A stretch of DNA of 64,000 nucleotides, taken from contig CM057147.1 in assembly GCA_029964075.1 (NCBI GenBank), positions 29,471,513-29,535,512 on the forward strand, written 5' to 3'. The notes beneath the pieces are model-generated. The model was not told where the DNA came from, ran no database searches, and was given only the letters and a program-made list of their open reading frames with translations. A program made the translations under genes and the position numbers. The stretch comes from Patiria pectinifera (Eukaryota; Echinodermata; Asteroidea; Valvatida; Asterinidae). Shown here piece by piece: positions 1-64,000 of the stretch. Positions within the stretch are counted from its first letter, which is position 1, and each line of letters opens with the position of its first letter.

Positions 1-2068
1 CAAATTAAGCTGTTGGGGGCCTTGTCTCTGATATATTTTCAACCCATCCCCCATGAAAAAAATGCCAATATCTTTTGTAAATAATTAAACAATAACACAG
101 GTAGTAAAAACAATTTGTTTTTAAATCGATACTGTACTCATCTCGTTCTTTCAAATGGTTCGTGTACACAATAAAAGAGTCATACAGAACAATAATGCGC
201 CCTTAAGCCGGGGGGGGGGGCTTGAATGCACATTGACTAAGTTATCGCGACACTGTTCTTTTTGCCACGGTGGGGAAAATATCATGAATATTTACACAGT
301 TGATAAAACAGTTGGAAACATGTGGACGTTGTCTTTTAATTTTTCTTGGGCGGGGGGGGGGGGGAGTGCACACGCACAATGTGTATGAGTTGTAGCTAAG
401 GTGGAATCACTTACAGCACTGAAGTCGCACCTGCTAGGCTAGTAACTTTCTTTAGCATTGTCTAGGCCTACATCATTGGGATTGCGTATATGCCCCTCTC
501 TGGTCAAGTTAGAGTGTTTTTTATCTGTCCCAAATGACTTCAGCAACCTAACGCAGACTTCTCATAATTAAAATGACAATGTTAATTTCGCACACTATCA
601 GTCGGTAAAAAAATGCTTGCGCCTTTGTAGCCCCTTTCTCTCCCTTTGTAAAGTAGGGAGTCCAGTAATATGTGGCAACAGAATGGGACTAACGCCTTTA
701 CAGTTTTCGTATTAAGCACTGTCACCTTCATCGTCGTTTCAATTACCCTAAAATTTCCCTCATAAATCTAAATCATGCCCTTTACACATACCACCTACTG
801 CTTTAAAATTTCGCTTACTAGTTTGGTACGTCCACTAACCTAAAAGTGGCCTTATCACATTGACCAGGGCAAGTAACTACACAATCGCCACATGTCGCCA
901 CAGAAACAGCCTTTTCCGGGCCTCGTATCACAACACCCACCCCCCCCCCTCCCTGGCCTGTTTTCACTCATCTTCATTAACATACTTACCGAGTGTACTG
1001 TGCCAGCTGAAATCTGTCAATTTCTTCCAAATTCTGCCAAACGTGACTGGAAATATCTCCCTTTTAGAAGTGTCTGTATGTTGTGATTCCTGGCATAGAA
1101 AGAACTTTCGTAGGTCGCGTTATCTAAAGGAGGACAGAGAGAAGCCGACTCTAAACCTGACCTCATATCATACATTTATACAGGATAGGCACCGCCAAAA
1201 CAGTTCTGAAATTGCACTCATTGTTTATGCCCCTTCTTTCCAAAGGACTCCGTGTTGGGACACGAGATGGCGCTTTTTGACCACTTTCCTCAGCGCTCCT
1301 GCTGGAGCTGAGGACACACTGCGTTAACCGTTGAGGGGGTACTTGTGCGCGGAGCCCCTACACTTACACGTCATGCGAAATACATCGCCCTATAGTCGTA
1401 CGCGTGCGGATATGTCAATTTCACTTTAATTCAACCCGCTGCGGCGAGACCAAAGTTTTGGGTCGATAGTCACCCTAGCAAGCAAAACTATAGTAACAAA
1501 AACCTGGAAACCCAAGGAATAGATTCGGATTGCAGCCCATGGCTATTACACCATTTGTTGATGAGTGCACTGCAGACCTAAGTTCATTTTGTTAAATCAA
1601 CACACAATTGGACAAAACACGAACAATTATAATAGGGGACTTTGTCATCAGCCTCCTCTATCCAAAATATATCGGGGATACCCCTGCGGGATCGCCGCCC
1701 ATTCCCCACTGTTCCCCTTGAAAATGGTATCATGAGGAACTGATATAATGAACTTTCCTCCTAACCTGCATCGGTGTCACAGCTCGCCTGAATTTCAAAT
1801 TTAACTTGTAATATATTATTGGTGGGAAAGATAATTGAACTGTGGAATGGATCAATAAAAACGGACAATAGAAACAGACAATGGACATGAAGGCGTTTCA
1901 CTATGAAGACATTTCCAAATCTATTCGACATTGCTTCGCAGAGTGCAGTAACGGCATTGTGACGGAACACTGACTACATTCGCCAACTGTATGTTTAAGT
2001 ACCATAGGACATTTGAGTCACCCACACTTTGCATATTGGGGAATCCTGGTATCCGATCGGTCAACTAT
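1..2068. other. Host flank without a supported gene
   Basis: No open frame here has domain-like sequence or a convincing splice-site arrangement. The stretch is AT-rich with G or C homopolymers near 210-219, 351-363 and 940-950. A short imperfect hairpin (CTCAG..GCTCC / GGAGC..TGAG) lies at about 1292-1315. I see no RNA gene. Confidence 0.6.
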
Positions 2069-2440
2069 AGGTTTTCTCGTCCAATTTCGCACTTAGTGCA
2101 TGCAAAAGAAAAGATAGGTCATTCAATTTCGCACATAGTGCATGAGAAAGTATAAATAGATCATTCAATTTCGCGGATAGGGCAGCCATAATAACCAATC
2201 GGCATTCAAATTCGCTATAGTGCAGCCAAAATGGCCAATTGGCATTCAAATTCGCTATAGTGCAGCCAAAATGGCCAATTGGCATTCATAATCGCTTCAG
2301 GGCAACCAAATTCGCCAATCGGCATACGAATTCGTACATAGTGCAACCAAGTTCGCCCTTGAAACCCCCTCGAGCTGAGTTAGAGCATTCAATTTCGCCA
2401 TAGGGCATCCAATTATACAATTTGTGCATCCAATTTAGCA
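2069..2440. repeat. Left terminal repeat: subterminal motif array
   Basis: After the first ~37 bp, which pair with the other end, the sequence is an array of degenerate units built on TTCAATTTCGCCATAGGGCA (variants CAAATTCGC, TAGTGCA, AATCGGCAT), roughly ten copies. The right end carries the same motif in inverted orientation. Such arrays could be integrase or terminal-protein recognition sites; that role is inferred. Confidence 0.85.
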
Positions 2441-2561
2441 CATGTAATTTTTTTCTCTTTGTTTTTTTATAGCTTTCTCGTGTTTATATCTTCTTCCACT
2501 TTATGAGCTTGCTTTGTCTATATTAAGTCGCCGAATAACAATCATTTTTATCAGATGGCCC

Positions 2562-2626
2562 AAAGGCATATGAATTAACATAGGGAAAATTTCCTTACAT
2601 TTCCCTCTGTTAATTCATATGCCTTT
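2562..2626. repeat. Long perfect hairpin inside left end
   Basis: Nineteen bases starting AAAGGCATATGAATTAAC, one mismatch, then AGGGAAA pair with the complementary run ending TTAATTCATATGCCTTT, leaving a loop of about 10 nt. I see no equivalent near the right end. It could be a tiny inverted-repeat insertion or a structural element of the Polinton terminus. Confidence 0.85.
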
Positions 2627-2848
2627 TTTTGTCTTTGTAAATTTTCTTTCATAACGTATATTTTCTTGTGGTCATTTGCACCATCTCTTCAATTATATGC
2701 ATTGACTAGAGACATAAATCATAGCATGCATACAATATCATGATTTTCTCCTTTCATATTGTATATACATATATTTACTTTTTGTGTTTTTTATCTTGTA
2801 TCTGTTTTCATATGACTTTAATCATTTAAAACAATCTTTTCATCACAA

Positions 2849-3226
2849 CTTAAGTAGTAGGGGAGGTGGGGGTATGGGACCAAAATGGAAAATCTGCGGC
2901 CAGTCTGGACACGCCGCTCTCGATTCTAAAAATAGTTGGAGGAAAAATATAGGGGAATCCCCCGCGGCAAATGTTTTAGAAATCTGACGTCAGGTTTGGG
3001 AGCAAAAAAGAAAAATGTGTGTCAAGTCAGGCCCTGTCGCTCTGGAGTTAAAAAAATAAATCTGTCGTCGCTAAAATGAGGTGATGTCACCACCACGTGA
3101 CTTTGAAAAATATGTGAGTCACCACCACGTGACCTTGAAACGTGTTGAGGCACGATAGGAATTTGGCGTAAACAACGTGACCTTGAAAAATGTGTGAGTC
3201 ACCACCACGTGACCTTGAAACTCGGG
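2849..3226. repeat. Left inner inverted repeat of the Polinton
   Basis: This ~378 bp segment is a near-identical inverted copy of 17471-17855, differing by small indels and scattered substitutions. It contains three copies of a unit with TCACCACCACGTGACCTTGA, each centred on the palindrome CACGTG, plus TGACGTCA-like GACGTCAGG. The two copies are far better conserved than the outer arrays, so this is the core terminal repeat. CACGTG is an E-box, so host bHLH factors could bind; that is inference. Confidence 0.9.
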
Positions 3227-3237
3227 ATAAAAAAATT

Positions 3238-3279
3238 AGCTTCTCTATCTGTGAAAAGGTAGAGAAGCTGTTTTTATTT
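3238..3279 (+). terminator. Hairpin plus T-run at inner edge of left repeat
   Basis: AGCTTCTCTA (3238-3247) pairs with TAGAGAAGCT (3260-3269) around a 12-nt loop and is followed by GTTTTTATTTA. It lies between the inner repeat and the first gene. Its form matches the hairpin at 7226, so it may be a transcript-end signal or a block to read-through from the terminus. Confidence 0.55.
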
Positions 3280-3361
3280 AAAAATTGAGAGTAATATGTT
3301 CAGACCGACGAGTACTTGAAAAATTATTAAAAAATAATATCGGTTTTTATTAGATATATCC

Positions 3362-3853
3362 ATGACTTTTTTTCAGAGTGAAAACCTCGAGCTATCTAAT
3401 AAAACAGATCAGTGCGATCACCATATAATCATCGAGAATGGATTTTTAGTTTGTGAAACGTGCGGTGAAATAGTCTCACGTTACTTTGATTTTTCGGCAG
3501 AAAATGCGCAAGAAGATCGTATCAATTGGTCAACTTTAAAAAGAAACAAAAGAAAAACTGTGGAGAAACTTATTTTTTCTGTTTGTCCAGAGCAAGACTT
3601 AGAAGATGTCCAAGAAACAATCAACAAATATAACGAACTCGTTAATTACAAAACATTGAGGGGAAATGGTTGCGTTAAACGGTCGTTAATAGCGGCGTGT
3701 TACCATCACGTCGTTGGATGGAACAAAGAACGAGTTAGAGATGTATTTAAAGTGACTCAAAATCAATTTAATAAGGCACTAAAAAGATACGATGACCACT
3801 ACAATAAAGGCGGGGCCGAGGGTGTAGCCCTAAGAGGTGAAATAGAGGCGTAA
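3362..3853 (+). CDS. TFIIB-like transcription factor
   Basis: This 163-residue protein has two TFIIB-type parts. Near the N-terminus is a zinc ribbon with ligands C18, H20 or H21, C31 and C34 (CDHH...CETCG). A helical C-terminal half follows with KRSLIAACYHHVVG at about residues 106-119 and a helix-turn-helix-like VFKVTQNQFNKALKRY, resembling one cyclin fold of TFIIB. TFIIB proteins recruit RNA polymerase to promoters and usually have two cyclin repeats, so this is a minimal single-repeat form. It is the first gene inside the left terminal repeat and is preceded by an AT-rich stretch (TTTTTATTAGATATAT). It faces the next gene tail to tail with a 28 bp gap. The likely job is directing transcription of the element's genes. 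Zinc-ribbon identity is clear; the cyclin assignment is by pattern only. Confidence 0.7.
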   Translation: MTFFQSENLELSNKTDQCDHHIIIENGFLVCETCGEIVSRYFDFSAENAQEDRINWSTLKRNKRKTVEKLIFSVCPEQDLEDVQETINKYNELVNYKTLRGNGCVKRSLIAACYHHVVGWNKERVRDVFKVTQNQFNKALKRYDDHYNKGGAEGVALRGEIEA

Positions 3854-3881
3854 CTCGGCGGATCGCTTTCATAATGTTTAT

Positions 3882-4538
3882 TTACCGAGAATTCGAACTT
3901 GTAAGTTTTTCGATGAGAGATTTTTTTTCTTTTACCAGCCGTTCGTCTACCCGTTTTTTAACTTCTTTTTCAAAGTCTGTATCGTTTTTAATTTTTTGAA
4001 GCATTGTGCTGGTCTTTGTTCTAATTTTTTGCTTAAGCTCGTTAAATTTTGCGAGCTCTCTCGTAATCAATAAGAACTCTTCGTGCGATATATCTCCGTC
4101 GTTGATGGCTTGAGACACGTATTCTTCAATCGTGTTAAGTTTGGAGTCCGCTAATATTTTAATCTGGTCGTGCTTTTTGAGCTTGGCGGATAATCGCTTA
4201 GACGCGATTCTAAGCAGAATATCTACACCAAAAGCGCCCATAAACGTTCCTTCTAGCACCAATCCAACGGGGGCTGATATAACACCCAAGAGAGCGGGAA
4301 TACTGACAGCCCCTGCTATAAACCCCAATCCTTCGACTCCTCGCTCTACGTAGTTAATAGTGTCGATCACTCTCTTTATTTTTTTATAAGTGCGCTCTCG
4401 GTGGTCTCTCTCTTTCAAGATTAAAGATCGAATCTCTTCAATCTTTTTAAGTCTGTATACTTTTGTTTCTTCGTTACTATTTAATCGGAGTACATCTCCA
4501 GAAATATCGGGGTATAACGCCTTACCATCTACACTCAT
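3882..4538 (-). CDS. Conserved Polinton protein with central hydrophobic domain
   Basis: This 218-residue protein is of a type I recognise from other invertebrate Polintons, with no assigned function. Order of parts: charged helical N-terminus (to ~60), a Gly/Ala/Val-rich hydrophobic stretch at ~70-110 (GLGFIAGAVSIPALLGVI onwards) that looks membrane-inserted, then a long charged helical C-terminus ending in a Lys-rich tail. It has the shape of a membrane-active virion or lysis-like protein, but I do not assign a role. The start codon is preceded by the shared motif TTTTTATATTAAAAAC. It lies 26 bp upstream of the candidate penton gene's stop and reads in the same direction. Confidence 0.6.
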   Translation of the reverse strand: MSVDGKALYPDISGDVLRLNSNEETKVYRLKKIEEIRSLILKERDHRERTYKKIKRVIDTINYVERGVEGLGFIAGAVSIPALLGVISAPVGLVLEGTFMGAFGVDILLRIASKRLSAKLKKHDQIKILADSKLNTIEEYVSQAINDGDISHEEFLLITRELAKFNELKQKIRTKTSTMLQKIKNDTDFEKEVKKRVDERLVKEKKSLIEKLTSSNSR

Positions 4539-4556
4539 GTTTTTAATATAAAAAGA
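4539..4556 (-). promoter_or_regulatory. Element promoter motif CTTTTTATATTAAAA
   Basis: The bases just upstream of the minus-strand start at 4538 read CTTTTTATATTAAAAAC. Close variants sit in the same place at 5755-5769, 8823-8834 and 12371-12385. Recurrence directly upstream of unrelated genes suggests a virus-type promoter element. Confidence 0.5.
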
Positions 4557-4564
4557 TTTTAAAA

Positions 4565-5745
4565 TTAAAAGATCTCCAACTCGATAATGATACCCTCACC
4601 CTTATTGTTGAATACCTGTCCTTTTTCACCGCTGATAGAAAATGTCAGTTTGTCGATTATACCGTTTTTAAGTTTTTTGAAATCCTCAACTCTATCAGGC
4701 TGGGGTTCGCGCGTAGCCACGGGTACGATTTTTAAGATGTCAGAAGGACGACCATTAAAAAAGTTTTCACTCGTACTTAATTGCGGGCAGCGAATAAACA
4801 AAAATTTAAACGGATTAACGTCGTAATACCCCGTATACACCACTTTGGGTACCAGTCTTCCTTTGGGTAAATTGAGTAATCGAGATACTTCTCTGTTCAA
4901 GCGCAATTTGAGATTTACGTCAGTTATCACCAACGTCACCTTTTTAGATTCTCTAAATACTCGAAAACTTACCCCGGGTATAGAATTTAAAATGAAATCG
5001 AACCAATCGACGTCGTACCACCCCGGTGGTATGATGACCGAACCGATACTTCTGAGTGGCAACGGCTCTAAATGACTCGGAGGAATAAAATCGAAATCAT
5101 CACCCGTCACGATAAGACTTCCTCTTATAATCACCCTCGCTTCTCTACTATCTCTCAACTCGCTCAACTCGCTCGCACCCATTTCTCCTTCAATAAACTT
5201 TAAAGCCAATTCCTCACCTTCAAAGATTTTTCTTTCTCTAACAAATAATATTCTTACTAAAGATTGAAGCGTATTAAGTTCTAATTCAGTTTTTGGTGTT
5301 TCTGAATTCATGGCGGCTAAAATCAACCCTCGCCGTTCAGCTATAATAGCTCTTTTTCTTTTGTTTGATTCTAAAACGGATTCTAGTCTATCGTCTTCGT
5401 ACGCTTTTATAAGATCGTTTATAGTTTTTTGTACAACATTTTCATCGTTAAATAAATAGTGGTATGGTATATCGGGTAACAATCGCTCTATAAAATTTCT
5501 ATCCGGCGTTGTTATGTGTACATCTGAAAGAAACTCCGCGGGTATGAGGGGAGGTTTATCTGTGGTAAACGCGGGTCTCCCATCTATTTGCGTAAACCAA
5601 TCAATCTCCGTGGCGCTGGAAATATTAAAATATACAGGCTCAAACAACACCCTTTTTACGCGTATAGATTTTGACCGTTTAAATTATCTACGACGTCTTC
5701 TAATTTAAACGTCTGCTCATTTTGAAACAAGTGAAACGAATGCAT
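4565..5745 (-). pseudogene. Candidate minor capsid (penton) protein, 5' frameshift
   Basis: The open part (4565-5650, up to 361 residues) has features seen in Polinton minor capsid proteins: a central IPPGWYD segment, a following GYYDVNPFKFLFIRCP segment, and a beta-rich C-terminus ending in an IIIELEIF strand, as expected for a jelly-roll penton base. No ATG opens this frame. The only good start is ATG at 5743-5745 in another frame, which runs 29 codons to a stop. The two frames change over around 5680-5692, so a single-base indel has probably separated the start from the body. The penton assignment rests on pattern memory, not alignment; another virion protein is possible. It is transcribed divergently from the next gene across a 40 bp gap. 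Confidence 0.5.
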
Positions 5746-5785
5746 TTATTTTAAAGTCTTTTATATTAAAACTGAAACTAAAATA
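5746..5785. promoter_or_regulatory. Divergent promoter between two virion-type genes
   Basis: Only 40 bp separate the minus-strand ATG (5745) from the plus-strand ATG (5786). The spacer contains GTCTTTTATATTAAA, the same motif found between the divergent starts at 12360 and 12392. Confidence 0.5.
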
Positions 5786-7194
5786 ATGAGTGATTTTAAG
5801 TCGTTAAAAAGCAGATACAATCGATAGCCGATCAGGTAACGAGACAAGTAAATCAAAATGTAGCCAAGGCAAACGAGCTAAAACATCAAGCTGCACCCCA
5901 AGCAAAGTTTTTAAACAGCACTAAACCCAGTGAACTGGAGGTCATAGTTAATAATACCAACGGGTTTTTAACCATGTTTCCCGACTTAACCTCGGACTAC
6001 AAATTGCCTCACGTTGAGACGGACGAGGATGTAGATCGTTGGAAATCACACCCCATGTCGTTTTATCAAAATCAGGTAAATTTTGCGATCTACTGCGCTA
6101 CTACGGGCTGCGGTATTGGATTCGATCTTTTCAACGCGAGCAACCGTTACGTTTGGGCCATCTTTAACTTTCATTTATATTTTACGGTTAGAAAGATCCT
6201 GTACGACATTGCCGCTCCTTTACCGGGAGATGACGCATTTAACGCTCTAGACAACAGTTATAATCACAGAGCATTTACCGATACCTGTTTGTTGTTTGGC
6301 ATAGATCAAAACAAGTCTTTTAAACAGACGAGAGACACAAACTCTAACGGTTTAGGTACCTCATATATCTTTAATAAAGGCAAGTTTGTGGCGGTTGGTG
6401 AATACGATAAAGCATTACCCAACAAACCCAACGTTCTTTACGGCGGCTACCACGGTCTAGACAGTCCTAAAAAGAGTGGAAGCAGTTACGTTCCTTGGAC
6501 GGTTATTTACATCGAACAAAACGAATCGGTACAAAAGGCTTGGTTAGATTTTATACCCACCAAGAGTTCGTTTACCTCCGCGGGAATCATAAAGATCAAC
6601 GAATCAATTAGATCTTACGTGTACGCTTTACTCGGTGCGCAGGCTCAAACAAAAACGAGCGTATTATCACCGGGAACCGGATTAGACGCTCAGAGACAAT
6701 TTAACGTCATCGTTGAAGATATCATCAATGCAGCAGACGACATGGAAACGAGTATCGATCAATTTCAAGACTCTTTGCAGTATGCCAGAACGCCTTTAAA
6801 TTTTGTCGTGAAACCGGGGTTGTATTTAATTCCATCGGATATGAACTTGAGGGTTGGAACGCACGACGGCTATAACAACAATCTTCAAATCGCTACGCAG
6901 AGTATGAACACTGGTTTGGTGCCAGATTTAAACTCACAACCTCAACCGGACGACTCTTTTGATGACACAGATGACGTCGCGCCACCAACACCCCCAGAGT
7001 CTATGAAGAACGATGTTGTATTACCAACACCTGCACCAACACCAGCGCCATTGCCAGCACCAGCACCCTCACCTACAGTTTTAACCCAAGAGCCCACTAA
7101 ACTACAAACTCACCAAGACGAAAAATTATCGTTGACGGTAGGAATATTAGCTATCGTTGGCATGGGTATATTAGCTTATGAGGCAATGCGATAA
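5786..7194 (+). pseudogene. Conserved Polinton virion-type protein with C-terminal anchor, 5' frameshift
   Basis: The open body from ATG 5974 gives 406 residues, but coding-like sequence in that frame continues upstream to about 5803 with no stop. A better ATG at 5786 is in another frame, and the two meet in the A-run at 5806-5810, so one base has probably been lost there. The protein has a long globular part (to ~330) with segments such as CATTGCGIGFDLF and YALLGAQAQTKTSVL, a linker of Pro-Ala-Pro-Thr repeats (~335-375), and a C-terminal hydrophobic helix LTVGILAIVGMGILAYEA. I recognise the family from other invertebrate Polintons, where its function is unassigned. A membrane-anchored virion protein is a reasonable guess. 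A terminator-like hairpin follows 31 bp after the stop. Confidence 0.6.
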
Positions 7195-7225
7195 GTCACA
7201 CTCTAATCTCACAACACAAAAAAAT

Positions 7226-7268
7226 AAGCCTTACCAACTTTGCGCTGGTAAGGCTTTTATTTTTTTGT
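7226..7268. terminator. Bidirectional terminator-like hairpin
   Basis: AAGCCTTACCA (7226-7236) pairs perfectly with TGGTAAGGCTT (7246-7256) across a 9-nt loop, flanked by A-runs on the left and TTATTTTTTTG on the right. It lies between two genes that end facing each other (7194 and 7290), so it can serve both. Confidence 0.7.
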
Positions 7269-7289
7269 TTAACTTGATTACAACTATAA

Positions 7290-8555
7290 CTACCATCGTT
7301 TTTGCAGGTACGCAAACACCAAGGCTCCCACACCCAAAAACAAAGCCCACACGTGTTCGGCCAACCACGATACGGACTTACTCAGCGCGTTAAATATCCA
7401 ACTGAGTACGCTGCCTATGATACCCGGCAGAGCGCCCAACGCGCTCACTCCGAGTTTTTGAAGAGCAGATGCAAAATTAGCAAGTTGTTTTGAAATCCAC
7501 TCTTTGATACCGCCTTTTGGTGTTGGTGTTGGTGTTGGTACAGGTGTTGGCGATGGCGCGGGTGGGGCACCCGCACCTCTCACGCTAGCGACGATGCTAC
7601 TCACTATCGTGCTGATGGCTAAACTCAAAGCGGCTAAAATACTCACTACGGTCACACCTTGTTCTCTAAACAGAGTTCTAATCTTTTCCGCCAGAGTCGT
7701 GTCGTCGCCTAATATTTTATTAATCGTTTCTTTGATTCTAGCGATCTGACTTTTGAGCCCTCGTTCGTTGGCTTTTGCGGCTTCTAATCTGGCGGATCTT
7801 TCAGCGTCTAAGTCGCTCAATTTATCGTTTAACTCTCGTCGTTCTTCTTCGCTGATCCTATGATCACCTAATTCATGTTCGGCATCAAATATCTCTTGGT
7901 CTAGTTCTGCGAGACGCGCTAAATTAAGTTCTAGGTTACCTCTCAACGTCTGAAGACTTTTGTCTAAACCCTGGAGTTCTCTGTAATTTAATCCTTCCGT
8001 TTGAGCGCCAGTGTCGCGTTGTAAATCGTCTATAATTTCGGTTACCTCATCGGTGACGCTGGGTAGTTCTGTCATGGGGATACTCTCGGGTTGTACTTTT
8101 TCGAGTTTATCTTTTAGTTTAGCAGCTAGTGTTGGTTTATAGTCAGCGATTTTGAGGGTGTCGCGAATAAATGCGGTACCATATTTACTTTGTAAGGTAC
8201 TTAATTTGTAATATATTTTTTGACCACCTCGTCTATAAGATAATGGTTCTCGACCTTTATATGTTTTAACGTATAGATTTTTGTCTTTACCAATTTCAAA
8301 ATCGTTGGGGTCGATAAACACAGGGTCTATATTATTTTGTTTGTAAAATGAATCAACATCTTCTTTTATTAGTTCTATAGATAAACTGCTTATTGTACCC
8401 GTGTCGAGGACGCTTTCTGTGTCTACCGGTGGAAGTTGGGTATTATCAAAAGTATCGTCCCAATCCAGATTGGTCTCTTCTACATCATCATCATCTAAGT
8501 TAATGTCAGGTGGATCCTCGTATTCGGTGACATAGTCAAATCCTTCTCCATCCAT
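7290..8555 (-). CDS. Conserved Polinton coiled-coil membrane protein
   Basis: This 421-residue intact frame has four visible parts. They are an acidic N-terminus (DLDDDDVEET-like, 1-45), a middle region with RRGGQKIYYKLSTLQSKYG, a charged coiled-coil at ~195-285, and a hydrophobic segment VTVVSILAALSLAISTIVSS (~298-318). After a (Pro-Thr) linker come two more hydrophobic stretches, the last one WALFLGVGALVFAYL before a basic end. The layout (TLREQG..VSIL, Pro linker, IKEWI, ALPGIIG) is one I know from other animal Polintons; its role is not established. A spike, scaffold or membrane-remodelling part of the particle would fit. It heads a run of same-strand small genes. Confidence 0.65.
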   Translation of the reverse strand: MDGEGFDYVTEYEDPPDINLDDDDVEETNLDWDDTFDNTQLPPVDTESVLDTGTISSLSIELIKEDVDSFYKQNNIDPVFIDPNDFEIGKDKNLYVKTYKGREPLSYRRGGQKIYYKLSTLQSKYGTAFIRDTLKIADYKPTLAAKLKDKLEKVQPESIPMTELPSVTDEVTEIIDDLQRDTGAQTEGLNYRELQGLDKSLQTLRGNLELNLARLAELDQEIFDAEHELGDHRISEEERRELNDKLSDLDAERSARLEAAKANERGLKSQIARIKETINKILGDDTTLAEKIRTLFREQGVTVVSILAALSLAISTIVSSIVASVRGAGAPPAPSPTPVPTPTPTPKGGIKEWISKQLANFASALQKLGVSALGALPGIIGSVLSWIFNALSKSVSWLAEHVWALFLGVGALVFAYLQKRW

Positions 8556-8577
8556 TTATTTAATAAACCTATTTAAA

Positions 8578-8820
8578 TTATGCCGTTTTCATGATACTGC
8601 CCGGTAGTATACCCTGGGTCACCAACCAATTTTGCGTGGCCAGAGCTCCACTTATAATGCCCGTCAATTTAGCCGCATCTTCTACGCTTAGTTTGTTTAA
8701 ATCTGGCACTTTCATTTTGAGTAGTTTAGCTCCTACCATGGCGTATCCCATCGAAAGACCCGATATGACGGCTCCGTGATAAATCGTATTTGCTATTCCG
8801 TTGGTGTCAAAGTTACTCAT
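8578..8820 (-). CDS. Small conserved Polinton membrane protein
   Basis: This 80-residue protein has a hydrophobic N-terminal half (AVISGLSMGYAMVGAKLL) and a second apolar helix around GIISGALATQNWLVTQG, ending in a PGSIMK-type tail. Similar short proteins occur in other invertebrate Polintons; function unknown. The start at 8820 is preceded by TTATATTAAAAACG, the element promoter motif. It is 22 bp upstream of the coiled-coil gene. Confidence 0.6.
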   Translation of the reverse strand: MSNFDTNGIANTIYHGAVISGLSMGYAMVGAKLLKMKVPDLNKLSVEDAAKLTGIISGALATQNWLVTQGILPGSIMKTA

Positions 8821-8822
8821 CG

Positions 8823-8834
8823 TTTTTAATATAA
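8823..8834 (-). promoter_or_regulatory. Element promoter motif before 80-residue gene
   Basis: Reads TTATATTAAAAA on the minus strand, ending 2 bp before the start codon. Confidence 0.4.
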
Positions 8835-8853
8835 CAATTTTTAAATTGCTGGT

Positions 8854-9237
8854 TTATTCCATGTCTAGCGTTTTGGGGGCGCTGGGTGTAGTGGGTTGCG
8901 TGACTACCGGCACTGGCTGTATCACCGGCGCAGTTGCCTTACTTTTTAGTACCAGCAGCCCCACCCCTATTATAGACGCTATAGCCCCCCACATCGCCCA
9001 AGAGTTGTAGTCTGGTGAGCTCGTAGCTTCGTCCGATGTTACGTTCATTTTTGCCAATTTTAATTTCATCTGTCTATTGTGCTCAGCTAAAGCTTTACCC
9101 TGCTGTATTCGTTTAGGATTTTTAGTCTTGGTCACTCTCGTTACCGTCGGTGATGTCGTTGTTTTTATCGGTTGGGACGTCTCTGTCTCTGCTGGTTGAG
9201 CTGCAGGCGTTGCTGTCGCTGCTTTCTGATCTTCCAT
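8854..9237 (-). CDS. Small basic, single-membrane-span Polinton protein
   Basis: This 127-residue protein has a Thr/Ala/Pro-rich N-terminus, then a basic motif KNPKRIQQGKALAEHNRQMK (~39-58), then a hydrophobic helix (WAMWGAIASIIGVGLLVL, ~80-97) and a Pro/Thr tail. The basic motif followed by a membrane span recurs in a family of small Polinton proteins. Its first 116 bp overlap the end of the upstream gene in a different frame, so one of the two C- or N-termini is constrained by the other. Function unknown. Confidence 0.6.
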   Translation of the reverse strand: MEDQKAATATPAAQPAETETSQPIKTTTSPTVTRVTKTKNPKRIQQGKALAEHNRQMKLKLAKMNVTSDEATSSPDYNSWAMWGAIASIIGVGLLVLKSKATAPVIQPVPVVTQPTTPSAPKTLDME

Positions 9238-9700
9238 TTATTATATTAGGTTTATTAAATTTCAAATGTTTTGTTGTGATAATCGTAGCAACTAGGGGTG
9301 ATATTAAAGTTCCGTACTTGTAACAAACGTCGCTCAACATACCAGCCATACTCGCGCTTATAATAGGATCAGAACTCAAGTCGTTGGTGAGTTCTTCTTC
9401 AGAATCTATAGTGACGTTATATCCTAAAACTTGTACGGGTGTAACAACAGCTAACACTCTCGAAAATAGACTTAAAGTGTATTTACCAACGGTTTTAACA
9501 ATTTCATTTCCAAATTTAGTTTCGTACAGATGATACAGCTTGTCGAGTTCTTTACTGTCAAGAGCTTCGATATGTTTAACGGTGTATTCCTTTCCCAAGT
9601 ACTTTTTAGAGTTTCCGGCTGCTACGACACCGCACAAACGATCTTTATGTTCTGCGTTGTGATCTTGTTCGTTCGTTAAAGTCAGTTTTAGGTCCTCCAT
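9122..9700 (-). CDS. Conserved Polinton protein, hydrophobic middle
   Basis: This 192-residue frame has a charged N-terminus, a helix with ELDKLYHLYETKFG (~51-64), then apolar segments around SLFSRVLAVVTPVQVLGY and DPIISASMAGMLSDVCYKYG, and a Ser/Asp-rich tail. The tail is the part overlapping the next gene and may be dispensable. The pattern LYxxYE..LG followed by DP.I..A matches a recurrent Polinton family without assigned function. The region upstream (9701-9920) is AT-rich and holds an exact palindrome at 9847-9866. Confidence 0.55.
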   Translation of the reverse strand: MEDLKLTLTNEQDHNAEHKDRLCGVVAAGNSKKYLGKEYTVKHIEALDSKELDKLYHLYETKFGNEIVKTVGKYTLSLFSRVLAVVTPVQVLGYNVTIDSEEELTNDLSSDPIISASMAGMLSDVCYKYGTLISPLVATIITTKHLKFNKPNIINGRSESSDSNACSSTSRDRDVPTDKNNDITDGNESDQD

Positions 9701-9846
9701 TTAATTAGAAACGAATTTAATTTTGTTGTAGCTTTTGCAACCTTGTTACAAAAGCAAAGGTATTCGTAGGTGTAAAACGATAGATTAAGCGATATGATGA
9801 TAATAGCTAAAAACTGCAAATACTGAATATTGCTATCATTTACTTA

Positions 9847-9866
9847 CAACAAAATGTATTTTGTTG
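9847..9866. terminator. Palindrome CAACAAAAT-gt-ATTTTGTTG
   Basis: A perfect 9 bp inverted repeat with a 2 bp centre lies between the end of the ATPase gene and the start of the next gene on the minus strand. It could end the ATPase transcript or act as an operator. Confidence 0.4.
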
Positions 9867-9920
9867 ACGTTTGTTGATTAACAAATTGTAATACATGTGT
9901 AGCTTGTTAAATAGGTTGCT

Positions 9921-10042
9921 ACTCAACTAGCTATTAATTGTTACTCACCTAGCTATTAATTGTTACTCACCTAGCTATTAATTGTTACTCACCTAGCTAT
10001 TAATTGTTACTCAACTAGCTATTAATTGTTACTCAACTAGCT
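9921..10042. repeat. 22 bp tandem repeat, 5.5 copies
   Basis: The unit ACTCAMCTAGCTATTAATTG plus TT repeats with single-base variation at one position (a/c). The last, partial copy runs into the ATPase stop codon region (10041-10043), so the array begins exactly at the 3' end of that gene. Length could vary between copies of the element. Confidence 0.95.
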
Positions 10043-10646
10043 ACTCAAGTAGCTCGTAACTAACTGGAGGTTCGGTGTATACGACCAATTTACTATATTT
10101 CACATCTCTCAAACGTCGTTTTATATAATCTCGTTCTTCAATGGGTACGACGTCGTTTTCGTCTAACGCTTGATCAAACGATGTTTTATCTTTGCAGTAA
10201 AATAATGCCAACCAAGCCGTGTTTTCTCTATAATCTTTTAAAACGCTGTTGTACTTTTGGGTCAGTAACCAACAGCTGTGATTTACGTGTCTTCCGCTAA
10301 ATGCCATCTTGCTTAGCGCGCACGTCTTTTTACGATATTTAATCTCTTGATCCGAAGAGCAATCGTCCACGATAAACAACGTGGCAACACCTTCAAATAT
10401 TTTCCTGTAAAAATCGATCGCTTCGTTGAGCGTCATCTTGTACAATTCCGGATCGCAGAGGTATACCTCGGGATCTGCTTGAATCCACTTTCTTTCGATG
10501 TACGTTTTGTTTTTAAATATGGTAGGGCAAATGATGACTATCGCCTCAAATGTGTTTTTATAGTCTGACTCTAACAGATCCAAAATCCATTTGGTTTTGC
10601 CCGAATTTGTTTTGCCGACGATTAAAGCGCAATGCGGTTGTGTCAT
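10041..10646 (-). CDS. A32-like (FtsK/HerA) genome-packaging ATPase
   Basis: This 201-residue intact protein has a Walker A motif GKTNSGKT at residues 11-18 and a Walker B strand TLFIVDD at 89-95. A conserved LLTQKYN follows at ~127-133, as in Polinton and nucleocytoplasmic virus packaging ATPases. It would pump the element's DNA into a preformed capsid. The start lies 1 bp after the capsid stop codon (taa-a-ATG), so the two genes form a tight transcription unit. No breaks are seen, although the neighbouring capsid gene is damaged. Confidence 0.9.
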   Translation of the reverse strand: MTQPHCALIVGKTNSGKTKWILDLLESDYKNTFEAIVIICPTIFKNKTYIERKWIQADPEVYLCDPELYKMTLNEAIDFYRKIFEGVATLFIVDDCSSDQEIKYRKKTCALSKMAFSGRHVNHSCWLLTQKYNSVLKDYRENTAWLALFYCKDKTSFDQALDENDVVPIEERDYIKRRLRDVKYSKLVVYTEPPVSYELLE

Positions 10647-10647
10647 T

Positions 10648-11915
10648 TTAACTTAACAGAGATTTAAAATTTCCGTCTTCCAAGTTCAATTGAGCATCCA
10701 TGACTAAAAATACGTACATCGTGAGGTCACCTTGACCTTCGGCTTCTCTGTTAAATTGAATGTTGATGCCTCCTCCGTCTCCGAGTTTCCTACCGGATCC
10801 GTGAGCGGAATTGTCGTCGTTACTTCTAAAATCGAGCCACAGACCGTACTTGTCTTTTAGGTAGTCTCCGAGGTCAAAACCCGTCAAATTTAAGTCTTTA
10901 GCTACTCCGCGCCCGCTTTCGGTATCGCTGTCTCCAAAGAACTTGTTGATTTCATTCCAGTGTTGATACTGAAACATGCCTTGACTGTAGAGTTGATTGG
11001 GTTTACCTTCTACGGTCACCGATGTTTTGGTTATTTTTGGATTGTAAAATCGCTGCGGATTCTTGACCGCGGGATCTTTAAACAAAAGAAAATACCCTTG
11101 AGACTCCTGATGGGTTGATTGACGCTGACGTTCCAAAGCGTGTCCGATTTGTTGACGGATCTAACTTCAAGCGAGTGGATTTTATCAAACAGATATTGCA
11201 TTAACCCCTTGTGTTTATTCCTGATGGTGATAGCTAGGTCTCTGTTGGTCACCACTTCGTATTCGAGAGACAAGTCTGAGATAGAATACATCGCCGCCGT
11301 ATCTGAACTGTTGACTACTTTTTCGTGATCGTTAAACTTTATCTCGTACGTCAGAGGTTGTTTTAAACCGCTGGGGTAAAAAGGGTGATGCGAAGTCAGT
11401 ATGTCAATGTCTAGGGGAATACAATATCTGTTACCATAGGCATCCGCGATAGCTTGATCCTTACCGTTGTTGGCGCCCGCGTTAGCATCTTCAGCCCCAG
11501 TTCTTAGTTTAGACACGTTTTCTTTTTCTATGCCCGAGTACGCCATGTTTCGAGTCGTCGAGCTGTTGATCCAATTGTCTTTAAAGTTGTGATACACGTC
11601 GGCGTGACGATAACTCACAATTTCGTGACCTTGAAGCCTGACGCTGATTTCGCTGACTAAATTTCTGGCTAAATTGCTAAAAATGGTTCTATTGTTGTCG
11701 CTTCCACCTTCGAGTTATAAATTGAAAGCTAGTTTACAAGTGCCGGGTACGATCACGTCGTCTACACCCAATTGAGGAAACTTGACCCTCAGCGTTTGCC
11801 CCGCCGATATACTACTAGGATTGTGGGTAATGACCACCTCTTTTCTCTCACCCTTGATAGATCTGGGTATTTTTAATAGCCTGCTGGGATTGAGCTTTTT
11901 TCCATATGCATTCAT
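10648..11915 (-). pseudogene. Major capsid protein, adenovirus-hexon-like double jelly roll, broken
   Basis: A coding sequence for about 420 residues is recognisable across three open pieces. The N-terminal piece starts at ATG 11915 and stops at an in-frame TAA at 11715-11717; coding continues in the same frame beyond it. The middle piece contains KSDTLWNVSVNQPIRSLKG, and near 11084-11093 (T-rich run) the frame shifts. The C-terminal piece contains FYNPKITKTSVTVEGKPNQL and YGLWLDFRS, typical of the Polinton major capsid family. So there is one nonsense mutation and one single-base indel. The start is preceded by TATAAATAAA. A full-length product cannot be made without suppression of both breaks. 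Confidence 0.85.
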
Positions 11916-11937
11916 TTTATTTATACGAGTTTTAAAT

Positions 11938-12360
11938 TTAAAGATATCTGTAAGCCAAGAAGCCCACTAATAGCGTTCCTCCCGCGATAAACGCCAGTTC
12001 TTTTTCTATTTGTTGGTCGCTAGGCTCGTAAAAATCTTCGAGTTTGGGTTCGTGTTGCAGTCCTACGGGTAGTTCGGTAGAGTGTCCACTCACCTCGTTG
12101 TAGTAACGCAACGCTCGGTCTACGTTAGAAAATGTTTCTTTTGAAGCATTTTGTTTTCTGATACGTTCGTTTAGAAAATCTAGATATTTCGTTCGTTCTC
12201 GTTGCCACTTATCTTTGGTGGCTGAGAGTTGTTCTATCGCTAAATCGTGTCTCTTACGCTCCTCGTCGCTCTGTTTCAGATTTGAAAATAAAAAGTTTGA
12301 ACCAGTAAAAGCTAAGGCGTTGACGATCGCGCCTCCTAACATCATAGCAACGCTAGCCAT
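11938..12360 (-). CDS. Conserved Polinton membrane protein
   Basis: This 140-residue protein has an N-terminal hydrophobic segment (MLGGAIVNALAFTGSNFLF), a charged helical middle with RKRHDLAIEQLSATKDKWQR (~36-55), the conserved EPKLEDFYEPSDQQIEKE (~104-121), and a C-terminal membrane helix AFIAGGTLLVGFLAYRYL. I recognise this family as a recurrent neighbour of the integrase in invertebrate Polintons; no function is known. Its start is divergent from the integrase across 31 bp. Confidence 0.65.
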   Translation of the reverse strand: MASVAMMLGGAIVNALAFTGSNFLFSNLKQSDEERKRHDLAIEQLSATKDKWQRERTKYLDFLNERIRKQNASKETFSNVDRALRYYNEVSGHSTELPVGLQHEPKLEDFYEPSDQQIEKELAFIAGGTLLVGFLAYRYL

Positions 12361-12391
12361 ATTATTATAAACGTCTTTTATATTAAATAAT
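12361..12391. promoter_or_regulatory. Compact divergent promoter, integrase side
   Basis: 31 bp lie between ATG codons on opposite strands. The spacer holds GTCTTTTATATTAAA in plus orientation, matching 5755-5769. Confidence 0.5.
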
Positions 12392-13393
12392 ATGCAAACA
12401 TTATCTAAACTGTATTATAGCCCGAGCGGTTATTGGAGAGGTGAAAGTGCCGTCGACCATTTACACGATAAAACAAAAATCGATAAAAAGGTAATCAGAG
12501 ATTGGCTTAAAAAACAAGCGATATGGCAAATTTATCTACCGGGTCCTGCGTATGTACCCAGGCCTACGAGTACTTCGCGAGAGTTTGAAACACCAAACGA
12601 CTTTCACCAAATGGATGTGCTATACCTACCCTGGGATAAAGTAAAACGCAAGACTTATAAATACGCTTTGACGGTTGTCGATGTTGCGAGTCGATACCAC
12701 GAAGCAGAACCCTTGGTTTCTAAAACGGCAGATTCCACGCGAGATGCTATCGTCAAGATTTACGCGAGGTCGCCTTTGAGTTACCCTAAAACGTTGAGAG
12801 TAGACGCCGGTACCGAATTTAAAGGCGCTTTTAAAAAATGGATGGCCTCAAAAAACGTCAAGATTATCGTAGGCGAACCCGGAAACCACCGATCGCAGGG
12901 TATCGTAGAAAGATTTAATCGAACGCTAGCCGAGAGACTGTTTGGTCATCAGTACGCTCAAGAAATGTTAAATCCCGAGAGTAGAAACACGCAATGGGTC
13001 GAGCGATTACCCAGCGTGATCAAAGCTATAAACGATGAAACGACGAGATTAATAGCTAAAGCACCGTCAGAGGCGGTTAAACTAGAACAGGTCCGGCAAT
13101 CGCCGGCTAACCCCGTTAAAACAAAAGAGCAACAATTACCGCAAGACGCTATGGTTAGATATTTATATTACTCGGGCGAGCAAGAGGGTGGAACTTCGAG
13201 AAGAGCCACGGATCCCATTTGGAGCGTAGACATCTTCAACGTGGAAAAAAGAACGAGTCAGTTTAAAATGATTGAAGGTAAAAAAGTCACGACGGGTCCT
13301 ACGCTGTATTACCTGCAAGACGGCCCAGAAAGGAGTTTTGTGAGACAAGAGCTTCAAGTCGTACCCGAGGACACGCAATTACCGCCTAATTAA
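12392..13393 (+). CDS. Retrovirus-type integrase (Polinton INT)
   Basis: This 333-residue intact protein inserts element DNA into the host chromosome. The catalytic triad is visible: D75 (FHQMDVLYLP), D138 (TLRVDAGTEFKG) and E173 (QGIVERFNRTLAERL), with 34 residues between the second D and E. The N-terminal ~70 residues are a helical domain with VIRDWLKKQ, usual for this family. The C-terminal part (from ~270, ending in FVRQELQVVP) resembles the small beta domain that follows the core. The stop codon overlaps the end of the convergent polymerase by a few bases. No breaks are seen. Confidence 0.93.
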   Translation: MQTLSKLYYSPSGYWRGESAVDHLHDKTKIDKKVIRDWLKKQAIWQIYLPGPAYVPRPTSTSREFETPNDFHQMDVLYLPWDKVKRKTYKYALTVVDVASRYHEAEPLVSKTADSTRDAIVKIYARSPLSYPKTLRVDAGTEFKGAFKKWMASKNVKIIVGEPGNHRSQGIVERFNRTLAERLFGHQYAQEMLNPESRNTQWVERLPSVIKAINDETTRLIAKAPSEAVKLEQVRQSPANPVKTKEQQLPQDAMVRYLYYSGEQEGGTSRRATDPIWSVDIFNVEKRTSQFKMIEGKKVTTGPTLYYLQDGPERSFVRQELQVVPEDTQLPPN

Positions 13394-13924
13394 TATCTAG
13401 ATTACGGTGACCATAAGCGAGCGTGTGTATTCCATCCGGTAAAATGTACCGCTTTGTGTCCAACGGACTCAACGATAGTTTATTTTGAGATATGGTGTAA
13501 AGGATGTGTTTTTCCGATCGAATTTGAGTCATCGTTTCTGTTTTAGATTTATTTTTAAAGATGCAGTCGTAGTAGTGTCGGTGTTTTAATTTTTTGTCAG
13601 TGACCGATTTTGTGACCCCCTTGGCCTTTTTAAGAGTGATGTTGTTGTCATCTGCTAAAATCGAGTACATCTTGGGTCTTACGCAAACGGCTTCTTGAAT
13701 GACCTTACCTCCAAACTCGTCTTTAAATTTACCGATCACTTTCTTATTGGTTGGATCGTATAACTCGTGATCCAGATTGTAATTCGAAAAGTCGTAGTGT
13801 TGCCCGTGAGATCGCATGTCTTTGTATATGTCATCCGTGTAAACGACAATCAACAGACTGTCCGTATCCGTATACATCAACCTGATTTTATCTCCGTATT
13901 TGTCTTTCAATCGGTTGTAATAAA
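13386..13924 (-). pseudogene. PolB C-terminal segment with motif C
   Basis: The piece includes motif C MYTDTDSLL with both catalytic aspartates, then GKFKDEFGG and KPKMYSIL-like VRPKMYSILADD, thumb-domain signatures of this family. It ends with DGIHTLAYGH, a typical terminus. The stop overlaps the integrase stop on the other strand. Confidence 0.9.
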
Positions 13925-14355
13925 ATCGTACATCAGCGTCTTTGAGAGATCCAAGATACTCACTCCGCAGTAAATGGGCTTGTTTAACACGGTTGTCGTT
14001 TTATATGTTTCGACAAACGACAGGTCACATTCTGGAAACGGCGTTGTTGTTTTATAGCTCGGTTTTTGAATTATTTTTGTATTTTGCTTGATCGCTCTCG
14101 TTATTGTCTCTCAGTAGGTAACCGTCTATTCGATTTATAACGTTTTCCATCGTCTTAACAAACACGCTGTTATTCATCAGTTTAAAAGTCTTTCTCAAAA
14201 TCAGAGGTTGCTTTTTTTAGGAGTTGCGTGTTTTTGTCGATGTAAGCTTTCATCCAAGGCGATTGTTTAAATTTTAACACGCGATGTACCTTTTTAGTTT
14301 CAAACCGAGATCGAGGTATGACTGCAACGTAACGTAGTGCAACACGTATTTTGTT
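13925..14355 (-). pseudogene. PolB motif B region in several frames
   Basis: Short overlapping frames carry [16 protein letters not shown], then [15 protein letters not shown], then LMNNSVFVKTMENV (motif B), then KPIYCGVSILDLSKTLMYDF. At least three single-base shifts occur (~14295, ~14205, ~13922), the last in a T-run. Confidence 0.8.
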
Positions 14356-15250
14356 TTGGATTAAGCGTACACGTTAATTTTTGTACGTCGCTATTAGGTT
14401 CGGTATCCAATAACTCGTTTTGATAATCAGACATCCACGCTTGGGGTACGACGATATTTTCGGGTGCTAGGGGATAATCGTTATGCTTGGCGTGTAGATC
14501 GTACGGATAGTCTAAATCTACTTCAAAAAAGTAGCCGGTGTTGGACGTTTTCTTAAGCGTTAATATTCTTTCTTCGGTAAACGGTTTCGAGGGTGTCCAT
14601 TTAAAATCGCTGTACGGTAGATATTGACTCATAGCCCAACCGTACAGATTGTTGGCATCCAGATAAGCGATATAACTCGAGGGTTTGTTTGAATCGTAGT
14701 CATCGAGATATTGATTATTGGCTTTGTGATGTCTCATTCCACCCACGCTAGATATGCCTCCTCGTTTTGCTTTTTCAAAAAATAAGTGTTTGTCGACGTC
14801 TTGCAACAGCTCGAGTTTAGCTTCCGAGTGTTTCAATAGAGCGTCCCAGGACAATCCGGGTGCGGTAAAATAATTGGCTGGATCTAGCCCGTAGTTTGTA
14901 ATACACGTTCGTCTAAAGTTTTCAAATACGCCTGCAAGTAATAACGTATCGGTAGTCACGTACAAGTCGTGATATTCTCCTAGATTTTGTATATTAAACT
15001 CGTTCCACACGCGTTGAGCTCTGTCATAGTCTTGTTGCGATATATGTTCGTCTTTTAGTCTGCTGTAAAACTTGCCGATGGGTGGTAGGCTGGTCTCTTG
15101 AAACTTATCAAACGAGTTCATATATTCGTAGGGATAAATTCCTTTTTGTAATAGCAAGTCAGAATGTTTAAAATGCTTTTTGAGTAAATGAAACGACTCT
15201 TTTGGACAACCTTTCACTAATTTATCCAACGATGATGCCATAAAACTAAA
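14300..15250 (-). pseudogene. PolB palm segment with motif A
   Basis: The open piece carries Exo III-like EYHDLYVTTDTLLLAG, GLSWDALLKHS (start of the polymerase domain) and motif A, AYLDANNLYGWAMSQYLP. Frame shifts separate it from the exonuclease at ~15252 and from the next piece at ~14355. Confidence 0.85.
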
Positions 15251-15255
15251 CGAGT

Positions 15256-16690
15256 CTAAAATCGTAGATTTCCTATCGAAAAAGAAATATACTTTTCTGA
15301 ATTTTTAGCGATCACTTGTATTTCTGTTTGGCTATCGTATTCTGTCATTCCCTGCATGATTAAATGCGCGTCATAATTTTGTAAATTGTGAAAAAAGACC
15401 GGTATCGGTGTACAACCGGGTTTAATTTGTAGTTTGAGGTTACAATAAGCGTGTGCGGCACCCCTATATTTACCAGTGACGTGGCAGTGATCTCTGACCT
15501 TTCTAAATTTATTAATGCTCGTTTTGCAGTCTAGACATTTAGACTCGATAAATCCCTTACTATTTTTGTACTGATGTTCTTTCTTTTGTTTTATCGTCTT
15601 GGGTTCTCTGGGTTTCTGGCACTGACAGTTGCTCGAGTAATTGGGATAAATTGGTTTTTCACAAATCCAACACGTGTTTGTTTTATCATGATGGTCTTTA
15701 GCTCGCTCGTTAAATGTCATGGGTTGGGGTTTTTCAAATATGCAATTAATATCGCTTTGTAATTGTAACAGCGTTGTTATAAATCTAGTTGAAGCGTCTT
15801 TGCCTCTATAAGTCTCTTGATACACATTTTTACCGTCGCATCGCACGACAACTAGCGAATAACCGCTAGCTTTGTGAACGTTAATCTTTTTTGTGTTTGT
15901 CTCTTTGTCTGAGTGAGTAGGTTTCGATGTTAGTGTCTGTGTGGGTGTTGTTGTTGTTTGTAGTATGGATTCAAAGTCAGCATAAATGACAAATGGTGCT
16001 TTTGTTTGTGCCTATAGTTTTTAAATTCTAATATCGGTATGTCTCTTTCGCCTGGTTGCCCGTCTATGTATTTTGGTTTACCCGTCGGAAATACAATCTT
16101 TGATGGATGTGCATCTATACCCTTACAATCGGCGATATGTCTGTCTAATTTATTTTGATTGGTAAAATGACATAGACATCTTCGACAAAAATATTTCTTA
16201 CATTTATGTTTGGTAACGTCGTACATCAACCTCGTAAAATATTTTATCCAACAATAGTGATGCTTGTCACCTTTAGAAATCAAAAGCAGATCGATCTCTT
16301 TTGCCCCGTAGTTTTTAGACACGTATAATGGATATATCTCACCCTCATAACCGTATACGTTTATCGATAAATTATTTTGTCTTTCTATCTTGGGTATCTG
16401 ATCGACCGGTGTCGGAAAGTCAACGCCTTTAAAACCGAGTCCGTCGTCTTTGGTGTATACAACAGGTTCTTCTTTATGAATTTTATATTTAGGATTATTT
16501 CTTATTTGATTTTTACTTTATCTGTATACAACCCAAGAGCAGCTCTCAAACACCATCTCAAACACTCGTCGTCTTTGTTTTTGATGTTTATCATCGCCTG
16601 TTTAATTTTAAGATGTTCGGGTCGGTTTATGTAAGAACTACCTCTCGCTGGATTATATCTGTTGATGTTGATGTATAACGCCATTATCTT
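15256..16690 (-). pseudogene. PolB exonuclease region with inserted zinc-binding block
   Basis: Three frames cover this part. 16502-16684 holds NPARGSSYINRP; ~16013-16505 holds NVYGYEGEIYPLYVS and Cys/His pairs (CRRCLCHF, RHIADC); ~15256-16013 holds Exo I (VIYADFES, ~15967-15987) and Exo II (HNLQNYDAHLI). Between Exo I and II lie paired cysteines (CWICEKP, CLDCKT) and RDHCHVTGKYRGAAHAYCN, the HNH/endonuclease VII-like knuckle usual in this family. Shifts lie near 16505 and 16012. Confidence 0.8.
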
Positions 16691-17357
16691 TTAAAACCCA
16701 ACCCGATCCTTGATTCGTATACCTTTCATCCTTTTAAATAGCTCTTCGATCTCTTCTTTTAAAACCTGTTTTATTTGACTTTGATTTAAAACGGCTTTCG
16801 GCTTGCTATAATGAATAGCTTCGATCGTTTCGATCGTACCATCCGGTTTGGTTTTTTCGTATTTTATTTTGATTGTGAGCTCCAGTTTTAAACCTCTCAG
16901 CTCTCTCAATTCTGACTTGATTTTATTGACTATTTGTTCCTTGTGCGAATCAAAAAACTTGATTAAATCGTGGTTATAAAGTCTGGGGTTTAATTCCCAG
17001 TTTCTGTAGTAATTTCTAAACCTTCTCGTTTCTCTAAAAGCTGACTCTGTAAAGTCTTCGGGTTGTCTGTATATTTTAATCGCCGAGATTAAATCTTTTT
17101 TCAAAAACCGTCCTTTATAACCCGTCGGTACGTATTTTAGATTTTGTTCGTCTACAATCTGTTTGAGCTCATGTAGTGTCTTTTTCCTCAAGTTTTTAAA
17201 TTGACTTTCATAATTTTTATCCCTCGATGTAGACTTTACGAGTAAGAGAAACATTTTCATTGTGCGGTATATTATATTGCTGCACGTAATCACGCAGCGT
17301 GGCTTTGTTCCATTTAGAATATCCTTTGACGGTCGGTCTGAACATATTACTCTCCAT
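16691..17357 (-). pseudogene. PolB N-terminal segment with SAP-like domain
   Basis: From ATG 17357 a 46-codon frame ends at 17217; the neighbouring frame then continues to a TAA at 16691. The second part opens with LHELKQIVDEQNL and GYKGRFLKKDLISAIK, the helix-extended loop-helix pattern of SAP DNA-binding motifs. It then shows a charged beta/helical region with LELTIKIKYEKT and KAVLNQSQIKQVLKEEIEEL, found upstream of PolB in relatives. Coding resumes in the same frame after the TAA. Confidence 0.7.
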
Positions 17358-17470
17358 TTTATTATAGAAAATATAATATTTTTTCTCATTTTTTTTGGAA
17401 GGCAGACTTTGGATTTATAAGCAATCAGACTCACCGGCTGGTGAGGATCTTCAAGACGAGAGATAATGGG

Positions 17471-17855
17471 CCCTGAGTTTCAAGGTCACGTGGTGGTGAC
17501 TCACACATTTTTCAAGGTCACATTGTTTACGCCAAATTTCTTTCGTGCCTCAACACGTTTCAAGGTCACGTGGTGGTGACTCACACATTTTTCAAAGTCA
17601 CGTGGTGGTGACATCACCTCATTTTAGCGACGACTGATTTATTTTTTTTAACTCCAGAGCGACAGGCGCTGACTTGACACATTTTTCTTTTTTGCTCCCC
17701 AAACCTGACGTCAGATTTCTAAAAACATTTTGCCACGGGGGATTCCCCTTTTTTTTTCCTCCAACTAATTTTTAGAATCGAGAGCGGCGTGTCCAGACTG
17801 GCCGCAGATTTTCCATTTTGGTCCCATACCCCCACCTCCCCTACTACTACTTAAG
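17471..17855. repeat. Right inner inverted repeat of the Polinton
   Basis: Inverted counterpart of 2849-3226 with the same three CACGTG units; small indels include one extra act near 17846. Confidence 0.9.
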
Positions 17856-18404
17856 ACATTGATTACGGTTTTCTTCCCTTATAATAATTCTTTGTTGAAC
17901 CTTTTATATTCTTTTTAAAACATAATTATAACTGAATGTATATACTTAATATGATATCGCAACTGCAGATGGTTATATTTTACGGATCTTTGGTAGGAAA
18001 TTTACATGTTAAAGTTCAAAGCTCAAAACTCAGTCTTTTTTTTCAGCCATTGATATTAATTGCGTAATGTCTGCCAATGTAAATTCTAAAGCTGCTGATA
18101 ATTATATGTGGAAAGCAATAGGTGAAATGCAAAGAATGCATTAACAAAGGAGATGAAAGAAATATATGTACAATTTGTGCCAAGGCGCTGGTGAGGAACA
18201 ACATAACTTAGCAGGCCAATGCTACTATAATTTACATTTCACCTCTAGGAGACAAAACAAATACAACTATCGAAGTCCAGGCATCTGTAAAAAATAATGT
18301 AAATTGTCCAGTGAAGTTTTATGAATGGTCATTGGTGGCACACATATTGCAGGTTGGGAAAAACGCGCAAAGAATATTTGAATATGTATTACTGTATACA
18401 AGTC
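17856..18404. other. AT-rich spacer of right terminus
   Basis: I see no gene or strong repeat. It occupies the place of 2441-2848 at the left end, but the two are not obviously similar, so the terminal repeats are conserved in blocks rather than along their whole length. Confidence 0.6.
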
Positions 18405-18747
18405 ATGTAAATACAGTGCTAAATTGAATGCACTAGTTATGAACATGAATACCCTATGGCGAAATTGAATGCTCTATCTTCAGTCACGTGTCCTTCCGTG
18501 CTAACTTGAATGCACTATGGCGAATCTGAATGTTGTTTTTACACTTTTGATTGCTCTATGGCGATTCTGAATGCCCATTATGAATTTTTGGCTGCCGTAT
18601 GGTGATTCTGAATGACTGTTTCTCTTTTTTGACTGCCCTATGGCGATTTTGAATGACTAGTTTGAATTTCTGGTTGCCCTATAGCAAAATTGAATGAACT
18701 ATTCATACTCTTGCATGCACTAAGTGCGAAATTGGACGGGAAAACCT
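18405..18747. repeat. Right terminal repeat: subterminal motif array
   Basis: Units such as TGCCCTATGGCGATTTTGAA repeat about ten times, the inverted form of the left array. The final ~37 bp (TGCATGCACTAAGTGCGAAA onwards) pair with the left tip. Confidence 0.85.
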
Positions 18748-21687
18748 ATATTAAAGTTCATAAACGTTATCCAGTAACAGAGCTAGAGAGAAGGTAAGGG
18801 AAGCGTACTGCTCGATGCCATTGGGACGAGGTTGCCCTTCAATCATATGACTAGCATATTCTTTAACTCCACATCATCTCAATGTATAACGGTGTCCATT
18901 GATGGCTAATTGCCTAACTTCATAAACTATTTTTTTTCTGTACCGTCGGTTTTTAAAGAGACTTCAGTATTGTCTAACGACATCGTGATAATTTAAATAT
19001 ATGATGACTTTAATTTCAGGTGTCAAGACCGACCAACATATTTCATACATGTACATGCTCGTTGATAGAATGATTTTATGGGTTCTAAAATGGGTTTCAC
19101 GTGTGACTGAATCTTTATTAAAATATTTATCTTTCAGGTTGTTTTGTCCATTGTACAAGATAATAATAATATCTGCTGCCGATATTCTTCTCATATAAGA
19201 AGACCGCCACTCCTCTCCTCCCGACATTGTTAGGTGCCACCACGATATACACTGCGCTCATTTTAAACGAAAAATCACAACTGACCCATTGCACGGTGCG
19301 CTCTCACTGGAGACATTTTTTTAAAATTCATATTCAATGGCAATACAAACTCCTAGTTCTATTCATGCTTATCAGAGGAGCAAAGACCTGTCCTAAGGTG
19401 TGACGTCAAATGCAAGGGGTCTGTTGCAAAATTGCCCGATTTAATACACTAAACTTTGATTTGGTGTGCATTTTTTTTTTAGTTTGCAACTTTTCATTTT
19501 ATTTTGTTTTATAACAGGGGAGTTTCATCCTTTTTTCTTCTTTGTAGCAGGGGTTGGATCCAATCAGACTCATGGAGTGCTGTTCAAACATGAAAGTGCT
19601 GTAGCGGTTCTATCCCAACCTCGTTTCAATGGGTACGATCTTGCTGCGCCATGTTGTTTCCCATCATGCCTTGCGCGGTCTGAACCCCCTGGATTCATTA
19701 AATTTAAATTTGACAAAATATGGCACATTTAAATAAGGACTGCAGTCGTTAAATATAACACGCGATGCCATCTTTCAAATGTTGAAAGTTGTGTTTTTGA
19801 AGAATCAAATACTTCGAAAATAAGGTTTTGACGTCGCGTTATTTGGCAAGGATTTGTATTAGGCTAAATGTGTACGTACCTCTTTCGCCCCTTTACAACA
19901 AAACCTGTCAGTATTTTATTTTATTTTTATTTTTTTTGGGGGGGGGGGACGAGTCTGCCATAACCCATATCGTGTTCATCACGTCCAATGTTAGTGAAGG
20001 AAAGCGCACGGAGTCGAGGCTGGTTCTCTCCCTGATTCCCTGCTTACACCTGTCCGAACTGCGGAAATTGCAGGGCGATCTAGGGCCCGAGAAACATGGA
20101 TTCGTTTGGGGAGCAATTTGCCACCGATTTGTAGTTGATTATTGACCTCTTGGATTCATGCAGTATTTAGGACACAATACTGGACAACGGACAGTTTGTT
20201 TCTGTGTAGGAAAAATCCATCTATTGCATATTTTAATCACTCTTCCTTAACCACATCTACACGATTCGTATTTTAATATATATTCACATTAAGAACTGGT
20301 TTAATTGGTAACCCGCAAATTTCAACCACAATTGTAACCCACAAGTGTCATCCACAGATGTCACCCACATTACGTCACCCACAAATGTCATCCACAAATG
20401 TCACTTACATTAGGTCACCCACAAAATGTCATCCACAGTATGTCATCCACAAATGTCATCCACATACGTGCCATGCTAAGACGTCATTCACAGAAGCGCA
20501 ATTAAGGAACGCTAATGGAAAACGTACAGGATTGATTCGAATCGGAGTTCTCAGTATTTACCACCTGTCTGACTTCTCGTTACTAATGATGTGCAAACCA
20601 GACCCGGACCCGAAACCGACTTCGGGTCGGGTCGGGTTTACCATTGCGAGTGATACCGTATTAATTAAATCTATATTACATAACACATCATAGAATGTCA
20701 AGTGTCCTGAACAATATTCTTTCACCTATATACCTTCCCTTAACATGATCATGGAATTTAATTACACACGTACTAAAAGCATCACATGTAAATTCTACAA
20801 CTCTATATAGTTCTTCCACATTGCAGTAAACATATCTTTACAAGCCTTATAACACATCCCAATAATTTCAGTTTACAGCCAAATTAAGTTGCCAACTTCA
20901 CAAGCGTATAATACCGCCTTTAAGATCTCACCAGGATCACAATGTAGAGATAACAAGGCGAAAGGCTTTCCTTGTTTTAGCTGTTGACAATTTTTTGGTA
21001 ACTTATTTTAGTATGCCGTTCGATGAGTTGTCAACACGAATTCTATTTTAATGATTGCTTTAAATTATATTATACATGTATATGGTTATAGACTATACTC
21101 GATTTCAGCACAAAAACAAAATAATGGTGCCTATATAGTGTGTGTAGGTGTACGCATGCTGAACAGACCAAGTTGAACAACCGACCATGGCCCAGTCTAA
21201 ATTTAACTACAGTGTGAAACAAGCGAAATATATAAAGCTCTTATTAAAGAATATATGTCTACAATTAATGCTAAAAATAATCATTGAACATCATTTTCTT
21301 TAAATAGATATCGCTCAGAAAAAAAATCGAAAATTTCAGTAATATTGAGGACAGTAGTTTTTAGTACAATTTGTAGTTTTAATACAATTTGAAAGGTTTG
21401 CCTGATGTAGTGAGCAATAAGAGTACATTTTATGTTAGATCACAAAACAAATTTCTGTTATAACAAGTTCTGAAACTGCCCTGTTGGGGGATCACCACGT
21501 TTCGACACATTTGCATATACTTTGACGGGGGATTTTAAATATTCCGCAAAGAAATCGCGCAGACATTTATGTTATTATCCTTTACTCATAGTGATTATAG
21601 ATTGAAATCCCGCATGTGACATTTGCAAATGTCCATTCGTAATTTGCGTTTCATCAGCTATGTTCCACTTTGTATGGATTAAAAGTG
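18748..21687. other. Host intergenic DNA
   Basis: No gene is supported. It contains a T-rich patch at 19466-19500, a G-run near 19938, a degenerate minisatellite (20313-20475) and a GC-rich hairpin near 20602-20640 (ACCCGGACCCGAA / TTCGGGTCGGGT). Confidence 0.5.
20313..20475. repeat. Degenerate minisatellite
   Basis: Variants of CACAAATGTCATC recur about a dozen times with 11-16 bp spacing (CACCCACA, CATCCACA). Confidence 0.8.
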
Positions 21688-22337
21688 TTAATAAGCGCAG
21701 CTGTCGCGGAGGCTGGTTTCACCTTCGCAAATCGCAGGGAACTGCTTGTCACACAGGTTATCATTCCATTTCCCACCAGACAATACTTGAACGCAGTCCT
21801 CAGTTCCTTGATTGTTGGGTTCACCAGTCGCCCAATTCCTAAACTCCACCTCATCGGTACCGTCCCAACACTTCCGTGTACCTACCAAAACAATCGATGT
21901 ATCACGATAAGATTTCGATTTGGGTGAGATTGACAAGGTAATTATGTTTGAAATCAAATTTTCCATCAACTGAACCAATCACGATTGTGATTTTTAAAAT
22001 TTAAACAAACTAGAAAGAGCAACAAACCTTCTTCCTCAAGATCGTTGCAATTGATCCAAAACCGGGCTGGCACTAGGCGTATGAGAAAATCAGTTTCCTC
22101 CTGAGACTGTGGCATGACCAAGACACCGCCCATCTTGATGCACTCATCTTTTGCCTCAAACCATGTCAGGCGTTCCATGATGGCTCTGTAGCATTTGCCA
22201 CCCCACTGGATCCAAGGAGGAGGACACGCCCATCGACGGCCACTACCGGAGGCCTTACACATCTCGTTACCCCCAGTGCAACCCATCATCAGATGAAGGC
22301 TTATCAAGCCATAGATGAACCGTTTAGACGCCATCAT
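21688..22337 (-). CDS. Secreted C-type lectin, gene 1 (two exons)
   Basis: Exon 1 is 22337-22028 and exon 2 is 21880-21688, with a 147 bp intron of phase 1 (GAA G|gtttg ... ggtag|GT). Exon 1 encodes a signal peptide (hydrophobic FIYGLISLHLMMGCTGG) and the first half of a C-type lectin domain: WACPPPWIQWGGKCYRAI, WFEAKDECIKMGG, then FWINCNDLEEEG. Exon 2 completes the fold with FRNWATGEPNNQGTEDC, KWNDNLCDKQFPAICE and a Cys-containing tail. EPN with WND is the mannose-type calcium-binding signature. The product of ~165 residues is a single-domain soluble lectin, probably for recognition of microbial or self glycans. It belongs to a same-strand cluster with genes 2 and 3. Confidence 0.88.
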
Positions 22338-24648
22338 CCCTCACATCTTACCCGGCTGGTGTCTAGAGCTAAAATGATGGGCTTGTACGTTAACTAATTA
22401 CATTGGAGAACTCCGACTCTGCATGAACCAACTCAACCAAGTAGTCAACAAAAAACCTTTAGTGTGACCATGAAACGTGTCAAATAACGAGAAAGATGCA
22501 TTATATATTGAATGCAACCAGTTGGTAAATGAATATCGATTGAGGCCCTTACTTTTTGTGAGAGCAAATTTAATATAGAGAAGTGACAGCTAGTCGGCAA
22601 GATGCTGTATATTTCTCCCCGGTTGTTCTCACTCAATTCAATACCGAGAATATGAATGCATTCGTTGTATAGAAACTCAAGTCAGACGCCGTATGCAATT
22701 TGCTGCACAAGTAGACCACGCTGTATTAGAACCACTACACTAGATGATATCCCTGATATTATAATGAAACGCAGTTTCTATCATGTCGTATATCTTACCC
22801 GTCTGGAGTCTCTAACTGAACTTTTGGGCAACGCTCCATCTCTTATACATGTAGGGATTTTTTGGCAATCTATCGAGCATTTAGATTTGTCATATTGGGA
22901 CACAAGCACAGACACGAGGTCGAGAAAATGGCCGCCATGTGAGAAGGGCTGATTTGTTATGCACAAACAACCAACATTGTCAGTCAATAGAGGGTGCACT
23001 CTACATCCGGTGTGGACCATAACATTTTACTACAAAAATAAAACCCATTACGACTTTACGAGTATCTACAGTGGCATTACCAAGATGCATCATTTTTTTG
23101 GTTCAAGAAGATGTCGCTCAGTTTTCATTTCTTAAGATGAATATGCATGGTCGTTGAATACGAATTCCTTGTTGACATCGATTGGCAATTTGCCACATGT
23201 AAGCCACGATGTAGTGACCCTGTTTGTCTGACACTCAGACAGGTTCCCGGAGCCCAGTAGCTAGTTCCCATTTAAGGAAGACACTAAGTACTAACCTGTG
23301 CAGCGGTTCGTGAACTTTTTTTCAGTAGCTGGGTACTAGTATGTTTATTCATGAGGAAAGATCAGCGACGTCTAGCATTGCATTGCTATTGCTATTGCTT
23401 TTCTTCTCCAAATTTATCTTTGGGAATATTTTAATAAAAGGAAAAAAATTAGGTCCAAGAGCCTAAGTGTCTTGAAAAAAAAAATTGCGAATCGCTACAG
23501 AGGCTAGTATATAGTGCCTTCCCCCATTTAAAGCTATTGAATAGATCGCCTGAAGCCCTCGCGGTGCGCTTTTCAAAGCGGACGATCACGGACACCTTTG
23601 GACATTAGGTGGCGCTCTTCATCCCGGGACATGATTGTGCCGACGGACATAACATTCTGCCCACAGGAGGACAATTTTGCAGACACACATAACAAAAACA
23701 AGCAGGGGGGTGGTGTGGCCAAGATCTATAAAAATAAAAACTGGTTTTAACTGTTTGAACTTTCAGGTTAATGCATTGTTTTCCTAATTTAAGGTCTCCT
23801 TCAAATAAATTAGCATTTCTAATACGTAAACGATTAGAAGAAGTCATATTCACAATTTATAGATCCTAACATAATACGTAAAATCCTTTTATAAACACAG
23901 CGCAATATCAAAAGTGTTTAATGTAGCTGCTTATATACATGCAGTCTTTCAAACAGATGTTCTTAGTATTAAGCATGTTTTATTTTTTTTTTTTAGGATC
24001 GATTTAACTTTGGTAACACTGAATTCTAAATAGTTTTTAAAAAGTATAAAGCAGTAGCTCAGCATCTTTCATTTTTGTTTTTCGTTTGAAGTTAGATTCT
24101 TATGAGCAGAATGTAACCAGAAAGATTAGCCATTTCAGTGGTTACCATCATACATCGTATTTTAACCAATCACATCACGCACCCTAACATCAATATTTAT
24201 CACGCTGTGTGAATGGAAAACACTTAACATTCCCGTAGTGTTTTCCTTTCAATTAAACGTATCCCAACCAACAATCATATTAAAATTGACACAGGTTCGA
24301 ACCATAAATCTTGCGATCCATAGTTAATCCCACTATCCACTAGGCCACTGTGGCAGCTCGACGAAAGCTGTACTTTGAAATGCACTAATGTACATGCATG
24401 ACTGAGTTATAGCAATGGTGTGGCGTCATTGTTATTTTCTTATGGTTAGACATCGAACTAGCTGATAATCATGATCTAATGACGATGTGTGCTGTAGAAA
24501 ACAAAAACACTACCGGTTCGAATCCTGTAATAGGCACTGTGACTCTGCTGTTCCCTTCAGAGTTGTTGTGTTCTAGTGGACGCAGGTTCGAATCCTTATC
24601 AGTAGTGATGAGTGTGTCAACAGTTTTATTTACCGGTCCGCATGGATT
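22338..24648. other. Intergenic, with duplicated lectin-promoter sequence
   Basis: 22346-22800 holds sequence shared with the upstream regions of the other lectin copies. Near 22790 a further CTTACCCGTCTGGAGTCTCT resembles the segment just upstream of gene 1 (22346), so a lost gene start may lie here. 24000-24648 contains tRNA-derived fragments. I see no other gene. Confidence 0.5.
24288..24360 (-). repeat. tRNA-derived SINE head
   Basis: On the minus strand GTGGCCTAGTGGATAGTGG (A box, ~24330-24348) is followed after ~30 nt by GGTTCGAACC (B box, ~24291-24304). The cloverleaf does not pair well, so this is a tRNA relic or SINE rather than a tRNA gene. B-box fragments GGTTCGAATCC also occur at ~24513, ~24586 and ~28349. 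Confidence 0.5.
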
Positions 24649-25339
24649 TTAGAAAGTGCAGTCTTGGCGCAGGCAGGTTGCAGCTTTGCATATTGCAGCA
24701 CGTTGCCAATCACACGGTATGTCATTCCATTCCCCAACAGCTGAGGTTGTCACAGCACAGTTTTCATTACCTCTGGCGTTATTAGGCTCGCTATTAACTG
24801 GGTCCCAATTCCTGAACCCAACCTCATCCGTACCATCCTGGCACTTCCACGTACCTTTCAAAAACAACACAATGATATACAGGTACAAAGGTGGGAATTG
24901 ACGAAATAACAAAAAACCTACAGGAAAAAAAAATCGTATATAGTTGTTTTAAATCCTAATATTAATATCGACTGTCTTTGGTTGAGGAATAAAATCATGA
25001 AATTAAAGTGCAAAGATTCCTTTGCAACTCACCTTCTTCCACGATGTCATTGCAATTGATCCAAAATTCGGGTGGCAATAGTTGCATGAGGAAATCAGTC
25101 TCCTCCTGAGATCGTGGCGCGACCAAGACACTTCCCATCTTGATGCATTCATCTTTTGCCTCGGACCATGAAAGATGCTCCATGATAGATTTGTAGCATT
25201 TGGCACCCCACTCGATCCAAGGGGGAGGACACGCCCATCTGCGACCAACGGGGGCCTTACACATCTCGTTACCACCGGTGCAACCTATCATCAGATGAAG
25301 GCTGATCAAGCCAAAAATTAACCGCTTAGGCACCATCAT
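24649..25339 (-). CDS. Secreted C-type lectin, gene 2 (two exons)
   Basis: Exon 1 is 25339-25033 (donor G|gtgagt) and exon 2 is 24854-24649, with a 178 bp phase 1 intron. The signal peptide (LIFGLISLHLMIGCTGG) is followed by ACPPPWIEWGAKCYKSI, WSEAKDECIKMGS and FWINCNDIVEEG. Exon 2 gives KCQDGTDEVGFRNW, SEPNNARGNENC, EWNDIPCDWQRAAICK and a C-terminus with two more cysteines. It keeps the EPN and WND motifs. Compared with gene 1, exon 2 has a few extra residues before EPN and in the next loop. It is intact and probably functional. Confidence 0.88.
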
Positions 25340-25997
25340 TTCGCAAACCTTACCCGGTGGCGTGTAGAAGTGAAATGGACAACATGCTTTTCACGGTGAA
25401 TTGTCGTATAGAACATGTCCTCGACTCAGATATTTTCTTTTAATTACGAAAGTGAAGGTGTCAAAACACGCTGGAAACCTGTCTCCTTTTGTGTTATTTG
25501 CAGTGTAAACTAGCCCAGTATCGATCAGTCCCATCAACAATTGCGACTCACGTTGGAAAGATTATGCCAACGAGACATCTAAGAACATGACCCAAGGACA
25601 AAATGCATCATAACACGGGCGTTGCTAGACCATTTTGAATGGAGGGGGGTCATTATGAAATTTGCCGAAAGACCGTCACGCAAAATGAGTGTAATTGATT
25701 ATATTCACCCAAAATGTTGAATGCCTGCAAGCGAGCACGTACCTGTGTTTTGCAAAGTCATATTGCTGTCAACCGCCCGTAAATGGAGCGACCTCGTGCG
25801 TCAGCTCGTGCCGACATGACAGAATGTACACAATCTTTTGCTACGGGTTGCAGAACCGGATTTTAGCTTCGGGGTTTTGAGCTGCGGTGTTCATTATTTA
25901 CATTCTCCATTATTTCTTCTTTCTTCTTCCTTTCCCCTTCCTTTGCCAAAGTTCATTTCTATTATGCAGACAGCACCATGATTTTCACGAGGTCCGT

Positions 25998-26293
25998 AAT
26001 TTTCTTGAAAATATGGAGAAAATTATTGGAACTTCAGTGCACGTCGGGGTTTAACTTGAAAAACGTCCATGTGTTTCAATGACCATGAGATGTGTTAACC
26101 TTTTACTTTTTGAGCACACAAGAATCGTGTCTCTTGTATGGAGGCTCAAAGTAGCGTGACGCACTTGCGCGCTAATATCTCCCACGCATCTCTAATCACT
26201 GGCATATCATCTTAGAGAATGAGGTTACTAACAGGAGCTATAACAAACTACACGTCGGTGCATCTTGGTTTAAACGTGTGATGCCGTTTGGGC
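25998..26293. repeat. Direct repeat, copy 1
   Basis: Starts AAATATGGAGAAAATTATTG and is ~95% identical to 27772-28068, ending at GATGCCGTTTGGGCA in both. Confidence 0.9.
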
Positions 26294-27771
26294 ACCACAT
26301 TTTCTCAGACCTTACCCGCCTGGTGTCTAGTGGGGAAATAATTAGACTGCACGCGACTCCAATTACGACAAAATTACGTGATCACAAAGCTCTATTTCGG
26401 GCAGTATTTCTCGATCGCCAAATTCATTACCATGAAAGATGAATGCATTCGTTGAATAGGAGCTCAAGGTAGACATCGATTGGCAATTTCCTACAAATTT
26501 TTTACTCTGTAAAGAACCACTTCGTCAGATGCGAGATCCCTGACGTTAAAATTGAAAATATATTAAAAGTCTATTCCAGAGGCTTAGAGGATTGACGCCA
26601 ATATTAACCATTTAATTCGGTAAATTTACCAGCAGAAACTGCCTCAAAAGGAACGTACCTAAAACGCAGCTATAACAGTACGCATGTTGTCCAGCATCCC
26701 TTTGCACTCAGAGTAAGCCTGATTCCGCCCCTCCCCCAGATCTCGGCCATTGTGGGACGACAATTTATGCAACTCGGTGCATGCATAGGATAACTTAATG
26801 TAAACATACCCAAGAAATAAGATGACTATAGGTTAAAGGTTTTGGGAATTATTGGCTAATTAATTATTCATATGCACCAATGGTAATTCTGGTTTGTGTG
26901 CACTACATCTGGGGAAATTTATTTTTCACGGTGCGGTAAACCATGGTCAAGATTTTATGTTGTGGTATCAACAGATGCGCAAGACTCGAGGCTTAAATGT
27001 CAGGTAGGTTCGGGTCGGAGGAAAATGTTTGCAAGGGTATTGCAGAAAAAAGTTGAGGGGGGCGAATTCCACCCCCGGCCCTTTTCGGGTTACAGACCCA
27101 ATAAATGCTTGCTATTGTGTTTTGGCATTAGGACCACAGTACAAACTAGGGGGGCAGACCACAAGAAAAAAAAAACATACTTATATATAATTTTTACGTT
27201 TATGGTTTTTGCCGTTGGGGAGCAGTTGGGACTTATACGATAGACATACAAATGTACAACATATTGCACACAACTACAATATACATTTCCGTACCGATAG
27301 TTTCTTACAATTTTGGGAAGGAGTGAACTATACTCAGGTGGGAAGTAAGTGCAAAGAAAAAATTGAACCGGATTTGTCTGCGATATTAAATACAAACGAA
27401 CAATGGTTTACTTTTAATACAAAGGTCCTTTATGTGGCTCCATTTTACAAGATAAATATTTTAAATGTTCATTTGACGTTAATTTAAATCCTACATCAAA
27501 GAACAAGAACAAAATGGCAATGCATGTACAGCGATTACAGCGAGTGTTTATTTAAATCAGACAAGTACCCTCTGAAACATCGTCAAACAATCTCCCTGTA
27601 CATTACTAAAAATTCACTGCAAGGTTTAGTAAATAACTGCAATGTGCATGGTTTCACAGTATTCTCTAAATTCAACTAGTTCAGTTGCGTAGCCACGGGG
27701 GCGAGTGCCCCATGAAACCTTGGTGCCCCCCCAGTCGCCCCCCCCCCCCCGATGAGATCAGGTTTTTCTTT

Positions 27772-28068
27772 AAAATATGGAGAAAATTATTGGAACTTCA
27801 GTGCACGTCGGGGTTTAACTTGAAAAACGTCCATGTGTTTCAATGACCATCAGATGTGATTAACCTTTCACTTTTTGAGCACACACGAATCGTGTCTCTT
27901 GTATGGAGGCTCAAAGTAGCGTGACGCACTTGCGTGCTAATATCTCCCACGCATCTCTAATCACTGGCACATCATCTTAAAAAATGAGGTTACAAACAGG
28001 AGCTATAACAAACTACACGTCGGTGCATCTTGGTATAAAACATGTGATGCCGTTTGGGCAACAATTTT
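27772..28068. repeat. Direct repeat, copy 2
   Basis: Second copy, 1,774 bp downstream of the first. It ends at the same point, where copy 1 runs on into lectin 5' flank and this copy does not. Confidence 0.9.
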
Positions 28069-28602
28069 CAATCACAAGAAGTTTATAACGAGAAATTAAA
28101 AGCCGTCAGCTTTATCAAAACATATAGCCATCTTTACTATAAGCACGGCTACTTCCTCTGCGGTACGCAGTTTACATGGCAGTCTTTGCTATATTGCAGG
28201 AATAGCATTGGATTCCGTAACTAGATTTTGAAATTAGCAAATAACAAATTTTTTCAAATGACGATACTCGACCAATTCAATTGTTAACATTTAAACATAT
28301 TTACTTCTTTCCTCCTTTTTTCCTCGAGTCTTCGAGTTTTTTCCTCAAGGTTCAAGGTTCGAATCCTGCGAAATGTACTTAATTGTACTTCCAGATTTTG
28401 TTTAAGTCTGGTTCCCTAACCTGACAACTCCCTCGACGCCCTGGCGCCATACATAGTAGGTCAGGTAGCCGCCACGGCTAAAAATATACATGATGACCCT
28501 TTCTCAAAGCTTGGCTTCGCTTCAGGTGTGGCTTTATAAATAAAGCTTTAAATGTTCTGATTCCCCACCCCCCCCCTCCCGAAAAAAAAACAAAACATGG
28601 GT

Positions 28603-29582
28603 TTAGAAAGTGCAGCGCAGGATGGTCGCAGCTTTGCATATTGCAGGGCGTTTGAAATTACATGGGATATCATTCCATTTCCTGGGTGTGAATACCTGAG
28701 CGCAGTCCTCATGACCGTTGTAGTCATTAGGTTCGTTAGCCGCCCAATTCCTGAACTCCACCTCATCGGTACCATCCTGACACTTCCACGTACCTATTGA
28801 AAAAAAAAATATATATATAAATTAAATAGTTGAACAAACAAAACTCACTTGAACAGGGTTTTAACTAGTATCACCCGTTATCCATGGAAGTCTCCTGTTT
28901 TTATGTCGACTGATATGTCCAAACATGCAGGTATATGCGAGCTGCGCGCCAGCCAATCGGAGTCGACTTTCATCATTTTCATTACCAAATCAGGACTAAT
29001 GGTTTGATTGGTCAATTCGAATGTCTATGACGCACAACGGGTGAATGACTTAAGACCCGTTACATAAAAAGGGCCCGCTGATTGGTTAAAATCTGGAGGT
29101 CAAGATGAGGTTGGCTTTCATAATTAATTAGCGAATCTGCTTACATTATCATAGACCATGGCTTTGGCCCGAGTCCTCAACCATATCGCCGCTTTACCAA
29201 ATGAGCTAATCAGCCATAAGCCAATCTAAAAATGTCAGTATCTTTGTTTAAGGTTCAAATTCAAATTCAACAAACCTTCTTCGTCGAGGTCATTGCAATT
29301 GATCCAGCTTGAGTGTGGCAACAGGCGCAGGATAAATTGAGTTTCCTCTTGAGACCGTGGCGCGACCAAAAAACCTCCCATTTCGATGCACATCTCTTTT
29401 GCTTCAAGCCAATTTAAATCATCCATGATGGCTCTGTAGCATTTGCCACCCCACTCGATCCAAGGAGGGGGACACGCCCATCTACCACCGATAACGGAGG
29501 CCTTACACATCTCGTTACCATCAGTGCAACCCGTCAAGAGTTGAATGCTAATCAAACAAAAGACGAACCGTCTAGGCACCAT
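28603..29582 (-). CDS. Secreted C-type lectin, gene 3 (two exons)
   Basis: Exon 1 is 29582-29276 and exon 2 is 28793-28603; the 482 bp phase 1 intron is longer than in genes 1 and 2. Signal peptide FVFCLISIQLLTGCTDG, then ACPPPWIEWGGKCYRAI, WLEAKEMCIEMGG and SWINCNDLDEEG. Exon 2 has KCQDGTDEVEFRNW, NEPNDYNGHEDC, KWNDIPC and AICKAATILRC before the stop at 28603-28605. EPN and WND are kept. TATAAAG on the minus strand at 29647-29653 lies about 65 bp upstream of the ATG and could be the core promoter. Confidence 0.87.
29170..29215 (-). repeat. tRNA-like A-box relic in lectin gene 3 intron
   Basis: The minus strand reads GGCTGATTAGCTCATTTGGT followed by AAAGCGG, like the 5' half of a tRNA (A box TAGCTCATTTGG). 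No clean B box follows, so it is a fragment or SINE. Confidence 0.35.
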
Positions 29583-29794
29583 CGTTCCTCAGATGTTAGC
29601 CTGCTGGTGGGTTGTGCTCAAATGATATGCTGCACGCCCAACGTGCTCTTTATAATCTCGCAGAGCAGAGCTCTGTTTCGGTTTATTACTTCAATATGAC
29701 CAAATTAAGTGGTCACCATAGATTCATTATATTGCTGCTAGTATTTCTCCCCCAGGCTTATTACCGTGCAATAAAGGTTGAATAACGCGTTTAA

Positions 29795-30888
29795 TATAGG
29801 TTTTCCCAGCTATTTTAACACTTTTATCACACAAATTCCCTATATCATTACTTTAATTTCGTCCCCGATCACCGCCCAGCTCACATCTCAAATTGAATTT
29901 CAAAAAGTCGCCACTAGATTTCATTTAAGGTTCAGTATAATTCAAATTTTTAGCATACCGATTCGTCCAAAATCTCTGAAATTCGTCTCGTGAAGCAATC
30001 GGCGTTGAATTGACAAAGCAAATTCGTTTTTTGTCATTCATTTTCATGTTGTTATCATTACATTTCGTTTCTGGTGACTTAAAACGTAACGATTAAAAAT
30101 GTGCCCAATCTTTGGACTTATTTAAAGAATTGTGCACGTTAATTACAGTTTTAATGTTAAGCAAATAGTTCCTTATAAATGAAAGAAGTTAGCTGTAAGT
30201 TTTGAGTTTTCTTTGACAGTTAACAATAAAATCAGAATGGGACTTTCACAATATGCTCTTTGTTTAGCATATGGAAATTAAGCATTGACATCAGGCAGTG
30301 ACCTTCTTAATGTTGCCCTTTGATATATGTACATGTATATGATTAAAACAACAGAAATACGGTATATGTCTATCAAAGAGCAACATTCAGAAGACGCTTA
30401 GTGTCCATGTATATTTGAAATGTCAATTCTTGACTCTAATGTTAATTGTGAAACACAAAATAAAAATGCATACCTCATGCAGCTAACAACTTTTATTTAT
30501 ACATATAGGGTAATGGATGTTGAATTTATCATTGTTTTAATGCGCACAATTCTTCAAATAAGTCTAAAGATTGGACGCTTTTTCTATAATCATATGCACT
30601 GTACGTCACAAGAAACGAAATGTAATGACAACAACTTGAAAACGAATGACAAAAAACGAATTTGCTTTGTCAATTCAACGCCGATTGCTTCACGAGATGA
30701 ATTTCAAAGATTTTGGACGAATCGGAATGCTAACAATTTGAATTATACTGCACCTTAAATGAAATCTAGTGGTGGCTTTTTGAAATTCAAATTGAGAAGT
30801 GAGCTTGGCGATGATTGGGGACGAAATTAAAGGCATGATATAGGGAATTCGAGTGATAAAAGTGTTAAAATAGCTGGGAAAACCTATA
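29795..30888. mobile_element. Foldback/MITE element with ~330 bp inverted repeats
   Basis: The ends TATAGGTTTTCCCAGC and GCTGGGAAAACCTATA are inverted copies, and similarity continues for roughly 330 bp inward on each side (29795-30130 and 30555-30888) around a ~420 bp centre. No transposase-like frame is present. The terminal AGGTTTTCCC is the same as that of the Polinton at 2069-18747. Flanks are AT-only and give no clear duplication. It sits in the upstream region of lectin gene 3. Confidence 0.85.
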
Positions 30889-31845
30889 TATATATGAACT
30901 TCAAGGTTGACATCGATTGGCAATTTGGTACACAAGTCAAAGAAATAAGGCTTAATGACGTAATGGCTTTGTTTTCACATGCGCTTTCCTATGGGAGCGA
31001 AGCCAGGGCGCCAGACGAAGTAGGGACCGTCTACCGCACAGGAAAGCGCGTATAATTATCAACAAAGCGTGAAGTCATTAGGTCTCAGGTCTGACCATCA
31101 GCTCATTAGTACGATTCTGACACTTCCAAATACCTATCAAAGACAGTAAACGGAACCCGAACTTTAAAGAGGTTGTGGAATACTCGAAGACATTTCCGTC
31201 ATATTTCGGGTATATGTAGCCTAAGATGTGATGAAATAAAAACGACTATTGTTTCTGTCATGAAATGAATACTAAAACTACTTATTTTGAGAGCTGTTTT
31301 TCAGGTCCTGTTTCGACCCGAACGTGCAATTTGTGTAAAAGTCGTCGTTGGGGGCAGCAAACAAAACATATTAAATCGTGACGTAATAAACAGGACTCCC
31401 GATGCAGCGTAGTTCCAGCGAAATTTTGCAAATCACTCCGCGCAACGACATGACTTTGTTTACAACTACACTGGGCGACATTTTGTATGGGCAGCCACAT
31501 GCTCCATAAATTCAACCATAGTGGGAAGTTCATAATTTATTCTAATGGGCAAGTTCATAATTTAATAGGAAGATATCTCCATTGACTTTTTGGTAGTTTA
31601 TATTGATTATTCATTGTTTTGATAGTTACACAGCAATTTATTTGTAGATCGGGGATCATTCTTTTGTGTGTTTGCCCTAACGGCCAACCATAGTAAGAAA
31701 TGTCTGTTACATCGTTCGATCGTTCACATCACCGTGACACGCTATGTAAAGCTGGCTGGACATTCACTGGTGTACTTGTGCCGCTGGCCCGGCTGCGGGG
31801 ACCGTAGATTTCTGACACCGGTAAACGGTGTTTGAATTTCACAAT

Positions 31846-32038
31846 AGGGAGGTTTCGCAAGCGAACGGATACGCTTACACTTACGTTTAGCTATCCGTAT
31901 CCGTTTTTTTACTTACGTGTAGCGAGCGAGATATGCGTGTCGTCTGCACGTTTAGCGGATAGTGAGCGGCGTATGACGTCATAATTGATGATGTACCCGT
32001 CGCACTAAACGTATCCGTTTGCATGCGAAACCTCTCTA
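31846..32038. mobile_element. Short MITE (~190 bp)
   Basis: Ends AGGGAGGTTTCGC and GCGAAACCTCTCT are inverted, with an inner pair AACGGATACG / CGTATCCGTT. AAT flanks it on both sides. It interrupts one copy of a direct repeat built around ACACCGGTAAACGGTGTTTG, whose other copy lies at ~32053-32100. Confidence 0.75.
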
Positions 32039-32668
32039 ATAATTCGTTGTTGACACCGGTAAACGGTGTTTGAATTTCAAATTAATTCGTTGTTGATACG
32101 TGTGCGGGTAGCGAACGCACTAGGCCTAGGCAAATGTATATGCAATTGTGTTAGTCGCTGGCTGTAATCACACCACATTTTGTTTGCAATAAATTTCCAG
32201 TTTTCCCGTCCGGGTGTCAGCATGGAGGAATAAGAATCCTCCGTAGTGCATGCCATTCCATGCAGTTTGTCGAACGGTACCGTGCGAAACACTAGATCGG
32301 ATTTCAGCCAAATTTACGGATAGAGCGCTGATCATGCACTGTACATACATTTTGTACGGCAAGAGACTTCTTTTCTCAAGAGATAAATTGCTACACGACT
32401 GCACAGAAAAACAATGGTGCCGTGCTGACACCTGATCGCGACAGTATAAGGCGACCGTGTGATGAGCCATATTCTCCGGCCGGCCCCAGCCCCTGGCGCG
32501 GCCGCCCCAGCCCGTGGCCCCTCCCACAGAACGGGGCCGCGGACGAGACCACACACCATTTTTCAAAGTGCATGCAAAAGAGCTATGTTTTGTTAATCTT
32601 CAAAGTTCATGTAATTCTTTGCACAATTTTTAAAAATCGGACAAGAAATAACAGAGATATGATAAATA

Positions 32669-33147
32669 CAGGGTGTCCCAAAAAAAAGTTCCACTCTCTT
32701 TTTTTCCAAAATTCAAGAAAACCAGAATGCACACATTTTCTTATCATGCATGGTTAGAATGCTATATGACTTGGTTGTTATCTACCCCAAAATTAGATCA
32801 TTCTATCAATCCACTGGGGACAGAAATGCTTAAATATGAACTCGCCTCCATTTGCCAACTGCGCTTCCATAATAGAAACCAAGTAGAATTTTTGACAAGC
32901 ACACTTGACAAAAATCGACATTTTAAAATTGGTGATTTCAGTCCCCAGCGCAGTTGGCAAATGGAGGCGAGTTCATACATTTTAAGCATTTCTGTCCCTA
33001 GTGGATTGACAGTATGATCCGATTTTTTGGTAGATAACAACCAAGACACATAGCATTCTTACCATGTATAATAAGAAAATGTATGCCTTCTGGTTTTCTT
33101 GAATTTTGGGACAAAAGAGAGTGGAGCATTTTTTGGGGTACACCCTG
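32669..33147. mobile_element. 479 bp foldback MITE, mariner-like ends
   Basis: Ends CAGGGTGTCCCAAAAAA and its complement are flanked by TA on both sides. Inverted repeats of ~205 bp (32669-32872, ~32945-33147) leave a ~75 bp centre. TA duplication suggests the Tc1/mariner group; no transposase is encoded. Confidence 0.85.
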
Positions 33148-33944
33148 TATAGGTGTTCAAGGTTGACATAGATTTGCAATTTGCTACCAGTAATTAAGAA
33201 CCAGCTGTTCACCAGAGGTGATATCCGAGACGCTAAAAGTAAAGACATATTAAGTAACCGTTCCAGTGGCTTAGTGACTAACTCAAGTTTTATGTAAGCT
33301 CAAGTAAAACTACCTGTACCGTGAACAAAAATATACATGTATATCATCTGCCTTCAGAGCGCCCCTTCAAAAAAAACAATGTTTGCATCCCCAGGTGCCC
33401 TCAGAAGTGTAACCCTAGTTACGTCACTGTGTAGTACACGATGTTATCGCTTACATATTCATGACTTCGTATGGCGTTTTTCAGGTCCTTGCATGCCCAG
33501 GTCATCGAAGAAAGAATAGCAATATTTGCTTCGAAAACAATCTTCTCTAAATGAACGTAACGACTAGATCGAGCAGACTTGAATGGTGCAATAAGTGGTG
33601 CGTTCAGATATTATTCGGGTGCTCATAGTCATATGTAAACCTTGAAAGGTCATTGCGAGTGGGCGCCCCATTTTAACGAAGCCCTGGGTCATGCCAGGAT
33701 TAGCTCTTTACAGGTCTGTGGAAAATTCAAATTCATGGTGATAATTAAGTAATTTGAAGGTAAAAAAAGCCTAAGCACAATCAAAACAATTGAGGAGTAG
33801 TTTGTAGATGTCAGCGGTAAGCCCATTACAACTGAAAAGAAATACATAACTATTGCCTCGGTTTCAGATTCAATGTGCAGTTAACCACGCTCGGTGTTTT
33901 TTTTTTCTTTGGCAAATATTATGGGATAGAAGCATTTGTCTGGG

Positions 33945-33951
33945 TATAAAA
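33945..33951 (+). promoter_or_regulatory. TATA box of the F-type lectin gene
   Basis: TATAAAA lies about 112 bp upstream of the signal-peptide ATG at 34063, leaving room for a short 5' untranslated region. Confidence 0.55.
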
Positions 33952-34062
33952 ACATCACACCTTCTGCCACTCCCTCAGTCTGGTGTGTGGTGTCACTAGC
34001 GTTCTCTAGGCTGGAGCGTGCTTGTTTTAACCGTTTTTTGCTTCCAAGTTTCTGAAATCAAG

Positions 34063-34143
34063 ATGAGATTGTTTCACTGGGTAGCTGCTGCTATCTTTGT
34101 GCTGGGATTAGCGGGGTTCCAGATCGCCCACGCCTTGAACGGG
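34063..34143 (+). CDS. F-lectin exon 1: signal peptide
   Basis: Encodes [19 protein letters not shown] and a short end with AHA, a good signal peptidase site. Donor GGG|gtaagag, phase 0. Confidence 0.75.
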
Positions 34144-37100
34144 GTAAGAGTTTTCCTCTATTAACTCCATAACGAATGGCATTTGAGAGAAAATTGGTAA
34201 GGACAAGGGCAAAGCCGGGTTTCATACCCTTAAACAGCAATTTACTTCTCTCAAAGAAAACGTATCTTTCTTTTTGCCATGTCAACAATGCGCTTATTAA
34301 ACATCGATTTTGATTTAAAAAAGAAGAATGAGATAACAGTGTCCAAAAACACGCCCGTAGTTGGATAATTGTATTAATTCTGACTCGCAAAAAAACGAAA
34401 TGCAAACGCTTTAAAACATGGAATCTGGAAAAAAAATTGTTATTTTTTAAGAAACAATTGAGCTTACCGCTCCAAGGTGGACCAAAAACAACCGACAGTC
34501 GCTACTGGTCATTCTCAACTGGACAGCTTCAGTTGGTGAGTGGTTGGACAGTCCTTACTTGATAGTTTAGAACATAATGTACACCTGGTGACCCAGTCAG
34601 TCGCTGGGTGGGTGCTAGGGTGGGTGGTGAGTTTGTTTCTTCGTTCGATAGGGGACGTTGAACAAAAGAGGGACAATATATAGGGGAGCCCGGATTACAG
34701 GCAAATACTTCGGTCGGTCTGTCAGTCCGTCAGTCAATCAGAAGAAAGTAGGCATCCCTTCGTGTTTATCATCATATGTATCATGAGGATTTCAATTTCC
34801 TTTACTTGAGACTTTTATTAAGTAATAAGTATATTATTTTGGTATACCGCCCAATCTATCAATTATTCAATTTATCAATTATTGCTCATATCAAAGTGTT
34901 GTACGTGTTTAAAAAGTACATAACTTGGAAAGTGGTATAATTCAACTTTAATATGCTACAGGGTACGCTTAATACTGGTGACAGCAGTTGGCATATTGTA
35001 ACATGAGTAGGCCTTCTTTAATTTATGAACATAAAACAGAAGTAAAGTATATTCTAGACGCTATCGATATCGAACGCTGTAATTGATACAGTAATATTGC
35101 TGCGTCATTGATACTCAAGAGGTAATATTTTTGTTGTAAATGACGCCCAAACCTGTTGACATAAAAACAACTAAAAACGAAACTAGATCTATGTCTGTTC
35201 AAGGAACAGAACATAATGCTTTTCTGCGTTATGTTTTTTATGAGTTTAGGTTTTGTTTTCGTCCATATGGAGTCAGGAAAATTATATGCAATGAATATAG
35301 TGAATGACTTATTTGGCTGTTCTCGTAGTTCTCCATCTTTAAGATGACTTCCCATGGCCCATGATGACGGCATCATTAACTGTCACTCCAATTTTTGTCT
35401 GTAACACCTCCCTGTGTATGTATAGGTACCAAGTTCAAACCCAATCAGACTTACAGTTTTCTAGATATAAACCTTTAAATACACACAGTTGAGGTGACGT
35501 CACATGGCCATTGATGACGTCATCATGACATAACTTGTCTAGGGCCAACTTAAACCTTGGGGTCTTTGTCTGTGCCGGTTTGAAGTCAATTTGATTGCAT
35601 TTTATGTCAAATTGTGCTAAGAGAAGGAAATGTACAAAGTTTAAAAAAAAATACAAAAATCAGGTGATGACGTCATCATGACAGATTTTGCAACATAACA
35701 ACAGTATCTATCCACCATTTAAGTTTCAAGACGATCGGGTTAACCCGTAATTATGTGCTTAAAAGAAAGCATGACGTCACACACTTGTCACATCGTCACC
35801 GTTTTCACGAAGGGGCGAATTTCATGAAAATCGTCTGTTTTTCGAAATTTGGTTTTTTTGGTGAAAATGAATAAAGATATCAATATCTACAACCTGGTGA
35901 GGCTATACCTTCTAAGAAATAATTAAAATCTTAATTAACCTAATTAACGAATGGGCGAATTTGCCAAAAGTGCCGTTTTGCGTTTTCACGAAGGGGCGAA
36001 TTTCCGCACTCTATGGTATTAATAAATTTTCAGTAAATAAATACATTGTAATATAATAGCGCGTATATCACGAAGGGGCAAATTCCATGCGCGTGCAATA
36101 AAACGTTTTCACGAAGGGGCAAATTTCAAGGCGCATGCGCAGTGGGGCAGAATCTGCGCGTACTGTACAAAAAATGCATTGACTCAGACCGCAGAAGAGC
36201 AAAATCTACGCGTAGTCACTTTTGCGTTTTCACAAAAGGGCGAATTTGCTAATTAGTCTTCTTTTTCGTTTTCACGAACAGCCACTTCTCTTAATTGATT
36301 AATTATGCAAAACTAATCACGTATTTTTCTTAAAGTTTGCTACATTTAGGAATATTAGAAGTTCTTCTTTCATCTGATACCTAAATCTTACATATTTTAT
36401 GCATCTTTAAGTTTCAAATTGTCAAATGAAAAAAAGGACCAACTTTAAACGCGATTATCTCGAATGTTTGTTCAGACAGTGAAATACTAAATTCGCCTCT
36501 TCGTGAAAACGATGACGACATTTCTGTGCAAATATGTAAGACCTAACATACCTATTACAAAAAGAATTTTAAATTTAGCTTGTTCTGGTGATGAGATATG
36601 GCTTAAAGGTCTAAAATTCAAAAATCCATATAAAATCACACGATGACGTCAACATGACGTCATTTCAATTTTTACCTGCAAAACATCCCGGTCTACCTAC
36701 ATACCAAGTTTGAACACAATCCAACTTACAGTTCTCTAGATATAGGATTTTAAAGTGTGCAACTTTAAGATGACGTCACGTTACCCATGATGAGGTCATC
36801 ATGACGTCACTCTTCGGGACACGAGTTCACTATGGGGTCTTTACCTAGGTTTTATAGGAAAACGACTTTGTTTTATGTTTAAAGTGATGAGCTGAACACA
36901 ACATTTACAAAGTCTATCAGATTTGGGGGAGAAAACAATTAAAAAAAAAATAACAAAAATTAACTAAAACAAAGGCTTCTCCGCATTTAAGCGGAAGAGC
37001 TAATAAATAACTTGCGATGACGAATACGAGAAGGCTTTCGCCGTATCAGTTTAAAATTAGCCATATGTCTATTGGGACATTAACTTAAAATGTTGAGTTT

Positions 37101-40100
37101 GTGTTTCATCAGTTTGCCTAAAATTGTAAGACTATATCAGTGGGCCTATTGACTATTTCCAGATGGCTGGCAGTTACTTGGTGCCCCTTTTGCACGCACA
37201 TTTTCAGCAGGCAACATATCAGTTTACGTAAATTTGTAGAGAGACCATCTGCCAACCTGGGCAGTATAAGTGCTCAAGGCATTTTTATATTACAAAGGGT
37301 CGGGTTTTTCCTTGTTCATTAATTTTCAGGAGGAGGAGTTGCAATTCCTGGTTGATCGTGCCCTGGTGGAAATAACCGAGGATAAGAAGTCCGAAGGTAC
37401 GCGCACATATCAAATCAAGAAACAAGGATTTCTATATACATGTGTTGACGACCATTATGTCCGTTTGGTCGATTACGTCCGACAACAGATTTTGATGAGC
37501 GACGACCCAATGTGTCCGACGGCCGATTATGTCCGACCCATTATGTCCGACGGCGATTATGTCCGACCCATTATGTCCAACGTCCGATTATGTCCGACCC
37601 ATTGTGTCCAACCGCCGATTATGTCCGACCCATTGTGTCCGACGTCCGATTATGTCCGACCCATTGTGTCCGATGTCCGATTATGTCCGACCCATTGTAT
37701 CCGACGGCCGATTAAGTCCGACCCATTATGTCCGACGGCCGATTATGTCCGACCCATTATGTCCGACGGCGACTATGTCCGATCCATTGTGTCCGACGGT
37801 CGATTATGTCCGACCCATTATGTCCGACTGCCGATTATGTCCGACCCATTGTGTTCGACGGCCGATCGAGGATTTTGTTCAATTTGCATGTAGGTCTACA
37901 TTGCTGATAATGTGGAAGGCAAATCATATCTTTACCACTTAGTGTGATAAAGCGGCCGTATTTAGAATCATTCACTCATAAAAGTAAGATTGGATTTGAA
38001 CAGAATTGGATACAAGAGAGGCTGATTTTTCCTAACCAATTTTGGACGGTTACCTCTAAAAGTTTGTTGTCATATTATTTTGGCGTCCTATGAAATCTGA
38101 TTTATTTTATCCTCTAATTTAATTACTCTCATTACTCTCACAGGTGACTTTTTAATGTCCTAATTATGGTTTGCCCTTTATGAAGGAATCTCTTCATAGA
38201 GTGCAATTTCTACACTTATCGGAATCAGGACTCTGCAAATGGTTATAAAGGGCGGTGAGTAAAAGTGAAAAAAATGAATTCCAGTGAAGCACCGCTCGAA
38301 AGAGGGCGCTTTGTTTCGTTTAAACGGAGGGGCACAATTTTCAAAATGCGAGGCCTAAAATTCGAGATCTTTGGAAGATAAGTGTATAATAAAAAAAAAA
38401 AAGTCACGTATTGTAAGGTTGTGTGTTTACATTTTTTTTTAAATGGATGTGACCTTATATCAGGAGTGTGGTTTCGTTTTGGAATAGACATAGATGAAGA
38501 GATAACTATAGTGGCGAAAATGTGTAGGTAGACGTTGACCTTTGGGCTAATTGTGCCCTTCTGGTAGCCAATTCGGGGCAACGTTATGACCCAAAACTAA
38601 CCAACACAGTCCCACTAAAAATATTAAAGCCACTGACGACTTTGGGTATTCTGAATATTGATAACAGTAGTAACTGTATTTTGAATATTGATAGCAGTAA
38701 TAATTCAACGCAATCGACACAATTTTAATTAAATCGGCTTTTTAATCTTTGCCAGTAATTTTCAAGAGTAAATATACAAATCATCCACTATCAATATCAT
38801 TATCAACATCGCCATCGCTGTATAATATACCGGTTTGATATTTTTACACACAATATAAATCAAGCGATTAACAAAAGGTATACGGTTTAACAGAAAAACC
38901 GATACAAATGTTCCGTTGACGCTGGCAGAGGAAAATCAAAGAAAAAACTATGAATTTGACAATAACAACCACAACAGCATTACTTATTTCTTTAGATACT
39001 TCTTACTGTTAAATCAAATTCAATGCAAATCATAACTGTGGTTTTATGTATGACCCATCTCCTTTCACTGATATTAGTTTCATTAATGAACAATACTTAA
39101 TAAACCAGATTGCCCCACAGTACCTAGAAATTGTTGTATAGACGGTTACAAGAAATAGTGATAACAAGGGCGATGATGCTGTTGATGACGATGAAGTAAA
39201 CAAAGAATCTCGCCAACTACAGTAAGTATTAAACAAAATATTTTAACTAAATAATAAGTTTTAACTACACAACAAGAACTACATCATAATTATGTAAATA
39301 ACAACAAGAACTACATCATAATTATGTAAATAACAAGAGTTTGAAGTATTAAAATGAAACTTAAAAACTTGAAAACACTTTAATATTAAGATGGGAACAG
39401 TGATGGAATTGTTTATTTGATGACAAAAGCAGCGAATCTAGCACACAGTCAGCGTTTGTCTTGAGAAATATATTTGGCTACAGGGCCATTGCAGATTTGT
39501 CCTTTAAAAAATATATAGGTATAATAACAAGCAATGTCAGCCATTTTGAAAAGTTACAAATTACAAATCTGCGATGGCCCGAAAGCGAAATATCTGCAGT
39601 TACAATCCAAAGACAATTTAATAATGTCAGCACACAACCGAATGAATCCGGCGTAATCGACCACGTACATACAATAAGCTCGGACGTATCCCGTCGTCGG
39701 ACACAAAGGGTAGGACATAATCGGCCGTCGGACATAATGGGTCGGGAATAATCGGCCGTCGGACAATGGGTCCTGATTCCGATAAGTGTTGCAATTGCAC
39801 TCAGTGAGGAAATTGCACTCTATGAAGAGATTCCTTCATAGAGTGCACAACATAATTAAGACATTAAAAGTCACTGGAGAGTAACTAGAGCGTAAAATAG
39901 AGGATGAAATAAATCAGATTTTATAGGACTCCAAAAATATTATGACAACAAACTTTCAGATTTTACCTTACAAAATTGCTTAAGGAAAATCGGCTTCCTG
40001 GTATCCAATTCTGTTCAAATCCAATCTTACTTTTATAAGTGAATGTTTCTAAATACGGCCGAATTGTCACACTAAGTGGTAAAGATAAAATTTGCCTGCC

Positions 40101-43100
40101 ACATTATCAGCAATGTAGACCTACATGCAAATTGAACACAATCCTCGATGGGCCGTCGGACACAATGGGTCGGACATAAACGGCCGTCGGACATAATCGG
40201 CAGTCTGACATAATAAGTCAGACATAATCGGTCGTCGGACACAATGGGTCGGACATAGTCGCCGTCAGACATAATGGGTCGGACATAATGGGCCGTCATG
40301 GGGTGCGACAAGGTTTTATGGGGGGGGGGGGACTAGAAAATAATTTCAAAAAAAGGGTTAGTAGACTTAGTTTCTGAATATTTTGTGTAAAGATTTCTCA
40401 TCCAGCTTGACTAATTCAACATTCTTGTTTGTCAGATTGAAAGCTTGTGACCATATCTATAAGTATAATAGAGCCAGCTGCAGTAGGGTGTTTTTGTTGG
40501 ATTTTAATTGTTGGATTCTTACTTGTCTTCCAAACAGTTTCCCAAGTGTTCAGTATCGTTGGTAAGCCGGCTTTACAAAGCACATCCCATAGCAGTGGAA
40601 AGTTTCCAGCATCAAACGCAGTGGACGGCAGTCTGTCATCAGATGTCGCGTATTGTTCGCACACGGGTAAGATAATCAACTTCGTTAGTGGGAACAGTTG
40701 GGATGGGGCCGGCTGGACACTGCGAATGGGACTGGAAAACATCTGACCACGGGTGGCGCTATTCATGTATTAGGCGTTACTCCTTCCCTTCAAGTAACGC
40801 TAATTGTTTTCCTGCTTGACTTATTTTGGGCTAACTTACTAATTAACGTTTGTGTGAGTTTTGAAGTTACCAAACCCCAAATCATGTCGAAACATATCTC
40901 AAGGTGGCCTACGCAATCACATCTGTTAAGAAAATAGAAGTACATTCATTGTTGATTTTGTGCAGGACTCAAGTTTGTCTACTGAAAAAAAGTTAAGTCA
41001 CGTTCCATATTGCGCATGCGTGGAACATGTAACTTGACATGATTAAATTTCCAAATGATTTGAGATGTATTGATAAGGTCTAGATCGGATCTCGTTTGGT
41101 TTCCTTTCTTTACATTTTGTTTTACTAATGTTTGTTGCTTAGTTGGTGATAGTTCGAATCCATGGTGGAGAGTCGATCTTGGAGAAGACCACTGCATCAG
41201 CAAAGTCCGAATTCTGAACCGTGGAGACTGCTGCAGTAAGTATAACGTACGAGAGTCCAAAACTAATAGAAGGCTATAGTTATGAAAACATCAGGGAATA
41301 TTGCATCAAAAAGACCAACTGATTGTTTGCATTTCCATGTGCAGGCGAACGTCTGGAAGGCGCTGTTGTGCGTGCTGGTGAAAGCCCCCATGTCACCATC
41401 AACCCGACTTGTGGTTCACCTGTCACCGCTGCCCAAGCCCAACCACGTGGTGGTATCATCGAGTTTGATTGCTCTCCGGCGTTGAGGGCGCGATACGTCA
41501 GCGTAAATATCCCTGGTACAGGCACCTTGCAACTTTGTGAGGTGACGGTAGAGGAATTCCCCTTTGATCAATGCGTGGGTAAGTTTCAAGATTAAAAGTC
41601 TCAACATCTTGTTTTTAAGACTGGAAAGGTATCAAGAGTGTAACTTTAATTCCTGGTTGATCGTGCCCTAATGGAAATAACCGAGGATAAGAACTCCGCA
41701 GGTACACACATTGTATCCAATCAAGAAACAAGGAATTCTATATACATGACAAAAAATTGCAATTTGTTAACGATAAAATTTGGATTCAATGACGCTATAC
41801 TTTGGAACCCAGGATGTTTCCAACATACTGATTACCTATGGTTGTTTACTTGTGGTGGGGCAAAATATAAAAAAATGTCAAAGAGATGTGAGTTGTCTTA
41901 GTTTCTGAAGATGTTGTGTACAGTTTTCTCATCCAGCTTGACTAATTCAACATTCTTGTTTGTCAGATTGAAAGCTTGTGACCATAACTATAAGTATAAA
42001 AAAGCCAGCTGCAGTAGGATGTTTTTATTGGAGAATTTTAATTGTTGGATTCTTACTTGTCTTCCAGTTTCCGAAGCGTTGAGTATCGTTGGTAAGCCGG
42101 CTTTACAAAGCACATCCCATAGCAGTGGAAAGTTTCCATAACTATAAGTATAAACAAGCCAGCTGCAGTAGGGTGTTTTTATTGGAGAATTTTAATTGTT
42201 GGATTCTTACTTGTCTTCCAAACAGTTTCCGAAGCGTTGAGTATCGTTGGTAAGCCGGCTTTACAAAGCACATCCCATAGCAGTGGAAAGTTTCCAGCAT
42301 CAAACGCAGTGGACGGCAGTCTGTCATCAGATGTCGCGTATTGTTCGCACACGGGTAAGATAATCAACTTCGTTAGTGGGAAAAGTTTGGGTGGGGCCAG
42401 GCTGGACACTGCGAATGGGACTAGAAAACGTCTGACCAGGGGTGGCGCTTTTCGTGTATTGGGCGTTACCCCTCCCCATCCAGTAACGCTAATTGTTTTC
42501 CTGCTTGACTTATTTTGGCCTAACTTACTAATTAACGTTTGTGTGAGTTTTGAAGTTACGTAATCCCAAATCAGGTCGAAACATATCTCGAGGTGGCCTA
42601 CGCCATCACATCTGTTAGGAAAAAATAAGTACAATACATTGTCGATTTTGTGCAGGACTCAAGTTTTTCTACTGATAAAGTAAAGTCACGTTCCATTTTG
42701 CGCATGGGTGAAAAATATCACGTGACATATTTAAATTTACAAATGATTTGAGATGTATTGATAAGGTCTAGATCGAATCTCGTTTGGTTTCCTTTCTTTA
42801 AATTTTGTTTTACTAATGTTTTGCTTAGTTGGTGATAGTTCGAATCCATGGTGGAGAGTCGATCTTGGAGAAGACCACTGCATCAGCAAAGTCCGAATTC
42901 TGAACCGTGGAGACTGCTGCAGTAAGTATAACGTACGAGAGTCCAAAAATAATAGAAGGCTATAGTTATGAAAACATCAGGGAATATTGCATCAAAATGG
43001 CCAACTGATTTTTTGAGTTTCCATGTGCAGGCGAACGTCTGGAAGGCGCTGTTGTGCGTGCTGGTGACAGCCCCCATGTCACCATCAACCCGACTTGTGG

Positions 43101-46100
43101 TTCACCTGTCACCGCTGCCCAAGCCCAACCACGTGGTGGTATCATCGAGTTTGATTGCTCTCCGGCGTTGAGGGTGCGATACGTCAGCGTAAATATCCAT
43201 GGTACGGGCACCTTGCAACTTTGTGAGGTGACGGTAGAGGAATTCCCCTTTGATCAATGCGAGGGTAAGTTTCAAGATTAAAAGTCTCAACATCTTGTTT
43301 TTAAGATTGGAAAGGTAGCAAGCGTGTAACTTTAATTCTTGGTTGATCGTGCCCTGATGGAAATGACCGAGGATAAGAACTCCGAACTCCACCTTATGAA
43401 AACATTCCATTTTATGAAACTCCGAAGGTACGCACATTATATCCAATCAAGAAACAAGGAATTCTATATACATGACAAAATTGCCATAGTTTTAAGATAA
43501 CGTTTGGATTTCAATGACGCTATTTTTTTAGAGCACGTTATGCTCTCAACATAATTATTACATATGGTTGCTTAGTTGTTGTGGGGCAAACTCGAGAATA
43601 ATTTCAAAAAGATGTTAATAGACACTTAGTTTCTGTAGATGTTGTGTAAATATTTCTCATCCAGCTTGACTAATTCAACATTCTTGTTTCTCAGATAAAA
43701 AGCTGGTGACCATAACTAAAAGTATAATAAAGCCAGCTGCAGTAGGCTGATTTTGCTGGAGAATTTTAATTGTTTTTGACTCCGAAGGTACACACATTAT
43801 ATCCAATCAAGAAACAAGGAATTATATATACATGACAACAAATTGCAATTTGTTAACGATGAAATTTGGATTCAATGACGCTATACTTTGGAGCCCAGGA
43901 TGTTCGCAACATACTGATCACCTAACGTGTCTTCCAAACAGTTTCCCAAGCGTTCAGTATCGTTGGTAAGCCGGCTTTACAAAGCACATCCCATAGCAGT
44001 GGAAAGTTTCCAGCATCAAACGCAGTGGACGGCAGTCTGTCATCACATGTCGCGTATTGTTCGCATACGGGTAAGATAATCAACTCCGTTAGTCGGAAAA
44101 GTTGGGGTGGGGCCAGGCTGGTCACTGCGAATGGGACTAGAAAACGTCTGACCACGGGTGGCGCTATTCATGTATTGGGCGTTACCCCTTCCCCTCCAGT
44201 AACGCTAATTGTTTTCCTGCTTGACTTATTTTGGGCTAACTTACTAATTAACGTTTGTGTGAGTTTTGAAGTTACCAAACCCCAAATCATGTCGAAACAT
44301 ATCTCGAGGTGGCCTACGCAATCACATCTGTTAGGAAAATAGAAGTACATTCATTGTTGATTTTGTGCAGGACTCAAGATTGTCTACTGAAAAAGTAAAG
44401 TCACGTTGCATATTGCACATGCGTGAAACATATCACGTGACATAATTACATTTACAAATGATTTGAGATGTATTTATTAGGTCTAGATCGAATCTCGTTT
44501 GGTTTCCTTTCTTTAGATTTTTTTTTTAATAATGTTTGTTGCTTAGTTGGTGATAGTTCGAATCCATGGTGGAGAGTCGATCTTGGAGAAGACCACTGCA
44601 TCAGCAAAGTCCGAATTCTGAACCGTGGAGACTGCTGCAGTAAGTATAACAGAATCGAAAAAATAATAGAAGGCTATAGTTATGAAAACATCAGGGAATA
44701 TTGCAACAAAATGGCCAACTGATTGTTTGAATTTCCATGTGCAGGCGAACGTCTGGAAGGCGCTGTTGTGCGTGCTGGTGACAGCCCCCATGTCACCATC
44801 AACCCGACTTGTGGTTCACCTGTCACCGCTGCGCAAGCCCAACCACGAGGTGGTATCATCGAGTTTGATTGCTCTCCGGCGTTGAGGGCGCGATACGTCA
44901 GCGTAAATATCCATGGTACAGGCACCTTGCAACTTTGTGAGGTGACGGTGGAGGAATTCCCCTTTGATCAATGCGAGGGTAAGTTTCTTGTTAAAAGTCT
45001 CAACATCTTGTTTTTAAGATTGGAAAGGTAGCAAGCGTGTTACTTTAATTCTTGGTTGATCCTGCCCTGATGGAAGTTACCGAGGATAAGAACTCCGAAC
45101 TCCACCTCATGCAAACATTCCATTTTATGAAACTCCGAAAGTACGCACATATATATCCAATCAAGAAACAAGGAATTCCATATACATGACAAAATTGCCA
45201 TAGTTTTAAGATAACGTTTGGATTTCAATGACGCTATTTTTTTGGAGCCCGGTATGCTCTCAGCATAATGATTACCTATGGTTGGCTTACTTATTGTGGG
45301 GCAAACTCGAAAATAATTTCAAAAAGATGTTAGAAGACTTAATTAGTTTCTGAAGATGTTGAGTAAATATTTCTCATCCAGCTTGGCTAATTCAACATTC
45401 TTGTTTGTCAGATAAAAGGCTTTGACCATAACTAAAAGTATAATAAAGCCAGCTGCAGTAGGGTGATTTTGTTGGAGAATTTTAATTGTTTTTGACTCCG
45501 AAGGTACACACATTATATCCAATCAAGAAACAAGGAATTATATATACATGACAACAAATTGCAATTTGTTAACGATAAAAATTGGATTCAATGACGCTAT
45601 ACTTTGGAGCCCAGGATGTTGTCAACATAATGATCACCTAACTTGTCTTCCAAACAGTTTCCCAAGCGTTCAGTATCGTTGGTAAGCCGGCTTTACAAAG
45701 CACATCCCATAGCAGTGGAAAGTTTCCAGCATCAAACGCAGTGGACGGCAGTCTGTCATCAGATGTCGCGTATTGTTCGCACACGGGTAAGATAATCAAC
45801 TCCGTTAGTTGGAAAAGTTGGGGTGGGGCCAGGCTGGACACTGCGAATGGGACTAGAAAACATCTGACCAGGGGTGGCGCTATTCATGTATTAGGCATTA
45901 CCCCTCCCCCTCCAGTAACGCTAATTGTTTTCCTGCTTGACTTATTTTGGGCTAACTTACTAAGTAACGTTTGTGTGAGTTTTGAAGTTACCAAACCGGA
46001 AATCAGGTCGAAACATATCTCGAGGTGGCCTACGCAATCACATCTGTTAGGAAAATAGAAGTACATTCATTGTTGATTTTGTGCAGGACTCAAGTTTGTC

Positions 46101-49100
46101 TACTGAAAAAGTAAAGTCACGTTCCATATTGCGCATGCGTGAAACATATCACGTGACATACTTACATTTACAAATGATTTGAGATGTATTTATTAGGTCT
46201 AGATCGAATCTCGTTTGGTTTCCTTTCTTTAGATTTTTTTTTAATAATGTTTGTTGCTTAGTTGGTGATAGTTCGAATCCATGGTGGAGAGTCGATCTTG
46301 GAGAAGACCACTGCATCAGCAAAGTCCGAATTCTGAACCGTGGAGACTGCTGCAGTAAGTATAACAGAATCGAAAAAATAATAGAAGGCTATAGTTATGA
46401 AAACATCAGGGAATATTGCAACAAAATGGCCAACTGATTGTTTGAATTTCCATGTGTAGGCGAACGTCTGGAAGGCGCTGTTGTGCGTGCTGGTGACAGC
46501 CCCCATGTCACCATCAACCCGACTTGTGGTTCACCTGTCACCGCTGCGCAAGCCCAACCACGAGGTGGTATCATCGAGTTTGATTGCTCTCCGGCGTTGA
46601 GGGCGCGATACGTCAGCGTAAATATCCCTGGTACGGGCACCTTGCAACTTTGTGAGGTGACGGTGGAGGAATTCCCCTTTGATCAATGCGAGGGTAAGTT
46701 TCAAGATTAAAAGTCTCAACATCTTGTTTTTAAGATTGGAAAGGTAGCAAGCGTGTTACTTTAATTCTTGGTTGATCCTGCCCCGATGGAAATTACCGAG
46801 GATAAGAACTCCGAACTCCACCTCATGCAAACATTCCATTTTATGAAACTCCGAAAGTACGCACATATATATCCAATCAAGAAACAAGGAATTCCATATA
46901 CATGACAAAATTGCCATAGTTTTAAGATAACGTTTGGATTTCAATGACGCTATTTTTTTGGAGCCCGGTATGCTCTCAGCATAATGATTACCTATGGTTG
47001 GCTTACTTATTGTGGGGCAAACTCGAAAATAATTTCAAAAAGATGTTAGAAGACTTAATTAGTTTCTGAAGATGTTGAGTAAAGATTTCTCATCCAGCTT
47101 GACTAGTTCAAAATTCTTGTTTGTCAGATAAAAAGCTTGTGACCATAACTAAAAGTATAATAAAGCCAGCTGCAGTAGGGTGATTTGGTTGGAGAATTTT
47201 AATTGTTTTTGACTCCGAAGGTACACACATTATATCCAATCAAGAAACAAGGAATTATATATACATGACAACAAATTGCAATTTGTTAACAATACAATTT
47301 GGATTCAATGACGCTATACTTTGGAGCCCAGGATGTTGTCAACATCATTATCACCTAACTTGTCTTCCAAACAGTTTCCCAAGCGTTGAGTATCGTTGGT
47401 AAGCCGGCTTTACAAAGCACATCCCATAGCAGTGGAAAGTTTCCTGCATCAAACGCAGTGGACGGCAGTCTGTCATCAGATGTCGCGTATTGTTCGCACA
47501 CGGGTAAGATAATCAACTTCGTTAGTCGGAAAAGTTGGGGTGGGGCCAGGCTGGACACTGCGAATGGGACTAGAAAACGTCTGACCACGGGTGGCGCTAT
47601 TCATGTATTAGGCGTTACCCCTCCCCCTCCAGTAACGCTAATTGTTTTCCTGCTTGACTTATTTTGGGCTAACTTACTAAGTAACGTTTGTGTGAGTTTT
47701 GAAGTTACCAAACCGGAAATCAGGTCGAAACATATCTCGAGGTGGCCTACGCAATCACATCTGTTAGGAAAATAGAAGTACAATTCATTGTTGATTTTGT
47801 CTAGGACTCAAGTTTTTCTACCGAAAAAGTAAAGTCACGTTCCATATTGCGCATGCGTGAAACATATAACTTGACATAATTACATTTCCAAATGATTTGA
47901 GATGTATTGATCAGGTCTAAATCGAATCTCGTTTGGTTTCCTTTCTTTACATTTTTTTTTTACTAATGTTTGTTGCTTAGTTGGTGATAGTTCGAATCCA
48001 TGGTGGAGAGTCGATCTTGGAGAAGACCACTGCATTAGCAAAGTCCGAATTCTGAACCGTGGAGACTGCTGCAGTAAGTATAACGGGAGTCCAAAATTAA
48101 TAAAAGGCTATAGTAATGAAAACATCAGGGAATATTGCACCAAAATAACTGATTGTTTGAATTTGCATGTGCAGGCGAACGTCTGGAAGGCGCTGTTGTG
48201 CGTGCTGGTGACAGCCCCCATGTCACCATCAACCCGACTTGTGGTTCACCTGTCACCGCTGCGCAAGCCCAACCACGTGGTGGTATCATCGAGTTTGATT
48301 GCTCTCCGGCGTTAAGGGCGCGATACGTCAGCGTAAATATCCATGGTACAGGCACCTTGCAACTTTGTGAGGTGACGATGGAGGAATTTCCCTTTGATCA
48401 ATGCGAGGGTAAGTTTCAAGATTAAAAGTCTCAACATCTTGTTTTTAAGATTGGAAAGGTAGCAAGCGTGTTACTTTAATTCTTGGTTGATCCTGCCCTG
48501 ATGGAAATTACCGAGGATAAGAACTCCGAACTCCACCTCATGCAAACATTCCATTTTATGAAACTCCGAAAGTACGCACATATATATCCAATCAAGAAAC
48601 AAGGAATTCCATATACATGACAAAATTGCCATAGTTTTTTCGATAACGTTTGGATTTCAATGACGCTATTTTTTTGGAGCCCGGTATACTCTCAACATAA
48701 TTATTACCTATGGTTGGCTTACTTGTGGTGGGGCAAACTCGAAAATAATTTCAAAAAGACGTTGGAAGACTTAGTTTCTGAAGATGTTGAGTAAAGATTT
48801 CTCATCCAGCTTGACTAATTCAACATTCTTGTTTGTCAGATTGAAAGCTTGTGACCATAACTATATGTATAATAAAGCCAGCTGCAGTAGGGTGTTTTAT
48901 TTGGAGAATTTTAATTGTTTTTGACTCCGAAGGTACACACATTATATCCAATCAAGAAACAAGGAATTATATATACATGACAACAAATTGCAATTTGTTA
49001 ACGATAAAATTTGGATTCAATGGCGCTATACTTTGGAACCCAGGATGTTGTCAACATAATGATCACCTAACTTGTCTTCCAAACAGTTTCCCAAGCGTTG

Positions 49101-52100
49101 AGTATCGTTGGTAAGCCGGCTTTACAAAGCACATCCCATAGCAGTGGAAAGTTTCCAGCATCAAACGCAGTGGACGGCAGTCTGTCATCAGATGTCGCGT
49201 ATTGTTCGCACACGGGTAAGATAATCAACTCCGTTAGTTCTAAAAGTTGGGGTGGGGCCAGGCTGGACACTGCGAATGGGACTAGAAAACATCTGACCAG
49301 GGGTGGCGCTATTCATGTATTAGGCGATACCCCTCCCCCTCCAGTAACGCTAATTGTTTTCCTGCTTGACTTTATATTTTGTGCTAACTTACTAATTAAC
49401 GTTTGTGTGTGTTTTGAAGTTACCTAACCCCAAATCAGGTCGAAACATATCTCGAGGTGGCCTACGCAATCACATCTGTTAGGAAAAAGAAGTACAATTC
49501 ATTGTTGATTTTGTGCAGGACTCAAGTTTCTCTACTGAAAAAGTAAAGTCACGTTCCATATTGCGCATGCGTGAAACCTATCACGTGACATTATTGAATT
49601 TCCAAATGATTTGAGATGTATTTATAAGGTCTAGAGCGAATCTCGTTTGGTTTCCTTTCTTTAGATTTTTTTTTTACTAATGTTTGTTGCTTAGTTGGTG
49701 ATAGTTCGAATCCATGGTGGAGAGTCGATCTTGGAGAAGACCACTGCATCAGCAAAGTCCGAATTCTGAACCGTGGAGACTGCTGCAGTAAGTATAACGT
49801 ACGAGAGTCCAAAACTAATAGAAGGCTATAGTTATGAAAACATCAGGGAATATTGCATCAAAATGACCAATTGATTGTTTGCATTTCCATGTGCAGGCGA
49901 ACGTCTGGAAGGCGCTGTTGTGCGTGCTGGTGACAGCCCCCATGTCACCATCAACCCGACTTGTGGTTCACCTGTCACCGCTGCGCAAGCCCAACCACGA
50001 GGTGGTATCATCGAGTTTGATTGCTCTCCGGCGTTGAAGGCGCGATACGTCAGCGTAAATATCCATGGTACAGGCACCTTGCAACTTTGTGAGGTGACGG
50101 TGGAGGAATTCCCCTTTGATCAATGCGAGGGTAAGTTTCAAGATTAAAAGTCTCAACATCTTGTTTTTAAGATTGGAAAGGTAGCAAGCGTGTTACTTTA
50201 ATTCTTGGTTGATCCTGCCCTGATGGAAGTTACCGAGGATAAGAACTCCGAACTCCACCTCATGCAAACATTCCATTTTATGAAACTCCGAAAGTACGCA
50301 CATATATATCCAATCAAGAAACAAGGAATTCCATATACATGACAAACTTGCCACTGTTTTAAGATATTGTTTGGATTTCAATGACGCTATTTCTTAGGAG
50401 CCCGGTATGCTCTCAACACAATGATTACATATGGTTGCTTACTTGTGGTGGGGCAAACTCGAAAATAATTTCAAAAAAGATGTTAGTAGTCTTAGTTTCT
50501 GTAGATGTTGTGTAAAGATTTTTCATCCAGCTTGACTAATTCAACATTCTTGTTCGTCAGATTGAAAGCTTGTGACCATAACTATAAGTATAATAAAGCC
50601 AGCTGCAGTAGGGTGTTTTTATTGGAGAATTTTAATTGTTTTTGACTCCGAAGGTACACACATTATATCCAATCAAGAAACAAGGAATTATATATACATG
50701 ACAACAAATTGCAATTTGTTAACAATACAATTTGGATTCAATGACGCTATACTTTGGAGCCCAGGATGTTGTCAACATAATGATCACCTAACTTGTCTTC
50801 CAAACAGTTTCCCAAGCGTTGAGTATCGTTGGTAAGCCGGCTTTACAAAGCACATCCCATAGCAGTGGAAAGTTTCCAGCATCAAACGCAGTGGACGGCA
50901 GTCTGTCATCAGATGTCGCGTATTGTTCGCACACGGGTAAGATAATCAACTCCGTTAGTCGGAAATGTTGGGGGGGGGGGCCGGCTGGACACTGCGAATG
51001 AGACTGGAAAACATCTGACCAGTGGTGGCGCTATTCGTGTATTGGGCGTTACCCCTCCCCCTCCAGTAACGTTAATTGTGTTCCTGCTTGACTTATTTTG
51101 GGCTAACTTACTAATTAACGTTTGTGTGAGTTTTGAAGTTACCAACCCCCAAATCATGTCGAAACATATCTCGAGTTGGCCTACGCAATCACATCTGTTA
51201 GGAAAATAGAAATGCATTCATTGTTGATTTTGTGCAGGACTCAAGTTTGTCTACTGAAAAAGTTAAGTCACGTTCCATATTGCGCATGCGTGAAACATAT
51301 AACTTGACATAATTACATTTCCAAATGATTTGAGATGTATTGATCAGGTCTAAATCGAATCTCGTTTGGTTTCCTTTCTTTACATTTTTTTTTACTAATG
51401 TTTGTTGCTTAGTTGGTGATAGTTCGAATCCATGGTGGAGAGTCGATCTTGGAGCAGACCACTGCATTAGCAAAGTCCGAATTCTGAACCGTGGAGACTG
51501 CTGCAGTAAGTATAACGGGAGTCCAAAATTAATAAAAGGCTATAGTAATGAAAACATCAGGGAATATTGCACCAAAATAACTGATTGTTTGAATTTGCAT
51601 GTGCAGGCGAACGTCTGGAAGGCGCTGTTGTGCGTGCTGGTGACAGCCCCCATGTCACCATCAACCCGACTTGTGGTTCACCTGTCACCGCTGCCCAAGC
51701 CCAACCACGTGGTGGTATCATCGAGTTTGATTGCTCTCCGGCGTTGAGGGCGCGATACGTCAGCGTAAATATCCATGGTACAGGCACCTTGCAACTTTGT
51801 GAGGTGACGGTGGAGGAATTTCCCTTTGATCAATGCGAGGGTAAGTTTCAAGATTAAAAGTCTCAACATCTTGTTTTTAAGATTGGAAAGGTAGCAAGCG
51901 TGTTACTTTAATTCTTGGTTGATCCTGCCCTGATGGAAATTACCGAGGATAAGAACTCCGAACTCCACCTCATGCAAACATTCCATTTTATGAAACTCCG
52001 AAAGTACGCACATATATATCCAATCAAGAAACAAGGAATTCCATATACATGACAAAATTGCCATAGTTTTAAGATAACGTTTGGATTTCAATGACGCTAT

Positions 52101-55100
52101 TTTTTTTTGGAGCCCGGTATGCTCTCAACATAATTATTACAAATGGTTGCTTAGTTGTTGTGGGGCAAACTCGAAAATAATTTCAAAAAGATGTTTATAG
52201 ACTTAGTTTCTGTAGATGTTGTGTAAATATTTCTCATCCAGCTTGGCTAATTCAACATTCTTGTTTGTCAGATAAAAAGCTTGTGACCATAACTAAAAGT
52301 ATAATAAAGGCAACTGCAGTAGGGTGATTTTGTTGGAGAATTTTAATTGTTTTTGACTCCGAAGGTACACACATTATATCCAATCAAGAAACAAGGAATT
52401 ATATATGCATGACAACACATTGCAATTTGTTAACGATAAAATTTGGATTCAATGACGCTATACTTTGGAGCCCAGGATGTTGTCAACATCATTATCACCT
52501 AACTTGTCTTCCAAACAGTTTCCCAAGCGTTCAGTATCGTTGGTAAGCCGGCTTTACAAAGCACATCCCATAGCAGTGGAAAGTTTCCTGCATCAAACGC
52601 AGTGGACGGCAGTCTGTCATCAGATGTCGCGTATTGTTCGCACACGGGTAAGATAATCAACTTCGTTAGTCGGAAAAGTTGGGGTGGGGCCAGGCTGGAC
52701 ACTGCGAATGGGACTAGAAAACGTCTGACCACGGGTGGCGCTATTCATTTATTAGGCGTTACCCCTCCCCCTCCAGTAACGCTAATTGTTTTCCTGCTTG
52801 ACTTATTTTGGGCTAACTTACTAAGTAACGTTTGTGTGAGTTTTGAAGTTACCAAACCGGAAATCAGGTCGAAACATATCTCGAGGTGGCCTACGCAATC
52901 ACATCTGTTAGGAAAATAGAAGTACATTTCATTGTTGATTTTGTGCAGGACTCAAGTTTTTCTACTGAAAAAGTTAAGTCACGTTCCATATTGCGCATGC
53001 GTGAAACATATAACTTGACATAATTAAATTTCCAAATGATTTGAGCTGTATTCAAAATGTCTAGATCGATTCTCGTTTGGTTTCCTTTCTTTACATTTTT
53101 TTTTACTAATGTTTGTTGCTTAGTTGGTGATAGTTCGAATCCCTGGTGGAGAGTCGATCTTGGAGAAGACCACTGCATCAGCAAAGTCCGAATTCTGAAC
53201 CGTGGAGACTGCTGCAGTAAGTATAACGGAATCGAAAAATAATAGAAGGCTATAGTTATGAAAACATCAGGGAGTATTGCAACAAAATGGCTGATTGTTT
53301 GAATTTCCATGTGCAGGCGAACGTCTGGAAGGCGCTGTTGTGCGTGCTGGTGACAGCTCCCATGTCACCATCAACCCGACTTGTGGTTCACCTGTCACCG
53401 CTGCCCAAGCCCAACCACGTGGTGGTATCATCGAGTTTGATTGCTCTCCGGCGTTGAGGGCGCGATACGTCAGCGTAAATATTCATGGTACAGGCACCTT
53501 GCAACTTTGTGAGGTGACGGTGGAGGAATTCCCCTTTGATCAATGCGAGGGTAAGTTTCATGTTAAAAGTCTCAACATCTTGTTTTTAAGATTTGGAAAG
53601 GGAGCGAGCGTTTAACTTTAATTCCTGGTTGATCGTGCTCTGATGGAAATAACCGAGGATAAGAACTCCGACTCCATCTCATGAAAAAAAATCCATTTTG
53701 TGAAACTCCGAAGGTACGCACATATATATCCAATCAAGAAACAAGGAATGCTATATATACTTGACAAAATTGCCATGGTTTGAAGATAACGATTGGATTC
53801 CATTGACACTATTTTTTTGGAGCACAGGATGTTCTCAACATAATGATTACCTATTGTTGTTTACTTGTGGTGGGGCAAACTCGAAAATAATTTCAAAAAA
53901 GACGTTGGTGGACTTAGTTTCTGAAGATGTGTGTAAAGATTTCTCATCCAGCTTGACTAATTCAACATTCTTGTTCCTCAGATTGAAAGCTTGTGACCAT
54001 AACTATAAGAATAATAAAGCCAGGTGCAGTAGGGTGTTTTTATTGGAGAATTTTAATTGTTGTATTTTCACTTGTCTTCCAAACAGTTTCCCAAGCGTTC
54101 AGTATCGTTGGTAAGCCGTCTTTACAAAGCACATCCCATAGCAGTGGAAAGTTTCCAGCATCAAACGCAGTGGACGGCAGTCTGTCATCAGATGTCGCGT
54201 ATTGTTCGCACACGGGTAAGATAATCAACTTCGTTAGTTCTAAAAGTTGGTGTGGGGCCAGGCTGGACACTGCGAATGGGACTAGAAAACATCTGACCAG
54301 GGGTGGCGCCATTCGTGTATTGGGCGTTACCCCATCCCCCTCAAGGATCTCTAATTGTTTTCCTGCTTGACTTATTTTGGGCTAACTTACTAATTAACGA
54401 TTGTGTGAATTTTGAAGTTACCAAACCCAAAATCAGGTTGAAAAAATATCTAGTGGTGGCCTACGCAATCACATCTGTTAGGGAAATAGCCGTACATTTC
54501 ATTGTTGATTTTGTCCAGGACTCAAGTTTTTCTACTGAAAAATTCAAAGTCAAGTTCCATATTGCGAATGCGTGAAACATGTAACGTGACATAATTGAAT
54601 TTACGAATGATTTGAAATGAATACATAAGGTCTAGAATGAATCTCGTTTGGTTTCCTTTCTTTAGTTTTTTTTTTAATAATGTTTGTTGCTTAGTTGGTG
54701 ATAGTTCGAATCCATGGTGGAGAGTCGATCTTGGAGAAGACCACTGCATCAGCAAAGTCCGAATTCTGAACCGTGGAGACTGCTGCAGTAAGTATAACAG
54801 AATCCAAAAAATAGAAGAACGCTATGGTTATGAAAACATCAGAGAATATTGCACCAAAATAACTGATTGTTTGAATTAACACGTGCAGGCGAACGTCTGG
54901 AAGGAGCTGTTGTGCGCGCTGGTAACAGTCCCCATGCCACCATCAACCCGACTTGTGGTTCACCTGTCACCGCTGCCCAAGCCCAACCACGTGGTGGTAT
55001 CATCGAGTTTGATTGCTCTCCGGCGTTGAGGGCGCGATACGTCAGCGTAAATATCCCTGGTACGGGCACCTTGCAACTTTGTGAGGTGACGGTGGAGGAA

Positions 55101-58100
55101 TTTCCCTTTGATCAATGCGTGGGTAAGTTTCAAGATTAAAAGTCTCAACATCTTGTTTTTAAGATTGGAAAGGTAGCAAGCGTGTAATTTTAATTCTTGG
55201 TTGATCGTGCCCTGATGGAAATAACCGAGGATAAGAACTCCGAAGGTACACACATATACATCCAATCAAGAAACAAGGAATTCTATAGGTACATGACAAA
55301 AATTGCCATTTTTAAAGATAACGTTTGGTTTTTAATGACACTATTTGTTTTGGAGCCCGGTATGCTCTCAACATAATGATTACCTATGGTTGTTTACTTG
55401 TGGTGGGGCAAACTCGAAACTAATCTCAAAAAGATGTTAATAGTCTTAGTTTCTGTAGATGTTGTGAAAAGATTTCTCATCCAGCTTGACTAATTCAACA
55501 TTCTTGTGTGTCAGATTGAAAGCTTTTGACCATAACTATCAGTATAATAAAGCCAGCTGCAGTAGGGTGTTTTGTTGGAGAATTTTAATTGTTGGATTCT
55601 TACTTGTCTTTCAAACAGTTTCCCAAGCGTTGAGTATCGTTGGTAAGCCGGCTTTACAAAGCACATCCCATAGCAGTGGAAAGTTTCCAGCATCAAACGC
55701 AGTGGACGGCAGTCTGTCATCAGATGTCGCGTATTGTTCACACACGGGTAAGATAATCAACTTCGTTAGTCGGACAAGTTGGGGTGGGGCCGGCTGGACA
55801 CTGCGAATGGGACTGGAAAACATCTGACCAGGGGTGGCGCTATTCATGTATTGGGCGTTACCCCATCCCCCTCCAGGATCTCTAATTGTTTTCCTGCTTG
55901 ACTTATTTTTTGAATTAACTTACTAATTAACGATTGTGTGAATTTTGAAGTTACCAAACCCAAAATCAGGTTGAAAAAATATCTAGTGGTGGCCTACGCA
56001 ATCACATCTGTTAGGGAAATAGCCGTACATTTCATTGTTGATTTTGTCCAGGACTCAAGCTTTTCTACTGAAAAATTCAAAGTCAAGTTCCATATTGCGA
56101 ATGCGTGAAACATGTAACGTGACATAATTGAATTTACAAATGATTTGAAATGAATACATAAGGTCTAGATTGAATCTCGTTTGGTTTCCTTTCTTTTAAT
56201 TTTTTTATTTACTAATGTTTGTTGCTTAGTTGGTGATAGTTCAAATCCCTGGTGGAGAGTCGATCTTGGAGCAGACCACTGCATCAGCAAAGTCCGAATT
56301 CTGAACCGTGGAGACTGTTGCAGTAAGTATAACAGAATCCAAAAAATAAAAGAACGCTATGGTTATGAAAACATCAGAGAATATTGCACCAAAATAACTG
56401 ATTGTTTGAATTAACACGTGCAGGCGAACGTCTGGAAGGCGCTGTTGTGCGCGCTGGTGACAGCCCCCATGCCACCATCAACCCGACTTGTGGTTCACCT
56501 GTCACCGCTGCCCAAGCCCAACCACGTGGTGGTACCATCGAGTTTGATTGCTCTCCGGCGTTGAGGGCGCGATACGTCAGCGTAAATATCCCTGGTACAG
56601 GCACCTTGCAACTTTGTGAGGTGACGGTGGAGGAATTCCCCTTTGATCAATGCGAGGGTAAGTTTCTTGTTAAAAGTTTCAACATCTTTTTTTTTTAGAT
56701 TGGAAAGGTAGCAAGCGTGTAACTTTAATTCCTGGTTGATCGTGCCCTGATGGAAATAACCGAGGATAAGAACTCCGATCTCCATCTTATGAAAAAAATC
56801 CATTTTATGAAACTCCGAAGGTACGCAAATATATATCCAATCAAGACACAAGGAATTCTATATACCTGTACACGACAAACTTGCCACTGTTTTAAGATAT
56901 CGTTTGGATTTCAATGACGCTTTTTCTTTGCAGCCCGGTATGCTCTCAGCATAATGATTACCTATAATTGCTTACTTGCGGTGGGGCAAGCTAGAAAAAA
57001 ATGTTAAAGAGATGTTAGTAGTCTTAGTTTCTGAAGATGTTGTGTAAAGATTTCTCATCCAGCTTGACTAATTCAACATTCTTGTTTGTCAGCTTGAAAG
57101 CTTGTGGCCATAACTATAAGTATAAAAAAGCCAGCTGCAATAGGGTGTTTTATTGGAGAATTTTAATTGTTGGAATCTTACTTGTCTTCCAAACAGTTTC
57201 CCAAGCGTTCAGTATCGTTGGTAAGCCGGCTTTACAAAGCACATCCCATAGCAGTGGAAAGTTTCCAGCAACAAACGCAGTGGACGGCAGTCTGTCATCA
57301 GATGTCGCGTATTGTTCGCACACGGGTAAGTTAATCAACTTCGTTTGTCGGAAAAGTTGGGGGTGGGGGTGAGTGGGTGTGTTGGACAGTGCCTATGGGA
57401 GGGGAAAACATCTGACCACGGGTGGCGCTATTCATGTACTGGGCGTTACCCCTCCCCATCCAGGAACTCTAATTGTTTTCCTGCGTGACTTATTTTTGGA
57501 CTAACTTACTAATTAACGATTGTGTGAATTTTGAAGTTACCAAACCCCAAATCAGGTTGAAAAATATCTAGTGGTGGCCTACGCAATCACATCTGTTAGG
57601 GAAATAGCCGTTCATTTCATCGTTGATTTTGTCCAGGACTCAGGTTTGTTTACTGAAAAATGTAAAGTCACGTTCCATATTAGACATGCGTGAAACATGT
57701 AACGTGACATAAATGAATTTACAAATGATTTGGAATGAATACATAAGGTCTAGATTGAATCTCGTTTGGTTTCCTTCTTTAGATTTTCCTTACTAATGTT
57801 TATTACTTAGTTGGTGATAGTTCGAATCCCTGGTGGAGAGTCGATCTTGGAGAAGACCACTGCATCAGCAAAGTCCGAATTCTGAACCGTGGAGACTGCT
57901 GCAGTAAGTATAACAGAATCCAAAAAATAAAAGAACGCTGTAGTTATGAAAATATCAGAGAATATTGCACCAAAATAACTGATTGTTTGAATGTCCATGT
58001 GCAGGCGAACGTCTGGAAGGCGCTGTTGTGCGTGCTGGTGGCAGCCCCCATGTCACCATCAACCCGACTTGTGGTTCACCTGTCACCGCTGCCCAAGCCC

Positions 58101-61100
58101 AACCACGTGGTGGTATCATCGAGTTTGATTGCTCTCCGGCGTTGAGGGCGCGATACGTCAGCGTAAATATCCCTGGTACGGGCACCTTGCAACTTTGTGA
58201 GGTGACGGTGGAGGAATTCCCCTTTGATCAATGCGAGGGTAAGTTACATGTTAAAAGTCTCAACATCTTGTTTTTAAGATTGGACAGGTAGCAAGCGTGT
58301 AACTTTAATTTTTGGTTGATCGTGACCTGAACGAATTAGCCGAGGATAAGAACTCCTAAGGTACACACATTGTATCTGATCAAGAAACAAGGAATTCTAT
58401 ATACATGACAAAAAAAAGGCAATTTGTTAACGATAAAATTTGCGTTCAATGGGGCTATACTTTGGAACCCAAGATGTTCTCAAAATAATGATCACCTATG
58501 GTTGTTTACTTGTGGTCGGACAAACTAGAAAAAATTGTGAAAGAGATGTTAGTAGTCTTAGTTTCTAAAGATGTTGTGTAAAGATTTCTCATCCAGCTTG
58601 ACTAATTCAACATTCTTGTTTGTCAGATTGAAAGCTTGTGACCATAATTATAAGTATAATAAAGCCAGCTGCAGTAGAGTGTTTTTGTTGGATTTTAATT
58701 ATTGGATTCTTACTTGTCTTCCAAACAGTTTCCCAAGCGTTCAGTATCGTTGGTAAGCCGGCTGTACAAAGCACATCTCATTGCAGCGGAAACTTTCCAG
58801 CAACAAACGCAGTGGACGGCAGTCTGTCATCAGATGTCGCGTATTGTTCACACACGGGTAAGATAATCAACTTAGTTAGTCGGAAAAGGTTTTTTTTGGG
58901 TGGGGGGTGAGGAAGGGGGTGGTAGACATTGCGAATCGGACGATTAAACATCTGACCAGGGATGGCGCCATCATGTATTGGGCATAACCCCTCTCCCTTT
59001 AGTGACGATAAATGTTTTCCTTCTTGACTTATTTTGGGCTAACTCACTAATTAACGTTTGTGTGAGGTTTGAAGTTACCAAACCCCAAATCAGGTCGAAA
59101 CATATCTAGAGGGGTAGAGGTGGCCAACGCAATCACATCTGTTAGAAAAATAGAAGTACAATTCAATGCTGATTTTGTCTATGAATCAATTTTTTCTACT
59201 GAAAAAAGTAAAGTCACGTTCCATATTGTGCATGCGTTAAGCATATCAGGTGACATAAGTAAATTTAGAAATGATTTGAGATGATTTTATAAGGTCTAGA
59301 TTGAATCTCGTTTGTTTTCCTTACTTTAGATTTTTTTTACTGATGTTTGTTGCTTAGTTGGTGGTAGTTCGAATCCCTGGTGGAGAGTCGATCTTGGAGA
59401 AGACCACTGCATCAGCAAAGTCCGAATTCTGAACCGTGGAGACTGCTGCAGTGAGTATAACGGAATCCAAAAATAAAAGAAGGCTATAGTTATGAAAACA
59501 TCAGGGAATATTGCACCAAAATGGCCAACTGATTGTTTGAACTTCCATGTGCAGGCGAACGTCTGGAAGGCGCTGTTGTGCGTGCTGGTGACAGCCCCCA
59601 TGTCACCATCAACCCGACTTGTGGTTCACCTGTCACCGCTGCCCAAGCCCAACCACGTGGTGGTATCATCGAGTTTGATTGCTCTCCGGCGTTGAGGGCG
59701 CGATACGTCAGCGTAAATATCCCTGGTACGGGTACCTTGCAACTTTGTGAGGTGACGGTAGAGGAATTCCCCTTTGATCAATGCGTGGGTAAGTTTCAAG
59801 ATTAAAAGTCGCAACATCTTGTTTTTACGCCTAGCAAGGTAACGAGCCTGCAAATTCCTGGTTGAAAATTCCGTGCCCTGATGAAAATAATCAAGGATAA
59901 CAACTCCGAAGGTTCACTTATAATATCCAATCAAGAAAGAAGGAATTCCATAGGTTAAACATGACAAACTTGCCATTTTGTAAAGATACAATTTTAATTT
60001 CCATGTTGCTATTTCTTTGGAGCCCAGGATGTTCACAACATAATGATCGATCACCCATGGCTGTTTACTTGTGATGGGGCAAACTAGAAAATAATTTCAA
60101 AAAAGATGTTAGTACTCAGGCTAGTTTCTGTAGATGTTGTGTGAAGATTTCTCATTCAGCTTGAATAATTCAACATTCTTGTTTGTCAGATTGAACGTTT
60201 GTGACGATAACTATAAGTATAATAAAGCGAGCTGCAGTATAGGGTGTTTTGGTTGGAGAATTCTAATTGTTGGATTCTCTACTCGTCTTCCAAACAGTTT
60301 CCCAAGCGTTCAGTATCGTTGTCAGATTGAAAAGCTTGTGACCTTAATAAAGACAGCTGCAGTAGGATTTTAGATGGATAATTCTAATTGTTGGATTCTT
60401 ACCTCTATAAATGTCTTCCAAACAGTTTCCCAAGCGTTCAGTATCGTTGGTAAGCCGGCTTTACAAAGCACATCCCATAGCAGTGGAAAGTTTCCAGCCA
60501 CAAACGCAGTGGACGGCAGTTTGTCTTCAGATGTCGCGTTTTGTTCGCACACGGGTATGATATCCCTTTTTTTTATTAGGGCTTGATACCCGGCGAATCC
60601 ACGATGTGTGAAATGATGTTAAAAGATGATTTTTAAAAGTATCTTTAATCATTGAACATTCTGTAAATTCTTCTGAGTTTTTAAATCGGACGAGATCCGC
60701 TCTAGAACAAACAAACAAACAAACAAACCAAAATAGGAGGAAAAACTGAAGGACATCGGGAGTGGCAGTCACCTACTCTTACCATTTTCTTGATTTTGTA
60801 ATATGAACGAAAGCTGAGAAAAATCATTTTATTTTCAGGCTGATGCATGAATATCAGCGATGATACTTTGAGGAGCACTATTGAGCCTATGAAGCAGATA
60901 GCTTTGGGTGTTAATATTGAATGTTTCTTGATACATTCACATGTCTGAAAATGGACATCTCACCCAACGACTCGAAGCTAAATTAATATTTGGTGGAGGC
61001 AGAATTGAGAAATAACGTCGTCCATTTCCCCCCTTGAATCAGTTGCCGATACTAGAAACCCATGGTGGAGAGTCGATCTTGAAGAAGAGCAATGCGTTAC

Positions 61101-61513
61101 CAAGGTAACCATCCTGAACCGTGGAGACTGTTGCAGTAAGTATTTCAGAATGTACATTATGATCCTTTAGCTGGTTCCAATTTCTTCTCTTTTGAATAAG
61201 AAATCGGTTCACCTATATATAAAAGAAAAGGCTATGGCCTAACGCAATGATGCTTATTCTGTACGTCATTGTATTTAAAGGTGAACGACTGTTCTACGCC
61301 AGGGTTCGTGCTGGGCTGAGCGGGACCGTCACACAGAACCCGGCATGCGGGGCACCAGTTACTATCAGTCAAGCCCAACCATTGGGAGGGATCGTCGAGA
61401 TTGACTGCAACCGACCGTTGAGGGCGCGCTACGTGAGCGTCGATATTCCGGGTACTGCTACTCTTCAACTTTGTGAGGTCTACGTTGATGTGTTGTCCTC
61501 CGGAGGTTGCTAA
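34063..61513 (+). CDS. Giant secreted lectin with 13 tandem F-type lectin domains
   Basis: One continuous gene model fits all splice phases. Exon 1 (34063-34143, 27 codons, signal peptide) ends in phase 0. Exon 2 (37330-37396) starts in phase 0 and ends in phase 1. Then 13 modules follow, each of exon A (129 bp), B (93 bp) and C (234 bp), all with phase 1 borders; the last C ends in TAA at 61511-61513. No stop or start interrupts the array. Each module is one F-type lectin (fucolectin) domain of ~152 residues. It has GKPALQSTS, a CSHT histidine, NPWWRVDLG, then RGDCCSER, the fucose-binding H...RxDx4R signature, and LCEV near the end. Predicted length is ~2,025 residues. Undetected exons in the 3.2 kb first intron remain possible, and the array could be cut into several transcripts. 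Fucose-rich glycan binding in immunity or gamete recognition is inferred from the family. Confidence 0.8.
34144..37329 (+). other. First intron of the F-type lectin gene
   Basis: The intron is AT-rich. It contains a family of TTTTCACGAAGGGGCGAATTT motifs (35800-36290) and two similar blocks rich in TGACGTCA (35340-35530 and 36600-36830). I see no further exon. Confidence 0.5.
35330..36850. repeat. Dispersed repeat blocks with TGACGTCA and CACGAAGGGGCGAA motifs
   Basis: Two copies of a block (TACCAAGTTYRAAC, AATCNRACTTACAGTT, CTAGATATA, then GATGACGTCA..ATGACGTCA) lie about 1.3 kb apart. Between them CGTTTTCACGAAGGGGCGAA occurs at least six times, with one inverted copy near 36495. This looks like a decayed composite transposon; the class is unknown. 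Confidence 0.6.
37330..37396 (+). CDS. F-lectin exon 2: short acidic linker
   Basis: Acceptor ttttcag|GAG, donor GAA G|gtacgc. Encodes [20 protein letters not shown] and two more residues, a charged helix-like spacer between the signal peptide and the first lectin domain. Its phase change (0 to 1) is exactly what joins exon 1 to the phase 1 array. Decayed copies sit after every module. Confidence 0.7.
37441..40325. mobile_element. Foldback element in F-lectin intron 2
   Basis: Left arm 37496-38232 and right arm 39770-40305 are inverted copies. Each arm has an outer array of ~31 bp units (GTCCGACCCATTRTGTCCGA; 11 copies on the left, fewer on the right) and ~365 bp of unique inverted sequence. 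A further array piece lies at 39655-39775. The centre (38232-39655) has no supported gene. The intron sequence common to all modules stops at ~37440 and resumes at ~40325, so the whole 2.9 kb is an insertion. Confidence 0.85.
37519..37868 (+). repeat. 31 bp tandem repeat, 11 copies
   Basis: Units of GATTATGTCCGACCCATTRT plus GTCCGACGGCC with point changes. It forms the tip of the foldback arm. Confidence 0.95.
40538..41578 (+). CDS. F-type lectin module 1
   Basis: Exons 40538-40666, 41143-41235 and 41345-41578. First residues VSQVFSIV; loop RAGESPH, where most modules have RAGDSPH; strand NIPGTG; end DQCV. The binding signature RGDCCSER is complete across the B/C splice. Confidence 0.85.
41650..41701 (+). 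pseudogene. Relic of exon 2 after module 1
   Basis: TTCCTGGTTGATCGTGCCCT and the following bases match exon 2 and its donor (gtacac), including ~45 bp of intron 2. The acceptor and first codons (GAGGAGGAG) are gone and a TAA precedes the match, so it cannot be spliced in. Similar relics follow modules 2 to 12 (from ~43333, 45051, 46766, 48480, 50200, 51910, 53626, 55193, 56729, 58309 and 59853). Confidence 0.85.
42068..42137 (+). pseudogene. Truncated exon A before module 2
   Basis: Has an intact acceptor (cttccag) and the first 70 bp of exon A, then breaks at AGTTTCC into repeated intron sequence. There is no donor, so it must be skipped. Confidence 0.9.
42226..43264 (+). CDS. F-type lectin module 2
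   Basis: Exons 42226-42354, 42829-42921, 43031-43264. Begins [17 protein letters not shown] (Val for Ala); NIHGTG; end DQCE. Binding residues kept. Confidence 0.85.
43942..44978 (+). CDS. F-type lectin module 3
   Basis: Exons 43942-44070, 44547-44639, 44745-44978. Exon A reads [12 protein letters not shown], with His for the usual Asp before VAYC. NIHGTG, end DQCE. Introns are nearly identical to those of module 4. Confidence 0.85.
45658..46693 (+). CDS. F-type lectin module 4
   Basis: Exons 45658-45786, 46262-46354, 46460-46693. The exon C acceptor is tgtag rather than tgcag. NIPGTG, end DQCE. Confidence 0.85.
47375..48408 (+). CDS. F-type lectin module 5
   Basis: Exons 47375-47503, 47981-48073, 48175-48408. 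[22 protein letters not shown] (Met for Val). The B-C intron is shared almost exactly with module 7, and a silent change in exon A (tttcctgca) with module 8. Confidence 0.85.
49087..50130 (+). CDS. F-type lectin module 6
   Basis: Exons 49087-49215, 49695-49787, 49897-50130. [17 protein letters not shown] (Lys for Arg); NIHGTG; end DQCE. Confidence 0.85.
50808..51840 (+). CDS. F-type lectin module 7
   Basis: Exons 50808-50936, 51413-51505, 51607-51840. DLGADHC in exon B where most have DLGEDHC. NIHGTG, end DQCE. A G-run interrupts the A-B intron near 50970. Confidence 0.85.
52519..53550 (+). CDS. F-type lectin module 8
   Basis: Exons 52519-52647, 53124-53216, 53317-53550. RAGDSSH (Ser for Pro); NIHGTG; end DQCE. 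It is the last of the ~1.7 kb units. Confidence 0.85.
54087..55122 (+). CDS. F-type lectin module 9
   Basis: Exons 54087-54215, 54695-54787, 54889-55122. [27 protein letters not shown]; end DQCV. First of the ~1.55 kb units, which lack the second exon-2-like intron block. Confidence 0.85.
55619..56657 (+). CDS. F-type lectin module 10
   Basis: Exons 55619-55747, 56230-56322, 56424-56657. [28 protein letters not shown] (Thr for Ile); NIPGTG; end DQCE. Confidence 0.85.
57197..58238 (+). CDS. F-type lectin module 11
   Basis: Exons 57197-57325, 57811-57903, 58005-58238. [24 protein letters not shown]; end DQCE. The exon B acceptor tail is ttacttag instead of ttgcttag. Confidence 0.85.
58729..59788 (+). 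CDS. F-type lectin module 12
   Basis: Exons 58729-58857, 59358-59450, 59555-59788. [19 protein letters not shown], with an extra cysteine; VGGSSNPWW in exon B; donor gtgagt after exon B; NIPGTG; end DQCV. Confidence 0.85.
60298..60321 (+). pseudogene. Truncated exon A before module 13
   Basis: Intact acceptor (ccaaacag) and 24 bp of exon A (to ATCGTTG), then a jump back into upstream intron sequence (TCAGATTGAAAAGC). Not usable as an exon. Confidence 0.9.
60426..61513 (+). CDS. F-type lectin module 13 (terminal, diverged)
   Basis: Exons 60426-60554 (donor gtatga), 61043-61135 and 61281-61513 with the stop. Exon A is like the others (DVAFCSHT), but exon B ([28 protein letters not shown]) and exon C ([48 protein letters not shown]) are clearly diverged. 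The intervening introns are unrelated to those of other modules. The binding signature RGDCCSER is kept. Confidence 0.85.
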
Positions 61514-61811
61514 GCATCTTCTCGGCCGGTACCTCCCTTTGAATCAGGAACAGATTTGACGATGTCCATCTTTGAATTAACTAGACCATTTAACAATGGT
61601 ATTCGTATACAGTTATGGTGAATGGTTTTTTTTGTTATTAATTCTGGGAAAATAATGTAAACCCGAAATGTTGCTCTTAATATCATACACAGGAACATTT
61701 TTTATATTGTTCAATATGCTGCACTTGACCACACCTCGGAAAAGCAACCCCCCATTAAAAAAGAAGACGAAAGGCGCAAAAGAAAAACGAAAAAAGAGGG
61801 GAAAAGTAAGT

Positions 61812-61817
61812 AATAAA
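61812..61817 (+). terminator. Poly(A) signal of the F-type lectin gene
   Basis: AATAAA lies 299 bp after the stop codon, in an AT-rich tail. It is the first canonical signal downstream. Confidence 0.6.
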
Positions 61818-63619
61818 GGGTTCATTTCGGTATAATCAGCAACTCAAAACCACGAGTGATACCCTCCCTCGCTATTAACAAATATTACTCACGAAAACAC
61901 AATGGTGGTGGTGTAAGACTAGTATTATTACAAATTTTAGTTTTATTTTAAATATTGATTTTCGGTTAAGTTTGGTTTTATTGTTTGTTTTATTTTGATA
62001 TTATATTTGTAGGTGGGCTGCTTAGTGTTATTTGATAACGGCATAAAATTATCACTCGCATTTCATGTAGTTTGTTCGTTTCCGATAATAACACCATTAC
62101 AAATCCAAGACTGTTAGCAATCTAACTTGTTGAGGTTTCAGCTCAGTGAATACAGATTTCGAGAAAACAGTAGAAACCCCTGCACACTAGTGACCTTTTG
62201 ATAACGAAACGATTTCGTCAGTGGCACTTGTTATTTCCAAATATCACTCAATTGCCTGATCGTTGGAAAACTCCGACATTTCTTGATTTCTTCTAAATTA
62301 CAGCAAGCCAGATGGTCTAAAGTTCACGGGATGTTTAGCCCTGCGCAGCGTTTACAAAAAAACTTTACAACAACTCGTCGGTACTTTCCCGCACTACGCA
62401 ATACCCTATTCATAGCAATACAACAAAAAGCCACGTGCCAGACAGTGTCCAGACAGTTGCCAGACATTGCGCTGGAAAGATAATTGACTGACGGCTGTAG
62501 TATGCAGTTACGAAGGGAGATGACTGTGTCAAGTTACAGGTCTTTGTTGATTTTCAATGAGACGTGGCAGGAGGCCTGGTCGAAAGTTTGTTGACACGGC
62601 CTGGGTGTAGCCCTGGCTGCAATGTTCATTGAACCAGCTGATTTGGCAAGGGTTGAATGAGGATTAGATAGGAGGTGAACGTTATTGGCCCTCAAACTTT
62701 TTTTTTCAAAAAAATCGGTTACCTGGGGCCCAAAGGGTAGCAGGTCACTCTGCGCAGGGTTAACAGTACGATCATAATCCAAGTAAAGTTTTGATAATTA
62801 CTTTTGGGATATATGCATATGATCATAATTATAATGCACTCAACCAACCGGTTCTTTTCAGAACCACACTTCTTCCAAAAAGAGATTACTTTCCACCTGA
62901 TGTCGCCCGCAATCTTTCTACTTTATCTCATCCTTTATGCCAAGCTTCAAGTCATAAATAATTATATATGCCTTTAAGGGTTGAAGGGACTTCCTTTTTA
63001 AAGAGTGGTGGTGGTGTCATATTAATTGCTTTATATTTTTTTTTCATTTTTAAAATACTTTTTAAAGGTTCTTTTGATTGTTTGTTTGGTTTTATTTAAT
63101 TCCTGTACGTTTTGTTGTGCATGAATAACTGCTAATTGGATGGTTTATTAATTTTACCTGTTTCTTTCAAGCAAAAAAAAATCCCTCGACATGCAACTCT
63201 TCTTGTCTGTGATCTCTTTATTCCTGGTGATATCTAGTAAAACAAAACAACATGAACTCGACAATTGAGCTCACTATCCGTTTATGGGCCTTAACAAGAA
63301 GTACCCTGCTATCCCAAAAATTGAAGTTACCAAAACAACTTGAGTTTTTCTTTTCCATTGCGTTCGAAAACAATTAGATATTTTGTAAGTTTTTGCGGAA
63401 ACATGAACTGTATCCCTTGTATATGTCTTCCAAAATGCAATTCTAGTATTTTTTTTCGTTGATTTTTTAAATGAACTTTGTTTATATATCGCACAAAATA
63501 TCAATCAAAAAAGATAAATACCTTTACTTTCAGTGATCATAAGGAATTGTATTCGAATCCTTGTGATTCGAATTATTTTCGGGTATTCAAAGATTGTCAG
63601 TCTTATTTCAAGGTTGTGC
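61818..63619. other. Intergenic DNA
   Basis: AT-rich, with T-runs near 62700 and 63040. No supported gene, RNA or element. Confidence 0.5.
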
Positions 63620-63796
63620 TCACCGATTGCAGCTGGTTACGAGTTTGCATACTGCAGGGCGTTGCTTTTCGCATTCAGCATCATTCCATTTCCATGCGGG
63701 GTATGGAACCACCTCACCACAGTCCTCTATACCTTTATTGTTATCAGGTTGGTGATTTTCTTTTGCCCAATTCCGGAACTCAACCTCACGAGGACA
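63620..63796 (-). pseudogene. C-type lectin relic: exon 2 only, QPD type
   Basis: The minus strand reads EVEFRNWAKENHQPDNNKGI, then EDCGEVV, KWNDAECEKQRPAVCK and a stop at 63620-63622. It matches lectin exon 2 but carries QPD, the galactose-type motif, in place of EPN. Its 5' edge breaks off at ~63796 inside the exon. It runs directly into sequence that in other copies lies far upstream of the gene (63800-63980, like 22665-22830). So exon 1, the intron and the proximal promoter seem to have been deleted. Confidence 0.7.
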
Positions 63797-64000
63797 ATAG
63801 AAGCTCAGGGTAGACATTGATTGGCAATTTACTTCAAGTAGGCCAGGCTGTATTAGAACCACTACACTAGATGAGAGATCCCTGATATTATAATGAAACG
63901 CAGTTAAATATCGTTAAGGTTCCATCATGCCGTAGATCTTACCCGAGTGGAGTCTCTTAATAAAGTTTGGGAAATGCTCCGCCTGTTATATTTTTTGATG
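63797..64000. repeat. Dispersed lectin-upstream repeat
   Basis: Contains GACATTGATTGGCAATTT and TAGAACCACTACACTAGATG, present also at 22665-22830 and in part at ~23170, 26460, 30905 and 33165. Continues to the window end. Confidence 0.7.

Follow-up and report, generated by a model that had tools for sequence, protein, structure and literature searches.

The window, by which we mean the whole 64,000-nt stretch of Patiria pectinifera DNA that was analysed (C19:29471513-29535512), was taken from the one assembly examined (613.5 Mb) and contains no N. Its plus strand carries thirteen F-type lectin domain (FTLD) modules between 40538 and 61513, each divided into exons A, B and C (129+93+234 nt; Table 1). 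When the three exons of one module were used as a blastn query, each exon type was recovered 13 times on the plus strand, the last B and C being matched in part, and an independent whole-genome Pfam search placed the B exons of all thirteen modules above the PF22633 cut-off. Further upstream, at 3338-17479, lies a candidate mobile element which we take to be Polinton/Maverick-like, its label and extent being set by reading of the sequence; Pfam matches within it are to an integrase core (12371-13390, plus strand), an A32-like packaging ATPase (10044-10652, minus strand) and, below cut-off, DNA polymerase B (14303-15304, minus strand). Two related open frames on the minus strand (21966-22340 and 24995-25390), each of which matches part of a C-type lectin domain above cut-off, are found 9-12 kb upstream of the F-type lectin gene.

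Table 1. Features of the predicted lectin gene and its flanks (positions in the window)
Feature	Span	Exons or detail	Strand	Basis
Promoter block	33914..33951	TATA box TATAAAA at 33945	+	aligned with eight two-domain paralogues
Exon 1 (ATG, putative signal peptide)	34063..34143	ends in phase 0	+	related exon 5' of FTLD exons in 8 of 9 paralogues
Exon 2, linker (22 residues)	37330..37396	67 nt, phase 0 to 1	+	open frame, splice sites, paralogue match
Transposon-like insert in intron 2	37443..40331	2.9 kb	.	long inverted repeats 37734-38216 and 39803-40297, 86% identical
Module 1	40538..41578	40538-40666, 41143-41235, 41345-41578	+	blastn, translation
Module 2	42226..43264	42226-42354, 42829-42921, 43031-43264	+	blastn, translation
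Module 3	43942..44978	43942-44070, 44547-44639, 44745-44978	+	blastn, translation
Module 4	45658..46693	45658-45786, 46262-46354, 46460-46693	+	blastn, translation
Module 5	47375..48408	47375-47503, 47981-48073, 48175-48408	+	blastn, translation
Module 6	49087..50130	49087-49215, 49695-49787, 49897-50130	+	blastn, translation
Module 7	50808..51840	50808-50936, 51413-51505, 51607-51840	+	blastn, translation
Module 8	52519..53550	52519-52647, 53124-53216, 53317-53550	+	blastn, translation
Module 9	54087..55122	54087-54215, 54695-54787, 54889-55122	+	blastn, translation
Module 10	55619..56657	55619-55747, 56230-56322, 56424-56657	+	blastn, translation
Module 11	57197..58238	57197-57325, 57811-57903, 58005-58238	+	blastn, translation
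Module 12	58729..59788	58729-58857, 59358-59450, 59555-59788	+	blastn, translation
Module 13 (domain-2 type in exons B and C)	60426..61513	60426-60554, 61043-61135, 61281-61513 with stop TAA	+	blastn, translation, tree
5'-truncated linker-exon copy, intron after module 1	41648..41748		+	blastn homology from 37343 (linker nt 14)
Other 11 truncated linker copies		start near 43334, 45047, 46763, 48478, 50200, 51910, 53620, 55192, 56727, 58307, 59853	+	blastn
Partial extra exon A copies	42068-42138 and 60298-60321		.	blastn
Probable 3' UTR	61514..61817	to AATAAA at 61812	+	3' flank aligned with P1, P2

The first-pass annotation had proposed that 41 exons at 34063-61513 form one gene of about 2,000 residues, in which a signal exon ending in phase 0 and a linker exon running from phase 0 to phase 1 join an array of 13 x (129+93+234 bp) with phase-1 borders throughout; this reading is supported, and its coordinates are exact. 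It did not extend to the two partial exon A copies, the insert in intron 2, the broken linker copy in each inter-module intron, the two domain types or the way in which the array arose. Translated in phase 1, all 39 module exons stay open up to the TAA at 61511-61513, and the array has an AG acceptor at 39 of 39 sites and a GT donor at 38 of 38. Exon length is fixed at 129 nt in the 13 A exons, 93 nt in the 13 B exons and 234 nt in 12 C exons, the last C (233 nt) including the one stop of the gene; each of the 12 internal C exons ends in a splice donor and lacks a stop. The signal, linker and 39 module exons join in frame to give 6,075 nt and 2,024 amino acids with a single terminal stop, and the predicted chain from residue 25 onward has a mass of about 211.5 kDa. 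Besides the open modules, the GT-AG introns and the continuous frame, paralogues and the promoter region described below support the one-gene model. Exon 1, which by reading of the sequence is a putative signal exon, occurs a single time in the window. Scored with a frequency weight matrix at an arbitrary threshold of 3 for both splice sites, the linker was the sole open 0-to-1 exon of 16-400 nt in 34,200-40,500; many acceptors of the array fall below this threshold. The linker segment also belongs to an intronic repeat, and its predicted status as an exon rests on its open frame, its splice sites and its counterparts in paralogues P1 and P2.

Each module is recognizable as a member of the F-type lectin family. 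The closest solved relatives of module 2 by phmmer are FBP32 (3cqo, E 4.7e-39) and the eel lectin (1k12, E 3.6e-20), and PF22633 and PF00754 both exceed their cut-offs in modules 1, 2 and 13, the three that were scanned whole. The His-Arg-Arg fucose triad is intact in all thirteen domains, the cation motif (h2DGx) is present as AVDGS in every one of them, and so is the adjacent cysteine pair. The first triad spacing is H-X27-R here and 26 in the eel lectin; the motif printed in a review (PMC5712786) gives a basic triad His...Arg-X-Asp-X4-Arg/Lys with an H-X24 spacing. Eight cysteines occupy constant places in all thirteen modules, module 12 having one extra. Cysteine 61 faces Ile or Thr in FBP32 and the eel lectin and cysteine 151 lies beyond the aligned part; these two may pair with each other. 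By homology, the modules are predicted to adopt the F-type jellyroll fold and each domain to bind fucose. Since every domain retains the fucose-binding residues, the repetition of near-identical sites would probably make the product a highly multivalent fucose-binding lectin whose strength comes from avidity, suited for example to the agglutination of microbes or to a role in mucus or an egg coat. We also considered the linker as an amphipathic helix, and rejected it; the hydrophobic moment did not exceed that of shuffled sequences (fractions 0.50 in the window, 0.38 in P1 and 0.51 in L034), and we therefore make no claim of oligomerisation by the linker.

Relatives of the gene elsewhere in the genome were sought with module DNA as the query. 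Of the 75 matches listed, two fall at the window's linker and the others elsewhere, the array itself being unlisted; the long matches in this list were at most 86% identical and short exon pieces reached 98%. By our reading, the matches form places with one or two FTLD units, of which the counts given here are lower bounds. Twenty stretches were fetched, and from nine of them at least nine two-domain paralogues (P1-P9) were read, P1 spanning L019 and L020, the latter of which also holds P2. All nine have the order signal, A-B-C, A-B-C-stop, as in the window gene, and exon lengths close to its own (A 129-138, B 90-93, first C 228-234); the signal exon was found in eight, and P9 starts 1.25 kb from a contig end. 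The linker exon was found in two of the nine (P1 and P2, 77% identical), linker-like peptides occur in the degenerate loci L034 and L038 (62% identical), and a peptide pattern search of P3-P9 returned none. Where no linker exon was found, the phases of signal exon and first A exon in the predicted paralogue fail to join. Among the other stretches, one A-B-C set was read in each of six (L030, L031, L032, L033, L035, L036), and five more are incomplete or degenerate (L026, L029, L034, L037, L038). In the single-domain paralogue L035 (C766), the C exon match at 5398-5616 ends frame-shifted with a stop, and this is perhaps a broken copy. Several near-identical two-domain lectin genes lie on C415 (L023, L024, L025, L026), C14 (L027) and C73 (L028), some of these being small contigs, and would represent either recent gene duplications or unmerged haplotypes. 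The viral contigs gave one pattern match and no relative.

The 5' flank is shared with these paralogues. The window gene and P1-P8 can be aligned over the 180 nt preceding the ATG, and a TATAAA string lies at -118 in the former and between -97 and -130 in seven of the eight paralogues. With the 200 nt 5' of the ATG as the query, no copy was found within 34063-61513 at E 0.01. The gene also contains five internal TATAAAA strings and many AATAAA strings, so that internal starts or premature polyadenylation could occur. These strings, together with the existence of two-domain genes that lie near each other, such as P1 and P2 some 13 kb apart on C8, could speak for an array composed of independent or partly inactive lectin genes. 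The internal units, however, have no promoter region, no copy of exon 1 and no stop, their linker copies are truncated, their C exons end in a donor, and pN/pS among the modules is 0.29; we rejected a cluster of separate genes on the lack of these parts and consider it most improbable. One gene fits better than a cluster because exon 1 occurs once, the promoter region is uncopied, internal C exons carry a donor, the linkers between modules are truncated and the paralogues have the same exon order. Its secretion and its expression as a single transcript are predicted from this model.

A second alternative accepts one transcription unit and supposes that its main products are shorter isoforms, of one to thirteen domains, made by module skipping. 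Every border in the array is phase 1, so any skip would retain the frame, and splicing sets the number of domains in oyster bindin according to the review (PMC5712786). The skipping of single exons would, on the other hand, break a domain, and the site scores of corresponding exons are mostly alike across the modules, with lower acceptors at A3, A13, C9, C10 and C13. We regard shorter isoforms as the main product as somewhat unlikely, and the full-length chain as the better reading.

The paralogues also give an indication of how the array arose. A tree of B and C exons contains one split with 100/100 support, which separates modules 1-12 and domain 1 of the paralogues (21 rows) from module 13 and domain 2 (10 rows). 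Modules 1-12 are monophyletic (100/100), and module 13 clusters (97/94) with the second domains of P1 and P2. The exon A of all thirteen modules, by contrast with this split, forms one clade (100/99, in a tree whose bootstrap is unsettled), and module 13 is therefore probably mixed, with an array-type exon A exchanged with the array. For P1, P2 and the window gene, the A exons of both domains cluster together (84/77, not strong support), which the B and C exons do not do, a hint that single exons have been exchanged between domains. On the strength of the split between domain types, the two-domain paralogues with the same exon order and the common promoter region, the gene probably descends from a two-domain lectin by twelvefold multiplication of its first domain.

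The introns between the modules point to how this multiplication may have begun. In all 12 of them, blastn homology to the linker starts at linker nt 14 and continues through the linker-to-A intron; two of the copies were recovered independently by the genome search, each with two TAA stops. Upstream of linker nt 14, gapped alignment finds weak scattered similarity in most introns and blastn finds none, so that the break is placed less precisely than the blastn result makes it look. None of the nine paralogues has a linker match in its intron between C1 and A2, a count in which the seven other than P1 and P2 weigh less, as only these two have a known linker. The shared break points to one founding duplication that was broken inside the linker and left frame-neutral modules. 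We propose that an ancestral gene composed of signal, linker, domain 1 and domain 2 underwent a tandem duplication that joined a point 64-69 nt past the C exon of domain 1 to linker nt 14. Because the copied linker would have lost its acceptor, the C exon, which ends in phase 1, would splice to the next A exon, which starts in phase 1, and recombination between units would then have brought this frame-neutral unit to twelve copies. The dS of exon C among modules 1-12 (0.061) is about a fifth of that to domain 1 of P1 (0.295), and on this measure the amplification, or its last homogenisation, would be younger than the split from P1.

The insert in intron 2 lies just upstream of the first module. 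It is absent from the array introns, and where it sits intron 2 lacks about 100 nt that those introns have. The intron matching intron 2 is about 555 nt long in P2 and 5.3 kb in P1. The inverted repeats of the insert contain 31-nt tandem units, and by its look it resembles a foldback-type transposon.

Modules 1-12 are nearly identical, and the pattern of their differences speaks for coding function. Indels are absent from the exons in 66 of 66 module pairs, and the three introns have 4.47, 1.17 and 7.76 indel events per pair. The variants against the consensus comprise 20 synonymous, 22 replacement and 0 stop changes, with fewer replacements than the neutral expectation (binomial P = 0.011); the absence of stop codons alone is not significant (P = 0.22). 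Comparison of these modules with module 13 gives a dS of 0.65-0.75, a dN of 0.19-0.21 and a ratio of 0.26-0.32. By these measures the exons are under purifying selection. In modules 3-8, fourfold sites differ by 0.031 (76 sites only) and introns by 0.053-0.078, a difference which, on so few sites, may or may not reflect homogenisation of the exons alone by gene conversion. It has been proposed for oyster bindin that the repeat serves diversification, the modules binding different sugars and diverging under positive selection, and that precedent (PMC5712786), along with recurrent exchanges between modules here (H/P at position 131, D/E/G/N at 87), could be read in the same way. Yet pN/pS is low overall, and the triad and the eight cysteines are invariant in all thirteen domains; diversification is accordingly an improbable account of this array, and conserved, repeated sites remain our reading.

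The introns of the array carry a record of exchange between units. Identity in the A-B intron is 91-97% among modules 1-8, 92-97% among modules 3-8 and 96% between modules 9 and 10, and is lower (81-91%) for modules 11 and 12. The drop is one-sided, in that modules 11 and 12 fall and module 1 does not, and this gradient differs from the fall at both ends that simple unequal crossing over would leave. In the B-C intron, modules 5 and 7 are 100% and modules 1 and 6 98% identical, so that some near-identical pairs are separated by other modules, a sign of exchange among the units that fits gene conversion or unequal crossing over. The same likeness raises the question of whether thirteen is an assembly error and the animal has fewer or more modules. 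A 21-kb array of near-identical units is prone to miscounting, and the similarity of the A-B introns of modules 3-8 is difficult for short-read or noisy assemblies. This is nonetheless unlikely, as the window is without N, indels and many intron positions distinguish the units, and the genome search with the module listed no long match above 86% elsewhere, a weak test for a second copy given that the array itself was unlisted.

Taken jointly, the best explanation of these observations is one 41-exon gene that encodes a secreted chain of thirteen FTLDs, expanded from a two-domain ancestor and acting as a multivalent fucose lectin, to which we assign a probability of roughly 0.8. We advance more tentatively the possibility that the number of domains is set by a frame-neutral array that grows and shrinks freely, individuals differing in the length of the protein and in its avidity. 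If so, selection would act on the length of the chain rather than on the variety of its binding sites, and the founding break would have hidden every later addition or loss of a module from the reading frame. Whether domain number varies among individuals is open to genotyping. The locus also records its own growth, in the linker copies with the same truncated start in twelve introns and in the two-domain paralogues that keep the earlier form, and the origin of a long repeat protein by the expansion of an exon array can be read here directly.

The contrast with shorter F-type lectins drawn in the first-pass annotation agrees with the available part of the review, which names one to five tandem domains. 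That text counts from one to five FTLDs in oyster bindin and two or four in most teleost lectins, and gives a Xenopus chimera five together with a pentraxin domain (PMC5712786); thirteen exceeds all of these. In the titles and opening lines of abstracts that were searched, no FTLD protein exceeded five tandem domains; longer unpublished predictions may exist among automated protein records. Striped bass MsaFBP32 (PDB 3cqo) belongs to the same family by sequence and likewise has an N-type and a C-type FTLD in one chain, but two domains rather than thirteen. The nine paralogues share with the window gene the exon order and, in eight of nine cases each, the signal exon and the promoter region; they differ in having two domains and in their C1-A2 introns free of the linker match. 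The Xenopus pentraxin-FTLD chimeras and the four-domain teleost lectins resemble the gene as lineage-specific tandem duplications of the FTLD, yet have at most five FTLDs by that account, and the Xenopus chimera carries a pentraxin domain where no other domain is seen here. A further parallel may be drawn with the bindin of the oyster Crassostrea gigas, in which FTLDs also stand in tandem in one gene, recombination through introns has been proposed and a mobile-element-like insert, there a retroposon, lies 5' of the first repeat. The GA/CT microsatellites that flank the oyster repeats were not among the 12 tandem-repeat rows obtained for 30000-64000 at a score of 50. Oyster bindins are sperm proteins of one to five domains with a diversified binding pocket (PMC5712786), whereas the twelve modules here are homogeneous, under purifying selection and invariant in the triad, so that the pocket is not diversified. 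On sequence grounds, the thirteen-domain gene is thus an extreme form of a known family and not a new kind of system.
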